This document shows, piece by piece, positions 1 through 51,571 of a stretch of DNA of 51,571 nt. The stretch is from Balneolales bacterium. Lineage in GTDB: Bacteria; Bacteroidota; Rhodothermia; Balneolales; Cyclonatronaceae. The position numbers and the translations under genes are program-made. The notes under the pieces were generated by a model that worked only from the letters and a program-made list of their open reading frames with translations, was not told where the DNA came from and searched no databases. The stretch lies in the NCBI GenBank assembly GCA_020832405.1, contig JAFIET010000017.1, positions 1-51,571 on the forward strand. Reading direction: 5' to 3'. How positions within the stretch are numbered: the stretch's first letter is position 1; each line of letters starts with the position of its first letter.

Positions 1-35
1 TGCCGAACAGCTTTGGGTGCAATTCCTTTAAAAAC

Positions 36-65
36 AAAAGGCAGAGTTGTCAGACTCTGCCTTTT
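36..65. terminator. Bidirectional rho-independent terminator
   Basis: A perfect 12 bp stem (36-47 pairs with 54-65, core AGGCAGAGT/ACTCTGCCT) closes a 6 nt loop (TGTCAG). T-rich tracts lie on both sides, so it can terminate in either direction. It sits 30 bp after the thioredoxin stop codon and would end that minus-strand transcript, and also any plus-strand gene ending just left of the window. Confidence 0.9.
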
Positions 66-95
66 TTAGGGGGTTTATGTATCGATTAGAGAATC

Positions 96-425
96 TTACA
101 GCTGTGCGTCGAGCTGCTTTTTGAGAACTGATTTTGGCACTGCGCCAATGATCTGATCTACAACTTCGCCGTTTTTGAAAATCAGAAGGGCAGGGATGCT
201 GCGAATCTGATATTTCATGGAAACCTGCGGGTTGCTGTCAACATCAACTTTGCCGATTACAGCTTTGCCTTCGTATTCTTTGGAAAGCTCATCAACCAGC
301 GGGCCAACCCGGCGGCAGGGGCCGCACCACTCTGCCCAGAAATCCACAAGTACGGGATGCTCGGCTTTGAGTACAAGCTCGTCAAAATTAGTGTCGGTGA
401 GTTCTAATGTCGTTTCTGATGCCAT
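96..425 (-). CDS. trxA: Thioredoxin
   Basis: A 109-residue cytoplasmic thioredoxin of standard length that reduces protein disulfides using electrons from thioredoxin reductase. The active site WCGPC is at residues 33-37 after the FWAEW strand, and the cis-proline loop RSIPALLIF follows near residue 75. There is no signal peptide, so it is the cytosolic form rather than a secreted TlpA/ResA type. It lies 105 bp downstream of dnaE on the same strand and is followed at once by a strong terminator. Identification is secure; which of several possible paralogues it is cannot be told from this window. Confidence 0.95.
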   Translation of the reverse strand: MASETTLELTDTNFDELVLKAEHPVLVDFWAEWCGPCRRVGPLVDELSKEYEGKAVIGKVDVDSNPQVSMKYQIRSIPALLIFKNGEVVDQIIGAVPKSVLKKQLDAQL

Positions 426-530
426 GATTTTATTGGTTTTGTATTTGATTTTGAAAACGCGGTGAAGGGTGAGTTCGTTCCGGTTTCTTTTGTTATTGAT
501 AGGTTGAAATTAGCAAGAACTGTGCCGCAA

Positions 531-3500
531 TCAGTTAGCTGCACCATATTCTTTCAGGCTAAGGGCCACCATATCCCTGCCCAGAACTTTGCGGATTTCT
601 TTTATAAGTTCATCGGATGGATCAACGACAAACTTTCGGGAATTCATAGAAAGGTTTTGAATGTGATCGTTGGTGATGCGTAGCCCCAGGCTTGTATGAC
701 CCTTGTGCTGCTGCAAAAGGCCAATCAGGTGCTGAATATCATCTTCGGTTACAAATCGCGTGTCGAGGGTGAGGTTCAGTTTGATCCGCCCCTGATTCTT
801 TTCCCGTACGTTCTCAATGCGGTCAACCGTGCGTACCACAATCTGCGGTTCGCCCCGGCGCGTATCCACGTTTCCTTCAACCATCACGATGGTATCGGTG
901 CTGAGCAGGTTCAGGTACTTGTCGTAGGCTTCGGAAAAGGCAATGGTTTCGATGCTGCCGTTTTCGTCTTCGAGCTGGCAGAAAGCCATGGGCCGCCCTT
1001 TTTTGTCGCGTACAATCCGCGAGCTTGTGATGATGCCCGCAAGCCGTATGGTATCGCGGTCTTTGCAGTTTTTGATGGAGTCGGGGTGAAGGGTGTGCGA
1101 GCTGAACAGCCGGATATCCTCCCGGAATTTATCCAGCGGATGACTGCTGAGGAAAAAGCCGATGTGCTCACGTTCGCGCTTGAGGCGCTCCATGTTGGTC
1201 CATGCCACGCCTTCGCGCAGCCGCGGCTCGGCCATGTCGCCGCCGCCGGCAGTGCCGTCGCCGAATAGGCTGAACTGATTCCGGTTTTTTTCCTCCTGCT
1301 TGCGCACGGCGTAGGTGATGGCATCATCCAGGCTTTCGAGCAGCTGCGCCCGGTTTTTGGTGAAATCGTCCAGCGCCCCGGCCTGAATCAGGCTTTCGAT
1401 GGTTTTTCGGTTACACGATTTCAGATCGACCCGGTAGGTGAAGTCAAAGAGCGATTTGAACGGGCCTTCTTCTTTGCGGGCTTCCACAATCGCCACGACT
1501 GCGTTTCCGCCTACACCCTTGATGGCTTCCATACCGTACTGAATGCGGCCGTCTTTCACCACAAATTTACCCGCACCGGTGTTGATGTTCGGCACATCAA
1601 CCGTGAGGCCGATTGCGCTCGCTTCCTCAATAAAGTGCGATACTTTTTTGATATCACCCATGTTGTGCGTGAGCACCGCCGCCATGAACTCCGCGGGATA
1701 ATGCGCCTTGAAGTAGGCCGTCTGATAGGCAAGTACGGAGTAGGCCGCGGAGTGCGATTTGTTGAAGCCGTAGCCCGCAAACAACGACATTTTGTCGAAA
1801 ACTTCTTTGGCAACTTTCTTGTCGTAGCCCAGCCCGATGGCCTGTGAAATAAACTTTTCCTCCTCAAGTACCATCAGCTCGGGCTTCTTCTTGCCCATAA
1901 TCCGGCGCAAAATGTCGGCTTCGCCCAGCGAGTAGCCGCCCATTTTCTGGGCCACTTTCATGATCTGCTCCTGATAAATCATGATACCGTAGGTCGGCTC
2001 AAGGATGCTCCGCAGGTCATCATGCGGGTAATCGACCTTTTCTTTTCCGTGCTTCCGGTTGATGTACTGCGGAATGAACTGCATCGGGCCCGGCCGGTAC
2101 AGCGCGTTCATGGCGATGAGGTCGTCCATTACGGTGGGTTTCAGCTCGCGCAGGTATTTGCGCATGCCGTCGCTCTCAAACTGAAAGGTGCCCACGGTTT
2201 CGCCCCGCTGATACAGCTCGTAGGTTTTTTCATCATCAAGGGGGATGTCATCGAGGTCGTATTCCTTCCCGAATGACTCCTTCACGTTTGCGATGGCTGT
2301 TTTGAGGATGGAGAGCGTCTTCAGCCCGAGGAAGTCCATCTTCAGCAGGCCGCAATCTTCCGCACTCGGGCCGTCGTACTGTGTGATGACGTCCTTATCC
2401 TTCGATAAGGCTACCGGCACGTAATTCGACACCTCTCCGGGTGCGATAATTACGCCCGCCGCGTGGATGCCGGTCTGCCGTGCACAGCCTTCGAGCACCT
2501 TCGCGTACTTCATCATCTTGCGGATCTGCTCGTCGGGGTGATTGAACAGGTTCCGGATTTCCTCTGCAGAATCCGGGTTTTTCTCCGGGTCGAGTACTTT
2601 CGCGAAGGTATCAAGGCCTGGTTTTTCGGGGAAGAGTTTCGAAATCGCCATTACTTCCGGCAGCGGAACCCGAAGCACGCGGCCTACATCCCGGATGGCG
2701 GTTTTCGCCTTCATGGTGCCGTAGGTCACAATCTGAGCCACGTTTTGCCGGCCATACTGCTCAACCACGTAATCGATTACCTGCTGCCGGCCGTGATCGT
2801 CGAAATCGATATCGATATCCGGCGGACTCACGCGCTCGGGGTTCAGAAAGCGCTCAAAAAGCAGGTCGTATTTGAGGGGGTCTATGTTAATAATGCCGAT
2901 GCAGTAGGCCACGATGCTGCCGGCGGCAGAACCCCGGCCCGGCCCCACATAAACGCCCCGCCTGCGGGCCTCGGTTGTGAAGCTCTCCACAATAAGGAAG
3001 TAGCCCGCAAAGCCCATTTTTTCAATAATTTTGAGCTCGGTTTCAATACGCTCGGTTACCTCCGCTGTGAGTTCTTTGTAGCGGATTTTTGCCCCTTCGT
3101 AGCTTTTGTGGCGCAGGAAGTCGTCCATATTTTTGAACGGCTCAGGCACGGGGTAGTGGGGGAGGAGGAGCTCCGACTTCAGCTCGAAGTTCTCCACTTT
3201 GTCCGCAATTTCAGCGGTATTGTCGATGCTTTCCGGCACATCCCGGAAGAGCTCAAGCATTTCCTCGGGTGTTTTGAGGTAGAACTCCGGGTTCAGGTTA
3301 TTGTGGTCGTCTGTAAACCGGAAACGGTTCGGGTCGTTGAGGTCGGCGTTGGTCTGTAGCGCAAGCAGAATGTCGTGGGCTTCGGAGTCTTCGCGGTTCA
3401 CATAGTGGCTGTCGTTGGTGGCGATCACCTTCACATTGTACTCCTTCGCCCACCTGAGCAGCACGGCGTTACAGGTATCCTGATCGCGCAGGTTGTGCCG

Positions 3501-4016
3501 CTGAATTTCGATGTAATAATCCTCTCCAAAAAGATTGAGGTACCATTCAAAAACCTTCCGGCCTTCGTCTTCGCCTTTTTCGACTATGGTTTTGTTGACC
3601 TCGCTCGCGATGCAGCAGGTCGTTGCTATAAGCCCTTCGGAATATTTTTCCAGGATTTCCTTGTCGATGCGCGGCTTGTAGTACAGGCCATCCACATAGC
3701 CGAGAGAGCAGAGTTTAACCAGATTTTTATAGCCGGTCATGTTTTTGGCCAGCAGCACCTGATGGTAACGGGTGCGGTTCTCCCGGTCGCCCATGCCCGC
3801 CGGCGTGATGTAAAACTCAGAGCCGATTATCGGTTTAACGCCTGCCCCTTTGGCTTCCCGCACGAAGGAAGGAACTCCGAACATATTGCCGTGATCGGTG
3901 ATGGCCATAGCCGGCATCTCCTGTTCTTTGGCTTTTTTTACAAGGTCTTTGATACTCGCAGCCCCGTCGAGCAGGCTGAATTGGGTATGGCAGTGCAGGT
4001 GGGAAAATCTGTTCAT
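531..4016 (-). CDS. dnaE: DNA polymerase III subunit alpha
   Basis: A 1161-residue replicative polymerase subunit that copies both chromosome strands in the Pol III holoenzyme. An N-terminal PHP domain begins at once (HLHCH at residues 6-10, later DHGNMFG). The C-family catalytic core carries PDIDIDFDD near residue 400, the glycine-rich GRGSAAGS segment just before it, and AKTAIRDVGR after it. The helix-hairpin-helix region and a C-terminal OB-fold (IRLAGIITSSRIVRDKKGRPM) complete the usual DnaE1 order and length. No intein or frameshift is visible. The start at MNRFSHLHCH fits the family because the PHP metal-binding histidines follow immediately. Confidence 0.97.
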   Translation of the reverse strand: MNRFSHLHCHTQFSLLDGAASIKDLVKKAKEQEMPAMAITDHGNMFGVPSFVREAKGAGVKPIIGSEFYITPAGMGDRENRTRYHQVLLAKNMTGYKNLVKLCSLGYVDGLYYKPRIDKEILEKYSEGLIATTCCIASEVNKTIVEKGEDEGRKVFEWYLNLFGEDYYIEIQRHNLRDQDTCNAVLLRWAKEYNVKVIATNDSHYVNREDSEAHDILLALQTNADLNDPNRFRFTDDHNNLNPEFYLKTPEEMLELFRDVPESIDNTAEIADKVENFELKSELLLPHYPVPEPFKNMDDFLRHKSYEGAKIRYKELTAEVTERIETELKIIEKMGFAGYFLIVESFTTEARRRGVYVGPGRGSAAGSIVAYCIGIINIDPLKYDLLFERFLNPERVSPPDIDIDFDDHGRQQVIDYVVEQYGRQNVAQIVTYGTMKAKTAIRDVGRVLRVPLPEVMAISKLFPEKPGLDTFAKVLDPEKNPDSAEEIRNLFNHPDEQIRKMMKYAKVLEGCARQTGIHAAGVIIAPGEVSNYVPVALSKDKDVITQYDGPSAEDCGLLKMDFLGLKTLSILKTAIANVKESFGKEYDLDDIPLDDEKTYELYQRGETVGTFQFESDGMRKYLRELKPTVMDDLIAMNALYRPGPMQFIPQYINRKHGKEKVDYPHDDLRSILEPTYGIMIYQEQIMKVAQKMGGYSLGEADILRRIMGKKKPELMVLEEEKFISQAIGLGYDKKVAKEVFDKMSLFAGYGFNKSHSAAYSVLAYQTAYFKAHYPAEFMAAVLTHNMGDIKKVSHFIEEASAIGLTVDVPNINTGAGKFVVKDGRIQYGMEAIKGVGGNAVVAIVEARKEEGPFKSLFDFTYRVDLKSCNRKTIESLIQAGALDDFTKNRAQLLESLDDAITYAVRKQEEKNRNQFSLFGDGTAGGGDMAEPRLREGVAWTNMERLKREREHIGFFLSSHPLDKFREDIRLFSSHTLHPDSIKNCKDRDTIRLAGIITSSRIVRDKKGRPMAFCQLEDENGSIETIAFSEAYDKYLNLLSTDTIVMVEGNVDTRRGEPQIVVRTVDRIENVREKNQGRIKLNLTLDTRFVTEDDIQHLIGLLQQHKGHTSLGLRITNDHIQNLSMNSRKFVVDPSDELIKEIRKVLGRDMVALSLKEYGAAN

Positions 4017-4300
4017 GAATATGCTGAGTTGATGCCGGTCGGCAAAAAGAGTGAGTTGTTAAAATATTGTTATTCAGTGGTTTGGGTGATGGTCGCTTCG
4101 ATTAACCAACAATCCTTAAACTAAGCATTCTGCGGCTTGGATGCAGGTACGGTCCGGGTCTTTTACAAACAAAAACCGCACAGCTGCCGGACAGGTCTCT
4201 GCTGCTGCGGTGCGCATCACCCTGAAAATATGTGCCCTGTAAAGCGGCGGCGCGGTTTGCGTTGCAGGGACTTTCTTTTTATTTATGGGCTGAATTACCA

Positions 4301-5815
4301 ATGCGGATTAAAATTTCGAAAAAAATGCAAGCTGATTCGGCCTTTCGTGTAGTGAACATCCCCCTGAACCGGGATGATATTGTGGATTTTTTACTCCCGG
4401 CTCCGGCCGGAAAAACAGGCGCTAAGGCCGGCATCATTAAGCAGCGGGCCTCCGCTGATGCCGAAGCCCTTTGGGCCAAAATGCTGAAAGAGCAGCCCGG
4501 GATGGCTGCGCTGCTAATGCGGGATAACCCGCATGGGTTCGTGCAGCAGCTCACGACCGACCGCCTCGTGCCGGTTGAGCACCTCACAGGGGATGACACC
4601 TTCCTGACCCGCAACCTCGGGGGCTGGTCGCCGGTCTGGTTTGGGGTGATGGCCGCCAAATGGTCGGAGGCAGCTTCCGATCCGCTGCTTCGGTACGCGA
4701 TTACCCTCACGGAGTACGGGCAGGCCGTAAACTGGCTGGGCGCTGACCCGGCCCTGGTCGCCGCCCGCCTCGGTCAGGAGACCGGCTTCGAAACTCCGGA
4801 GGAAGTCTGCGCTGCGGTGCTGCGTATGCTGGAGTGGCGCGAAACACGGGGCTTCAACAGCACGACCGAAAACATGACAGCCTGCGCCCTCAGCCTCTAC
4901 GAAGATATCCGTGATGAAGGCCCGCTCACCCGCCCCGACGGCAAAAAACCGGGCGTGCCGCGGGTAGTTCTGCTGGATGAGCTGCTGGGTCAGCTCGCCC
5001 GCATCGAGGAGCGCCGCCGTACCGCGCTTTTTGAGAAGGATGCCGAAACGGCCTCAGCCCTGAAAAACTGGCAGGATGAGCTCCTGCGCGAAACCGGCCT
5101 TATGCTCATCCTCAAGGCCGAATACATCATGGGCCGCGGCCGCTGCAGCGCGGTAATGATCGCCCCGGAGCTGGGTTGTGTGGTAAAGCAGCCGGGCCCG
5201 GAGCCTTTTCACGAAGCGCATCTCGCGGCGGCAACGCACAACGGCAAGCCCGAAAACCGGCCGCGCCTCACGCAGGACGGCGCCCTTGTTACCTCCGCCG
5301 GACGCATCCGCCTGATTTTGGAGGAGGGCCTCATCGAGCGGCTCAACCATCTGTTTCATCATAAGGTGGAGCTTTGTTCCCTGCTTGGCTACATCACCGA
5401 GCCCTTTGTTACCGGCCCGACCCTGCAGGAGTACGTGCTCGAGCAGCATGACCGCCTGAGTCCGGAAGTGTATGAATTCATTCAGCTGCATCAGCAGGTT
5501 TGTGAGGTGATGGGGGTCGAAAACGGCGACTGGCACGCGGCCAACTTCATCGTTGTGCCCGATAAACCAAATCCGCTCGTGCCCGGCATCCCGCTGATGA
5601 TCCATATCGACTGGGGCGCGGCCCGGGCCCTTACGGCCGGCGAACTCACACACGAAGCCACCGAAGCCCGCTACAATCAGGTCAAAAACATCGCCTTTTC
5701 CTATCAGGATGCGCATCTTGCCAAAATAAGCGAACGCCTTCACAACGACCTCGCGCAGTCCGCCGAGCGCCGCGCCCGCCTCAGGGCTTTGGCCGAAAAA
5801 ATGGTGAATGCTTAG
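4301..5815 (+). CDS. Uncharacterised protein with kinase-like (APH/ABC1-type) C-terminal half
   Basis: About 504 residues. The frame is open from 4232, but the first 23 codons look non-native, so 4301 (MRIKISKK) or 4325 (MQADSAF) are the likelier starts; no clear ribosome site decides. The C-terminal half has hallmarks of a phosphotransferase fold: a hinge-like ITEFV-type stretch (ITEPFVTGPTLQEYV), a catalytic-loop-like GDWHAANF at about 5524-5547 (compare GDxHxxN of APH/ABC1 kinases), and IDWGAA at about 5602-5619 where these kinases have the metal-binding DFG. The N-terminal half is unrecognised. There is no signal peptide or membrane segment. It stands alone, divergent from dnaE and convergent with lacI. 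Substrate unknown; the kinase assignment is motif-based inference. Confidence 0.7.
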   Translation: MRIKISKKMQADSAFRVVNIPLNRDDIVDFLLPAPAGKTGAKAGIIKQRASADAEALWAKMLKEQPGMAALLMRDNPHGFVQQLTTDRLVPVEHLTGDDTFLTRNLGGWSPVWFGVMAAKWSEAASDPLLRYAITLTEYGQAVNWLGADPALVAARLGQETGFETPEEVCAAVLRMLEWRETRGFNSTTENMTACALSLYEDIRDEGPLTRPDGKKPGVPRVVLLDELLGQLARIEERRRTALFEKDAETASALKNWQDELLRETGLMLILKAEYIMGRGRCSAVMIAPELGCVVKQPGPEPFHEAHLAAATHNGKPENRPRLTQDGALVTSAGRIRLILEEGLIERLNHLFHHKVELCSLLGYITEPFVTGPTLQEYVLEQHDRLSPEVYEFIQLHQQVCEVMGVENGDWHAANFIVVPDKPNPLVPGIPLMIHIDWGAARALTAGELTHEATEARYNQVKNIAFSYQDAHLAKISERLHNDLAQSAERRARLRALAEKMVNA

Positions 5816-5943
5816 GGTTATGACACGCAGATTTGGGCAGATTGGGCCGGATTTGCGCGGTTTTTTTAATCTGATTTTCCGGTAGCCCCGCATTTCTTTC
5901 TGAATATTATTGAAGTGTTACTGCGTCTTAGAAGGGGCTTCAA

Positions 5944-6990
5944 TCATAGCTGCAAGTGTTGCCGCACCGAATCGAGCACGCACAGTTTAGTTTCGAGCAC
6001 GGCTGACTTCAGCCGGGTGCCGTCGTTCTTTTGTGCTTTGATGGCATCGGTGAGCGTGCGGGCGGCCTGATACCCCATTTCGAAGCCGGAGTGGTGCAGA
6101 TGGGTGATGTTGGGGTGCAGGTAGTAGGGTGCGATGCCGTCGCTGATGGCGATGAGGGAGAGCTGCTCCGGGATGCGGATGCCCATGGCGCAGAGCTCAT
6201 GGTGAGTGTGCACCATCAGCTCATCCGACATCAGGAAGAGGGCGGTAAGGTCGGGGAAAGCTGCAAGAAAGCGCCGCAGATTTTGGGAGATTTCAAGAAT
6301 TTGGGTCACCTCCAGGGTGGGGCATTGCATCTCGCTTAGCCCGGCCTGATCAATCGCGTGCAGGTAGCCGCTCCTTCGGTTTTGGGTGATGCTCAGCGCC
6401 GGGTGGCCAAATACGCCCCCAAAGCGCCGGTGCCCTTTTTCGAGCAGATGCGCAACGGCCCGCGCCGTAGTGCCGGCACCATCGATGGTGATGCCCGGGA
6501 ATTCCTCCGCGCGGCCGGTTTTATCGAGCAGCAGCACGGGGGTGCCGCTCTGCACAAGCTGCTGCACATGATCGAGGTTCTCGCTTTCCTCGCTCAGGCT
6601 CAGCAGGATGCCGTCGGCGCTGAGCTCCGTTGCGTACCACAGCAGCGCCTTTTCCCGCTCGAGCTGATTGTCGGACTGAAACATCATCACCGAAAAACCC
6701 CGCTCGGCTGCGGCCGAGTTGATGCCGTACATCATCTCCGGTACAAAGAAAGAGTTGATTTCCGGCAGAATGAGCGCGATCGTTTTAGTGGAGTGGGTCC
6801 GGAGGGATTTGGCCTGCAGGTTGGGCCGGTAGTGCAGGCGTCGCGCAATGGCTTCAATGCGGGATTTCGTGGCCCCGCTGATGGCGCTGTGATCGGCAAG
6901 TGCCCGCGACACCGTGGAGGGCGAAACGCCGGCTTCCCGCGCAATGTCTTTGATCGTTGCCCGGCTCATGAGGTGCCCATAAAACTTCAT
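5944..6990 (-). CDS. LacI-family transcriptional regulator
   Basis: 348 residues (341 if translation starts at MSRATIKD, 6969, which better matches the family N-terminus). The LacI helix-turn-helix is clear: ATIKDIAREAGVSPSTVSRA followed by the hinge helix YRPNLQAKSLRT. The rest is a periplasmic-binding-protein-like effector domain (TIALILPEINSFFVPEMMYG). It is divergent from the symporter/kinase/amylosucrase genes and so most likely responds to sucrose, fructose or a phosphorylated derivative. Two palindromes with LacI-type central CG lie between the two start codons. Whether it represses or activates cannot be read from sequence. The same operator core recurs before the VCBS operon and before susC, so its regulon may extend there. 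Confidence 0.93.
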   Translation of the reverse strand: MKFYGHLMSRATIKDIAREAGVSPSTVSRALADHSAISGATKSRIEAIARRLHYRPNLQAKSLRTHSTKTIALILPEINSFFVPEMMYGINSAAAERGFSVMMFQSDNQLEREKALLWYATELSADGILLSLSEESENLDHVQQLVQSGTPVLLLDKTGRAEEFPGITIDGAGTTARAVAHLLEKGHRRFGGVFGHPALSITQNRRSGYLHAIDQAGLSEMQCPTLEVTQILEISQNLRRFLAAFPDLTALFLMSDELMVHTHHELCAMGIRIPEQLSLIAISDGIAPYYLHPNITHLHHSGFEMGYQAARTLTDAIKAQKNDGTRLKSAVLETKLCVLDSVRQHLQL

Positions 6991-7044
6991 TTTTGAGTGT
7001 TGGTATTTCCCTAAAAAAATACCCCGAAGTCCCGTTTTTCCCTA

Positions 7045-7060
7045 ATGCAAACGTTTGCAT
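7045..7060. promoter_or_regulatory. LacI-family operator (16 bp perfect palindrome)
   Basis: ATGCAAACGTTTGCAT is a perfect 16 bp palindrome centred on CG, the classical shape of a LacI/GalR-family operator. It lies 55 bp upstream of the lacI start and about 150 bp upstream of the symporter start. It is the most convincing binding site in the window for the adjacent regulator. Confidence 0.85.
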
Positions 7061-7098
7061 GATTTTATTTCCATCACAGCCTTCATGCAGATAAATTA

Positions 7099-7108
7099 AA
7101 AGCGCTTT
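7099..7108. promoter_or_regulatory. Second LacI-type operator core
   Basis: AAAGCGCTTT is a 10 bp palindrome matching the LacI core pattern AANCGNTT. Its centre is about 51 bp from the centre of the 16 bp operator, close to five helical turns, which would suit looping. Read on the minus strand it is followed by TTTATCTG, a possible -7 element for lacI, so it could mediate autoregulation. Confidence 0.6.
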
Positions 7109-7211
7109 CACAAGGGTGGAAGCTGTACGCTAACACGACCTAATCTGCTACCTGAAACCGCAAACAAGCCTTGCCGGCGGCGGTTTCTGAATCAACTAAT
7201 GAGGCAAGCCC

Positions 7212-8825
7212 ATGGAATTTGACGTCAGCATTGCGTGGATCGATTATGTGATCATCGCACTCTATTTTGTGTTCATCATCTGGCTGGGACTGTATTTCAA
7301 GGACAAAAACAAGAATCAGGACGACTACTTTCTTGCAGGGCGCTCGCTCACCTGGCCCATCATCGGGTTTTCGCTTTTTGCCAGCAATATGGGCAGCATC
7401 AGTCTCGTGGGCCTGGCCGAAAGCGGCTACCGTACAGGCTTTGCCAACTTCAGCTATGAGTGGATGGCAACCTTCGTGCTCATTTTGTTTGCCGTGTTTT
7501 TCCTGCCGTACTACCTGCGCAACAAAATCTACACCGTGCCCGAGTTTCTCGAGCGCCGCTACGGCAGCTTTGCCCGCTACTATTTTTCGGGCGTTACCAT
7601 GACTCTCAATGTTTTCGTGGATATCGCCGCCGGCCTCTACGCCGGTGCCGTTGTGGTAAAAATGGCCTTCCCTGAGCTTTCAATCGTTACCATCGTGTGG
7701 GGAATTTCCATTTTCGCGGCCTTTTATACGCTGCTGGGCGGTCTCGCTTCGGTGGTGTATTCCGATACGGTTCAGGCCGTGCTGCTGATTGTTAGCTCCA
7801 TCTTCGTAACCGTGGCCGCCTGGAACATGATCGGCGGCTGGGAGGAAATTACGGCTGGCGTTGCAGCTGCGGGCGTGAGTGCCGATCACCTCAGTATCGT
7901 GCGCGGTATCGACGATCCCGATCTGCCCTGGCCCGGTTTGTTCTCCGGGGTGTTCCTGCTGGGCTTCTACTTCTGGATCACGAATCAGTTTATCGCACAA
8001 CGGGCGCTGGCCGCCAAAGATACGCGTCAGGGGCAGTGGGGTGCGCTCTTCGCAGGTTTCCTCAAGCTCTCAACCCTCTTCATTATGGTGCTGCCCGGCG
8101 TGATGGCCCTCATCCTCTACGGCGACAGCATCGAAGCCGTGAACGCCTACCCCGCCCTGATCTTTGATCTCCTTCCGGTCGGTCTGCTCGGTATCACCCT
8201 CGCCGGCTTCATCGCAGCCCTCATGAGCAGCGTGGATAGCGGTCTCAACGCCGCCTCGACCCTCTTCACCTTCGATTTCTACAAGAAATTCCGCCCAAAT
8301 TCCACGCAGGATGACGCCATGCGCGTGGCCAAAATCACCATCATGGTGCTCATGGTTATTTCCGCGCTCTGGGCCCCGCAGATCATCAAATTTGAGTCCT
8401 TCTGGGATTACCTGCAAATGGTGCTCTCGTTCATTTGTCCGCCCATTGTGGCCCTGTTCGCTTTCGGCCTGTTCTCGAAGCGCATCAACACACGGGGCGC
8501 AAACGCCTCCATTGTAACGGGGGTCACCCTCAGCGCGCTCAGCATCGGCTATCAGTTCTACATCAATATCACCGGCGCCGAAAATGCGCTGCCGCACTAC
8601 CTGTATCTGGCGGGCTTCATTTTCATTCTTTGCTCGGTCATTCTGGTGGGCGTCAGCCTGCTCACGGGTCCCGACCCCGACAAAGACTGGGAAGCCCTCA
8701 TCTGGACGCCCAAATTCTTCCACGCCGAAACCGAATCGCTCAGCGACCTTCCGTTTTACTACAACTACCGGTATCAGGCCGTGGCCCTGCTGGTGCTGAT
8801 TGTAGCCCTGCTCGTCATTTTTTAG
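7212..8825 (+). CDS. Sodium:solute symporter (SSS family), probable sugar transporter
   Basis: 537 residues with about 13-14 hydrophobic segments, the size and pattern of SGLT-type symporters. Recognisable parts are the early DDYFLAGRSLTWP motif near residue 37 and SLFASNMGSISLVGLAESGY in TM1-TM2, followed by an acidic-aromatic stretch typical of sugar carriers. Start is supported by GAGG eight bases before the ATG. It heads a probable operon with the PfkB kinase and amylosucrase, so sucrose (or fructose) uptake driven by Na+ is the likely job; this rests on context rather than on substrate-specific residues. The short C-terminus ends on the last membrane helix with no extra regulatory domain. 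Confidence 0.9.
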   Translation: MEFDVSIAWIDYVIIALYFVFIIWLGLYFKDKNKNQDDYFLAGRSLTWPIIGFSLFASNMGSISLVGLAESGYRTGFANFSYEWMATFVLILFAVFFLPYYLRNKIYTVPEFLERRYGSFARYYFSGVTMTLNVFVDIAAGLYAGAVVVKMAFPELSIVTIVWGISIFAAFYTLLGGLASVVYSDTVQAVLLIVSSIFVTVAAWNMIGGWEEITAGVAAAGVSADHLSIVRGIDDPDLPWPGLFSGVFLLGFYFWITNQFIAQRALAAKDTRQGQWGALFAGFLKLSTLFIMVLPGVMALILYGDSIEAVNAYPALIFDLLPVGLLGITLAGFIAALMSSVDSGLNAASTLFTFDFYKKFRPNSTQDDAMRVAKITIMVLMVISALWAPQIIKFESFWDYLQMVLSFICPPIVALFAFGLFSKRINTRGANASIVTGVTLSALSIGYQFYINITGAENALPHYLYLAGFIFILCSVILVGVSLLTGPDPDKDWEALIWTPKFFHAETESLSDLPFYYNYRYQAVALLVLIVALLVIF

Positions 8826-8905
8826 GCCGTTCCCGCATTTTGTGGGGGTAACGGGGGATGTGCTCACGGGCGCATCTCCCGCCCCGGGCCTTTTCAGGCA
8901 GCAGA

Positions 8906-8934
8906 GCCTGTTGCCGGTTCCGGCCGCAACAGGC
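8906..8934 (+). other. Intercistronic hairpin
   Basis: A perfect 9 bp stem (GCCTGTTGC at 8906-8914, GCAACAGGC at 8926-8934) closes an 11 nt loop in the 204 bp gap between the symporter and the kinase. No U-tract follows, so it is not an intrinsic terminator. It could act in mRNA processing or stabilisation, giving different levels of the membrane and soluble products. Confidence 0.5.
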
Positions 8935-9029
8935 ATCCGGCCGGCAGCACCTCCCGAAGGACGCAACAGCCACCGGATCCGACCCGGAAGCCCATCCATC
9001 GATAAAAACAAAACAAAACCTTTTTAGCC

Positions 9030-9902
9030 ATGCCCAAAACAATCGTCGGCCTCGGAGAAGTGCTCACCGATCAGTTTCCGGAGTATGAGAAGCCGGGCGG
9101 GGCTCCGGCCAATGTGGTGTACAACCTGGCGCAGCTCGGCAACGAAGCCCTGCTCGTGAGCGCCGTGGGGCAGGATCAAACCGGGCGCATGCTCCGGAGC
9201 TTCCTCACCCAAAACGGCCTCGACACCCGCTTTGTGCAGGAGTCCGGAAAACCCTCCGGCACGGTGAAGGTCACCTTCAACGGCTCCGAAGCGAGCTACG
9301 CCATCACCGAAGATGTGGCCTGGGACGACATCCGCTGGAATCCCGGCCTTCAGGAGCTGGCCGCCCGTACCGATGCCGTCTGCTTTTCTACGCTTTCGCA
9401 GCGCGCGGCAACCTCTGCGGCCACCATTGAGCGCTTCCTGCAAAGCGTGCCCTCGGGCTGTTTGCGCGTGCTCGACGTAAATCTGCGTCCGCCGTTTTTC
9501 AGCCGGGCCCTGATCGAAAGCTCGTTTCAGCTGGCCGATGTGGTGAAAGTGAACGAGCACGAATACGCCGAAATTGAAGCCCTGCTCGGCAGTGGCGACC
9601 TTCGCGGGTTGCTGCTGCACGAATTCGGGCTGAAGCTGCTGATCATCACCCTGGGCAAAAACGGCAGCCGCTGCGTAACCGCCGATACCGACGCGCACTA
9701 CCCCACACAGCCGATCGATACAAGCAGCGGCGATTCTGTCGGGGTGGGGGATGCCTTCATCGCCTGCGTGATTCATCACCTGCTCAAAGGCAGCCCGATG
9801 GTCGAAACCATGCGCCGGGCCAACCGCTACGCCGGCCTTGTGGCCGCACAGCAGGGCGCGATGGTACCTATTGAAGAAACACATCTAAACGAAATCCGCT
9901 GA
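9030..9902 (+). CDS. PfkB-family sugar kinase, probable fructokinase
   Basis: 290 residues, typical for ribokinase/PfkB fructokinases that phosphorylate fructose with ATP. The N-terminal substrate motif GGAPANVVYNLAQLG starts near residue 25. The C-terminal signature reads SGDSVGVGDAFIACVI near residue 230: the anion-hole motif is GVGD instead of the usual GAGD, but the catalytic aspartate is kept. Its stop overlaps the amylosucrase start by one base (TGATG), indicating translational coupling. Since amylosucrase releases fructose from sucrose, fructose is the expected substrate. Cytoplasmic, no signal sequence. Confidence 0.92.
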   Translation: MPKTIVGLGEVLTDQFPEYEKPGGAPANVVYNLAQLGNEALLVSAVGQDQTGRMLRSFLTQNGLDTRFVQESGKPSGTVKVTFNGSEASYAITEDVAWDDIRWNPGLQELAARTDAVCFSTLSQRAATSAATIERFLQSVPSGCLRVLDVNLRPPFFSRALIESSFQLADVVKVNEHEYAEIEALLGSGDLRGLLLHEFGLKLLIITLGKNGSRCVTADTDAHYPTQPIDTSSGDSVGVGDAFIACVIHHLLKGSPMVETMRRANRYAGLVAAQQGAMVPIEETHLNEIR

Positions 9903-11833
9903 TGGAAGCCTACTTTTCCGCAAAATCCAGAGAACGCCTGCTGCGCAGCTGCCGCGAGCAGGCGCTTTCCAACTTTAAGGGCCGCCCGAAAGCCGAGCGG
10001 GAAGCGCTGCTCTCGCGCTTCGATGTCTTCGCACCGCGCCTCATTGATCAGCTGCACGGTCTTTACCACGATCAGTACGATTTCGGCCTGCATCTGAGCG
10101 CGCTCACCGATGTGCTGTGCGAGGCCTGGAAAAGCCGCCCCAAAAAACTACGCGAAACCGACGAAGCCCGCCTCGAAAATCCTGAATGGTTCCGCTCGCA
10201 CAAAATGGCCGGCGCGGTGTGCTACGTGGATTTGTTCGCCTGCGACCTCAAAGGGGTGGAATCCAAAATTCCGTACCTGCTGGAACTGGGCATCACCTAC
10301 CTGCACCTGATGCCGCTGTTTAAATCGCCCGAACAGGAAAACGACGGCGGATATGCCGTGAGCAGTTACCGCGAGGTAAATCCCGCACTGGGCACGGTGA
10401 AACAGCTCGAAAAGCTTGCCACAAAACTGGCTGCCAACGGCATTTCGCTGGTACTCGATTTCATCAACAACCACACCTCAGATGAGCACGAGTGGGCTGA
10501 GCGCGCCAAAAAAGGCGAGGCAGAGTTTCAGGACTACTACTACATTTTCGACGACCGCCGGATTCCGGATGCTTTTGAGCCCAACCTGCGCGAGATTTTC
10601 CCCGAAGTGCGCCGCGGCAACTACAGCTGGCACGAGCCGCCCGGAAAGTGGATTTGGACGACCTTCCACAACTATCAGTGGGACCTCAACTACCGCAACC
10701 CGGCCGTTTTTGTGGCGATGGTTCGGGAGATGCTTTTCCTCGCCAATCTCGGTGTGGATTTCCTGCGGCTCGATGCAGTGCCCTTTACCTGGAAAGTGCA
10801 GGGTACGGTCTGCGAAAACCTGCCGCAGGCACACGACATCATCCGGGCACTGAACGCCTGTGCACGCATCGCCGCGCCGGGTCTGCTGTTTAAGTCGGAG
10901 GCCATCGTGCACCCCGACGACGTAATTGCCTACGTTGCCCCCGACAAGTGTCAGGTTTCCTACAACCCGACGGTGATGGCGCTGCTGTGGGAAAGCCTGG
11001 CTACACGGGAGGTGCGTCTGCTTCGGGAATCGCTCAAATACCGCTTTACCCTGCCCGAGGGCACGGCCTGGATCAACTACGTGCGCAGCCACGACGACAT
11101 CGGCTGGAGCTTCGCAGATGAAGACGCCGCAACCCTCGGCATTAACGGCTTTGATCACCGCAATTTCCTGAATCAGTTTTACTGCGGCGATTTCCCCGGC
11201 ACGTTTTCCAAAGGGGTGAAATTTCAGTACAACCCTTCGAACGGCGACATGCGCGTGTGCGGCACAACGGCCTCGCTCGCGGGTCTGGAGCGCGGGCTTG
11301 AGATGAAAAACGAGGCCTGGGCAGCCGATGCGGTCGGCCGTATCCTGCTGATGTACGGGCTGTGCATGAGCATTGGCGGCATCCCCCTGCTGTACCTGGG
11401 CGATGAAACCGGCACGCTCAACGATTACAGTTACAGCAGCGACCCCGGCAAAAAAGGCGACAACCGCTGGGTACATCGGCCGGCTTTCGACTGGCAGCTC
11501 CTCGAGCAGATCCGTGAAGAAAAGGGGCCGCGGGGCCGGCTTTTCAGAGGGCTTAAAAAATTGCTGGGGCTGCGGGCCGAAACCCCGCAGTTTGCGGAAA
11601 ATGGGGTGCGACTGCTGCAGACGCACCACGCCTCCGTGCTGGCCTTTGAGAAAAGCAACAGCCGCGGCAAGCTGTGCGTCGTTGCCAACTTTTGTGAACA
11701 TCCGGTAATTGCGCACCTGCCCAACGGTGACAGCCTCATGCCGCACAGAGACCTCATCACCGGCCGCGAATACCCGGAAATCGGACACCTGGATCTCGAA
11801 CCTTATCAGCTCATGTGGCTGCAGCGGCTTTGA
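9902..11833 (+). CDS. Amylosucrase (GH13 subfamily 4)
   Basis: 643 residues, the usual amylosucrase length. The enzyme (EC 2.4.1.4) transfers the glucosyl unit of sucrose to an alpha-1,4-glucan and frees fructose. GH13 regions are intact: region I DFINNHTSDEH near residue 185, region II FLRLDAVPFTWK near 287 with the nucleophile Asp, region III KSEAIVHPDD near 337 with the acid/base Glu, and region IV YVRSHDDIGWSF near 399. KSEAIVHP and RSHDDIGW are close to the Neisseria amylosucrase forms, which favours amylosucrase over sucrose phosphorylase or trehalose synthase. No signal peptide, so it acts on imported sucrose. Coupled to the kinase by a one-base overlap. Confidence 0.93.
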   Translation: MEAYFSAKSRERLLRSCREQALSNFKGRPKAEREALLSRFDVFAPRLIDQLHGLYHDQYDFGLHLSALTDVLCEAWKSRPKKLRETDEARLENPEWFRSHKMAGAVCYVDLFACDLKGVESKIPYLLELGITYLHLMPLFKSPEQENDGGYAVSSYREVNPALGTVKQLEKLATKLAANGISLVLDFINNHTSDEHEWAERAKKGEAEFQDYYYIFDDRRIPDAFEPNLREIFPEVRRGNYSWHEPPGKWIWTTFHNYQWDLNYRNPAVFVAMVREMLFLANLGVDFLRLDAVPFTWKVQGTVCENLPQAHDIIRALNACARIAAPGLLFKSEAIVHPDDVIAYVAPDKCQVSYNPTVMALLWESLATREVRLLRESLKYRFTLPEGTAWINYVRSHDDIGWSFADEDAATLGINGFDHRNFLNQFYCGDFPGTFSKGVKFQYNPSNGDMRVCGTTASLAGLERGLEMKNEAWAADAVGRILLMYGLCMSIGGIPLLYLGDETGTLNDYSYSSDPGKKGDNRWVHRPAFDWQLLEQIREEKGPRGRLFRGLKKLLGLRAETPQFAENGVRLLQTHHASVLAFEKSNSRGKLCVVANFCEHPVIAHLPNGDSLMPHRDLITGREYPEIGHLDLEPYQLMWLQRL

Positions 11834-11940
11834 GCTCAGCAGCCGAAGCAGGAAGCTTGAATGAGAATTACTTGAATTTGGTGAAGCTATGCCTTAAGCT
11901 GAAAGCTTACCCGATATCACTTAAATGAAAGTTGAAAGCT

Positions 11941-12393
11941 ATGACAGCAGCGAAAACCGCAGATGCAGCAATCAGAACGGAACCCGACTTCGCGAAGCTC
12001 CTCCGGAAGCAAAAACAGATGTTTTGGTTTCAGGCGGCTTCCTTTATCTATTTCACCCTTTATGCGGGCTGGCTGCTCACAACGAGCGGCAGCACGGCGA
12101 TGCTCCTGTTAACCGCAGTACTTCTCGTGAGCCTGACCGTGCTGCTTTATTATTTTTTTATAGCGCAGCACACCGCACTGCTTGCAAGCGGTGATGATGA
12201 AAAGCTCACGATTCACTTTACGCCCTTTCATACTGCTGAAATCCGGTATCACGAAATAAGCAGTTACGAATGGAAAGCGAATCAGCTGCAGATACAGGGC
12301 GCCGGTGCGGAATACAAGCTTTACATCGGCTGGATGAGCTACAAAGATAACCGCGCGTACCGGACCTGGATTGAGGAAAGGCTCCCTTCGTAA
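11941..12393 (+). CDS. Small membrane protein with PH-like C-terminal domain
   Basis: 150 residues from the ATG at 11941 (a TTG nine bases earlier is less likely; GAAAG precedes the ATG). After a charged N-terminus there are two adjacent hydrophobic helices (FWFQAASFIYFTLYAGWLL and MLLLTAVLLVSLTVLLYYFF) and then a soluble beta-rich tail that resembles bacterial PH/YcxB-like domains (ITIHFTPF-like strand, EISSYEWKANQLQI, YKLYIGW). Function unknown. It lies 107 bp after amylosucrase and 248 bp before the VCBS operon, so it may be a read-through gene of the sucrose operon. Confidence 0.65.
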   Translation: MTAAKTADAAIRTEPDFAKLLRKQKQMFWFQAASFIYFTLYAGWLLTTSGSTAMLLLTAVLLVSLTVLLYYFFIAQHTALLASGDDEKLTIHFTPFHTAEIRYHEISSYEWKANQLQIQGAGAEYKLYIGWMSYKDNRAYRTWIEERLPS

Positions 12394-12421
12394 TCACAAT
12401 ATTCATAAAATTAAAAACGGT

Positions 12422-12461
12422 GTTAAGAAACGGAAGCTTGCTGCACAAAGCGTTAAGAAAC
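12422..12461 (+). repeat. Direct repeat GTTAAGAAAC, 30 bp period
   Basis: GTTAAGAAAC occurs at 12422-12431 and again at 12452-12461, exactly 30 bp apart (about three helical turns), upstream of the candidate promoter of the first VCBS operon. The spacing suits tandem binding of an activator on one face of the DNA. No regulator can be assigned. Confidence 0.5.
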
Positions 12462-12509
12462 AAACAGCTGATGAATCCTGCTCTAATTTGCCTCACGAGC
12501 CGATTTTAC

Positions 12510-12556
12510 TTGCAGGCGTAGGCTTCAGCTGTTATTTTTGCAAAACTTAAACGTTT
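12510..12556 (+). promoter_or_regulatory. Candidate promoter with LacI-type operator core, VCBS operon
   Basis: TTG at 12510-12512 and TATTTTTG at 12533-12540 match the Bacteroidota -33/-7 pattern (TAnnTTTG) with a 20 bp spacer. AAACGTTT (12549-12556), a palindrome matching the LacI core AANCGNTT, falls about where transcription would start. The coding start is 86 bp further on. The promoter is a pattern match; control by a LacI protein is inference. Confidence 0.5.
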
Positions 12557-12641
12557 CGTTTCCGACTGTTTTCTCATTACATCAACCCATCAGGTTTTAT
12601 GTCAGGATTGTTTGCTGACCTGAATTCCGGACTCATCTCTC

Positions 12642-15600
12642 ATGAACTACTCATCAGGTAAAAAATCCGCTGTTAATTCTTTTTTGCCGCTGTTTCTGGC
12701 AGCGCTTTCAGTGGTTCTGTTTTCCTGCTCCTCAACTGAAGAGCCCGGAGATTTCCGCTTTGAGCGGCTCGATCCGCAGCAAACCAACCTGAATTTCACA
12801 AATGAGGTAATTGGCACCCCGGAATTTCACATCCTGAACTACCTCTATTTTTACGACGGCGGCGGCGTTGCGGTGGGCGACCTCAACAACAACGGACTGC
12901 CCGATATTTTCCTCACGGCCAACGACGGACCCAACCGCCTTTTCCAAAATCTCGGAGATTACCGCTTTGAGGACATCACCGAGCAGGCCGGCATCATTCA
13001 TCAGCCGGGCTCGTGGTCAACCGGCGTAACTATGGCCGACATAACCGGCAACGGCTACCTCGATATTTATGTGAGCCATTCGAACTATCTGGTAAAATCC
13101 GGCCGCAATCAGCTGTTCATCAACAACGGCGACATGACCTTCACCGAAATGGCGGCCGATTACGGCCTCGATTTTGAAGGCTACTCCACGCAGGCCGTCT
13201 TTTTTGATTACAACCGCAACGGCCGGCTCGATATGTTCCTGCTCAACCATTCCTTCCACAGCGACCGCACGCACGGTCAGGCCGAGCGGCTGCGGCAGGT
13301 TTTTGACCCCAAAGCGGGCGACCGCCTGTTCCGCAACGACGGCGACCGCTTCACCGATGTGTCGCAGGAAGCCGGCATCATCAGCAGCGCGCTGGGCTAC
13401 GGGCTTGGGGTTGCGGTAACGGACATCAACCTGAACGGCTGGCCCGATATTTATGTGGGCAACGATTTCCATGAGGATGATTACCTCTACATCAACAATG
13501 GCGACGGCACCTTCACCGAAATGCTGTACTCGGTTTTCGCACATACGAGCCGCTCGAGCATGGGCAACGATATCGCCGACCTCACCAACAACGGTTTTCC
13601 GGACGTGTTTTCTCTCGACATGATGTCCGAAGAGTACGAGGTGTACATGACCTCCGGCGGTCCCGACCTGTGGCCGATTGCACAGACCAAGCGGGATTTT
13701 GGCTTCGGTGCCAAAAACGCACGCAACACCCTGCAAATCAACCGCGGCAATGATGCCGACGGGATGCCGGTTTTCAGCGAGATGGCCTTTTCCCTGGGCC
13801 TGGCACGTACCGAGTGGAGCTGGGCTGCGCTGCTGGCCGACTTTGACAACAGCGGTTTTAAGGATGTGTTCGTAACCAACGGTATGCCGCACCGCCCGAA
13901 CGACCTCGACTTTGTAGCCCGGCTGCGCGTGCTGCGGCAACAGGCGCACCCGGAAGATATCGACCGGCTCGAGTTTGAAGCCATCAGCATGATGCCTCCG
14001 GTGGTGGTGCCCAACTACATGTACCGGAATCACGGCGGACTTCAGTTTGAGGATGTGAGCCGCGAATGGGGTTTCGGTCACGCCGTGGTTTCCAACGGGG
14101 CTGCGTACGCTGATCTCAATAACAGCGGCCGCCTCGATCTGATTGTTAGCAACATCAACGAACCCGCCCGGATTTACCGCAATACAACTGTGGTGGACAG
14201 CAGCGCGAACTTTCTGCGCGTGAGCCTGCGCGGCGAAGCGCCCAACACCGGCGGTATCGGCAGCAAAGTAATTTTATATGGCGGCGGACAGATTTTCTAT
14301 CAGGAGCAGATGCCGACCCGCGGCTTTCAGAGCTCGGTCGATCATCGCCTGCACTTTGGTTTGGGCAGCCTCACCGAAATTGACTCCGTGCTCGTGGTGT
14401 GGCCCGACTGGCGCTATCAGACCCTGCGCGGGGTTCAGGGCAATGCGCACATCACCCTACACCAAAACGAAGCCGCCGGACAGTTCGATTTCAGCCGTCT
14501 GCACCGCAGTTTTGACGACGCCCGCCTGCGCCCGGCCCCCGCTTCACGGCAGCCGGGTTTTGTGCATGAAGAAAACCGCTTTAACGATTTCAACCGGGAG
14601 CCGCTGATGCCCTACAAGCTCTCAACGCAGGGTCCGGCGCTTGCCGTAGCCGACGTTACCGGCAACGGACTCGACGACCTCTACATCGGCGGCGCTTTTC
14701 GGCAGCCGGGCCGCCTTTTCCTGCAGCAGTCCGACGGACGCTTTGTGGCCTCACAGACCGAACTTTTTGATCAGAATGCGCTGGGTGAAGACATCAGCGC
14801 TCTGTTTTTTGATGCAACCGGAAACGGCCTGCCCGACCTCTACGTGATGACCGGCGGCGGGCAGTTTGTGGATAATGAGGAGGTCCTCACCGACCGGCTC
14901 TACATTAATCAGGGCAACGGCCGTTTTACCTACGAGCCTGACCGGCTCCCGCTCATGTTCCTGAACGGAGGCGTTGTGAAGGCCGCCGATTTCACCGGAA
15001 ACGGCGCTCCCGATTTGTTTATCGGCAGCCGCTCGGTGCCCTGGGCCTACGGCTTTTCGCCCGGAAGCTATTTGCTGGCCAACGACGGTGAAGGAAATTT
15101 CAGCAACGTAACTGACAGCTGGTACCCCGATCTGCCGGAAATCGGCATGGTGACAGATGCGGCCTGGGCCGACCTCACCGGAAACGGACGCCCTGAGCTC
15201 ATTATAACCGGCGAGTGGATGTCCGTGAAAGTGCTCAGCCCGCAAGACGGCCGCATGACCGACATCACGGCGGAGCTGGGCCCCGGCGGATTTGGCGGCC
15301 TCTGGCAGCATGTGCGGATAGCGGACCTCACCGGAAACGGTGCGCCCGACATCCTGCTCGGGAATTTCGGTACCAACAGCAGGATGGAGGCTTCTCCGGA
15401 GCGGCCCTTCCACCTGCTTATCAATGAATTTGGCGACGACGGGCGGGAATCAGCGGTAATGGCGATCGAGCGCAACAACTCGCTCTATCCCTTCGACCGG
15501 CTGGAGGAACTGCTGCTCGAATTCCCGTTTCTGAATCAGCGGGTGAGCAGCTACCGCGATTTTTCAACCCGAGATTTGTTTCATCTGCTGGGCCGTACGC

Positions 15601-16004
15601 AGGTGCAGCAGGCCAAGCGGAAAAGCGTGCAACGCCTCGAGTCGGGTGCCTGGCTCAATGACGGAAACGGCCGTTTCAGCTGGCAGGCCTTCCCGATTGA
15701 AGCGCAGGCTTTCCCTGTATTCAGCTCAGCCGTTTGGGCCGATGAAAGCGGCCGCACAAACGTGCTGCTGGCCGGCAACCTGCACGCGGTGAAACCCGGA
15801 ACCGGCGGCAAGCAGGGTGCAGGTCAGGGTCTGCATCTGGTTTATGATGCCGAAAACGGCTTCGAAGTGCTTACGCTTCAGGAAAGCGGCTTTTTCGTGC
15901 GCGGCGAAACGCGACACCTCAGTTTCGTGAATGCTGCCCAAAACCGGAAACGCCTCATCGCGGTGCGCAACAACGACAGCGCCCTGCTGTTTGACCTGAA
16001 TTAG
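12642..16004 (+). CDS. Two-propeller VCBS/FG-GAP lipoprotein with central ASPIC/UnbV domain
   Basis: 1120 residues. The signal peptide ends in a lipobox with Cys29 (VVLFSC), followed by STEE, so a surface-exposed outer-membrane lipoprotein is likely. Residues ~45-520 form an FG-GAP/VCBS propeller with Ca-binding-loop-like repeats (GDLNNNGLPD near 78, DLTNNGFPD, DFDNSGFKD). Residues ~530-615 are an ASPIC/UnbV domain (RGFQSSVDHRLHFGLG ... WPDWRYQ). From ~625 a second propeller uses VTGNGLDD, FTGNGAPD and DLTGNGRPE. It is first in an operon with 16051, 19534 and 21343 (gaps of 46, 9 and 3 bp). No catalytic motif was recognised; glycan or protein binding is plausible but unproven. Confidence 0.9.
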   Translation: MNYSSGKKSAVNSFLPLFLAALSVVLFSCSSTEEPGDFRFERLDPQQTNLNFTNEVIGTPEFHILNYLYFYDGGGVAVGDLNNNGLPDIFLTANDGPNRLFQNLGDYRFEDITEQAGIIHQPGSWSTGVTMADITGNGYLDIYVSHSNYLVKSGRNQLFINNGDMTFTEMAADYGLDFEGYSTQAVFFDYNRNGRLDMFLLNHSFHSDRTHGQAERLRQVFDPKAGDRLFRNDGDRFTDVSQEAGIISSALGYGLGVAVTDINLNGWPDIYVGNDFHEDDYLYINNGDGTFTEMLYSVFAHTSRSSMGNDIADLTNNGFPDVFSLDMMSEEYEVYMTSGGPDLWPIAQTKRDFGFGAKNARNTLQINRGNDADGMPVFSEMAFSLGLARTEWSWAALLADFDNSGFKDVFVTNGMPHRPNDLDFVARLRVLRQQAHPEDIDRLEFEAISMMPPVVVPNYMYRNHGGLQFEDVSREWGFGHAVVSNGAAYADLNNSGRLDLIVSNINEPARIYRNTTVVDSSANFLRVSLRGEAPNTGGIGSKVILYGGGQIFYQEQMPTRGFQSSVDHRLHFGLGSLTEIDSVLVVWPDWRYQTLRGVQGNAHITLHQNEAAGQFDFSRLHRSFDDARLRPAPASRQPGFVHEENRFNDFNREPLMPYKLSTQGPALAVADVTGNGLDDLYIGGAFRQPGRLFLQQSDGRFVASQTELFDQNALGEDISALFFDATGNGLPDLYVMTGGGQFVDNEEVLTDRLYINQGNGRFTYEPDRLPLMFLNGGVVKAADFTGNGAPDLFIGSRSVPWAYGFSPGSYLLANDGEGNFSNVTDSWYPDLPEIGMVTDAAWADLTGNGRPELIITGEWMSVKVLSPQDGRMTDITAELGPGGFGGLWQHVRIADLTGNGAPDILLGNFGTNSRMEASPERPFHLLINEFGDDGRESAVMAIERNNSLYPFDRLEELLLEFPFLNQRVSSYRDFSTRDLFHLLGRTQVQQAKRKSVQRLESGAWLNDGNGRFSWQAFPIEAQAFPVFSSAVWADESGRTNVLLAGNLHAVKPGTGGKQGAGQGLHLVYDAENGFEVLTLQESGFFVRGETRHLSFVNAAQNRKRLIAVRNNDSALLFDLN

Positions 16005-16050
16005 ATTTTTTAATGAGATTCATCACACTTCCCTAAAGACCCGATTATTG

Positions 16051-19000
16051 ATGCATTTGCTACGAATCAGCGCGGTTGTTTTTTTAATGCTGAGCCTGCT
16101 CGCGGCCTGCGGCAGTCAGGAACCGGAACGTCCCGGACCAGAGTCAGACGCGTACCTGCGGGCTGTCTCCGATTTTTTTGTGAGTCTTGCTGCCGCCCAA
16201 ACCGACGAAGCGCGCTTCGCCTTCAATAAAATGAACGATGTGGCGCGTGCCTGGCCGCAGGAAGCCGCCGCATGGGCCAACCTGGGCGTGTATGCGATGC
16301 GGCAGGGCAACTTCGATCTTGCGGGTCAGCGTATGGAGCAGGCGCGCCAAGCGGCGCCGGGGCACCCGGATATTTTGTGGCTTTCGGGCATGTACTACAG
16401 CAGGCGCGGGGATGTGGCACAGGCCATCACCTACTTCCGTGAGGCGGCTGAGGCTTCCCCCGAAAACCCGCGCATCTGGTTCTCGCTGTTCACCGAGCTC
16501 GAACGGCAGGACGACACCGCCAATGCCGAAGAAATCATGCGGGTGCTGGCGCAGCTTAAGCAGCTGGAGCCCGGCAATCAGGCCGTTTGGTACGAGTCGG
16601 CCCGGATCGCCAACCGCAACCGACTGCAGGCAGAGCTTTCAGAAGCGCTCAGCCGGCTCGGCGAACTGCAGCAGGGCTGGGATGATGACGCCCGCGCACA
16701 GCTGGAAATGCTCTCAGGTTTTGCAGCGGAAGGCGATTTTTCGGAAATCACCTTCGAACTGGTCTTCCTGCGCAGCATGATTGAACCGACGCCTGTATTT
16801 CAGGATGATGTGCTTCGGATTCAGTTTCCGCCTACCGAAGTCGGTTTCCTTATCACGGAGTTTATCTGGCTGCCGCGCCCCGTTTTTCAGGTTGCCGCGC
16901 CGGACCTTGGCGTTCGTTTTCATCCGCAGACGCCCGAAAGCTTCTCGCAGGCAAGCCTGCTGAAGGCCGCGACCCTGCTCGAAGAATTTCCGCCCTTCAC
17001 CGTGCACATTACCGGCGGCGAGCTCGTGCTTGATGCCGAAACCCGCCTGCCGTTTCCCGGCAGCACCGACGGACTGCTGCATCCTGCTGTAATGGCTGAA
17101 ATTGATTTTAACTACAATTTCCGAAACGATATTGCGCTGGCCGCTGAGGGCGGCTTCCGGCTGTACCGGCAGGAAGAGGACCGAAGTTTCACCGATGTAA
17201 CAGTCACGCTCGGGCTTCCGGCTGCGGTGCGCAACGGCAGCTATCACGGCGTCTGGCCCGCTGATGTGGACCTTGACGGCGACCTGGATCTCATCCTCGC
17301 GCCTCAAAACGGTGCGGCTTTCGCGCTCATCAATCAGTCAGACGGCACTTTCGGCCGGCAGAATCTTTTTCCGCAGGCGCAGAACGTGCGGGATGTGCGC
17401 TGGGCCGATTTCAACGGAGACGGCGCTGCCGACGGCGTTTTTCTTCAGGATGACGGGCGCCTGGTGATGTACCGCAACCTCACGGGCAACGAGTTTGTGA
17501 TGCCCGAGGGCTTCCCGCTGGTTGAGGATGCGGCGGCCATCGCCGTGGGTGACCTCAATGCCAACAGCTACTTCGAAATTGTGTTTGCAACGCAGAACGG
17601 TGCCGTCGAAGCGCTTCGGTACGAGCCCCGCTACGACCGCTGGAACCGAATCCGGCTGTTTGATGCGCCCGGAAACACATCCCCCTACACCCCCGCGCGA
17701 ACCACGCTTTTTGTGGCGGACATCGACAACAACGGAAGTCTTGATGTGGTGCTTTCGACGCCCGAAAACACGCGGGTGCTGCTGAGCGACTCCGATTTTG
17801 CCTTCACGGCGCTCGACCTGCCGGATTTTGGCTGGGTGACCTCTGTTTACGATGTGGACGGCAACGAGCGGCTTGATCTGATCGGGGCAACGGCTTCGGG
17901 TGAAGCGGTTGAGTGGATGAACAGGGGTACAAAAAATTATAACGCCTACTCGCTGCGGGCCCGCGCCTCGGGGCTTGAGGGGGATGCGCGCATCAACACT
18001 TTCGGGATTGGCGGCGAGATGGAAATCCGCTCCGGGCTGCTGTATCAGAAGCAGCTCATCAGCTCGCCCATTGTGCATTTTGGTCTGGGGACTTACGAGG
18101 AAGCGGAAATGCTGCGGATCATCTGGCCGAACGGCTCGGTGCAGGCGGAGTTCGCCGAACTTGGGCTCGGCTCCACCATTTTCAACGAGCAGGTGCTCAA
18201 GGGGTCCTGCCCGTGGCTGTTCACCAACGACGGGGAGGAGATTCATTTCATCACCGACCTCATCTGGCGCTCGCCCCTCGGGCTGCGCATCAACGCCATG
18301 GAAACCGCAGGCGTGATTCAGACTGAAGACCGGGTCCGTATTCCGGCGGGTCTGCTTCAGGAAGTGGACGGGGTTTACGACATCCGCATCACCGCTGAGC
18401 TCTGGGAAACGCACTATTTTGATTACATCAGCCTGATTGCGGTTGATCACCCGGCCGGCTCGGAGCTCTTTATTGATGAGCGCTTTGTCTTCCCCGCCCC
18501 CGATCTGACCGAACGCCTGCTCACCGGCCCGGTGCCGGTTGCGGCAGTCCGCGATATGCACGGCCGCGACCTTAGCGCGACGGTTTCACAGCAGGACGGG
18601 CAGCACATCGCGCCCTTCCGCAAAACCAAATTTCAGGGACTCGTACAGCCGCACTACATCGAAATCGAGTTGGGCGATTCCGTTGACCGGGGCGAAGGGG
18701 AGTGGCTGGTGCTGCAGGGATGGCTGCGGCCTACTGACAGCTCCATCAACCTGATGCTCAGCCAAAGCAGCATCGCGCCCCCGACCGGCCTCCGGATTGA
18801 GGTTGCTGACGGCCGCGGCGGCTGGCAGACGCTGCACGAAAACTACGGCATACCGGCGGGCAAGCAGAAAAGCATCCTGCTTGACCTCACGGGCGCTTTC
18901 CCCGATGAAAGCGACCGCAGGCTGCGCATGCACACCACCTCTGAAATTTACTGGGATGCAATCCGCAAAGCGGCGCGTTTGCCGGATGCGCAAATGGCAA

Positions 19001-19524
19001 AACGCGAACTTACGGCTGAGCGCATGGAACTGCGTTACCGCGGCTTCTCCCGCTGGAATCACGCCGACAGCCTGCTGCCGAACATGCCCGACTATGCTGA
19101 AATTACGAGTACGAATCAGCGCTGGCGCGACCTCGAAGGCTTCTACACCCGCTTCGGCGACGTAAGCGAGCTGCTGGCTGAAACCGACGACCGCTACGTA
19201 ATCATGAACGCAGGCGATGAAATGGTGATTGAATTTGCATCGCCCGGCGCTCCGGAGGCCGGCATGCAGCGCAGCTTCATTCTGGTGAATACGGGCTGGG
19301 TGAAGGACGGCGACTTCAACACCGAGGCCGGTATGACGGTGCTGCCCCTGCCGTATCACGGGCAGGCCGATTACGAGTACAACCGCGGCGGCCGCCTGCA
19401 GGACGACCCCGTTTTTCAGCGCTTCCCCGAAGACTGGGTGAACTTCCACACCCGCTACATCACCCCGGAAGCTTTCCGGGCAGCCCTGCTGCTCAACCCC
19501 GATTCCCGACGTGAAAACAACTGA
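16051..19524 (+). CDS. TPR-VCBS-ASPIC/UnbV lipoprotein with large unassigned C-terminal region
   Basis: 1157 residues from the ATG at 16051 (a TTG precedes it directly). Lipobox Cys20 (SLLAAC) marks a lipoprotein. Residues ~65-150 contain TPR units (WANLGVYAMRQGNFDLAGQR, then YYSRRGDVAQAITYFREA). Residues ~350-640 hold propeller repeats (DVDLDGDLD, DFNGDGAAD, DIDNNGSLD). An ASPIC/UnbV domain follows at ~648-715 (IGGEMEIRSG ... IIWPNGSVQAEF). The last ~440 residues, starting GSCPWLFTNDGEEIHF, are unlike the other paralogues and I do not recognise them. The architecture differs clearly from its neighbours while staying in the same tight operon, suggesting a distinct role such as scaffold or partner binding. 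Confidence 0.88.
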   Translation: MHLLRISAVVFLMLSLLAACGSQEPERPGPESDAYLRAVSDFFVSLAAAQTDEARFAFNKMNDVARAWPQEAAAWANLGVYAMRQGNFDLAGQRMEQARQAAPGHPDILWLSGMYYSRRGDVAQAITYFREAAEASPENPRIWFSLFTELERQDDTANAEEIMRVLAQLKQLEPGNQAVWYESARIANRNRLQAELSEALSRLGELQQGWDDDARAQLEMLSGFAAEGDFSEITFELVFLRSMIEPTPVFQDDVLRIQFPPTEVGFLITEFIWLPRPVFQVAAPDLGVRFHPQTPESFSQASLLKAATLLEEFPPFTVHITGGELVLDAETRLPFPGSTDGLLHPAVMAEIDFNYNFRNDIALAAEGGFRLYRQEEDRSFTDVTVTLGLPAAVRNGSYHGVWPADVDLDGDLDLILAPQNGAAFALINQSDGTFGRQNLFPQAQNVRDVRWADFNGDGAADGVFLQDDGRLVMYRNLTGNEFVMPEGFPLVEDAAAIAVGDLNANSYFEIVFATQNGAVEALRYEPRYDRWNRIRLFDAPGNTSPYTPARTTLFVADIDNNGSLDVVLSTPENTRVLLSDSDFAFTALDLPDFGWVTSVYDVDGNERLDLIGATASGEAVEWMNRGTKNYNAYSLRARASGLEGDARINTFGIGGEMEIRSGLLYQKQLISSPIVHFGLGTYEEAEMLRIIWPNGSVQAEFAELGLGSTIFNEQVLKGSCPWLFTNDGEEIHFITDLIWRSPLGLRINAMETAGVIQTEDRVRIPAGLLQEVDGVYDIRITAELWETHYFDYISLIAVDHPAGSELFIDERFVFPAPDLTERLLTGPVPVAAVRDMHGRDLSATVSQQDGQHIAPFRKTKFQGLVQPHYIEIELGDSVDRGEGEWLVLQGWLRPTDSSINLMLSQSSIAPPTGLRIEVADGRGGWQTLHENYGIPAGKQKSILLDLTGAFPDESDRRLRMHTTSEIYWDAIRKAARLPDAQMAKRELTAERMELRYRGFSRWNHADSLLPNMPDYAEITSTNQRWRDLEGFYTRFGDVSELLAETDDRYVIMNAGDEMVIEFASPGAPEAGMQRSFILVNTGWVKDGDFNTEAGMTVLPLPYHGQADYEYNRGGRLQDDPVFQRFPEDWVNFHTRYITPEAFRAALLLNPDSRRENN

Positions 19525-19533
19525 TGGTGTAAG

Positions 19534-21339
19534 ATGAACCGACAAAAAATTGCCCAAATCGGAATTACCGTTCTATTCGTTGGCCTGCTCATGGTCCCCA
19601 TGGGGATGCGGCAACTCGACCGCGGTCCGGAATTATTTGAAAACAAAGAAGATGCGATAGCGCGCTACGGGTTTTTCCTTGAGGACGTGACTGAACAGAT
19701 CGGGGTGAATTTTGTGCATCAGCGTCCGGGGCTTGATGCAAGGCTTGAGCACATCCTGCCGCAGATTTCTTCGGTCGGGGCATCGGTAGCAGTGGCTGAC
19801 TTCAACAACAACGGACTTCCGGATTTTTACCTGACCAACAGCCTGTTTGGTTCACCCAACGCGCTGTACCGCAACAACGGCGACGGCTCCTTCACCGATG
19901 TGGCCGAAGAAATGGGCGTTGCCTTTGTAAATAATGAGGAAAACGGCGTTTCGATGGGATCGGTTTGGGGAGATTTCAACAACTCGGGCTACGAAGACCT
20001 GCTGATTTACAAATGGGGCCGGCTGCAGCTTTTCCGGAATGAGAACGGCCTGGGTTTTACGGATGTGACCGCGGAGTCGGGTCTGGCACAGTCCGGCTGG
20101 ATGAATGCAAACACGGCCGTTTGGCTCGACTACAACGGCAACGGATTTCTTGACTTATTTGTAGGCGGTTATTTCCATGAAGACGTCAATTTCTGGAATC
20201 TGGAACATACCCGCATTATGCCGGACAGTTACGAATATGCGACCAACGGCGGCCGGAACTATCTGTTTGAAAATCAGGGGGACGGTACCTTTATTGATGT
20301 GACCGAGCAGGCCGGTCTGCTTATTTCCCGGCGCTGGACACTGGCCGCTGCCTCAGCGGATCTGAACCGGTCCGGTTTCCCGGACCTGATGCTGGCCAAC
20401 GACTACGGCGTTGATGAGCTGTTTCTGAACAACGACGGCACCGGATTTGTGAATGCAGGCGAAACGGCAGGGCTGGGCTTCATCCCCAAAAGCGGCATGA
20501 GTGTCGGCTTTGGAGACGTGCTGAATCAGGGTCAGCTGGCAATTTACATCACCAATATTTCAGAAGCCGGAGTGCTGATGCAGGGCAACAATTTGTGGGT
20601 GCCTTCGCGGCGCTCAAGCGGGGAGCGGCTGCGCTTCCGCAACCTTGCAAGTAACATGGGCGTTGAAATCGGCGAGTGGGGCTACGGCGGACGCTTCGTG
20701 GATCTCAACAACAACGGATTTGTGGATTTGTACGTGGCAAACGGCTACGTTTCCGATACGCCTGACACCGATTACTGGTACGACTACGCCAAAGTGGTCG
20801 GGGGCAACCGCGCCATCATTATGGATGCGAATAACTGGCCGGCGATGGAAGGCCGCACTTTTTCGGGCTATCAGTTCAACAAAATCTGGATGAACGACGG
20901 GGCAGGCCGCTTCCGGGAAGTAGCCGCAGCGGTGGGAGGGCAGCTTCAGCTCGACAGCCGCTCCGTTGCTTATGCTGACCTGTTCGGAACGGGCTCGCTG
21001 GATCTCATAGTGGCGAGTCAGAACGGGCCGGTACGCATTTTTAAGAATCACGCAAACTCTGAAAACAACTGGGTTGCGTTCAGTCTTACAGGCTCGGCAA
21101 GTAACCGCAGTGCAATCGGCGCGCAAATTACCATTGAGTGGGAGGGCGGCCGGCACCTGAAAACTGTCAATGCCGGAGATGCTTTCAGTTCACAGAGTCA
21201 GCGTCCGCTGCATTTTGGAATCGGTACAGCAAAAAAAATTGAAAGAGCCGAAATTATCTGGCCTTCTGGCGCAGTTCAAATACTTGATAATCCTGAATTA
21301 AACATGACTCATTACATCACTGAACCTGACGTACTTTAA
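19534..21339 (+). CDS. CRTAC1-like protein: single propeller plus C-terminal ASPIC/UnbV
   Basis: 601 residues. A hydrophobic N-terminal helix (IAQIGITVLFVGLLMVPMGM) without lipobox cysteine suggests an inner-membrane anchor or an uncleaved signal facing the periplasm. One FG-GAP/VCBS propeller spans ~60-510 (DFNNNGLPDFYLTN, DYNGNGFLDLFVGG, DLNRSGFPDLMLAN, DLNNNGFVDLYVAN), then the ASPIC/UnbV domain at ~520-590 (HFGIGTAKKIERAEIIWPSG). This is the compact CRTAC1 layout, half the size of the neighbouring lipoproteins. It starts 9 bp after the TPR gene and ends 3 bp before the RnfD-like gene, so the two membrane-linked products are probably made together. Confidence 0.9.
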   Translation: MNRQKIAQIGITVLFVGLLMVPMGMRQLDRGPELFENKEDAIARYGFFLEDVTEQIGVNFVHQRPGLDARLEHILPQISSVGASVAVADFNNNGLPDFYLTNSLFGSPNALYRNNGDGSFTDVAEEMGVAFVNNEENGVSMGSVWGDFNNSGYEDLLIYKWGRLQLFRNENGLGFTDVTAESGLAQSGWMNANTAVWLDYNGNGFLDLFVGGYFHEDVNFWNLEHTRIMPDSYEYATNGGRNYLFENQGDGTFIDVTEQAGLLISRRWTLAAASADLNRSGFPDLMLANDYGVDELFLNNDGTGFVNAGETAGLGFIPKSGMSVGFGDVLNQGQLAIYITNISEAGVLMQGNNLWVPSRRSSGERLRFRNLASNMGVEIGEWGYGGRFVDLNNNGFVDLYVANGYVSDTPDTDYWYDYAKVVGGNRAIIMDANNWPAMEGRTFSGYQFNKIWMNDGAGRFREVAAAVGGQLQLDSRSVAYADLFGTGSLDLIVASQNGPVRIFKNHANSENNWVAFSLTGSASNRSAIGAQITIEWEGGRHLKTVNAGDAFSSQSQRPLHFGIGTAKKIERAEIIWPSGAVQILDNPELNMTHYITEPDVL

Positions 21340-21342
21340 TCC

Positions 21343-22167
21343 ATGAGCAACACCGCACTACCCTTACCGCAACAGGGCTTCACCCTTCCCAAAGTTTATG
21401 TCGGCCCGCTGCTTATAACCGGAATCCTGCTGGCCGCGCATTTGTCGTTCGGAATTCTGGACTCCTGGCAAAAACTGCTCATGGCGATAGGCTTTAGTTT
21501 TCTTACGGAGGCCGTACTGCACTACGCAATGTTTGGCAAAACAAGAGATATGACGAGCGCCTATGTTTCGGGAATAAGTGCCGGGATTCTGGTAAGGTCG
21601 CCCTTGTTCTGGCCGTTTGCCCTTTGTGCTGCGATCTCGATTGCTTCGAAATACGTATTCCGGTACAAAGGCCGGCACATCTGGAACCCGACTAACTTCG
21701 GAATTGTGATTTTACTGCTCATTGCCTCAGACAGTGCGGCGGTTCTCAGCATTCAGTGGGGAAGCAACATGTGGGCAATGGTTGTAATCTGGGTAGTGGG
21801 CCTGGCTACGCTTTGGAAGATCAAGCGCTTTCACATCACATTTGTGTATATGGCGTCTTTTTTGGTATTCGGATATATCCGGAGTCTCTATACCGGGCAC
21901 AGCTGGGTTGCTGAAATAGCACCGATGACGGGCCCCATGTATCAGTTGTTTGTGTTGTTTATGATGACAGATCCGAGGACAACTCTTTCAACAAGAAACG
22001 GAAGAATGCTCGTTGCTTTTCTGATTGCAGCACTGGAAATGGTATTTCGGCTAAATGAAGCCGTTTATGCACCATTTTATGCATTATTCATCATCGGTCC
22101 TATTGCGCTTATTGTGGAGGATTTGATTAATGAAAAAAAGAAGAAAAGGTCTGATGCACTTGAATAA
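21343..22167 (+). CDS. Orphan RnfD/NqrB-like integral membrane protein
   Basis: 274 residues with about eight to nine hydrophobic segments. Two motifs tie it to the RnfD/NqrB family: GRHIWNPTNFGIV near residue 109 (compare the NPxxFG motif) and MMTDPRTT near residue 207 (compare the TDPxTSP motif). The S-G-A-T-type threonine motif that carries covalent FMN in RnfD/NqrB was not found, and no rnfABCEG or nqrACDEF genes lie nearby. It is therefore a stand-alone relative. It follows the CRTAC1-like gene by 3 bp and closes the operon that starts at 12642. An electron-transfer or a transport role for its partner proteins are both possible; neither is shown. Confidence 0.82.
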   Translation: MSNTALPLPQQGFTLPKVYVGPLLITGILLAAHLSFGILDSWQKLLMAIGFSFLTEAVLHYAMFGKTRDMTSAYVSGISAGILVRSPLFWPFALCAAISIASKYVFRYKGRHIWNPTNFGIVILLLIASDSAAVLSIQWGSNMWAMVVIWVVGLATLWKIKRFHITFVYMASFLVFGYIRSLYTGHSWVAEIAPMTGPMYQLFVLFMMTDPRTTLSTRNGRMLVAFLIAALEMVFRLNEAVYAPFYALFIIGPIALIVEDLINEKKKKRSDALE

Positions 22168-22436
22168 GTAGTTTGGATTACTGACTGAAAAAATTTTGTG
22201 GTAAAGCAAATATAACTCCAGTTAATAAAACTGTGGCACAGTTATGTCTGAATTTCAGGTTAACGGGGCGGAATATTATCAAACACAGGTGTCCATAAAC
22301 CGGGGTTCGGAAGTAGTATTTCAGTTTAACTTTTGGGTGTGAGTACCAGCGGCTTCACTTGTAATTCTCATTCGTAAAACAGTAATCAGTATTTTAATAC
22401 CGCAGTGAGATTATGAAAGATCACGAGTGTTTATAA

Positions 22437-22457
22437 AAGCGCTTACATTTATCTTTC
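22437..22457 (+). promoter_or_regulatory. LacI-type operator with -7-like element (distal susC promoter)
   Basis: AAGCGCTT (22437-22444) matches the LacI core AANCGNTT and is followed by TATCTTTC (22450-22457), one base away from TAnnTTTG. The same order, AAAGCGCTT then TTTATCT, occurs on the minus strand in front of lacI near 7108-7085. Confidence 0.4.
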
Positions 22458-22621
22458 GTATTAGAATATGCATAATGCAATAATAAGCTTGTGTTATCGA
22501 ATTAAATATTTGATATTGTTTAATTTAATTATTGCTATATGTGGGGTGTTTCCCTGGTTTTCAGCTTCCTCAAAGGCATTATTGTGCGACTTATTTATTA
22601 AAAAAAATTTTTACTAATAGG

Positions 22622-22640
22622 AAGCGCTTTTATATATTTG
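22622..22640 (+). promoter_or_regulatory. LacI-type operator overlapping candidate susC promoter
   Basis: AAGCGCTT (22622-22629) is followed after three bases by TATATTTG (22633-22640), a full match to the Bacteroidota -7 element TAnnTTTG. A repressor here would sit in the promoter spacer. The -33 TTTG is weak. The implied leader is about 105-120 nt. Confidence 0.5.
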
Positions 22641-22753
22641 CTCTGAGCCTTTGTAAAGGTCACAACGGCTTAACAATGCGTTATGAACTCCATTTTTTGA
22701 AAAATGACTGTTTGAGGGAAGTAACGTTATCATGATAAATGTGAACTAATTGT

Positions 22754-25700
22754 ATGGATCATATACCTATGAACAAAGAAAAGCTACAAGTTGCCGGCTT
22801 TCAGTGTTCATTTTCGTCAGCTCGTAAGAGCAATCGAAAATGGCTGAGTTTTACCGGCATTACGACTGCGTTTCTTGCTGTGATGTTTCTGTTGTTTGCC
22901 TTCCAGGTACCAGCTGCAGAAGCACAACAAAGAGTGCAGGTGTCAGGTGTTGTAACCGATGCCTCAAGCGGTGAAGCGCTTATTGGTGTTACTGTAATTG
23001 TGCAGGGGTCTCTCGAAGCAACAGGCACAACAATCGGAACATCAACTAATATCGATGGCGAGTACACACTGAACGTACCCGCAGATCTCAACACGCTGAT
23101 TTTTTCATCAGTAGGATATCAGACACTATCCGTAAATATTGATGGCAGAACCCGGGTTGATGTTGCTATGAATGCCGATGTTCGTGAGCTTGATAATGTC
23201 GTGGTTGTGGGTTATGGTACACAGCGCGAATCTGAGATTACAAGTTCTGTAGCAACTATTACTGCCGCCGACTTTCAAAGTGGTAACATTAACGATGCAC
23301 AGCAGCTTCTTCAGGGTAAGGTTGCCGGTCTTTCTGTATCCCGGCCCGGTGGTGATCCTAATGCTGATTTCAATATTCGTCTGCGTGGTCTTTCCACCCT
23401 GGGTGCCAATCAGTCCCCGCTTATTGTAATTGACGGCATTGCCGGTGCGGATTTGAATACGGTTGACCCGAATGATATCGAATCGATGACTGTACTCAAG
23501 GATGCGTCTGCTGCGGCTATTTACGGTACCCGTGGCGCCAATGGTGTAATCATTGTAACTACACGCGCCGGTGTTGGTGATCAGCCTATCAGTGTTCAGT
23601 ACAATGGGCAGGTATCCATTTCAACGGTTGCCAATAAGCTTGATGTACTCTCTGCTGAGCAGTACCGAAATTTCCGTTCTGCTGACCCCGATGCGCTTCC
23701 AAACGACCTTGGTCAGGAAACCAATTGGTTTGATGAAGTAACGCAAACCGGTATTACCCACTCACACAGCCTGAATATTTCCGGCGGTAACCGCACAACT
23801 ACCTATTCAGTTTCCGGAACCTATCGCGATATTCAGTCTATTCAGATTGGCTCAGGCAGGCAGCAACTGAACACCCGCCTCAATCTGACGCATCGTGCTT
23901 TGAATGACCGTCTGCGTCTGAATACTACTGTTGCTATTACAGATCGTGATGAGAAGATCGGTCTTGGCGAAGTTTTCCGCTATGCAGCGCTCTTCAATCC
24001 AACAGCACCTGTGCGGAATTCAAACGGTTCCTATTTCCAGCAGACTTTCTTTGACTACTTTAATCCGGTAGCTATCAACGAGCAGTCAACTCTCGAAGCC
24101 GAATCTTCCAGAATGAATGTTGGCTTCCGTGCTGAGTACATGTTTGATGATTACATTCCGGGCCTTTCAGGTTCTGTTTTCTATGCCCGTCAGTCATTCA
24201 GCCGTTTGTATGGCGAGTACTATGAAAAAACAGCCCTTTTCCGCGGTGCTGGTCGTAATGGTCTTGCAATCCGCGAGTCGTTTGATTCAAGAAATGACCT
24301 TTTTGAGGGTGTTCTGAACTTCGACCGTTCATTCGGTAACGTTCGTTTTGAAGCCACCGGTGGTTATTCATGGCAGGATTTTCAGGATGACCTGTTCTTT
24401 GCTGAAGGCGGTGATTTCATCAATGACAGCTTCGGCTGGAACAACATTTTTGAAGCCCGTGAATTTGGTCGTGGTGAAGGTACAGTTCGTACATTCCGCA
24501 ATGAAAACCGTTTGATTGGTTTCTTCGGTCGTACCAATTTTGTAATTAATGATACCTACTTCCTTTCTGCTGCAGTACGCCGTGAGGGTTCTTCCCGATT
24601 TGGTGTTGACAACAAATGGGGTACCTTCTTTGCTGTAAGCGGGGGTCTTGAAATAACAAACCTGATTTCTATTCAGGGAATAGATCAGCTCAAGGCACGC
24701 GTAAGCTACGGTGAAACCGGTACCGATGCGCCGTTTAACGGTCTTTCTCAGCAGCGCTTCAGCTCCGGTTCAGCTTTCCTGGTTGATGGTAATTTTGTTC
24801 CGTCTATCGGCCCGGTTACGAACGCTAACCCGGATCTTAAGTGGGAAGTAAAGCGCGAGCTCAACGTTGGAGTTGACTTCGCAATGATGGAATCCCGCCT
24901 GCGCGGTTCTCTTGACTTCTACCTGAGCAGCACCGATGACCTCCTGCTGGAGATTAACGTACCTGTGCCGCCAAATCAGGCCCCAACAACCTGGATTAAC
25001 GCAGCTGAAGTTTCCAACAACGGTTTCGAAGCGGCCATTAGTTACGATGCAATCCGTAGCAGAGATCTTACCTGGACAACAGGTATCACCTTTGCGACAA
25101 ACACCTCTACACTTGAGCGTTATGCCGCTGGTCGTCAGACCATCGCTAACGTAGGTGCGCCTGGTCTGAATGATACTCCGATGATTCGGGTAGATGAAGG
25201 CCGTAAAATTGGTGATATCTGGGGCTGGAAATTCTCCCGTATCGGTGATAATGGCGAATGGCTGTTCGTAACTCCAGACGGTGAAGAGCTGAATACAGAC
25301 GGCATGCGCGCCCTTGGTGATGCTTCCCGTCAGGTAATCGGAAACGGTCTGCCTGATTTTGAACTCAGCTGGACCAACAACGTCCGTTACCAAAATTGGG
25401 ATTTCAGTATGTTCTGGCGCGGTGCTTTTGGCCACGATATGGTCAACAGCTTCGATATTTTCCACCGGAACCCCTTCTTTATTACGTCACGTAATGTAAT
25501 GAGAAGCACACTTGATATCCCTGAGCTTATTGAGTCGCCTCAGTTCTCAAGTTTCCAGGTTGAAGATGCTTCCTTCTTCCGTTTGGAGAATGTAACTATC
25601 GGATACACTGTAGCTACATCACCTGAGTCTGTATTCAGAAGCCTTCGCGTTTACGCATCTGCCAACAATCTGCTGACGCTCACGGGTTACTCCGGTATCG

Positions 25701-25846
25701 ACCCTGACGTACGTTTTGCTGACACAGGTAACACCGACAACGCCGGTCGTGCCGGTGCACCTAATCCGCTGGCACCGGGAATTGAACGCCGCGATCAGTG
25801 GTTTACACAAAGGTCATTTGTATTCGGCGTAAGTCTTGGATTCTAA
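22754..25846 (+). CDS. SusC/RagA-family TonB-linked outer-membrane transporter
   Basis: 1030 residues (1025 if MNKEK at 22769 is used). After a signal peptide ending around AAEAQQ there is the carboxypeptidase-D-like plug extension (VQVSGVVTDASSGEALIGVTV), the TonB-box-like VVVGYGTQ, a plug domain (LIVIDGIAGADLNTVDPNDIES-type stretch ending VIIVTT) and a ~700-residue beta barrel ending in the aromatic Phe after VFGVSLG. It imports a bulky ligand delivered by the SusD partner, powered by TonB. Arg CGT and Gly GGT codons are unusually frequent compared with the GC-rich neighbours, a sign of high expression. No glycoside-degrading gene accompanies it, so the substrate is unknown. Confidence 0.95.
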   Translation: MDHIPMNKEKLQVAGFQCSFSSARKSNRKWLSFTGITTAFLAVMFLLFAFQVPAAEAQQRVQVSGVVTDASSGEALIGVTVIVQGSLEATGTTIGTSTNIDGEYTLNVPADLNTLIFSSVGYQTLSVNIDGRTRVDVAMNADVRELDNVVVVGYGTQRESEITSSVATITAADFQSGNINDAQQLLQGKVAGLSVSRPGGDPNADFNIRLRGLSTLGANQSPLIVIDGIAGADLNTVDPNDIESMTVLKDASAAAIYGTRGANGVIIVTTRAGVGDQPISVQYNGQVSISTVANKLDVLSAEQYRNFRSADPDALPNDLGQETNWFDEVTQTGITHSHSLNISGGNRTTTYSVSGTYRDIQSIQIGSGRQQLNTRLNLTHRALNDRLRLNTTVAITDRDEKIGLGEVFRYAALFNPTAPVRNSNGSYFQQTFFDYFNPVAINEQSTLEAESSRMNVGFRAEYMFDDYIPGLSGSVFYARQSFSRLYGEYYEKTALFRGAGRNGLAIRESFDSRNDLFEGVLNFDRSFGNVRFEATGGYSWQDFQDDLFFAEGGDFINDSFGWNNIFEAREFGRGEGTVRTFRNENRLIGFFGRTNFVINDTYFLSAAVRREGSSRFGVDNKWGTFFAVSGGLEITNLISIQGIDQLKARVSYGETGTDAPFNGLSQQRFSSGSAFLVDGNFVPSIGPVTNANPDLKWEVKRELNVGVDFAMMESRLRGSLDFYLSSTDDLLLEINVPVPPNQAPTTWINAAEVSNNGFEAAISYDAIRSRDLTWTTGITFATNTSTLERYAAGRQTIANVGAPGLNDTPMIRVDEGRKIGDIWGWKFSRIGDNGEWLFVTPDGEELNTDGMRALGDASRQVIGNGLPDFELSWTNNVRYQNWDFSMFWRGAFGHDMVNSFDIFHRNPFFITSRNVMRSTLDIPELIESPQFSSFQVEDASFFRLENVTIGYTVATSPESVFRSLRVYASANNLLTLTGYSGIDPDVRFADTGNTDNAGRAGAPNPLAPGIERRDQWFTQRSFVFGVSLGF

Positions 25847-25870
25847 ACATCATAAAGAAGTTATATCACT

Positions 25871-27427
25871 ATGAATAAATCATCATTTCTCAAAACATTT
25901 TCGATAAGCCTGCTGGCAGTCTGGTTTGGATTTGCCTGTACAGACCTTACTGAAAATATCCCAAGTGAGCTCACAGACGAAACCTTCTTCCAAACGGAAG
26001 AAGAGTTTATTGCGGCTCTTGGTGATGCGTACACGACGCTTGCAGCATGGCAAAATCATGGTGGTCTGTTTTCTCTTAATATCGTCTCATCCGATGAAGC
26101 GGCTATCCCTGTAAAAGGGGCTGACTGGGATGACGGCGGTATCTGGGTACAGGCTCATCAGCACACTGTTGACAGTGAGCACGGACCAACAAACGGTTCC
26201 TGGAACTTTCTGTTCTCAGGCGTGAGCAATACCAACCGCTTGATTTTCCAGTTTGAAAGTGCCGTAGAAGCCGGAACAGCTGATCCCACAATTGCGGAAG
26301 CTTTTATCGCTGAGCTCCGTGCAATGCGGGCATTTTACTACTACTTCCTGCTCGATAATTTCGGCAATGTGCCCATTATCGATGACTTCGCGAATACGCC
26401 CGCACAGCCTGCCAACAATCCTAATTTTCAGGCTGGCCGTCAGCAGGTATTTGATTTCGTAGAATCCGAGCTTCTTGCTACGGTTAATCTGATTTCAGAC
26501 AATGCTCGTGGCAGCTACGGTCGCTTCAATAAGTATGCGGCACACTTTCTGCTTGGCAAGCTGTATCTGAATGCGCAGGTCTATACCGGCACAGCCCGAT
26601 GGGCCGATGCTGAGGCGCAGTTTAGCCAGGTTGTTGATAGTGGTCAGTTTGCGCTGATGGCGAATTTCTTTGATAATTTTGCCACCAACAACTCTGGTTC
26701 AACTGAAACCATTTTTGCGATTCCTTACGACTCTGTTTTCCTGCCAGGGTTTAATATGCATCAGATGACGCTTCACTATGCACACCAGCAAACCTTTAAC
26801 TTCCAGGAACAGCCCTGGAACGGGTACACTACGCTGGCTGCATTTTATGAGTCGTTCGAAGATGATGATGTTCGCCGGCAGGGGTTTCTTTCAGGTCCCC
26901 AGTTTGACATTGGCGGTAACCCATTGATCGACAATGAGATCGCTCCGGGCCACCATCTCACGCTTACACCTGAGATTCAGGCCATTCGCATGACTTCTGC
27001 ACTTTCCCGTCAGCAGGGTGCACGCTTCAATAAGTTTGAGTACGCAATCGGTGCAACGCCTGACCTGGATAACGATTTCCCGGTCTTCCGTTTTGCTGAT
27101 GCTATTCTCTCACTTGCAGAAGCTCAATACCGTCAGGGTAAGACTTCAGAGGCTCTCATGAACGTTAATATGATTCGTGAGCGTGCTGGTGTTGCTCCGT
27201 TTTCCACCCTCAACGACGACAACCTCCTCGCTGAGCGTGGCCGTGAGCTTTACACTGAAATCTGGAGACGTCAGGATCAGATTCGTTTTGCAGGTAACGA
27301 AGGTGCTACCCGTTTCAATGATTCATGGTGGGAAAAAGGCGTTTCTCAGTCTTTCAGAAACGTGTTCCCGATCCCGTTCAATCAGATTCAGGCCAACTCA
27401 AACCTGACTCAGAACCCGGGATACTAA
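25871..27427 (+). CDS. SusD/RagB-family surface nutrient-binding lipoprotein
   Basis: 518 residues with lipobox Cys23 (WFGFAC) followed by TDLTE. The N-terminal SusD-like region reads LTDETFFQTEEEFIAALGDAYTTL in outline and the C-terminal RagB/SusD region includes DAILSLAEAQYRQGKTSEA near residue 415 and MIRERAGVAP. SusD proteins cap the SusC barrel on the cell surface and capture the ligand. The gene starts 24 bp after susC and shares its CGT/GGT-rich codon use. A strong terminator follows, so susC-susD form a two-gene transcript. Confidence 0.95.
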   Translation: MNKSSFLKTFSISLLAVWFGFACTDLTENIPSELTDETFFQTEEEFIAALGDAYTTLAAWQNHGGLFSLNIVSSDEAAIPVKGADWDDGGIWVQAHQHTVDSEHGPTNGSWNFLFSGVSNTNRLIFQFESAVEAGTADPTIAEAFIAELRAMRAFYYYFLLDNFGNVPIIDDFANTPAQPANNPNFQAGRQQVFDFVESELLATVNLISDNARGSYGRFNKYAAHFLLGKLYLNAQVYTGTARWADAEAQFSQVVDSGQFALMANFFDNFATNNSGSTETIFAIPYDSVFLPGFNMHQMTLHYAHQQTFNFQEQPWNGYTTLAAFYESFEDDDVRRQGFLSGPQFDIGGNPLIDNEIAPGHHLTLTPEIQAIRMTSALSRQQGARFNKFEYAIGATPDLDNDFPVFRFADAILSLAEAQYRQGKTSEALMNVNMIRERAGVAPFSTLNDDNLLAERGRELYTEIWRRQDQIRFAGNEGATRFNDSWWEKGVSQSFRNVFPIPFNQIQANSNLTQNPGY

Positions 27428-27484
27428 TAATCCCCGAATATCTGAGGAAGCATTTTTTTGATGCTGCCGTTAATTCAAAATCAC

Positions 27485-27528
27485 AGAAAGGAAGCGCGGT
27501 TTTTTACTGCGTTTCCTTTCTCTTTTTT
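27485..27528 (+). terminator. Rho-independent terminator after susD
   Basis: A 13 bp stem with a single G-U pair (AGAAAGGAAGCGC at 27485-27497 with GCGTTTCCTTTCT at 27509-27521), an 11 nt loop and a following TCTTTTTT tract. It lies 58 bp after the susD stop and separates susCD from the next VCBS gene. Confidence 0.9.
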
Positions 27529-27626
27529 GTGAAGGGTTTGTTATAATGGCTAAAAGTTGAATCTACTATTCATCCTGCGAAATCACTTTTGATGCTGATT
27601 ACGCAAAGGCCTTTTTTGTTTAGGTT

Positions 27627-30600
27627 ATGAAGGAAACACGACCAGGTTTTTTCGGTTTATTGCTGAGCCTCCTGCTGCTTCTCGGGTACGCCTGCCAAAG
27701 CGCTCCGGAGACGGATTTTTTATTTGAGAAGATGGATAACGAATCTGTTGGCATTCGCTTTGACAATCAGCTGTTTCCTACCGAAGATTTCAACATGTAC
27801 ATCTTCCGTAATTTTTATAACGGAGGAGGGGTAGCTGCGGGCGATCTTTCCGGCAACGGGCTGCCTGATTTATTCTTCACCGGAAACATGGTTTCCAACC
27901 GTCTTTACCTCAATCACGGAGATTTTGTGTTTGAGGATGTAACCGAACAGGCCGGGCTGCTTTCCGAAGGCTACTGGAGTACCGGCGTAAGTTTTGCCGA
28001 TGTAAATGGCAACGGCCTCCTCGATATCTTTGTAGCCCGCTCAGGACCGGAAGGCGGGGAGAAGCGGCCGAACCGGCTCTACATCAATAACGGCGACCTC
28101 ACCTTTACCGAGCAGGCCGCGGAGTGGGGCATAGCCGATACCGGACTCTCAACACATGCTGTTTTTTTTGACTACGACGGCGACGGCCTTCCCGATCTGT
28201 ATCTCGTAAGCAATTCCTTCCATAATCTTGAAAGCTTTGCGGGCGTAACGGCACAAGCACGTTCGGTTCCCGATCCGCTTGGGGCTTCTAAGCTTTACCG
28301 CAACGAGGGCGGTTTTTTCCGGGAGGTTACGAATGAAGCCGGGATTTATAGCAGTGCCATCGGCTTTGGGCTGAGTGCGGTCGCGGCTGACATCAACCGG
28401 AACGGGCTGCCGGATCTGTACGTGGCTAACGATTTCTTCGAGCGGGACTACCTCTACCTCAACAACGGCGACGGTACCTTCACCGAGAGCCTGGAACAGC
28501 TGCTGCCTTCCATCAGCTTCAGTTCAATGGGTACCGACATTGCCGACCTCAACAACGACGGATGGCCCGAAATTTATGTTACGGATATGCGGCCGGTCGG
28601 GCAGGAGCGCCTCCGCTCAAAGATGACGATCGAAACCCGGGAAGAATACCTGCGCAATTTGGAGCGCGGTTTCCATCATAAATACACCCGAAATACGCTG
28701 CAGCTCAATCTTGGCGGCGATCGTTTTGCCGAGATCGGACGTTTCACCGGTACCGAGGCCACCGAATGGAGCTGGGCAACGCTCATGGCAGACTTCAGCC
28801 TGAACGGCTTCAACGACCTTTTTGTGGCCAACGGCATTTACAACGACCTGCTCGATCAGGATTACATCGAACTTGTTGCAAACCCCGCCCGCATCCGCGA
28901 AATGATCAGAAGCGGTCAGGAGAATGTAATCCTGAATCTGCTCGGCGATATGAGCTCGGTGCCGGTCAGCAACATGATGTTTTCCAATTCCGGCAATCTG
29001 AATTTTGAGGAAGTAAGTCGTGAATGGGGGCTGAATCACCCGGCCTTTTCGACCGGCGCAGCCTGGGCCGATCTGAACGGTGACGGGGCCCTGGATCTGG
29101 TTGTCAGTAATGTGAACGGGCCTCCTATGATTTACCGAAACAGGGTACGCGAGCTGCACCCGGAGCGTACGTTTTTGCGGATTGATTTAAGGGGTGATAC
29201 GCCCAACACGCAGGCCCTCGGGGCACAGTTGCATGTTTATGCGGGGGATGATTACTGGTACCGCGAGCATACCCTTCAGCGGGGATTTCAGTCGTCGGTA
29301 GAGCCGGGTTTGTTTGTGGGCACGGGTGATGCGGTACGGGCTGATTCCCTTGTGTTGCGCTGGCCCGACGGCCGCACGAGCCGGCTGCGGGATGTCACGC
29401 TCCCTGCACGCATCGTGTTGCGGCAGTCAGATAGCAGCAGCCTCGACCCGCCCGCACCCGCCGAAGCCCGTATGCCCGGTCAGGCAGTGCTTGCCGGTTC
29501 CGCTACCTGGGAAACTGTGAAAGCAGGTGAAGATTTTGAGCAGCCCCATCAGCCGTTTTCTTACAATGATTTTGAGCGGGAGCAGCTGCTGTTTAAAATG
29601 CGCTCAACTGAAGGCATTGCCGCATGTACGGGGCAACTGACGGCGGATGGTCCCTTGGTTGTATATCTCGGCGGGGCACGTAATCAGCCCGGGCGTTTGC
29701 TTGCAGAACAGCCTGACGGCCGTTTCCGTAGTGAACAGAAGGAGTTGTTCGGCCAACACGGCCTCTCGGAGGATACTGACTGCCTCTTTTTTGATGCTAC
29801 CGGCAATGGTGCCGACGATCTTTACGTGGTGAGCGGCGGCGCCTCTTTTTCGGCAACCTCATCGGCACTGCGGGACCGCCTCTACATGAACGACGGCACC
29901 GGAAATTTTACGCTGACTAACCAAATGCTGCCGTCGTCAGCGCGCTTTGAATCAGGCTCGGTTGTAAAGGCTCATGACTTTACCGGAAACGGCCGCAACG
30001 ACTTGTTCGTGGGTACGCGCTACCGGCTTTTTGCGTACGGCATGGCTGCATCATCCTATCTGCTTGAAAATATAGGTGATGGCCGCTTTCGGGATGTTAC
30101 TGAAGCATGGCTGCCGCAGCTGCGCACCGCCGGCATGGTGACAGCTGCGGAATGGGCTGACCTCACCGGAAACGGGCAGCACGAACTCATTCTGACAGGC
30201 GAATGGATGCCGGTACGGGTATTTCGGAATACCGGCAGCAGCTTCACGGAAATCACTGCTGAGCTGGGGCTTTATGAAACTTCCGGCTGGTGGACATCCC
30301 TCTATATTGCAGATTTGGATGGCGACGGCCGCCCTGACATTATCGGCGGAAATCACGGGCTTAACAGCGTGTTCCGTGCCTCTGCTGAGCGGCCGGTGCA
30401 GATGGTGGTTACGGACCTCGACAACAACGGACTGCTCGATCACCTCATCGCTATGCCGGATGCCGGCGGCACCTATTACCCGCTCGTGCTCCGCCCGGAA
30501 TTCATGCAGGCGGCGCCGGGTTTTCGGGAGCGCTACCCGACACACGCCGCCTTTGCGGCTGCAAATCTCGAGGCCCTACTCCGTGATGTCCCCGACGACC

Positions 30601-31016
30601 GGCAGCTGCGCCATAAGGCGGAAATGCTTGCTTCGGTCTGGTTCCGGAACACCGGCAGCGGCTTTGAGGCCGTTCCGCTTCCTGCAGCCGCACAGCTTGG
30701 TCCCGTTTACGGCATTGCCTCTGGCGACTTTACCGGCAGCGGCCGTACTGAACTGCTGCTCGGCGGAAACCTGTTCGATGTGAAGCCACAAACCGGGAAA
30801 TATGATGCCCTTAGCCCGGTCATTCTATTTTATGAACCTGACTGCGGCTGCCTCCAAAGCCTGCCCGCGCACAAAGCCGGCGTAGAAGCCGGGGGCGAAG
30901 TCCGCGGGATAAGGCTGTTTCCGGCCCTTGATGATACCTCAGCCCCGGGTTTGCTCATCACAAGATGGGGCGAAAAACCACTGCTTTTCCGGCGCACTGA
31001 TACTACCTACCCTTAG
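27627..31016 (+). CDS. Two-propeller VCBS/FG-GAP lipoprotein with central ASPIC/UnbV domain
   Basis: 1129 residues with lipobox Cys23 (LLGYAC), then QSAPETD. Layout matches the 12642 protein: propeller 1 at ~40-510 (GDLSGNGLPD, DVNGNGLLD, DINRNGLPD, DLNNDGWPE), ASPIC/UnbV at ~525-600 (RGFQSSVEPGLFVGTG, RWPDGRTSRLRD), propeller 2 from ~660 (DATGNGADD, DFTGNGRND, DLTGNGQHE, DLDGDGRPD). It is clearly closest to the 32576 protein, sharing the opening NFYxGGGVA and the EWSWAtLmADF segment. It starts 200 bp after susD beyond the terminator, so it has its own promoter. Role inferred only as a surface binding or assembly protein of the SusCD locus. Confidence 0.9.
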   Translation: MKETRPGFFGLLLSLLLLLGYACQSAPETDFLFEKMDNESVGIRFDNQLFPTEDFNMYIFRNFYNGGGVAAGDLSGNGLPDLFFTGNMVSNRLYLNHGDFVFEDVTEQAGLLSEGYWSTGVSFADVNGNGLLDIFVARSGPEGGEKRPNRLYINNGDLTFTEQAAEWGIADTGLSTHAVFFDYDGDGLPDLYLVSNSFHNLESFAGVTAQARSVPDPLGASKLYRNEGGFFREVTNEAGIYSSAIGFGLSAVAADINRNGLPDLYVANDFFERDYLYLNNGDGTFTESLEQLLPSISFSSMGTDIADLNNDGWPEIYVTDMRPVGQERLRSKMTIETREEYLRNLERGFHHKYTRNTLQLNLGGDRFAEIGRFTGTEATEWSWATLMADFSLNGFNDLFVANGIYNDLLDQDYIELVANPARIREMIRSGQENVILNLLGDMSSVPVSNMMFSNSGNLNFEEVSREWGLNHPAFSTGAAWADLNGDGALDLVVSNVNGPPMIYRNRVRELHPERTFLRIDLRGDTPNTQALGAQLHVYAGDDYWYREHTLQRGFQSSVEPGLFVGTGDAVRADSLVLRWPDGRTSRLRDVTLPARIVLRQSDSSSLDPPAPAEARMPGQAVLAGSATWETVKAGEDFEQPHQPFSYNDFEREQLLFKMRSTEGIAACTGQLTADGPLVVYLGGARNQPGRLLAEQPDGRFRSEQKELFGQHGLSEDTDCLFFDATGNGADDLYVVSGGASFSATSSALRDRLYMNDGTGNFTLTNQMLPSSARFESGSVVKAHDFTGNGRNDLFVGTRYRLFAYGMAASSYLLENIGDGRFRDVTEAWLPQLRTAGMVTAAEWADLTGNGQHELILTGEWMPVRVFRNTGSSFTEITAELGLYETSGWWTSLYIADLDGDGRPDIIGGNHGLNSVFRASAERPVQMVVTDLDNNGLLDHLIAMPDAGGTYYPLVLRPEFMQAAPGFRERYPTHAAFAAANLEALLRDVPDDRQLRHKAEMLASVWFRNTGSGFEAVPLPAAAQLGPVYGIASGDFTGSGRTELLLGGNLFDVKPQTGKYDALSPVILFYEPDCGCLQSLPAHKAGVEAGGEVRGIRLFPALDDTSAPGLLITRWGEKPLLFRRTDTTYP

Positions 31017-31048
31017 CATTTATAAACCTTTATTTCGATCTTAATCTG

Positions 31049-31636
31049 ATGCAAAAACTACCTGTTACCAGCTTTCTTTTTAGTTGTGTGCTTTTTTTTC
31101 TGATCGCTTTTACTGCGTGCACAGAACCAAAGCCTGTCACTTTCGAATCGCTTGTGGAGGAAGGGCTTCAGTCAGGTGAGCGGCACGACAGCCTGTTTCT
31201 TGGATATTATTTCGGAATGAGCCGGCAGGATTTTCAGACTTCAAGCTGGGAAATGAACCGCCGGGGACTCATCAGCGGTCTTACAAAGGTGGAGTATGTA
31301 AACAGTGACTGGCTCCCCTTCGAAGCTTACATCGAGTTTTTTCCGGATTTTGAAGACGGGCTTATCTACAGGATTCCGATGGATGTGCACTACCGCGACT
31401 GGGCACCGTGGAATCAGGACCGGTTTTCGGATTCACTCGCGGTAGATATTGCCGCATACTTTTCGGAGGTTTATGGGCAGGATTTCCACTGGGTCCATAT
31501 CCCTGAAGCGAATCGGTCCGGCTGGGTAAGCGTGAGGGGTAACCGCGCGATTTCCGTATGGCGCCGTGATGATATGTTGGTTCGGGTCGTTTTTCGCGAT
31601 CTCACCGTAAAGCCGGAGACAACGGCTGGGGGGTAA
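31049..31636 (+). CDS. Small lipoprotein of unknown function
   Basis: 195 residues with lipobox Cys24 (IAFTAC) and mature start TEPKPVTFESLVEEG. The mature part is rich in aromatic and acidic residues (FEAYIEFFPDFEDGLIYRIPMDVHYRDW) and shows no motif I recognise; a small alpha/beta fold is likely. It lies 32 bp after the VCBS gene and ends seven bases before the KilA-N start, so it is probably co-transcribed. It may be an accessory of the VCBS lipoproteins. Confidence 0.75.
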   Translation: MQKLPVTSFLFSCVLFFLIAFTACTEPKPVTFESLVEEGLQSGERHDSLFLGYYFGMSRQDFQTSSWEMNRRGLISGLTKVEYVNSDWLPFEAYIEFFPDFEDGLIYRIPMDVHYRDWAPWNQDRFSDSLAVDIAAYFSEVYGQDFHWVHIPEANRSGWVSVRGNRAISVWRRDDMLVRVVFRDLTVKPETTAGG

Positions 31637-31642
31637 GTGGTT

Positions 31643-32455
31643 ATGGCACAGAAAAAAAGCATCCATGTAAAAGGGACAGCGATTGCTGTGATGAAAAAAA
31701 ATGAGCTTGACTATATGTCACTCACCGACATGACGGCAGGTTTCAAAGAAGGAAGCGGTCTGATCGGAAAATGGATTACCAACAAAAATACACTGGAGTA
31801 TCTGGGCATTTGGGAACAATTGAATAACCCCGATTTTAATTACACCGAATTCGGGGTAATTGAACAGGAAGCCGGTGTGAACCGGTTTATTATGTCAGTT
31901 GGTCAGTGGGCTGAAAGAACAAGTGCCACCGGGCTAATTGTGAAGGCCGGAAGATATGGAGGCACATACGCCCATAAAGACATTGCTTTTCACTTTGCCA
32001 TGTGGCTCAGCCCCGAATTTCAAATTTATCTGATTAACGAATTCCAGCGTCTGAAAGAAGAAGAACAAAAGCTGCTGGGCTGGAGTGCAAAACGCGAACT
32101 TGCAAAACTTAACTACCATATCCACACAGATGCCATAAAGCACAATCTCATTCCAAAGGTACTAAGCCCCGCTCAGGTTTCCCTCGTGTATGCCTCTGAA
32201 GCGGATGTGCTGAATATGGCACTATTTGGAAAAACAGCAAGACAATGGCGGGAAGAAAATCCGGACAAAAAAGGAAACTTGCGTGATTATGCAAGCATGA
32301 ACGAGTTGATTTGCCTTGCTAATATGGAAAACCTGAATGCTGTATTCATTCAGGAACAAATCCCCCAGGAAGAGCGTCTGTTAAAACTCAATCAGATAGC
32401 TATACATCAAATGAAAGTTTTGTTTGATGCTGAAAACAGAAAACTTTTAAAATGA
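31643..32455 (+). CDS. KilA-N domain protein
   Basis: 270 residues from the ATG at 31643, preceded by a strong G-rich ribosome site; a GTG two codons earlier is possible. The N-terminal half is a KilA-N domain: MSLTDMTAGF, then LIGKWITNKNTLEYLGIWE, and GGTYAHKDIAFHFAMWLSPE near residue 115, followed by a charged linker. KilA-N domains come from phage and large-virus DNA-binding proteins; chromosomal copies are common in Bacteroidota with unknown roles. The gene is AT-richer than its neighbours and sits between two VCBS lipoprotein genes, so it looks acquired. No phage structural genes are near. Confidence 0.85.
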   Translation: MAQKKSIHVKGTAIAVMKKNELDYMSLTDMTAGFKEGSGLIGKWITNKNTLEYLGIWEQLNNPDFNYTEFGVIEQEAGVNRFIMSVGQWAERTSATGLIVKAGRYGGTYAHKDIAFHFAMWLSPEFQIYLINEFQRLKEEEQKLLGWSAKRELAKLNYHIHTDAIKHNLIPKVLSPAQVSLVYASEADVLNMALFGKTARQWREENPDKKGNLRDYASMNELICLANMENLNAVFIQEQIPQEERLLKLNQIAIHQMKVLFDAENRKLLK

Positions 32456-32575
32456 TACGGTATGACGGTGCCAGGAATATTTATGGAAATCTTGTAACCG
32501 CACAAAACGGGTGTTCAGCCGCCACAAAAAAGTCGCCATTTAGTTTGTTGACCCTCACACCTTACTCCCTTTTCT

Positions 32576-35500
32576 ATGCTATCCAAGTCACACCTTATTT
32601 CAGTTTCTTTTCTCCTCAAGGTAGCAGCCTTGTGTATTTTTATGGCCTGCTCCCGGCAGGCTGAGCCGGATGTTGCCCCTGATCCGCTTTTTGAATGGCT
32701 GTCGCCGGAAGTGACCGGTATTGATTTTGAAAATCGACTCGAATATTTGTCAAACTTCAATATTTACACCTACCGCAATTTTTATGACGGCGGAGGGGTG
32801 GCCGTGGGCGATCTCAGCGGAAACGGTTTGCCGGATATCTATTTCATCAGCAATATGGGGCCCAACCGGCTGTATTTTAATCAGGGGGATTACCGCTTTG
32901 TGGATGTGACCGACGAAGCGGGCGTTGCCGGAACCCGGCGGTGGTCAACAGCGGCGGCGCTGGTTGATATCAACGGGAACGGGCTGCTCGATATTTATGT
33001 GACCAACTCGGGCAAGCTCGATGATGCAACAAATGAGCTGTTCATCAACAATGGCGACGGAACTTTTACCGAGCGCGCGGCGGAATTCGGTCTGGACGAC
33101 CCCGGCTTTGGGATTCAGGCCTATTTCTTCGATTATGACGGCGACGGCCTGCCCGATATGTTTCTGATAAATAACGAAGATCAGGCCATTTCTTCTTTCG
33201 ATCTGAGCAACTTGCAGCGCTACGAGCGGGACTTTCCTGGCGGCGACCGCCTGTTTCGTAATGAAGGCGGCTTTTTTAGGGATGTAACGGAGGAAGCCGG
33301 CATCCTGAGCAGCATCATCGGCTTTGCGCTGAGCGCTGCGGTGTCGGACCTGAACCGGAACGGCCTGCCGGATATTTTTGTGGCCAACGATTTCTTCGAG
33401 CGCGACTACATTTACATGAACAACGGCGACGGCACCTTTACCGAAGTTGGCGGCGATGAGCGCGTGATCCGGAGCATGAGCGCAGCCTCCATGGGCTCCG
33501 ATATCGCCGACCTGAACAACAACGGCTGGCCCGATATTTATGTGTCGGATATGCTGCCGTTCAAGGATGAGCGTATCAAAACGGTTACGCTCTTCGAAGA
33601 CTGGGACCGCTACCGGGAAAAAGTGGAATGGGGCTACGGGCATCAGTTTACGCGGAATGTGCTGCATCTGAATCAGAACGGCACGCATTACAAGGAAGTG
33701 AGCAGGCTTACCGGTACGGAGGCGACCGACTGGAGCTGGGCGGTGCTGCTGGCCGATTTCGACCACAATGGCTTCAACGATATTCTGGTAACCAACGGCC
33801 TGGTGCAGGACATCACCAATGTGGATTATCTGGGTGAAATTTCAGATCAGGAAACGATGCGGGCGGTGATACGGCAAGAGGGCGTGGATTTTCAGCAGCT
33901 GATTGATATGATCCCCTCGCAGAAGGTGCGCAATGTGATGTTTGCCAATAACGGCCGCCTGAATTTTGAGGACATCACCGTGGCATGGGGGCTGGGGGAG
34001 CCGACTTTTTCCAGTGGTGCGGCATGGGCCGACCTGAACGGTAACGGCGCCCTTGATCTTGTGATCAGCAATGTGAATCAGCCGTCTCGGATTTACCGCA
34101 ACCGCGTGAATGAGCTGCACCCGGAGCGAAGCTGGCTTCGGATTGATCTCGAAGGGGAGGGGCACAACACGCAAGCCATCGGGGCGCAGCTTCAGCTGTG
34201 GGGCGGGGGGCAGCAGTGGTTTCGGGAGCATTTCCTGCAGCGCGGGTTTCAGTCGAGCGTGGAGCCTGGCTTTTTTGTGGGGCTGGGTGAGCTGAACCGC
34301 ATCGACTCGCTGGTGGTGCGCTGGCCGGACGGGCGGACAAGCCGCATGCAGGATATCGACGTACCGGCCCGGATTTCGCTCTCCCAAAAGCAAGGAGAAA
34401 GCCGTGGGGAACCGCTGCCGGGGCCTGCCATAGTTGACCGTGATGCGCACGAAGTTCCCCCCAAAAAATTCGAAAAGCTGGAAAATACCGGGCTTTCGTT
34501 CAGGCATCTGCGGCATCCTTACTCGGATTTTCAGCGGGACCGGATGCTGTATCAGATGCGCTCGACGGAGGGGCCGGCGATGTGTACGGGCGATGTGACC
34601 GGCAACGGGCTGGATGATGTGTATGCGGGCGGGGCACGAAATCAGGCCGGGCAGCTTTTTTTGCAGGGGGGCGACGGGCGTTTTGAGGCCTCGGGCACGG
34701 ATTTTTCGGCGCATGCAAGCTCCGAAGATATCGCCTGTTTGTTTTTTGATGCAACCGGCAACGGGCTGATGGATTTGTACGTGGTAAGCGGCGGGAACAG
34801 CCATGGCTCGGCCTCGGCGGCGCTGCTCGACCGGCTTTACCTGAACCGTGGTAATGGCGCGCTGGTGCACAGCGGTCAGCCGCTGCCGCTGCCCGCGCGG
34901 CCGGTGTCTGGCTCGGTGGCCGTGTCTGCCGATTTTACGGGCAATGGCCATGCCGATTTGTTTGTGGGCACGCGGCTTCGGCCTTTTGCGATAGGCGTAC
35001 CAGCCGATTCGTACCTGCTTGAGGGCGACGGCACCGGGCAGTTCCGCGACGTGACGGCGGATGTGATGCCGGGGCTTACGGCCATCGGCATGGTGACGGA
35101 TGCGGCCCTCGGAGATGTGACCGGCGACGGCAGGCCGGAGCTGGTAGTGGTGGGCGAGTACATGCATCCGCGGGTGTTTGCGCGGCGCGGGGCGGCCTGG
35201 ACGGACATCAGCGGCGAGCTGGGGCTGCAGGCGTACACTGGCATCTGGTACAGCGTGCTGCTGGCGGATGTAACCGGCAACGGCCGCCTGGATATTGTGG
35301 GCGGGAATCACGGCCTCAACAGCCTGCTGCGCGGCACGCCGGAGCGCCCGCAGCGGATGTGGGTGGGCGATTTTGAGCAGGATGGAATTGTGAATCAGAT
35401 TCTGGCTATCAATCAGCCGGATGGGGTATTTCCGCTTATTTTGCGGCACGATCTGCTGGATGAGGTGCCGGGACTGGCGGCGAAGTATCCGGATTATGCG

Positions 35501-35950
35501 AGCTTCGGCGGACAGCAGGTGACCGACATTTTTACCCGTGATCAGCTGGATGCGGCCATTTTGCTGGAGGCAGCGGAGCTGGGGAGTGTGCTTTTCCGAA
35601 ACGAAGGGGAGGCGGGTTTCCGGGCGGAGCGGCTTCCGCTTCGGGCGCAGTTCGGGCCGGTGTTCGGGCTGGCAGCGGCGGACCTTACGGGCGACGGGCG
35701 CTCAGAGATTTTGCTGGGGGGAAACCTGTTCGAGGTGCGTCCGCAGCAGGGTCCCTACGACGCGCTGCGGGGCACGGTGCTGCGCTTTGATGCGGAGCGC
35801 GATCAGCTGCTGGCTTACCCCGCCGATGCTACGGGCTTCGATGTGTTTGGTCAGCTGCGGCAGCTGCGCGTGGTACGCACCTCAGACGGAAGTCTGCGCG
35901 TGATAGCCGCGCGCTATGATGATGAGGTTTTGATTTTTGGGGTGGAGTGA
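32576..35950 (+). CDS. Two-propeller VCBS/FG-GAP lipoprotein with central ASPIC/UnbV domain
   Basis: 1124 residues with lipobox Cys25 (CIFMAC), then SRQAEPD. Propeller 1 at ~45-515 (GDLSGNGLPD, DINGNGLLD, DLNRNGLPD, DLNNNGWPD), ASPIC/UnbV at ~530-600 (RGFQSSVEPGFFVGLG, RWPDGRTSRMQD), propeller 2 from ~650 (DVTGNGLDD, DATGNGLMD, DFTGNGHAD, DVTGDGRPE). It is the sister of the 27627 protein and likely arose by duplication, with the small lipoprotein and KilA-N genes now between them. DNA toward its 3' end is more G-rich than the rest of the island. It is the last gene of the island; no terminator is obvious after it. Confidence 0.9.
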   Translation: MLSKSHLISVSFLLKVAALCIFMACSRQAEPDVAPDPLFEWLSPEVTGIDFENRLEYLSNFNIYTYRNFYDGGGVAVGDLSGNGLPDIYFISNMGPNRLYFNQGDYRFVDVTDEAGVAGTRRWSTAAALVDINGNGLLDIYVTNSGKLDDATNELFINNGDGTFTERAAEFGLDDPGFGIQAYFFDYDGDGLPDMFLINNEDQAISSFDLSNLQRYERDFPGGDRLFRNEGGFFRDVTEEAGILSSIIGFALSAAVSDLNRNGLPDIFVANDFFERDYIYMNNGDGTFTEVGGDERVIRSMSAASMGSDIADLNNNGWPDIYVSDMLPFKDERIKTVTLFEDWDRYREKVEWGYGHQFTRNVLHLNQNGTHYKEVSRLTGTEATDWSWAVLLADFDHNGFNDILVTNGLVQDITNVDYLGEISDQETMRAVIRQEGVDFQQLIDMIPSQKVRNVMFANNGRLNFEDITVAWGLGEPTFSSGAAWADLNGNGALDLVISNVNQPSRIYRNRVNELHPERSWLRIDLEGEGHNTQAIGAQLQLWGGGQQWFREHFLQRGFQSSVEPGFFVGLGELNRIDSLVVRWPDGRTSRMQDIDVPARISLSQKQGESRGEPLPGPAIVDRDAHEVPPKKFEKLENTGLSFRHLRHPYSDFQRDRMLYQMRSTEGPAMCTGDVTGNGLDDVYAGGARNQAGQLFLQGGDGRFEASGTDFSAHASSEDIACLFFDATGNGLMDLYVVSGGNSHGSASAALLDRLYLNRGNGALVHSGQPLPLPARPVSGSVAVSADFTGNGHADLFVGTRLRPFAIGVPADSYLLEGDGTGQFRDVTADVMPGLTAIGMVTDAALGDVTGDGRPELVVVGEYMHPRVFARRGAAWTDISGELGLQAYTGIWYSVLLADVTGNGRLDIVGGNHGLNSLLRGTPERPQRMWVGDFEQDGIVNQILAINQPDGVFPLILRHDLLDEVPGLAAKYPDYASFGGQQVTDIFTRDQLDAAILLEAAELGSVLFRNEGEAGFRAERLPLRAQFGPVFGLAAADLTGDGRSEILLGGNLFEVRPQQGPYDALRGTVLRFDAERDQLLAYPADATGFDVFGQLRQLRVVRTSDGSLRVIAARYDDEVLIFGVE

Positions 35951-36078
35951 GGCGGACAAAATTCAACTTCAAGTTTACTAATTTAGGAATGGTGCCACTT
36001 AGCGGTTTTAAAAGCGGGGTGTCGGAACCCGGAACCTTTACTTGGTACTGAACGAGAATCTGAAGTCCCATAAGATGA

Positions 36079-36159
36079 TTATACTTTGCTTCTTAGGCTC
36101 AGAGAGTTATTTTTGAAAATCGTCATATAGTTTTTCGCAACCCTTCTACTTATACTTTG
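36079..36159 (+). promoter_or_regulatory. Two TTATACTTTG elements upstream of the toxin-antitoxin pair
   Basis: TTATACTTTG occurs at 36079-36088 and 36150-36159. It resembles the Bacteroidota -7 element but with three instead of two bases between TA and TTTG. It may be a promoter pair or an autoregulatory site for the following module. Low confidence. Confidence 0.3.
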
Positions 36160-36219
36160 AGATTTATGATACTCAGGTTACTTCGTCAAAATGATAATAC
36201 TTAAACCCATCTTGCTGGT

Positions 36220-36399
36220 ATGGAAACTAAAGAAAAAATAAAAAATCAGCTTGACACTTTATCCGAGGCTGATGCTAAAAAAGTGTATCTGTATATAGAG
36301 AAAATAAAGACTAAATCTACAGTTAAAAAAACGATACCCTCTTTTGATTTAAAAGGTAAACTCGACGGAAAAAATATTCGCAGCCTTGCATATGATTAA
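36220..36399 (+). CDS. Probable antitoxin of the PIN module
   Basis: A 59-residue protein (METKEKIKNQ start, SLAYD end). A lysine-rich helical N-terminus is followed by a short C-terminal tail (FDLKGKLDGKNIRS) of the kind that antitoxins wrap around PIN toxins. It ends eight bases inside the toxin gene, the usual coupled arrangement. I cannot place it in a named antitoxin family, and the N-terminal part is too short to show which DNA-binding fold it uses, if any. Confidence 0.7.
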   Translation: METKEKIKNQLDTLSEADAKKVYLYIEKIKTKSTVKKTIPSFDLKGKLDGKNIRSLAYD

Positions 36400-36817
36400 G
36401 GTTCTTATTGATACGAATGTACTGATTTATGCAATTGATCAAAAATCAGTATTTTTTCAAGATGCGAGGGATATCCTTGAAGCTGGAAAATATGAACTAT
36501 ATACTACTTCAAAGAATCTTACTGAGTTTATGGTTGTAGCTACCAAAAATTCAGGTTATGGATTGAATACTGATATAGCCTCAGATATTTTGGAGGACAT
36601 AACACACAATTTGGAGGTACTATATCCGAACAAAACTTCTTCAACGATTTTGTCTGAGTTAATTCGCAAATACAGTCCCAAAGGCGCAATAATACATGAT
36701 TTTGAGATTGTTGCCATTGGGATTGCCCATGGGGTAATGAACATTGCGACGTTCAACACTAAGGATTTTACCGGGATAAACGAGGTCAGTCTTATCGGTT
36801 CTCCAGACATAGGCTAA
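36392..36817 (+). CDS. PIN-domain toxin (VapC-like ribonuclease)
   Basis: 141 residues from the ATG at 36392, overlapping the antitoxin stop by 8 bp. PIN-domain acidic residues are in place: Asp7 (LIDTNVLIY), Glu45 (LTEF), Asp103 (IIHDFEIVAIG) and Asp125 (TKDF). Such toxins cleave tRNA or other RNA when the antitoxin is lost. Both genes are AT-rich relative to their surroundings, in keeping with mobility. The pair sits between the VCBS island and the halogenase group. Confidence 0.87.
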   Translation: MIKVLIDTNVLIYAIDQKSVFFQDARDILEAGKYELYTTSKNLTEFMVVATKNSGYGLNTDIASDILEDITHNLEVLYPNKTSSTILSELIRKYSPKGAIIHDFEIVAIGIAHGVMNIATFNTKDFTGINEVSLIGSPDIG

Positions 36818-36883
36818 TTGAGCGGTTTGGGAAAGTGTTGAAAGGAAATTGAGCCAATCTAATGGTGTATTTGCGATTCTAAA

Positions 36884-38392
36884 TCACGTAATCTCCACCG
36901 CCGTGTGCGCATACATTTTCTGCCCGGGGGTAAGCAGGCCGGCGATGTTCCAGGGTTTGATGCGTTCGCGCATGGTTTCGGTGAAGCGGCGGGATTCATC
37001 TTCGGGGAAGCCGGCTGATTCGAGCCGAAGTAAATCATCCCAGGCCGCCCGCACCATGCCTGTGAGCGGAGACTGGAGGGCGTTGAGGAAGGAAGCCGGC
37101 CGCTCACCGCGCAGACGGGCCTGCTCGTAGCTAATGGAACAGCAGAAGTAGCAGCTTAGCCAGGCCTCGAACAGATCGGGGTGCCGCCGGGTTTTGTAGC
37201 AGCCTGCTACAAGCAGGTCGATGAGCTGTATTTCGCGCATCACGCTGAGGCTGTAGCTTTCCAGTACGTAGTGCCCCGGCTGATGGCCGGGTTTGGTGTC
37301 AGCGAAAATGGCCGCGAGCTTTTCTACTGCAGCAAGTGTAATCGCGATACCCGTGCTGTGCATGGGGTCCACAAATCCGGCTGAGTGCGGCAGTGCGGCA
37401 CTGCGGGGCCCGGTGGCACTTGCGGTAAGCCGCTGCAGCGGTTTGCTTTTGATCATGGCGGCGGGAGGGTCAGCAATTACGGCATCCCCGAAGAGGGTTT
37501 TCAGAGAGGGGTAGCGGCCCAGCAGGTACGGCCAAAGTTTTTCATTACTGCTTCGGCAGAGCTGCTTCTGATCTTCGTAGGAGAGCATAAAACCGGCGCT
37601 TAGGAGTCCGTCGGAGAAACGAAGCATCCACAACCAGCCTTCATCGAGCAGGTGATGCAGGGCTGCATGATCGGGGTGAAATGGGTAGGCTTTTGTCGGG
37701 ATACCGCTTTGTTCCAGCTGCGCTTTCCATTCGGGCACCCCGCGGAAATGGGAGTAAAAAGCCACGGAGCTGATCTGAAAGCGATAGGCCGAAGGCTTCA
37801 CGCCCATCATGCTGCTAAGCTGTTCGGATCCCGTAGCATCAATGATGAAGCCGGCTGAGATCTCATGCGTTGACTTGCCGTTTTTCAGGCTCAGGTACCA
37901 CTGGCCGTTTGGACCGTTTTGAGCAGCCCTTACGATTTCCGTACGGTCGAAGTATGGTACACCCGCTGCAACGGCCTGCTGTACGATAAATTCGTCGAAA
38001 TGCGGGCGGTACCACTGCGTGTCGGAGGCTTCATCGCTGCTGCTTGCAGCTATAAGCAGGCTGTTGCGGTGCGTTTGGTCGTCGGTGAAGGGCTTCCCGG
38101 CCTGATGAAAGTAGTAGCTGAAACCGCGCTTCAGACCAACACGCAGCTCCGGGTGAGCCTGCTTCCAGCTTCCGTAGCGGGAAAGCGGCGTAAGCCAGCT
38201 CAGGCCGTAGGTTTTGGCCAGGTCGCGCAGTACCATGTCGGCGATGGGCGTTGAGCTTTCGCCAATGGCAAAGCGCGGATGCGAACTGCGCTCGAGCAGC
38301 CAAACATCATGACCCATTTTTTTTAAGATGAGGGCAAGTAATGTGCCCCCAAAACCTGCACCCGCAATTATGATTTCCGCGTGAGCCGGCAT
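36884..38392 (-). CDS. Flavin-dependent halogenase-like FAD oxidoreductase
   Basis: 502 residues from MPAHAEIII (38392); ten more codons are possible (38422). The N-terminal FAD-binding GAGFGGTLLALIL, then ERSSHPRFAIGESSTP and GLKRGFSYYFH match flavin-dependent halogenase/tryptophan-halogenase-like enzymes, including a lysine where the halogenase catalytic Lys is expected. The WxWxIP signature is degenerate (GWLWMLRF), so halogenating activity is uncertain; hydroxylation or oxidation is an alternative. A second dinucleotide motif IIDATGSEQL lies mid-protein. It is the last gene of a minus-strand group with a radical SAM and an asparagine-synthetase-like enzyme, with a 190 bp gap (159 bp with the longer start), so it may have its own promoter. 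Confidence 0.8.
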   Translation of the reverse strand: MPAHAEIIIAGAGFGGTLLALILKKMGHDVWLLERSSHPRFAIGESSTPIADMVLRDLAKTYGLSWLTPLSRYGSWKQAHPELRVGLKRGFSYYFHQAGKPFTDDQTHRNSLLIAASSSDEASDTQWYRPHFDEFIVQQAVAAGVPYFDRTEIVRAAQNGPNGQWYLSLKNGKSTHEISAGFIIDATGSEQLSSMMGVKPSAYRFQISSVAFYSHFRGVPEWKAQLEQSGIPTKAYPFHPDHAALHHLLDEGWLWMLRFSDGLLSAGFMLSYEDQKQLCRSSNEKLWPYLLGRYPSLKTLFGDAVIADPPAAMIKSKPLQRLTASATGPRSAALPHSAGFVDPMHSTGIAITLAAVEKLAAIFADTKPGHQPGHYVLESYSLSVMREIQLIDLLVAGCYKTRRHPDLFEAWLSCYFCCSISYEQARLRGERPASFLNALQSPLTGMVRAAWDDLLRLESAGFPEDESRRFTETMRERIKPWNIAGLLTPGQKMYAHTAVEIT

Positions 38393-38581
38393 TTTTGCAA
38401 AAGTTGGAACAGTAGGTCTCATCTTCCCTAACTAAAAAATGATGAGGAAAGTATTTTAATATGTGTGTATTGATAATGCAATCAATATCCTAAAACCTGA
38501 AATAGCTGTTTGTTAAAAGAGGTGTGTATCTATAAGCTTGTTTAAACAAATAATTAAAAGATGCGGTGAAGTTAGTTTTTT

Positions 38582-39493
38582 TTAATCCTGATTCAGCTGA
38601 TGCAGGTTCAGTTTGTTCATGGCTGACTCCCATTTCTCATAGCTTTCACTGCTGCCCGGCCAAAACGGCCGCACATCCCACAGGTCCGCAAAAACGCGCC
38701 CCCGCTGCCAGCTGAGGGCTTCCCGAACGACCGATTCAAGCATGTGCAGGTCCGGGGGGATGTAGGCACCATCTGCTTCGAGCTTTTCCATGTAGCCGTT
38801 GCCGGTACGTACGGGGATGATGCTCACGGTTTCGAAACCCGCATCAAAGGCAAAGCGGATGGTATCGAGGCAGGACTGCCGGGTTTCCGCCGGATCGGTG
38901 AGCCAGGGCGGGTTTAGCAGGATGAAGCCCCGCAGTGAAATGCCGGTTTCGCGCAGTTTTCGGGCAGCGTGCTCAATATCATCCCCGCTGATTTGCTTGT
39001 TGAGCCGGGGCAGCACTTCCGGATGAATGCTTTCGATGCCGATCGCTATTTCCAGCTCTGCATCAAGCAGCTCCTGAAACTGCACGATTTGCGGCCCCGT
39101 TATTTTGGGATGATTTTCGGCAATCACCCGCTCGTAGCCGGCGCAGAGCTCCGCTATTTCGGGGTAGTCAGAGCGGGGAATCGCTTTGAGGTCGAAAAAG
39201 TTGCCGTTGTTGTACAGCTTGATGACCTCTGCTTCCGGCAAGCGATCCAGCGCGTACCGGATTTGCGCCGGGATGGCCCCTTCGGGCGTGGGTTCGTCGA
39301 GGGTGTGCTTCCAAAGGTCGCAGAACACGCACTTAAACGGGCACTCCCGGTTGGTGAGGAAAACGGTGTTGACCCGGCGCAGGCGGCCGTCAGGGCCGGG
39401 CTCCTGCTCGTGCAGAAAATGATACGGCCGGAAAGGGTCGAGTCCGCTGACCTTTTCCGGCCGTGCCGCAACAACTTCGCGGTTATTTGGCAT
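38582..39493 (-). CDS. Radical SAM enzyme
   Basis: 303 residues. The [4Fe-4S]-binding motif CxxxCxxC is at Cys51, Cys55 and Cys58 (RECPFKCVFCDLW). The core continues with KLYNNGNFFDLKAIP, EIAIGIESIHPEVLPRLNK and GFILLNPPWL, reminiscent of the Elp3/RaSEA (archaeosine synthase-like) branch; no acetyltransferase, B12 or SPASM domain is present. It overlaps the end of the asparagine-synthetase-like gene by 11 bp, so the two are translationally coupled and probably act on the same product. Substrate unknown. Confidence 0.88.
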   Translation of the reverse strand: MPNNREVVAARPEKVSGLDPFRPYHFLHEQEPGPDGRLRRVNTVFLTNRECPFKCVFCDLWKHTLDEPTPEGAIPAQIRYALDRLPEAEVIKLYNNGNFFDLKAIPRSDYPEIAELCAGYERVIAENHPKITGPQIVQFQELLDAELEIAIGIESIHPEVLPRLNKQISGDDIEHAARKLRETGISLRGFILLNPPWLTDPAETRQSCLDTIRFAFDAGFETVSIIPVRTGNGYMEKLEADGAYIPPDLHMLESVVREALSWQRGRVFADLWDVRPFWPGSSESYEKWESAMNKLNLHQLNQD

Positions 39494-40814
39494 AGAGCGA
39501 CTGAAAGTAGAGGCGGTAGGTCATTTCGTTATCGGCGAAAACATCTGCGAAACGGTCGCTGCCTACGGTGCCTTCCTGCATCCGGCGCTTGGGGTTCACC
39601 GGCATGTCGATGCCGGTTATGGCCTTCACGCCGCGCCGCACGACTTCACCCTTGAGCTGATACAGCCGGTCGTGCTCCCAGTTGGTGAGCTCGATAAAGG
39701 GGATGCCCTCAGAAACCTGTATCACATCAGGCAGCGCATACGGGCTGAAGCCGGTGAAGCCAAAATGACGTGCCGGTGCCCAGGTGCGGACCGCTCCACG
39801 GCTCTGACCACCGCTGTAGGTGAGCGAATGCTTGATTTTGTCCACGCCCCAGCCCTCATGATACAGCACGGTATTGCCCAGCACGCTGCGGATGGTGAGT
39901 TCGGGATTTTCTTCGATGGGGTAGGCTTTGAGGTTTTCGTCGCCGCCGTCGCCGTCGGCCAGGTATTTCCAGTCGGGGTAGCGCTCGCGCAGCAGTTTGC
40001 AGAGCGCCAGGGTTGTGGTTGCGGCTTCCACATCCCGCATTTTGTAGTCCTCAATTACGCGGATCGCCGCCTTGTAGTCGAGGTCGGCCAGGCTGCCTTC
40101 GACCACTTCATGGAACATATCCAGCTTCAGTGCTTTGAGGAAGGAGCGTGCCTGCCGGGCATCGGGGCCGTCTTCCACTGAAAGCGTGAAGGCTTTGAGC
40201 CGCGCCGGCGACATCCCGAGCTTGAGCATGGTATGGTATAGCACCAGAAAAACCGAGCCGCTGTCGATGCCGCCCGAAAACAGCACGCCAACCGGCTCTT
40301 TTTCATCGATGGACTCCAGCCATTTCTGGCACTCATTGGCCATAGCCCCCACATACGCCCGCCCGATTTCATCGAGGTCGGCAGGCAGGGTTTCCCGCTC
40401 GGGCACAAAGTAGCGGCTGTAATCGGGGTTCGGATCGGGGCAGCCCACCACCTGAAGCTTCACCACATAGTGCGCGGGTACCATGCGGGTGTAGGCCGGA
40501 TTGAACTGATGGTGCAGGTCGAGGCTTTTGAGGTATTCATAAATTTCGTCGATCCGCTCGGCGACAATCAGCAGCGGACCGGCTACCTGCTTGGCCATAA
40601 AATAGCGCATCGGCCGGCTGATGGACCGCGCCATGGTGACCTCCATCCCGTTTTTGGTTACGATGGCGAAGCTGCCTTCTATCGAGCGCACTTTAGCGGG
40701 GTTTCCGCTGCGCACAATTTCTTCCGCTTCTGCGGCGCTCATGTTCAGGATGATGTTGGCTGCCGGGTCGAGCAGGCTCACAAAGTCGTTGAGTTTAACG
40801 TAGGTTACGGGCAT
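39483..40814 (-). CDS. Asparagine-synthetase-like ATP-dependent amidotransferase lacking the glutaminase Cys
   Basis: 443 residues from MPVTYVKLND (40814); an upstream in-frame ATG at 40874 would add 20 residues. The N-terminal ~170 residues look like a degenerate class-II glutaminase domain (IEGSFAIVTKNGMEVTMARS) with no Cys at position 2. The synthetase domain has the PP-loop VLFSGGIDSGS near residue 177 and DGDGGDENLKAY where AsnB has SGEGADE. The ATP-adenylating half therefore looks intact while glutamine hydrolysis is lost, as in beta-lactam synthetase, which uses an internal amine. Coupled to the radical SAM gene by an 11 bp overlap. Confidence 0.85.
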   Translation of the reverse strand: MPVTYVKLNDFVSLLDPAANIILNMSAAEAEEIVRSGNPAKVRSIEGSFAIVTKNGMEVTMARSISRPMRYFMAKQVAGPLLIVAERIDEIYEYLKSLDLHHQFNPAYTRMVPAHYVVKLQVVGCPDPNPDYSRYFVPERETLPADLDEIGRAYVGAMANECQKWLESIDEKEPVGVLFSGGIDSGSVFLVLYHTMLKLGMSPARLKAFTLSVEDGPDARQARSFLKALKLDMFHEVVEGSLADLDYKAAIRVIEDYKMRDVEAATTTLALCKLLRERYPDWKYLADGDGGDENLKAYPIEENPELTIRSVLGNTVLYHEGWGVDKIKHSLTYSGGQSRGAVRTWAPARHFGFTGFSPYALPDVIQVSEGIPFIELTNWEHDRLYQLKGEVVRRGVKAITGIDMPVNPKRRMQEGTVGSDRFADVFADNEMTYRLYFQSLYAK

Positions 40815-40871
40815 TATCTCTGATGTAAGTGTGATGAATGTTGCGATACTTTTTTTGGAATATAGGGCTAA

Positions 40872-40902
40872 CACGTCAAAAAGAAGGAAGATTTCTGACG
40901 TG
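40872..40902. promoter_or_regulatory. Inverted repeat upstream of the asparagine-synthetase-like gene
   Basis: CACGTCA (40872-40878) and TGACGTG (40896-40902) are perfect 7 bp arms with a 17 bp spacer, 58 bp before the start codon at 40814 in the gap to the DUF4143 gene. This is the form of a two-site operator for a dimeric regulator; none is encoded next to it. Confidence 0.45.
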
Positions 40903-40943
40903 CAGTTTTTAGCTGCGCGCCATCTAAAGCCGGAGCGCGTACA

Positions 40944-42137
40944 TCACCTCAGAAATCCGAAAAGCCAAAGCGGGATGATGCGGCCGTAGCCCGTTTCGAT
41001 ATCATCGGCAGCTACCCGGGATTGGGCAGCACCTTTGAGCTGCGCGGGCGTCTTGTTTTTGCCGCCAACCTCAAACAGATAAGTACCGTCAACCCGGAAA
41101 TCTCCGATGTTGGCATACTCCACGAGGTGAGCTGCTTTGAGCTGATTCACAAAGAAAGTCTCCCGCCCGGCGCCCTTGTTCACCTTATGCGGGGCGAGCG
41201 CATGCATAATATTGGTGTTTTCCATCAGGATCTTAGCCGGCTTCTGCATCTTCGTGAGCCCTTTGGCATCCTTGTACAGGTTGTTGATGATGTTCGCTTC
41301 CTCAAGGTAGTGGAAGTAGGAAACAAGGGTGTTTCGGTTGATGCCGATCCTGCTGCTGAGCTCCGTGACGTTCGGCGTGAAGGGCACCGATTCAGCGATG
41401 ATCTGCATCAGCTGCTTGATTTTGGCCACATAAGAGATTTCGAGCCCCCGCAGCAGGGGCAGCTCTACTTCAAGCACGTAGTTCAGCACTTCTTCCAGCC
41501 GCCAAAGGTAGGTTTGAGGCGACTCCCGGAAAAAGGGATAAAAGCCATCCCGAAGATAATTTCTGAACAGCGGCAGCGGTCGCAGCACCGCGTTGATTTC
41601 AGCCGCAATGGCAATGTGATGCTCAATAATCTCCTCCAGCGAATAAGCCGGAAAAGTATGCCCGGCGGAGAGGGCGATGTATTCCCGGAAACTTAGGCCC
41701 GGCAGCGTATAGGTGATTGCCCGTCGGCTGAGGTCGGCCCGCGCATTCAGGATTTCAAGGAGAGATGAGCCGGAGAACACGATTTTTAAATCCGGATAAT
41801 CATCCCACGCATTTTTGAGCGCGCCTGACCAGCCGGGGTATTTGTGAACTTCATCCAGAAAAAGAAAGCGCCCGCCTGCCTTCACGAAATCATCCATAAG
41901 GTCAGTCAGTGAATGATTCATGAACCAGGCAGCATCAAGGCTCACGTACAGACTTTGCTCGTTCATCGGGAGGTTTTCCCGCATGTACTGTAGCATGAGC
42001 GTCGTTTTACCCGCGCCGCGTGCCCCTTTTATGCCAATGAGCCGCGACGACCAGTCGATCTCGTCTGAGAGGCTTCTTTTGAAGTGACGCTCAATCCGCA
42101 TCACCTTTTGAACAGATTTTTCGAAAAGCTGCTGCAT
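40944..42137 (-). CDS. AAA-type ATPase with DUF4143 C-terminal domain
   Basis: 397 residues. Walker A GARGAGKTT near residue 38, Walker B FLFLDEVHKYPGW near 92 and the following VFSGSSLLEIL are typical of the DUF4143-linked AAA_14 ATPases. The C-terminal part has the winged-helix-like stretch NVTELSSRIGINRNTLVSYFHYLEEANII and the DUF4143 nuclease-like end (FEVGGKNKTPAQLKG). Function of the family is not established; scattered distribution suggests frequent transfer. The start codon lies only 3 bp from a perfect 12 bp inverted repeat and lacks a ribosome site, so translation may be leaderless or hairpin-controlled. Confidence 0.88.
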   Translation of the reverse strand: MQQLFEKSVQKVMRIERHFKRSLSDEIDWSSRLIGIKGARGAGKTTLMLQYMRENLPMNEQSLYVSLDAAWFMNHSLTDLMDDFVKAGGRFLFLDEVHKYPGWSGALKNAWDDYPDLKIVFSGSSLLEILNARADLSRRAITYTLPGLSFREYIALSAGHTFPAYSLEEIIEHHIAIAAEINAVLRPLPLFRNYLRDGFYPFFRESPQTYLWRLEEVLNYVLEVELPLLRGLEISYVAKIKQLMQIIAESVPFTPNVTELSSRIGINRNTLVSYFHYLEEANIINNLYKDAKGLTKMQKPAKILMENTNIMHALAPHKVNKGAGRETFFVNQLKAAHLVEYANIGDFRVDGTYLFEVGGKNKTPAQLKGAAQSRVAADDIETGYGRIIPLWLFGFLR

Positions 42138-42140
42138 TAG

Positions 42141-42170
42141 ATATTTTGCTTAGTGTAATAAGCAAAATAT
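42141..42170. repeat. Inverted repeat 1, 12 bp perfect arms (GCTTA-N6-TAAGC family)
   Basis: ATATTTTGCTTA (42141-42152) and TAAGCAAAATAT (42159-42170) are perfect complements around a 6 bp spacer. It ends 3 bp before the DUF4143 ATG. In RNA it would form a strong hairpin directly in front of the start codon; in DNA it could be an operator. Confidence 0.85.
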
Positions 42171-42179
42171 GAAATTATT

Positions 42180-42195
42180 GCTTATCACAGCAAGC
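42180..42195. repeat. Inverted repeat 2 (one mismatch, GCTTA-N6-TAAGC family)
   Basis: GCTTA (42180-42184), six bases, then CAAGC (42191-42195). Same arm sequence and the same 6 bp spacer as the other three copies, with one mismatch. Its centre is 32 bp from the centre of copy 1, about three helical turns. Confidence 0.65.
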
Positions 42196-42257
42196 AAAAT
42201 AAATATAGCAGAAGGAGTCCGGTGTTGATGAAGTGCAAGGGCTTGTTTGGTTCACTT

Positions 42258-42274
42258 AAACGATCTGATCGTTT
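42258..42274. repeat. 17 bp palindrome AAACGATC-T-GATCGTTT
   Basis: Eight-base perfect arms around one base, followed by a T-run. A different sequence from the four GCTTA repeats around it. It could be an operator or a compact terminator; no gene ends close by on the plus strand. Confidence 0.5.
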
Positions 42275-42364
42275 TTTGTCACTAATTTATTGTGAGGGAT
42301 TTCTTTTGAAGGAAGCCTTCCCTGCCTCACTTTTAGGATTCTACTTCGCGAGCAATTACCAGGC

Positions 42365-42394
42365 AAAAACTGCTTAATGTACTAAGCAATTTTT
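42365..42394 (-). terminator. Inverted repeat 3, possible terminator of the signalling operon
   Basis: Arms of 12 bp with one mismatch (42365-42376 and 42383-42394), core TGCTTA-N6-TAAGCA. On the minus strand it lies about 45 bp after the sensor-exonuclease stop and is followed by GTTTTTG, so it could terminate that transcript. It also belongs to the four-copy GCTTA-N6-TAAGC family, so an operator role is the alternative. Confidence 0.5.
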
Positions 42395-42404
42395 AGGTAT
42401 TTAG

Positions 42405-42420
42405 GCTTATTCTGTTAAGC
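42405..42420. repeat. Inverted repeat 4 (GCTTA-N6-TAAGC)
   Basis: GCTTA (42405-42409) and TAAGC (42416-42420) with a 6 bp spacer, 19 bp from the sensor-exonuclease stop codon. Perfect copy of the shared core. Confidence 0.65.
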
Positions 42421-42438
42421 AATATTTTTTTCGAAGAA

Positions 42439-44592
42439 TCAGTATTTCAGCATGTTGAAGTGAGAGTCTTTGCTGAGTTCGCGGGCCTGTGCCAGGGTAG
42501 TGATGCCGCGCTCGGCGAGCAGCGGGATGAGGTAGGCGAATACTTCCGCGGTCGCGATGGCATCTCCCAGGGCGGAGTGCCGGCCTTTTACGGTGATGCC
42601 GAACTTTGCGCACAGCACTTCGAGTCCGTGCGCTTCGGCGTCGGGGAAGAGCACAGAGGAAAGCAGCAGCGTGTCCAGCGCCGGCTGCGTGAAGCTGAGG
42701 CCGCTCCGTTTTTCGAGCATTTTGAGGAAGCGCAGGTCGAAGGCGATGTTGTGGCCTACAAGCACGCTGTTTTCGCACCAGGCGTGGAAAGCAGGCAGCA
42801 CTTCCGTTACGGGCGGCTTTCCGGTGAGCATTTCGTTGGTGATGCCGTGTATTGCAGTGGACTCCGGACTCACAGGCCGGGAGGGCTTGCACAGCGCATC
42901 GAAGGTGTCGTGCGTGAGCAGCCGGCTGTTCAGAATCCGGATGCCGCCGAAGGAGATGATTTCATCTCCGATGGAAGGGTTCAGGCCCGTGGTTTCCAGA
43001 TCGAAGACGGTGAAGCTGAGTTCGGAGAGTTTGGCATCGGCCAGCTCGGGGGAGGTTTTGGATTGCAGGAAGATTTCAAAATCGTAATACACCGGCCGGG
43101 AGGCTGCGGGTCCCGCCGGGTTTGCGGTCGTGCTCTCTGCCTTTGTACCGGCCGGGTGTATTTCGGAAGCAGCGGGTTTTTCTGAGGGCAGCACAATGCA
43201 GAGCTCGGTCTGCGGCGCGTCGCTTAGCTCCCGCTTGGTTTTGATCCACACTTCTGCATCGTGACGGTCGAGAATCTCACCGGCTTCTACCGGGTGCGCG
43301 CTGCCTGCCAGGCTCGGTTTCTCAGCCAGCCAGCGCTGCAGCAGCTGCTCGTTGCGCTCCCGCAGCATGCCGGAAGTCAGCATCCGGATTTCGCACAGGT
43401 TTTCGCGCTCGGTGACGTGCAGCTTCACCGACTTCTCCCCCAGCGCCTCGCTGATGCGGGTTTGCAGGCTCAGCAGGGTGAGCAGCAGGGCGTAGGTATC
43501 GACGCGGATGATGTTGGCCGAGTGTGCGTCCGGCAGGGTCACTTCCAGCGCGGTCAGGCTTGCTGCACGTTGCCGGAAATTCTGCAGAAACTCGCTCAGC
43601 AGCACCGGATCTTTGGGCCAGTAGGAGCGGTAGGTCTGCTCGTATTCGCCAAGTACCTGCGTGACCTGCGAACCCAGCCGGCCGGCTTCGTCTTCGATAA
43701 CACCTACAAAATTCTGCCGCATGGCCGCGGGCATGTCGGGGTATTCGGAGAGGTTTTCCCCCGCCGCGCGTATGCTCGCAACCGAAGCCCGAACCTGCTC
43801 GGAAAGCTGTTTCAGCAGGGTATCGCGCCCGGCGGCCTGTCGCATTTCAGGGGCAATGTTGCGCATAATCAGCAGCCATGCTTCGCTTTCCTCCGTGGTG
43901 CTCACGGGTATCAGGCTCAGCCGCACAAGGTCGCCCGAGGGCGCATAGCTTACGGCCGCCGACAGCGCCTTGCTGCCGGAGCCCAGCAGCGTGCGCGATT
44001 CCTCAAAGAGGTAGTCAATCAGGCCGGCATCAAACAAACCGCGGATATTTTTCCCGAGACCGAGCCGTGCCTTCACCTGCGCATCGGCGGCCATTTCTTC
44101 AATTACAGGGTTGTACAGGGTGATGCGTCCTTCCCCCGAACACAAAATCACGCCGGAATGAAGCTCCGAAATAAGGGTCGCGAGCGTGCGCTTCTCCCGC
44201 TCCAGCTTCTCGTTGGCTTCGGCGATGCGGGCATCGGTTGACTGCCGGAGCTCGCGGTAGGCCGTATTCAGCCGGTTGATGGAGGTAATGAGGTTTCGGG
44301 TGAAGGTGCTTCCCCGCAGTTCCAGCTCCCGGCCGGTTTCAAATGCCTGAAGCGCATCATTCAGCCGGTTCAGCGGCTCCAGCATCCTGCTGAAAAAAAG
44401 CTTGAGTCCGGCAAAGTGTGCACCCGACAGCAGCAAAACCAGCAGCAGCAGCCCCCAGATCAGGCCGCTGCCCTCAATCGTTACAAAATCAAACTGCCAA
44501 AGCAGCACCGCAAACAGGCTCACGCTTGCGAGAATCACCCCGAAGCCCGAGAAAAAATACAGAGAGAAAAGCCTTTGCTCGTTACGGTTCAC
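42439..44592 (-). CDS. Membrane PAS sensor fused to a DnaQ-type 3'-5' exonuclease domain
   Basis: 717 residues. Two N-terminal membrane helices (~10-35 and ~43-68) lead into a HAMP-like and coiled-coil stretch, a PAS-like domain (~145-245, [21 protein letters not shown]), a helical region resembling a histidine-kinase dimerisation domain but without an obvious phospho-His (~255-320), and a degenerate ATPase-like region. The last ~190 residues are a DEDDh exonuclease: Exo I FDLETTGL near 529, Exo [14 protein letters not shown] and Exo [17 protein letters not shown], so all catalytic acidic residues and the His are present. It overlaps the receiver gene by 11 bp. A nuclease tethered to a membrane sensor is unusual; substrate unknown. 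Confidence 0.87.
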
Positions 44593-44956
44593 GCTGCGTA
44601 AGCTCCTTCACTTTTTTGATCAGATCCCGGGTTGAAAAGGGTTTGGTAACATAGGCATCAGCCCCGAGGTCCATCCCCTTTGAAATATCCTGCTCCCGGC
44701 CGCGCGCGGTTAGCATCACAACTTTAATATTTTTAAGGCGTTCGCTGCGGCGTATGTACTGAAGAATATCAAAGCCCGATCGGTTGGGCAGCATCACATC
44801 GAGCAGTATCAGGTCGGGAATCTGTTTTTCAAGATGATCAATGGCCTGCTCGCCTGATCGCGCAATGAACGGATTCAGGCCGTTTTGTGCCATCAGAAAT
44901 TCAAGTGAAATCACAATGTTGGGTTCGTCATCAACAATCAGAATGTTGGCAGGCAT
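44582..44956 (-). CDS. Stand-alone response-regulator receiver
   Basis: 124 residues from [12 protein letters not shown] (44956); the frame continues upstream but the receiver fold starts here. Acidic pocket Asp9-Asp10, phospho-acceptor Asp53 ([11 protein letters not shown]), Thr83 (MLTARG) and Lys105 (YVTKPF) are all present. There is no output domain, so it signals by protein contact. Its 3' end overlaps the sensor-exonuclease gene by 11 bp and the symporter-kinase lies 167 bp upstream, so it probably carries phosphate from that kinase, perhaps to the exonuclease fusion. Confidence 0.93.
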
Positions 44957-45123
44957 ATTGAAGGAAAGCTCGTTTATGGACCGTAAAACGTGTACTGCAA
45001 AGTAAAAAAAAATCTGCTGTAAATTGCAGGAAAAGCGATTGCAAAGCCGGAAAAGGCAGCGAATTCGTGGTCGCATTCAAGTTTTGAATCAGCTTTGCCT
45101 GAGCCGCTGTTGTCTCCGGCAGT

Positions 45124-47850
45124 TTATGCTTCCCCATTCCGCTTCTGTGGCAGCTCAACCCTGAAGCGCGCGCCGCCGCCGGGGGCTTCCTCAACCCGGA
45201 CGGTGCCGCCGTGAAGCGCGATCACGGATTTCACAATGCTGAGCCCCAAACCGGTACCGGGTATGCTCGCTTCGGTTGCGTGCCGGGCACGGCTGAATTT
45301 CTCAAAAACCAGCTCCCGCTCATCTTCCGGTATGCCGGGTCCGTTGTCCGTAACCTCAATTACGTAATGCTCACCCTCAGCGCCGAGGTGCAGGGTGATG
45401 CGCCCCCCGGCAGGGCTGAATTTCGAGGCGTTGGAAAGCAGGTTTACCAGCACCTGTTCCAGCTGATCTGCGTCGGCAAGCATCGGCATCGGCTCACAGC
45501 TTTCGAGGTCGTGGCTGAAGGCCTGTGTTTTTTCCGCAAACTGATGTCCGGTAGCCTGAACCGCATTTCGCGCGATCTCGGAAAGGCTCGTCTGCCGGAA
45601 ATCGGCCTTCATCGCTCCCTTTTCGAGCAGCTGCATGTCCAGAATCTGCGTAATCAGCCGCGAAAGCCGCTCGGTTTCCCGGGTGATGATATCGAGAAAC
45701 TCGCCGGCTTTTTCAGCCGGGATGCCGGGGTTGTCGCGCAGAATTTCGGTGAAGGCGCGGATGGACGTAAGCGGGGTTTTGAGCTCGTGCGTTACGGTGA
45801 ACATGAACTCATCCTTCATTTCGTCGAGTTCGAGCAGGCGGGCATTGGCTTCTTTCAGCTCTGCTGTGGTGAGCTCGAGCGCGGCCGATTTCTCTTCCAG
45901 CTGCTTGCTGTAGGCCAGCGCCTGCCGCGTTTCGTCGAGCATGGTCATGATCTGTTCCATGCTCAGCGGCTCTTCCCGCGTAACCGACGACACTACCGTG
46001 CTCGCCGAAGCTGAGCCGATCACCCCGCCCAGCAGGGTTTCGGCATAGTTGATGAAGCTGTCCTGCTCGAAAATCCGGGTGCTGGCGTCGGGCGTTGTGC
46101 CGAACTGTTCGCGGTATTCCGTAAGCGCCCGCGCGGTGCGCTCAGCTCCGAGAAAACGCTGCATAATCAGGATGATGTCTTCGGGTGATGCGCTCCGTGG
46201 CCGTAAGCTGCCCCGAAGCTGCTGCCGGCCGGGATCGAGGGCGTCCACAAACAGGCTAGCCTGTGCCAGCTCCGAAAGGCCGGGCCGGCTGATCAGCGAG
46301 ATGCCGAAAAACAGCAATCCGTTGAGGGTGAGCGACCAAAAGGCCGCGTGGGAAATCGGGTCGAGGTGCCCCACGCCAAACAGGGCATACGGCTGAAGCA
46401 GGGCTATACCGAACAGGCCGTTTTCCGTGACGCTGCTGCCCAGCAGCCCGGCGGTTTCCAGCGTGGGCAGTACGAGGGTAAACAGCCAGACTGCAAACCC
46501 TGCAAGCAGACCGGCAAGGGCACCGTTTCGCGAAGCGCCTTTCCAGAAAAGTCCGCCGAGTATGGCCGGGGCAAACTGCGCAACCGCTACGAAGGAAATA
46601 AGCCCGATGGAGACCAGCGAGTAGCCCTGATCCAGAAAGCGCACAAAAGAGTAAGCCAGCAGCAGAATGAGGATGATGCTCACCCGGCGGATCAGCAGCA
46701 GGGAGCCGGTGGCATCGGCACGGGAAGCGAAGTCGATGCGGCCGGACCGTACCAAAGCCGGAATCACGAGATCGTTGCTCACCATGGTGCTCAGCGCCAC
46801 AACAGCCACAATCACCATGCCGGTAGCGGCAGAAAGCCCGCCGATAAAAGCGAACAGAGCCAGCGCGCTGCTGCCTTCAAAAAGCGGGATGGTGATCACG
46901 AAGGTATCGGCATCAACGGTGCCGCCGGGGAAGAGGAGCAGACCCGCCAGGGCTATGGGTATCACAAAGATATTGATGGCAAACAGATAAAGCGGGAACA
47001 GCCAGAGTGCTTTGAGGATGTGCTTCTCTGAAACGTTTTCAACCACCGAAACCTGGAATTGCCGCGGCAGAAACAGAATCGCAAACATGGAAATGAGGGT
47101 GAGCCAAAACCATTCGCTCAGGGGTATGGTGTCTTCCCCGAAAGAAAAAAGGCTTTGCAGACCCGGCTGCACCATGGCCTGCTGCCAGAGGTCGGCCGGA
47201 CCGTCGAAGGTGAACCACACCACGAAAATGCCGACGGAAAGAAAAGCAACGAGCTTTACGATAGATTCAAAGGCGACTGCTGCTACCAGGCCTTCGTGCC
47301 GCTCGGTAGCATCAAGCTCCCGCGCCCCGAACAGAATGGTGAACACGGCAAGGATAAAAGTCGCGTACAGCGCGGTATCGGCCAGTATGCCGGTCTGACC
47401 TACATTGCTGCCGCTCAAAACCAGATAAGTGCCCGAAATGGCCTTGAGCTGAAGCGCGATGTAGGGGATGATGCCAATCACCGTAATGAGGGTCATGGCG
47501 ATGCTCAGGCGCGTGCTCTTGCCGTAGCGCGAGGCTACGAAATCAGCAATCGAGGTGATGCGCTGCTGCTTGGCGATGCGCACCATCTTGCGCAGAATAA
47601 CCCACCACAACAGCGCCATGAGCGTCGGACCCAGATAGATCGGCAGAAACCCGACCCCTGATTCGGCCGCGCGGCCAACGCTCCCGAAGAAGGTCCAGGC
47701 TGTACAGTAAACCCCAAGCGAAAGGGCATAAACGTAGGGATTGGCGATCAGGCTGCGGCCCTGCGCTTTTCGCCTGTCGGCATAATAGGCGATGCCGAAC
47801 AGAATCAGCAGATACAGCAGGGAAACCGAAAGAATGATGTAGGGTTGCAT
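45124..47850 (-). CDS. SSS symporter-histidine kinase (CbrA/CrbS-like)
   Basis: 908 residues. Residues ~1-520 are a sodium:solute-symporter module of about 13 helices (VYALSLGVYCTAWTFFGSVG near 40, ITSIADFVASRYG near 100). A soluble linker and coiled coil (KQLEEKSAALELTTAELKEA) lead to the HisKA domain with FTVTHELKTPLTS near 687 and an HATPase with LLSNASKFSPAGG, DNGPGIPEDE and GTGLGLSI. It would sense or import a small solute and phosphorylate the downstream receiver. CbrA and CrbS control amino-acid or acetate use in proteobacteria; the ligand here is unknown. No receiver domain is fused at the C-terminus, consistent with a separate receiver gene. Confidence 0.93.
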   Translation of the reverse strand: MQPYIILSVSLLYLLILFGIAYYADRRKAQGRSLIANPYVYALSLGVYCTAWTFFGSVGRAAESGVGFLPIYLGPTLMALLWWVILRKMVRIAKQQRITSIADFVASRYGKSTRLSIAMTLITVIGIIPYIALQLKAISGTYLVLSGSNVGQTGILADTALYATFILAVFTILFGARELDATERHEGLVAAVAFESIVKLVAFLSVGIFVVWFTFDGPADLWQQAMVQPGLQSLFSFGEDTIPLSEWFWLTLISMFAILFLPRQFQVSVVENVSEKHILKALWLFPLYLFAINIFVIPIALAGLLLFPGGTVDADTFVITIPLFEGSSALALFAFIGGLSAATGMVIVAVVALSTMVSNDLVIPALVRSGRIDFASRADATGSLLLIRRVSIILILLLAYSFVRFLDQGYSLVSIGLISFVAVAQFAPAILGGLFWKGASRNGALAGLLAGFAVWLFTLVLPTLETAGLLGSSVTENGLFGIALLQPYALFGVGHLDPISHAAFWSLTLNGLLFFGISLISRPGLSELAQASLFVDALDPGRQQLRGSLRPRSASPEDIILIMQRFLGAERTARALTEYREQFGTTPDASTRIFEQDSFINYAETLLGGVIGSASASTVVSSVTREEPLSMEQIMTMLDETRQALAYSKQLEEKSAALELTTAELKEANARLLELDEMKDEFMFTVTHELKTPLTSIRAFTEILRDNPGIPAEKAGEFLDIITRETERLSRLITQILDMQLLEKGAMKADFRQTSLSEIARNAVQATGHQFAEKTQAFSHDLESCEPMPMLADADQLEQVLVNLLSNASKFSPAGGRITLHLGAEGEHYVIEVTDNGPGIPEDERELVFEKFSRARHATEASIPGTGLGLSIVKSVIALHGGTVRVEEAPGGGARFRVELPQKRNGEA

Positions 47851-47852
47851 AC

Positions 47853-48065
47853 TCAGTCGGTCTCAGATTCATCGGCAGTTGAGGCTGAACGCCTCACAAC
47901 CCATGCTGCCGCGATGATGAGCAGCAGCCATACCCCAAAAAGGTAAACCGGAAGGGCACCGCTGCCCGCCTGTATTGTTTCAAAAACGGAGGTCACGGGA
48001 GCGCTCAGCAGCAGCATACCACATAAAAACAGGAAAAAGAGGGCGGCAGAAAGGTTCTGTTCCAT
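47853..48065 (-). CDS. Small two-helix membrane protein upstream of the symporter-kinase
   Basis: 70 residues from MEQNLSAALFF (48065); an upstream ATG at 48146 adds an unlikely 27-residue leader. Two hydrophobic helices (ALFFLFLCGMLLLSAP and LPVYLFGVWLLLIIAAAWVV) end in a short charged tail (RRSASTADESETD). Its stop codon is 2 bp from the symporter-kinase start, so the two are translationally coupled. In pseudomonads a small ORF, cbrX, sits in the same place before cbrA; no sequence relationship is claimed, but the arrangement is comparable. Confidence 0.75.
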   Translation of the reverse strand: MEQNLSAALFFLFLCGMLLLSAPVTSVFETIQAGSGALPVYLFGVWLLLIIAAAWVVRRSASTADESETD

Positions 48066-48387
48066 GGCAGGTGGTGTGCGGTTGAAGGATGGGTACTGCG
48101 GAAAGTAAAAAAGCGCGGATGATTTTAAAAGCACAGCTTTTCCCATGAAGCGTTCCGGCGGGCAAACGGTGCCTGCAAGGGGCGGCAGAAGAACGGAATT
48201 ACAGTATAATTATGGGTTTGGACTAATATGAGCAGAAAAACAAACTCTAACCTCATTAATTAGATAACTCTATCAGGATTTAATTATCATAATATTTGTG
48301 TAAATGAATGGATGATTCTTTCACATATTCCATAAAAAAAGACCGAATCGAATTTTCAATATGGGCTGGAAATTCTATATTAAGCCC
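48066..48387. promoter_or_regulatory. Divergent promoter region
   Basis: 322 bp between the signalling operon and the dCTP deaminase, which point away from each other. The part from about 48200 to 48340 is AT-rich and contains TATAAT (48205-48210) and TAATATTTG (48290-48298), both only approximate promoter matches. No gene, strong palindrome or riboswitch-like structure was recognised. Confidence 0.4.
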
Positions 48388-49569
48388 ATGATATTAACCG
48401 TCCGCAAAAAAGGGATTTTCCCGGTTCAGCAGCTCAGAAAACTGGTCAGCTGCGGTGTTATTCAGACTGATGCTGCGTATCCTTTCGAAGAAGAACAGTT
48501 TCAGCCCAACTCAATCGACCTTCGTCTGGGCCGGGTGGCTTACCGCGTGCGCTGCGGGTTCCTGCCAGAAAATGAAACCGTTGAAGCCAAAATAAACAAG
48601 CTGTGTCAGCATGAGTTTTCGATTGAAAACGGCGGCGTGCTTGAGCCCAACTGCACCTATATTATTCCGCTGCTCGAGCATCTGAACCTGCCCGAAAGCA
48701 CTTCCCAAACCTACAGCCTTTCCGGCGGCTCAGGCGGCACCTTCACGCTGGAAACCGAAAACCGCGTGAGCGCCCGCACAAACCCGAAAAGCACAACCGG
48801 CCGCCTCGATATTTTTACCCGCCTTGTAACGGATTATTCCCGCCGCTTTGAAGAAATAGCCCCCGGTTACTCGGGGCCTCTGTATCTGGAAGTAGTGCCA
48901 AAATCATTCCCTATCCGCCTTCAGACCGGTCAGAAGTTAAATCAGCTGCGGCTCAGGCACGGCAGCAGCCGCCTCTCTGATGATGAGGTGATGCAGGCGC
49001 ATACGCTCACCCCAATCCTGTTTGGGGAAGACGGCAAGCCCATCCCCGATGCTCAGCTCAAGCTGGATAACGGTCTGTTCATGAGCGTTGACCTGAAAGG
49101 CGGCACAGACGGCCTCATCGGCTACCGCGCCCGGAAAAACCGGGCCGTGATTGACCTGAGCAAAATCGGCCATTACGATCCCTTTTCGTTTTGGGAGCCG
49201 ATTTATGCCAACAGGGAAGATTTTATTATTCTCGAACCCGAAGCATTCTACATTTTTGCTTCGAAAGAACGATGCCGGATTCCAGATCATCTCGCCGGCG
49301 AAATGGTGCCCTACGATACCGGCTCGGGGGAGCTCCGCACGCACTATGCCGGCTTTTTCGACAGCGGTTTCGGCGCCAATCCCGGCGGAGCCCGGGCCGT
49401 GCTGGAAGTACGCTCGCACGATGTACCCTTCCTTGTTGAAGACGGCCAAACCTTCTTCAGCATGGTGTTTGAAGCAAATACGGCCCTGCCCGAAACGAGC
49501 TACGGTTCGGGCGTGGTAAGCAATTATCAGGGGCAAAACCTTAAGCTAAGCAAACATTTCAAGCCCTGA
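48388..49569 (+). CDS. dcd: 2'-Deoxycytidine 5'-triphosphate deaminase, long two-domain form
   Basis: 393 residues from MILTVRKKGIFP (48388), which aligns with the family N-terminus; an ATG at 48361 would add nine residues. The enzyme deaminates dCTP to dUTP for thymidylate synthesis. This is the long form with two dUTPase-like domains, about twice the size of E. coli Dcd (193 residues). Domain 1 has FQPNSIDLRLGRVAYRVR and the RTNPKSTTGRLD active-site segment; domain 2 has AGFFDSGFG and VLEVRSHDVPFLVEDGQ. Cytoplasmic, monocistronic or with the following small gene. Confidence 0.9.
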   Translation: MILTVRKKGIFPVQQLRKLVSCGVIQTDAAYPFEEEQFQPNSIDLRLGRVAYRVRCGFLPENETVEAKINKLCQHEFSIENGGVLEPNCTYIIPLLEHLNLPESTSQTYSLSGGSGGTFTLETENRVSARTNPKSTTGRLDIFTRLVTDYSRRFEEIAPGYSGPLYLEVVPKSFPIRLQTGQKLNQLRLRHGSSRLSDDEVMQAHTLTPILFGEDGKPIPDAQLKLDNGLFMSVDLKGGTDGLIGYRARKNRAVIDLSKIGHYDPFSFWEPIYANREDFIILEPEAFYIFASKERCRIPDHLAGEMVPYDTGSGELRTHYAGFFDSGFGANPGGARAVLEVRSHDVPFLVEDGQTFFSMVFEANTALPETSYGSGVVSNYQGQNLKLSKHFKP

Positions 49570-49658
49570 ACCGGTGCTGCCCGCGCCAGCCGACTGTTAT
49601 TCTTTCATCCTTCTGCTACTATTGATTATTGAAGTAACCCTCTAATTATTATAACGCC

Positions 49659-49886
49659 ATGACGTATGACCGAAGAACTGTTAAGATGTGTGTCTGCCAT
49701 CGCAAAAAATTTGATGCTATCCTCGAACTCGCTCAGGAACTGAACTGCAAAACCGTTGATGACATCATTGCAAACGACATTGCCTGTAAAGGCTGCGGGA
49801 TGTGCCATCCCTACGTGCAGAAAATGCTGCTCACCGGCGAAACCCGCTTTATTCCCGGTGATGTTTACGTGAAGTCACAGAGCTAA
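49659..49886 (+). CDS. BFD-like [2Fe-2S]-binding protein
   Basis: 75 residues. Four cysteines follow the bacterioferritin-associated-ferredoxin pattern: CVC near residue 11 and CKGCGMC near residue 43 (CxC ... CxxC), separated by a short helical stretch. Such proteins bind a [2Fe-2S] cluster and serve in iron release or electron transfer. It lies 21 bp before rsmE. No bacterioferritin gene is in the window, so its partner is unknown. Confidence 0.87.
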   Translation: MTYDRRTVKMCVCHRKKFDAILELAQELNCKTVDDIIANDIACKGCGMCHPYVQKMLLTGETRFIPGDVYVKSQS

Positions 49887-49907
49887 GCTGAAACATCCCG
49901 GAACTGC

Positions 49908-50654
49908 GTGCATACTTTTTATACCCCGTTTTTGGATGCTTTATCTCCGCTCGCTGAGCTGCCCGCCGATGAAACGCACCATGCCCTGCAGGTGCTGCGG
50001 CTCAAAAGCGGCGATGAAATCCGGCTGATAAACGGGCGCGGACTCACCGCTGCCGCCCGGCTGCTTCCCTCCGGAAAGAAAAAAGCGCAGGCGGAGATCG
50101 TGCAGCTCACGCAGGCTGAGCGACCCAAACCCCGAATTACCGTTTTTTTAGGGCTGCTCAAAAACAGGCAGCGGATGGAGTGGGCGGTTGAGAAGCTCAC
50201 GGAAACCGGCGTTCAACGCATAATTTTAGGGGAAACGACGCGCACGGAGCGGCAAAAGCTGCGAGCCGACCGGCTGGAATCCGTTGCCCTCAGCGCAGCC
50301 AAGCAAAGCCTCACCGCCTGGATTCCGGAAATCAGCACGGCATCCCTCGCTGAAATCATGCGCGAAATGGACGAAGCTGAGACCGGTCACATTCCCGTTA
50401 TTGCACACGAAAAGATTGTGGAGGGAGAAGGGGGAAGGACGTCCCGGAGTTTCAGGGAGCTGATTTCGGATCGGGAAGCCGCTGAGGCCACAGAATGGGT
50501 GCTGTTTATCGGGCCGGAAGGCGGCTTTACGGATGACGAGGTCAGCCGGCTTACCGCGCTGCCGCAGGCCCGGCTGCTGCACCTCGGCCCGCAGCGCCTC
50601 CGCGCGGAAACGGCGGCTGTAGTTTGTGCGGCGCTGTTTGGCTGCTCGGGTTAA
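49908..50654 (+). CDS. rsmE: 16S rRNA (uracil-1498-N3)-methyltransferase
   Basis: 248 residues, standard length, starting with GTG (HTFYTPFLD follows). The N-terminal PUA-like domain contains ETHHALQVLRLKSGDEI; the C-terminal SPOUT (trefoil-knot) domain has LFIGPEGGFTDDEV and LGPQRLRAETA, the SAM-binding signature of RsmE. It methylates U1498 of 16S rRNA in the assembled 30S subunit. Transcribed with the BFD-like gene and ending before a terminator shared with the convergent RIC gene. Confidence 0.95.
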   Translation: MHTFYTPFLDALSPLAELPADETHHALQVLRLKSGDEIRLINGRGLTAAARLLPSGKKKAQAEIVQLTQAERPKPRITVFLGLLKNRQRMEWAVEKLTETGVQRIILGETTRTERQKLRADRLESVALSAAKQSLTAWIPEISTASLAEIMREMDEAETGHIPVIAHEKIVEGEGGRTSRSFRELISDREAAEATEWVLFIGPEGGFTDDEVSRLTALPQARLLHLGPQRLRAETAAVVCAALFGCSG

Positions 50655-50719
50655 TTCTGTCAGGCTGCATTTTACCCCGTGCCCGGGTTAAGGCCGGAAA
50701 CGCATCGCCCTAAAAAAAT

Positions 50720-50755
50720 AAGCCGGTCCGCATCATTGCAGACGCGAACCGGCTT
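50720..50755. terminator. Terminator between rsmE and the RIC gene
   Basis: AAGCCGGTCCGC (50720-50731) pairs with GCGAACCGGCTT (50744-50755) with one mismatch and a 12 nt loop. On the minus strand it is followed by ATTTTTTTA, an efficient U-tract, so it chiefly ends the RIC transcript; on the plus strand only a weak T-run follows. Confidence 0.82.
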
Positions 50756-50784
50756 TGTTCGTGATGTCTAAACAACCAAAGACA

Positions 50785-51501
50785 TCACACCAACAACGGG
50801 CCTGCCTTCCGGAACAGGATGTTGTTTTCGAGATGCACGTGCTTGTGCAGGTCCTGCTCGAATTCGGAAAGTTTGTGCCAGAGTACGCGCCAGGTGGTGC
50901 AGGCCATTTCGGGCGGGTTGTAGCCCCGGGTTAAGGCATTGATTTCTTTCATCACCGCACCCGCGTGGTCGTGCTCGTTTTCCATTTCGGCCAGCTCTGC
51001 CTTTAGGGCATTCCTGAGTTCTTCGGCTATTGGTGTGCCCGCTTTTTGGCGGGCTTCCAGCTCGAGCAGCAGCGGGAATACGCGGTCTTCTTCGCAAGCA
51101 AGATGGGCCAGCAGCTCGGGGACAAGCCCCTTGAACAGCTCATGAATCCGGATGTTTACCGGCAGCGTTTGCCCGTGGCGGTCGGCAACCTTTGCTGACC
51201 AGGCGAGGATTTCGTCAGTCGCGCCGCGTACATAGCGGTGATGTTTTTCTGTAATCCAGCTGATGAGCAGGCTTACCGACCAGGAGGCATAATCGAGGGT
51301 TTCTGCGCTGCTTTGCCGCACAGCCAGATTTAACTCCTCAAGCAAAACATCCGCTGGCAGGTTTTTTCTTTTGCAGGCTTCCGCAACGGAGATGCCCTCG
51401 CCACAGCAGAAATCGATATTGTACTTGCTGAAGACGCCGGCTGCCTGATAGTTGAGGCTCACAATTTCGCCGATTTTATGTTCTGAGGATATGGTTTGCA
51501 T
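50785..51501 (-). CDS. Iron-sulfur cluster repair di-iron protein (RIC/ScdA/YtfE)
   Basis: 238 residues, the family length. The N-terminal ScdA domain has the DFCCGEG motif near residue 31. The C-terminal hemerythrin-like domain supplies di-iron ligands from helices with HHRYVRG, HLACEEDRVFP, HDHAGAVMKE and HVHLENNILF. RIC proteins restore [Fe-S] clusters damaged by nitric oxide or oxidative stress. A short hexamer repeat lies 44 bp upstream at the window edge. No NsrR-type regulator gene is in view. Confidence 0.94.
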   Translation of the reverse strand: MQTISSEHKIGEIVSLNYQAAGVFSKYNIDFCCGEGISVAEACKRKNLPADVLLEELNLAVRQSSAETLDYASWSVSLLISWITEKHHRYVRGATDEILAWSAKVADRHGQTLPVNIRIHELFKGLVPELLAHLACEEDRVFPLLLELEARQKAGTPIAEELRNALKAELAEMENEHDHAGAVMKEINALTRGYNPPEMACTTWRVLWHKLSEFEQDLHKHVHLENNILFRKAGPLLV

Positions 51502-51544
51502 GGGTTCTTTTGGTGAAGTGAATAGGTCCTGCTAAAGCAGCGCC

Positions 51545-51571
51545 GGGTTCGGGTTCAGGTTCAGGTTCAGG
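51545..51571 (+). repeat. Hexanucleotide tandem repeat RGGTTC at window edge
   Basis: Four copies of (G/A)GGTTC at 51545-51568 and the start of a fifth, cut by the window end. It sits 44 bp before the RIC start codon, in its promoter region or in the end of a neighbouring gene. The full copy number cannot be seen. Confidence 0.7.

Follow-up and report, generated by a model that had tools for sequence, protein, structure and literature searches.

Sus-type loci of Bacteroidota carry a SusC-SusD pair followed by surface lipoproteins at the SusE/F position, and SusCD pairs usually take up oligosaccharides. Conserved members of enediyne clusters include UnbV and UnbU, and we know of no function assigned to either. 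For sucrose, the available text on the sux CUT locus of Xanthomonas campestris (PMC1790865) describes a TonB-dependent receptor, an amylosucrase-family enzyme inside the cell, an inner-membrane transporter and a repressor.

A locus that can be compared with each of these lies in the window, the whole stretch of 51,571 nucleotides analysed here (contig JAFIET010000017.1 of the Balneolales assembly GCA_020832405.1; Table 1). Set beside the sux CUT locus as that text describes it, the window likewise encodes an outer-membrane receptor, a probably intracellular amylosucrase-family enzyme, an inner-membrane transporter and a putative repressor, but has SusC/SusD in place of SuxA, as well as an SSF symporter and a PfkB kinase. 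It also differs in having five propeller proteins and in that its receptor does not share the GH13 operon: susC, which a gap of 586 bp precedes, lies 11 kb downstream, and susCD form a transcription unit of their own. Like a Sus-type polysaccharide utilisation locus, the window has a tandem SusC-SusD followed by predicted surface lipoproteins at the SusE/F position. Unlike in such loci, these lipoproteins are CRTAC1-like double propellers, no surface enzyme is recognised, and LacI-type sites take the place of HTCS or ECF control. No polymer-degrading enzyme was detected among the 30 window ORFs scanned, which gave only the GH13 of the amylosucrase family, without a signal peptide by eye.

Table 1. 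Features of the locus, in window coordinates
Feature	Position	Strand	Basis or remark
LacI-family regulator	5944..6990	-	Pfam LacI/Peripla_BP_3; divergent from symporter
LacI-type operator TGCAAACGTTTGCA, motif 1	7046..7059	.	perfect palindrome
LacI-type core AAGCGCTT, motif 2, symporter promoter	7100..7107	.	
SSF Na+:sugar symporter	7212..8825	+	Pfam SSF
PfkB sugar kinase, fructokinase-like	9030..9902	+	Pfam PfkB
GH13, amylosucrase/sucrose hydrolase family	9902..11833	+	PDB match, amylosucrase 1g5a, E 1.6e-207
LacI-type core AAACGTTT, upstream of PA	12549..12556	.	not conserved
PA, double-propeller lipoprotein with ASPIC/UnbV	12642..16004	+	
PB, lipoprotein with TPR, propeller, degenerate ASPIC and beta-rich C-terminal part	16048..19524	+	first gene of trio
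PC, UnbV homologue, single propeller and ASPIC	19534..21339	+	by eye, membrane-anchored at the N-terminus
UnbU homologue, NqrB/RnfD-family membrane protein	21343..22167	+	PF03116 33.8 bits, cut-off 27.7
LacI-type core AAGCGCTT, susC promoter	22437..22444	.	
LacI-type core AAGCGCTT, susC promoter	22622..22629	.	conserved
SusC	22754..25846	+	NCBIfam TIGR04056 656.7 bits, cut-off 368.25
SusD lipoprotein	25871..27427	+	Pfam SusD_RagB; PDB 3jys, 3ck7
PD, double-propeller lipoprotein	27627..31016	+	SusE position
Small lipoprotein, conserved family	31049..31636	+	no Pfam match
KilA-N	31637..32455		
PE, double-propeller lipoprotein	32576..35950	+	
Flavin-dependent monooxygenase/halogenase-like	36884..38422	-	
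Radical SAM protein, distantly RaSEA-like	38582..39493	-	
AsnB-like enzyme	39483..40874	-	co-occurs with UnbU

The interval 12642-35950 contains the five propellers and the SusC/SusD pair that a sequence-only reading had described there, as judged by Pfam and NCBIfam matches. All five propellers (PA, 1120 residues; PB, 1158 from a TTG or 1157 if the ATG at codon 2 is the start; PC, 601; PD, 1129; PE, 1124) match FG-GAP and ASPIC/UnbV models above the Pfam cut-offs, PB narrowly so for ASPIC (27.1 bits against 23.4), and the presence of PF07593 with FG-GAP_3 in each assigns them to the UnbV_ASPIC (CRTAC1-like) group. The UnbU homologue, the small lipoprotein and the KilA-N ORF had been missed. 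The earlier statement that no glycosidase is encoded is correct within the interval but does not extend to the GH13 gene just outside it. Its headline that the locus has no degradative enzyme falls by the very finding it had named as fatal, a co-regulated degradative gene set for the same substrate, since a degradative gene set adjoins the interval and has LacI-type sites in common with susC. Claims of absent enzymes hinge on where the boundary of a locus is drawn. Here, the adjoining cassette (the divergent LacI gene, symporter, fructokinase-like kinase and GH13) ends about 0.8 kb upstream of PA on the same strand. The gene order from LacI to PE is identical in the congener G001, on a single contig; G003 and G005 have the sucrose cassette on one contig and the propeller/SusCD unit on another.

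On balance, the locus appears to serve the uptake and use of a soluble sugar (most likely sucrose or one closely related to it), and the propellers appear to be surface binders. From the observed gene content, families, order, recurrence and shared sites, we infer the substrate, binding role, regulation and protein locations as follows. PA, PD and PE would hold the sugar at the cell surface, occupying the positions of SusE/SusF-type binding lipoproteins; SusC/SusD would carry it across the outer membrane and the SSF symporter across the inner membrane, and a cytoplasmic GH13 and PfkB kinase would break it down. The LacI regulator would govern the symporter operon, and susCD would be governed by a LacI-type site that wider carbon metabolism also uses. 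The same stretch would further carry a distinct envelope module, UnbV-UnbU, made up of PB, PC and UnbU.

The GH13 has amylosucrases as its top PDB matches and keeps the DAV, KSEA and SHDD blocks, which we take to be catalytic. Given the lack of a signal peptide, sucrose, its likely substrate, would have to enter the cell intact, which favours the earlier suggestion that the locus takes up something needing no cleavage. The symporter's best PDB relatives are sodium/glucose cotransporters, the top NCBIfam model for the kinase is fructokinase at a score far under its cut-off, and the regulator gene is conserved in G001, G003 and G005. The GH13 occurs in only 6 of 20 further genomes with UnbU, so the propeller/SusCD unit must serve another substrate elsewhere. 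Rhodohalobacter sulfatireducens, for instance, has PA, the trio, SusCD and PD but gave no match to the GH13. A link between GH13 presence and a symporter directly upstream of PA was set aside, the comparison (4/4 with GH13, namely G005, G233, G239 and G242; 0/6 for G234, G236, G240, G241, G244 and G246) being post hoc and G003 having GH13 without such a symporter.

Regulation is suggested by five LacI-type sites in three window promoters, a number reached in 0 of 3000 shuffles, although the motif was picked after the sites had been seen. Motif 1 is limited to the symporter, where its core is retained in G001, G003 and G005; the operator has only one exact copy in the 3.96-Mb genome. Motif 2 is shared, but genome-wide: as AAGCGCTTWYA it gives 45 strand hits against 10 for the reversed control, some of them near genes that by eye resemble PFK, alpha-amylase and glycerol kinase, and is therefore not sucrose-specific. 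The sites common to the cassette and susC thus belong partly to a wider carbohydrate regulon. The susC-promoter site is present in the window genome and all three congeners with the locus (G001, G003 and G005), and in 10 of 13 loci where about 1 is expected (8 of 11 once G003 and G005 are removed), the susC promoters of L084, L097 and L099 having none. The site upstream of PA is present in the window genome and G003, absent from G001 and G005 and found in 0 of 15 loci; a conserved footprint in the PA promoter was accordingly rejected.

The proposal that the propellers are built around SusCD applies to PA, PD and PE, and not to PB and PC, which are part of a separate module that was found without SusCD in other phyla within the stretches examined. 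Recurrence of propellers with SusCD in related genomes, for which the sequence-only reading had proposed a survey, is real: of 198 genomes sampled from the phylum, 61 encode double-propeller lipoproteins of the PA/PD/PE type, and among 40 phylum loci the double-propeller chain immediately follows SusD in 22 and does not in 18. The shared plan of propeller, ASPIC/UnbV and propeller also holds for these three proteins, as modelled for PA (pLDDT 84.6). The CRTAC1 fold was recognised in PA and PB, the two proteins examined, and the structure of mouse CRTAC1 (PDB 9etn) fits the PA model in part, with a TM by target of 0.76 over 617 columns; PA, PD and PE differ from CRTAC1 in their additional propeller and their lipid anchor. 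The lipobox Cys is invariant in 17/17 close relatives, and a lipobox-like pattern is found in 58 of 72 PA-type proteins from the 40 loci, missing in 14, whereas a control position gave 2 of 72. Elsewhere this architecture adjoins GH65, glucoamylase-like or GH116-like genes, in one comparison its neighbours were annotated as arabinofuranosidase and GH3, and locus L168 brings together SusCD, two double propellers, a GH65-cluster protein and UnbV-UnbU. We infer that PA, PD and PE are non-catalytic surface-binding lipoproteins, which would give the common FG-GAP/VCBS proteins adjoining SusD a testable role in surface binding.

PB, PC and UnbU form a module separate from PA, PD and PE, and the plan of PB differs from theirs (Table 1). 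As in the enediyne cassette of the Streptomyces globisporus C-1027 plasmid SGLP1 (NZ_CP013739.1), homologous UnbV and UnbU genes are adjacent in the same order (PC against UnbV, pairwise E 2e-47; the UnbU homologue against UnbU, 28% over 192 aa, E 8e-15). Unlike in that cassette, neither a DUF1702 gene nor a polyketide synthase was found among the 30 window ORFs scanned, and the pair sits after the TPR-propeller PB and is followed by SusCD. A classical RnfD role for the UnbU homologue was rejected (NCBIfam rnfD 24.4 bits against a cut-off of 207.05; one weak PDB RnfD match by profile, E 0.09), and no other Rnf subunits were detected among the same ORFs. An enzyme hidden in PB was likewise discarded: its matches also included aldos-2-ulose dehydratase (4a7y, TM 0.29 by target), integrins, and propeller lectins of the PVL type (TM up to 0.48 by target), but these were too weak to support a conclusion. 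The trio might, as a guess, be an envelope-spanning scaffold or redox module.

Records with UnbV-UnbU, mostly accompanied by PB, bear the titles Acidobacteria, Planctomycetota, Burkholderiales and Actinomycetota; among the loci compared SusC/SusD adjoins the pair in Bacteroidota only. It is conceivable, though unlikely, that the core of the locus is an uncharacterised envelope system in which PB, UnbV, UnbU and an AsnB-like enzyme, often with radical SAM and flavin enzymes, are engaged in making or handling a small molecule or modified component, the sucrose genes and SusCD being mere neighbours. Besides this distribution and the pair on the C-1027 plasmid, the AsnB-like gene speaks for such a system: in counts over related genomes uncorrected for phylogeny, it was found in 17 of the 20 additional genomes that have UnbU (two matches with stop codons, one partial) and in 5 of 59 genomes of the order, all five among the 8 with UnbU, and in none of the 51 without detected UnbU. 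The AsnB, radical SAM and flavin genes adjoin UnbV-UnbU in L101 and GH13 in G232 and G239, and a flavin gene lies near UnbU in an Acidobacteria MAG. However, AsnB is about 200 kb away from the trio in G001; G003, G030 and G057 have UnbU and no AsnB match; radical SAM was not seen within the available stretch in 9 of 20 AsnB loci (flanks of 1.5 kb or less); no precursor peptide was evident in the gaps read around the AsnB, radical SAM and flavin genes; and no polyketide synthase turned up among the 30 ORFs scanned. An AsnB search on plasmids gave no match. Moreover, the presence of LacI-type sites at susC and at the symporter, as well as at carbohydrate genes, points to carbon use.

A combined view has somewhat better prospects, if still tentative: PB-UnbV-UnbU and the AsnB-like enzyme may represent an undescribed, widely distributed envelope system, its UnbV-UnbU pair also used by enediyne producers, which Balneolaceae would have fused to SusCD and double-propeller lipoproteins into one machine that serves uptake and spans the envelope. 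The pair occurs within a three-gene module in phyla that to our knowledge are not known for enediyne chemistry, and the trio in a genetically tractable sugar locus, with a co-occurring AsnB-like gene, offers a simpler place to learn the function of UnbV and UnbU.

For the sugar-uptake reading, the target could also be a sucrose-containing oligosaccharide or fructan, with the extracellular enzyme encoded elsewhere. Oligosaccharides being the general cargo of SusCD, the 7 SusD matches in the genome and the glycosidase-looking genes (by eye) that share motif 2 would suit this, but Pfam scans of 30 window ORFs gave no fructan-type glycosidase, and this reading is rather improbable. Least credible of all is that the propellers are unrecognised enzymes depolymerising a glycan at the surface, a hidden catalytic function the sequence-only reading had allowed for: the proteins are large and conserved in a locus without a recognised surface enzyme, and the accessible text of PMC8211771 raises the possibility of enzymes among SusE-like proteins, but CRTAC1 is the best Foldseek match of PA in the PDB, the other 49 of the best 50 among 405 matches at E up to 0.001 are generic multi-propellers whose TM does not exceed 0.30, the invariant PA-type residues resemble by eye the repeat Asp/Asn/Gly pattern and structural aromatics, and related loci encode recognised enzymes beside their propellers.

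A promoter and terminator scan stayed near shuffle level, and one terminator-like stem of 16 pairs follows susD. The small lipoprotein gene between PD and the KilA-N ORF is kept in G001, G003 and G005, and 4 of the 40 loci from the rest of the phylum also have it.

The locus is best read as one for uptake of a soluble sugar, in which double-propeller lipoproteins replace the usual surface binding proteins; we lean modestly towards this interpretation, with sucrose as the likeliest substrate here. The five propeller ORFs and the SusC/SusD pair lie where the sequence-only reading had placed them. Its statement that no degradative enzyme is present holds only within the interval it considered (12642-35950), which begins right behind a cassette containing a GH13 gene.

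Principal genes of the locus and its surroundings
Feature	Positions	Strand	Description
LacI	5944-6990	-	cassette
SSF symporter	7212-8825	+	cassette
PfkB	9030-9902	+	cassette
GH13	9902-11833	+	cassette
PA	12642-16004		plan common to PA, PD and PE
PB	16048-19524		TPR, propeller, degenerate ASPIC, beta-rich C-terminal part
PC	19534-21339		one propeller and ASPIC; membrane anchor in place of lipobox (by eye)
UnbU homologue	21343-22167		NqrB/RnfD-family membrane protein
SusC	22754-25846
SusD	25871-27427
PD	27627-31016		plan common to PA, PD and PE
Small lipoprotein	31049-31636		family without Pfam match
KilA-N domain gene	31637-32455		between small lipoprotein and PE
PE	32576-35950		plan common to PA, PD and PE
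AsnB-like ORF	39483-40874		asparagine synthase-like; Pfam match confined to synthetase part

The GH13 protein gives amylosucrase matches along its length (E about 1e-207) and by eye has no signal peptide at its N-terminus, and the closest relatives of the symporter are sodium/glucose cotransporters. In the congener G001 the order from LacI to PE is preserved on one contig, with 83-97% identity to the window for most genes, 70-77% for LacI, PD and the 195-aa lipoprotein, and 40% for a small ORF preceding PA. In G003 and G005 the cassette is on one contig and the propeller unit on another. Neither the GH13 nor an ASPIC match turned up in G002 and G004, the remaining two congeners that were searched. 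Two findings count against the uptake reading: of the four genomes of the genus that contain both units, two have the cassette unlinked from the propeller unit, and GH13 occurs in only 6 of 20 other genomes with UnbU.

The lipobox cysteine of the PA/PD/PE type is invariant in all 17 aligned proteins. The PA model (pLDDT 84.6, pTM 0.86) matched mouse CRTAC1 in a structure search (TM 0.76 by target), the remaining 49 matches listed having TM of 0.30 or less. Where these proteins lie, how they are anchored and how they fold speak for a putative role in binding. Elsewhere in the window's own genome, locus L025 (C111, 9792-13514) codes for a protein of 1242 aa that matches ASPIC/UnbV twice and has a different propeller plan; similarly long open frames, likewise with two matches, appear in several relatives.

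Of 198 genomes sampled from the phylum, 61 have a PA-type protein (E up to 1e-80), and one neighbourhood was taken from each of 40 of these. SusD lies directly ahead of the propeller chain in at least 22 of the 40 loci, some SusD is present in at least 31 and some SusC in 35; the SusD counts are lower bounds because the profile, made from close relatives, overlooked at least one other SusD family. The co-occurrence of propellers and SusCD in related genomes, on which the earlier proposal was to be checked, was borne out: across the order, 42 of 92 ASPIC matches have a SusD match no more than 12 kb away, scored against 138 SusD places (leaving aside the weakest of those listed and any not listed), including 11 of 12 in G043 (chance fraction about 0.15) and 4 of 7 in G001 (chance 0.03). 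Recurring neighbours, named from one representative per cluster with 10 of 12 recurring clusters scanned, include GyrI-like (8), SSF (6), GH65 (6), GH116/MGH1-like (4) and glucoamylase (3) genes. A Hymenobacter plasmid carries LacI, arabinofuranosidase, SusC, SusD, a propeller 38% identical to PA and GH3, and L168 (Bacteroidota) combines SusCD, two double propellers, a GH65-cluster gene and UnbV-UnbU. A PAP2/haloperoxidase-like protein, its cluster likewise named from a single representative, stands beside SusCD-double propeller loci in 16 of the 40 (L155-L194); none was seen in the window's locus.

The core AARCGYTT, a LacI-type site, has nine copies in the window, five of them intergenic, in the promoters of the symporter (two), PA (one) and susC (two). 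None of 3000 dinucleotide shuffles of the three promoters reached five sites (mean 0.2), although the core was picked after the sites were seen and conservation, not this count, is the real test. In the window genome, G001, G003 and G005 alike, both site types occur in the symporter promoter and one site or more in the susC promoter; the PA promoter site is not conserved across the relatives compared. Upstream of susC at least one site occurs in 10 of 13 loci having SusC behind UnbU (13 sites in 8.65 kb against about 1 expected). Two of these loci, L077 and L110, duplicate G003 and G005, which leaves 8 of 11 as additional. In exact form the palindrome TGCAAACGTTTGCA occurs once in the genome. 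The second site type, AAGCGCTTWYA, gives 45 strand hits in the genome against 10 for a reversed control, and among 12 loci inspected by eye some sites adjoin PFK-, glycerol kinase-, alpha-amylase- and GH57-looking genes. This wider distribution suggests that susCD control is common with carbohydrate use in general, and the predicted co-control with the sucrose cassette in particular would run through the second type only.

The unexpected element of the locus is the UnbV-UnbU module with an AsnB partner, for which no paper was found in a literature search covering few subscription journals. PC and the membrane protein behind it have homologues, in like order, on the C-1027 enediyne plasmid, where the pair is flanked by DUF1702 genes on one side and a polyketide synthase on the other. 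The genes there go by the names UnbV, UnbU and UnbL. A scan of genome contigs by UnbU alignment gave 40 loci, mostly from Balneolaceae, the others titled Acidobacteria, Planctomycetota, Burkholderiales, Betaproteobacteria, Gemmatimonadetes or Actinomycetota. A PC-like gene is immediately ahead of UnbU in 37 (L082 and L085 are cut at that point, and L090 has no PC-like gene) and a PB-like gene is within the stretch in 32, several others ending at contig ends. SusC is right behind UnbU in 13, all Balneolia-type or unplaced Bacteroidetes records; L168 adds one more Bacteroidota case of SusCD together with UnbV-UnbU.

The AsnB-like ORF, with radical SAM and flavin genes (36884-40874), lies just past PE. 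AsnB homologues occur in 5 of 59 genomes of the order, all five among the eight that gave a UnbU match (Fisher 1.1e-5, uncorrected for phylogeny), the UnbU search having covered only the 20 genomes with ASPIC above cut-off and not G006, with a weaker match, or the 38 without one. AsnB is also present in 17 of 20 further UnbU genomes, two of these matches having stops and one being partial. It is close to UnbV-UnbU in L101, 6 kb from propellers in G043, adjoining GH13 in G232 and G239, and about 200 kb distant in G001; radical SAM falls inside the available stretch in 11 of 20 AsnB loci. The sucrose genes, the propeller/trio unit (PB, PC and UnbU forming the trio) and the AsnB unit are thus pairwise neighbours in different genomes and all together in the window, which suggests a functional link among them.

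In G001, G003 and G005 the corresponding position lacks the KilA-N gene, which is probably an insertion. The family of the small lipoprotein is found beside double propellers in distant Bacteroidota too (L161, L171, L176 and L185). Between susD and PD (27485-27521) there is a 16-pair terminator-like hairpin with a T run. Further downstream, a histidine kinase (45124-47850) with a weak SSF-like N-terminal match adjoins a response regulator (44582-45076).

Follow-up and report, generated by a model that had tools for sequence, protein, structure and literature searches.

A conserved operon of asparagine-synthetase-like, radical SAM and halogenase-type genes as a candidate small-molecule pathway in Balneolales and other bacteria

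Main finding

Three genes encoding an asparagine-synthetase-like (AsnS-like) ATP-PPase, a radical SAM enzyme and a flavin-dependent-halogenase-type FAD enzyme occupy positions 36884-40814, on the minus strand, of the window, which is the whole stretch of 51,571 nucleotides analysed (contig JAFIET010000017.1). The trio is a real unit, since its order is co-conserved across phyla and all three genes are retained together when they are scattered. An even chance is assigned to the reading that it constitutes one conserved cytoplasmic biosynthetic operon for an undescribed small molecule, which would be used or exported at the envelope with a second gene module. The fixed order across phyla, together with the co-inheritance with enediyne-related surface proteins, points to an unstudied biosynthetic pathway. 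The pathway is best read as undescribed. None of the three proteins scored above an equivalog-family cut-off in the NCBIfam scan, and no report of the combination was present in the literature searched, which covered the gene combination and the UnbV/UnbU and FG-GAP families and consisted mostly of journals without subscription.

Organization and distribution of the trio

The open reading frames were found at the following coordinates, all on the minus strand: gene 1 (39483..40814) encodes the AsnS-like ATP-PPase of 443 aa, devoid of the glutaminase N-terminus; gene 2 (38582..39493) the radical SAM enzyme of 303 aa, similar to RaSEA; and gene 3 (36884..38422) the halogenase-type FAD enzyme of 512 aa. 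The ATG at 40814 was preferred as the start of gene 1 over a longer GTG reading frame from 40874, because it matches the N-termini of the proteins of relatives. Each protein matched its Pfam domain above the cut-off, namely Asn_synthase (51.5 bits, 1.6e-13, cut-off 21), Radical_SAM (39.2 bits, cut-off 29.5) and Trp_halogenase (44.8 bits, 1e-11, cut-off 21), and these matches, together with the coordinates, bear out the claim of an earlier note that three enzyme types lie together on one strand. The 11 bp overlap that it described was located at 39483-39493, between the start of gene 2 and the stop of gene 1. In most relatives the trio genes overlap or abut.

Among 98 related genomes, genes 1 and 2 were detected in the same 21 and gene 3 in 20 of these, the orthologues being absent from the remaining genomes (Fisher p ~1e-21 and ~1e-19, values uncorrected for phylogeny). 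The order AsnS-like, radical SAM, FAD enzyme was observed in all 48 complete loci examined, which span at least five phyla and include Balneolota, Bacteroidota, Planctomycetota, Acidobacteriota and a gammaproteobacterial bin, while the neighbours of the trio vary between phyla. Two planctomycetes have the genes dispersed with all three still present, and one bin carries genes 1 and 2 without gene 3. Moreover, the pairwise distances of the three proteins are correlated (r 0.89-0.92). The earlier note had proposed that co-conservation be checked and that the idea would fall if the genes occurred separately or each belonged to a known housekeeping family; the trio instead stays together in related genomes, and no equivalog cut-off was passed. 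Searches of viral contigs and of PLSDB returned no phage- or plasmid-borne copy of gene 1. A universal fourth gene was sought beside the trio and rejected, the next commonest neighbour cluster, of FG-GAP/ASPIC proteins, occurring at 19 of 63 loci.

The absence of NRPS and PKS genes and of a precursor peptide from the operon, as claimed earlier, was reproduced. The gaps and flanks of the trio contained no reading frame of 20-90 aa conserved across relatives except inside neighbouring genes, the search returning mainly frames antisense to the neighbouring FG-GAP gene. Thus the precursor peptide which characterizes RiPP clusters was not found next to the enzymes.

Properties of the three enzymes

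Gene 1 belongs to the Asn_synthase PP-loop superfamily by its domain match and by its PP-loop S180GGxDS185, which is invariant in 32 aligned sequences. The closest fold to its model, over the whole chain, is that of beta-lactam synthetase (Z 24.7), followed by asparagine synthetase B (AsnB, Z 24.0) and carbapenam synthetase (Z 21.9), but the identity to these enzymes is only 16-18% and the invariant motifs differ. The model aligns from residue 33 of AsnB, so that about 32 N-terminal residues, including the glutaminase Cys, are absent; the residues after Met vary in the family and are never Cys. The score against the glutamine-hydrolysing asparagine synthetase family TIGR01536 was 39.4 bits versus a cut-off of 267.1. 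Residues 296-335 of gene 1 are nearly invariant, but their part of the model has a pLDDT below 50. Beta-lactam synthetase, for its part, is characterized by a Tyr-Glu catalytic dyad and by lactam formation. As the glutaminase start is missing, gene 1 is proposed to act without glutamine. AsnS-like chemistry on a carboxylate is known from natural-product clusters, e.g., the nitrile synthetase PesC and lasso cyclases (PMC13060819); gene 1 shares the enzyme type with the RiPP-cluster representatives but not the adjacent precursor peptide.

Gene 2 is a member of the radical SAM superfamily by its CxxxCxxC motif (C51-C55-C58), invariant in the alignment, and by its fold, the model (pLDDT 95.6) having radical SAM proteins as structural neighbours. 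Orthologues exist with and without a C-terminal CxxC...CxC tail. A single function was not deduced from the structural ranking, as many radical SAM families lie at Z 14-17.5. Plasmid relatives of gene 2 were also considered and set aside: two Streptomyces plasmids carry genes ~28% identical to it; the one plasmid locus opened contains P450, SHMT and glycosyltransferase genes beside the relative, and no AsnS-like gene is annotated there.

The nearest solved structure to gene 3 is PltM (1e-31), with tetracycline 7-halogenase also among the nearest. The FAD motif G21-x-G23-x-x-G26 is present in at least 45 of 46 sequences, and Lys98, invariant in all 46, aligns with the catalytic Lys of PltM. In flavin-dependent halogenases the catalytic Lys corresponds to K79 of PrnA. 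Gene 3 therefore has the FAD motif and catalytic Lys in common with PltM, tetracycline 7-halogenase and CmlS-type halogenases, from which it differs in a WxWxLRF motif and in an operon free of PKS or NRPS partners.

A second module in the window

The plus strand of the same window bears a second module at 16048-22167, which the earlier note overlooked; its interpretation stands as regards the unit, the enzyme types and the lack of a linked NRPS, PKS or precursor, but is incomplete in this respect, and the amide or lactam formation and the halogenation that it suggested stand as candidate reactions only, given the missing glutaminase start and the altered WxWxIP motif. On the basis of Pfam matches, the module comprises a TPR, FG-GAP and ASPIC protein (16048..19524), probably a surface lipoprotein from a lipobox judged by eye, a UnbV-like FG-GAP/ASPIC protein (19534..21339; FG-GAP_3 and UnbV_ASPIC) and a UnbU-like NQR2/RnfD-type membrane protein (21343..22167; NQR2_RnfD_RnfE). 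The TPR/FG-GAP/ASPIC orthologue occurs in 21 of 21 relatives with the trio versus 6 of 77 without it, and the UnbU-like gene in 20 of 21 versus 6 of 77. In 16 Bacteroidota loci TPR/FG-GAP/ASPIC orthologues adjoin the trio, and in 8 Bacteroidota loci genes near the trio encode proteins 44-51% identical to the UnbV-like one. The module is lacking in planctomycetes and in about half of the trio-bearing genomes outside Balneolota.

The adjacency of UnbV and UnbU homologues that marks enediyne clusters is present at 19534-21339 and 21343-22167, in the same order as in the C-1027 cluster, where the counterparts are a CRTAC1 gene and an RnfD-type gene (28% identical), with ~28% identity for each pair. 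Unlike in enediyne clusters, no enediyne PKS or DUF1702 gene was seen adjacent, and the pair is preceded by the TPR/FG-GAP/ASPIC gene and co-inherited with the trio. The Pfam scans, which covered part of the reading frames of the window, returned no PKS. The link provides a way to ask about the role of these poorly understood enediyne-cluster proteins outside enediynes.

Proposed pathway and alternatives

In the proposed small-molecule pathway, gene 1 would use ATP to adenylate a carboxylate (or amide), which it would couple to an amine, to ammonia or to an internal amine; gene 2 would generate a 5'-deoxyadenosyl radical, with which it could cleave or rearrange the intermediate at a C-N or C-H bond; and gene 3 would hydroxylate or halogenate an electron-rich ring with reduced FAD and O2. 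The product may then be put to use at the cell envelope, or exported there, together with the second module. The weakest steps are the reaction order, the substrate and the choice between halogenation and hydroxylation. In favour of this proposal count the co-occurrence, the uniform order, the retention of dispersed genes and the correlated distances; the gene 1 fold and PP-loop, the gene 2 CxxxCxxC motif, and the PltM likeness and Lys of gene 3; and the distribution of the second module, together with the absence of an adjacent precursor peptide. Against it count the gaps in that distribution, the altered WxWxIP motif of gene 3, the bin with genes 1 and 2 only, and the conservation of gene 1: in one relative (G005) the identity is 96% for gene 1, 77% for gene 2 and 68% for gene 3, the value for gene 1 lying far above the level customary for a secondary-metabolite enzyme.

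It is tempting to speculate that this cross-phylum pathway of AsnS-like ligase, RaSEA-like radical SAM enzyme and halogenase-like flavoenzyme yields a novel cofactor or signal, which UnbU/UnbV and the TPR/FG-GAP/ASPIC lipoprotein would handle at the cell surface, a tentative suggestion with perhaps one chance in a few. UnbV/UnbU would then be part of a wider machinery working without an enediyne polyketide synthase.

Rather unlikely is the maturation of a protein, in which the trio would furnish the TPR/FG-GAP/ASPIC surface protein (or UnbV) with a modified residue or a protein-derived cofactor. The flavoprotein QhpG and the maturases LodB and GoxB assist the maturation of quinone-cofactor enzymes, and the next-best NCBIfam scores of gene 3 were to QhpG (72 bits), GoxB and LodB, but all far below the cut-offs. 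The constant presence of the TPR/FG-GAP gene in trio-bearing relatives, its position beside the trio in most Bacteroidota loci, and the highly conserved C-terminal third of its product, with an invariant CPW, would agree with such a target. However, six Balneolota that lack the trio possess the surface module, a comparison of Balneolota with and without the trio gave no distinguishing column in the TPR/FG-GAP protein that could hint at a modified residue, and UnbU is missing from most trio-bearing planctomycetes.

True halogenation, a narrower form of the small-molecule reading, is doubtful to a similar degree; UnbU/UnbV would handle a chlorinated, brominated or iodinated product as they do in enediyne clusters. 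The invariant Lys98, the GxGxxG-type FAD site, the nearest structures and the homologues in the C-1027 cluster are consistent with it, as is the iodine requirement of anthraquinone-fused enediynes (PMC9464397). On the other hand, the halogenase motif WxWxIP, said to block monooxygenase action (PMC5945002), is replaced by GWxWxLRF, with Arg268 at the place of the Pro; WxWxLR occurs in 41 of 46 sequences and the Pro in 1 of 46, and QhpG-type monooxygenases score as high as halogenases in NCBIfam.

A nucleoside or tRNA modification is improbable. Here gene 1 would attach an amino acid to a base, and the cut made by gene 2 would leave the nitrogen behind, in the manner of ArcS and RaSEA in archaeosine synthesis, where lysine is the nitrogen donor (PMC11298593). 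RaSEA (TIGR01210) is the best NCBIfam match of gene 2 (E 3e-22), with the canonical CxxxCxxC in common, and the very high conservation of gene 1 would suit a role of this kind; but the score is 79-80 bits versus a cut-off of 212.15, and gene 2 is bacterial and partnered with an AsnS-like enzyme rather than ArcS. Queuine lyase ranked first by VIA-align (Z 17.5), yet HydE and biotin synthase trail it by only about 1 Z. A scan of nine loci for riboswitches, of which preQ1 would have spoken for this reading, returned none at the trio, one acidobacterial tmRNA and two Acido-Lenti-1 RNAs lying beyond it; no tRNA-transglycosylase gene was noticed nearby, and the distribution is sporadic (23 of 394 genomes).

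That three unrelated metabolic genes merely lie side by side is largely refuted and very improbable: the phyla are largely recovered in the tree of gene 1, so that the linkage could have been passed down within each of them, but one order recurs in five phyla despite differing neighbours, and the genes are jointly absent from most relatives and jointly kept when dispersed.

Kept in fixed order, the trio points to a metabolite or cofactor whose producers may include many environmental bacteria. Cultured carriers include Mucilaginibacter lappiensis, Agriterribacter humi, Parafilimonas terrae, Dyadobacter luticola, Fodinibius roseus and Rhodopirellula rubra, so that gene deletion combined with metabolomics is feasible.

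Gene products and family assignment

The earlier note had described a halogenase-like, a radical SAM and an asparagine-synthetase-like gene on one strand, two of them overlapping by 11 bp, and this description was borne out. Gene 1 (40814-39483, minus strand, 443 aa; Pfam Asn_synthase), gene 2 (39493-38582, minus, 303 aa; Radical_SAM), which shares 11 bp with gene 1, and gene 3 (38422-36884, minus, 512 aa; Trp_halogenase) each exceeded the Pfam gathering score in their own family. A match of each gene to a different known housekeeping family, which the note had named as one of the outcomes speaking against a new system, was not found: none of the three proteins reached an NCBIfam equivalog cut-off, the scores being 39 for gene 1 against asparagine synthetase (cut-off 267), 79 for gene 2 against RaSEA, the radical SAM enzyme of archaeosine synthesis (212), and 75 and 72 for gene 3 against CmlS (900) and QhpG, a flavoprotein maturing quinone-cofactor enzymes (240). 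No description of the operon was found in the open-access papers searched, and its novelty rests on this and on the family libraries.

Among solved structures, beta-lactam synthetase (Z 24.7) came closest to the AlphaFold model of the gene 1 protein (mean pLDDT 82), tied with asparagine synthetases (Z 24.0-24.3); carbapenam synthetase and a hydroxyamidotransferase followed. The alignment begins at residue 33 of AsnB, so that the gene 1 protein lacks the glutaminase Cys1. Invariant positions include the PP-loop S180-G-G-x-D-S185 and make up about one quarter of the columns among 32 diverse sequences, and identity to the planctomycete proteins is 57-61%. Residues 296-335 are strongly conserved yet modelled with pLDDT <50, and perhaps represent a loop ordering upon substrate or partner binding.

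The structural neighbours of the gene 2 model (pLDDT 95.6) were general radical SAM enzymes, namely queuine lyase, HydE, biotin synthase and Elp3, and the CxxxCxxC motif is invariant. Most orthologues carry a C-terminal CxxC...CxC tail which could bind iron-sulfur or zinc; its cysteines have been lost from the C-terminus of the window protein (38582-38660, minus) and from its relative at locus L070.

The closest solved structures to gene 3 were the phenol halogenase PltM and tetracycline 7-halogenase. GxGxxG is kept and Lys98 is invariant (46/46), whereas the tryptophan motif has become GWxWxLRF: 41 of 46 sequences carry Arg at the position occupied by Pro in the WxWxIP of halogenases. Since the latter motif is said to prevent monooxygenase action (PMC5945002), both halogenation and hydroxylation are possible.

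Distribution and gene order

The trio is a real unit. The genome to which the window belongs, as contig C82, comprises 3.96 Mb and has its closest relatives in the Balneolota. Gene 1 was present in 21 of 98 related genomes, gene 2 (>200 bits) in the identical 21 and gene 3 in 20 of these, the remaining genomes containing weak paralogues only (Fisher p ~1e-21 and ~1e-19, phylogeny ignored). Scanning a single genome for each species gave 63 loci, many from metagenome bins, in Balneolota, Bacteroidota and Planctomycetota and in one acidobacterial, one gammaproteobacterial and one gemmatimonadete bin. The co-conservation which the note had proposed to check was confirmed, order and strand being identical in all 48 loci with three genes. 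Intergenic gaps were mostly negative or <100 bp, approximate values because genes in the relatives were called by a simple longest-ORF rule; in seven loci genes 1 and 2 lay ~1.6-1.8 kb apart with, where read, an opposite-strand gene between them. Two planctomycetes had gene 1 alone at the locus, with the other two genes at different genomic positions, the gene 3 match in one of these genomes (G099) consisting of two pieces within one 669-aa frame, and a Chitinophagaceae bin (G107) had genes 1 and 2 without gene 3. Pairwise distances of the three proteins were correlated (r = 0.89-0.92, 43 loci), and the gene 1 tree agreed with the phyla with few exceptions, mostly metagenome bins. In the wider-phylum sample gene 1 occurred in 23 of 394 genomes; the unit is therefore sporadic. 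The AAA_14/DUF4143 ATPase upstream of the trio (40944-42137, minus) has a 76% identical copy at the equivalent position in the one-contig genome G005 and in none of the other loci examined.

Association with a second module

Recurrent neighbours in Bacteroidota were a TPR + FG-GAP + ASPIC protein (~1180 aa), an FG-GAP/UnbV_ASPIC protein (600 aa) and an NQR2/RnfD-like membrane protein (270-290 aa), signal peptides and several neighbour names being judged by eye. Among the Bacteroidota, 17 loci extend >3.9 kb past the final gene of the trio; 14 of them contain the gene for the first of these proteins, as do L099, where it lies on the upstream side, and L107. The window orthologues, on the plus strand at 16048-19524, 19534-21339 (UnbV-like) and 21343-22167 (UnbU-like), lie ~15-20 kb from the trio; in G005 the distance is ~210 kb. 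The TPR/FG-GAP gene occurred in 21/21 relatives with the trio versus 6/77 without it (Fisher p 2e-16, phylogeny ignored), and the UnbU-like gene in 20/21 versus 6/77. The six Balneolota with the TPR/FG-GAP module alone, some of them incomplete bins, were G003 (L204), G031 (L187), G058 (L210), G064 (L220), G071 (L219) and G096 (L221). UnbU-like genes were also counted in a broader set of genomes chosen by hand: 16 of 35 with the trio had them, the acidobacterium included, against 0 of 45 without it, and the planctomycetes had none. Given this distribution, the trio is the core and the second module a frequent, non-obligatory partner.

The most conserved part of the TPR/FG-GAP/ASPIC protein is its C-terminal third (residues ~715-1140), with an invariant SCPW, where Pfam detected no domain. 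Three more FG-GAP/ASPIC proteins with lipoprotein-like starts (12642-16004, 27627-31016 and 32576-35950, plus; mutual identity 42-51%) flank a SusC/SusD pair (22754-27427).

On the Streptomyces globisporus C-1027 plasmid, two adjacent genes encode CRTAC1 and RnfD-type proteins homologous, at ~28% identity, to the UnbV-like and UnbU-like proteins; they adjoin DUF1702 genes and a PKS of type I, the C-1027 enediyne PKS. Several homologues on plasmids carry the annotation 'enediyne biosynthesis protein' or UnbU. The enediyne PKS cassette is conserved, and iodine is essential for anthraquinone-fused enediynes (PMC9464397).

Proposed function

The types of enzyme, the conservation of catalytic residues, the operon structure and the co-inheritance are established. 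Gene 1 would activate a carboxylate with ATP and, without the use of glutamine, join it to an amine; gene 2 would perform radical chemistry at a C-N or C-H bond and might trim a nitrogen donor by analogy with RaSEA, which does so after ArcS (PMC11298593); and gene 3 would carry out an oxidation or halogenation. The resulting product would be used at the envelope jointly with the second module. The chances that the trio is a small-molecule pathway of this kind appear about even; the narrower claim of a halogenated product, one case of it, is rather unlikely. Modification of a surface protein by the trio is similarly doubtful, and a nucleoside pathway is less probable still.

Other neighbouring genes

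Three planctomycetes encode a similar secreted protein after the trio (L119 12373-13191, L120 12012-13070, L128 12083-12299; an NHL-type beta-propeller by eye), which might stand in for the second module. Carbohydrate genes recur near the trio (L074, L079, L080, L084, L131, L123, L104, L166, L167), identified by Pfam as a pfkB kinase (L123) and GH65 (L104) and by eye as xylose isomerase, xylulokinase, sugar isomerase/epimerase and GMC oxidoreductase. In the window, a PIN-domain gene (36386-36817, plus) and the short ORF directly upstream, together spanning 36220-36817, look like a VapBC-type toxin-antitoxin pair.
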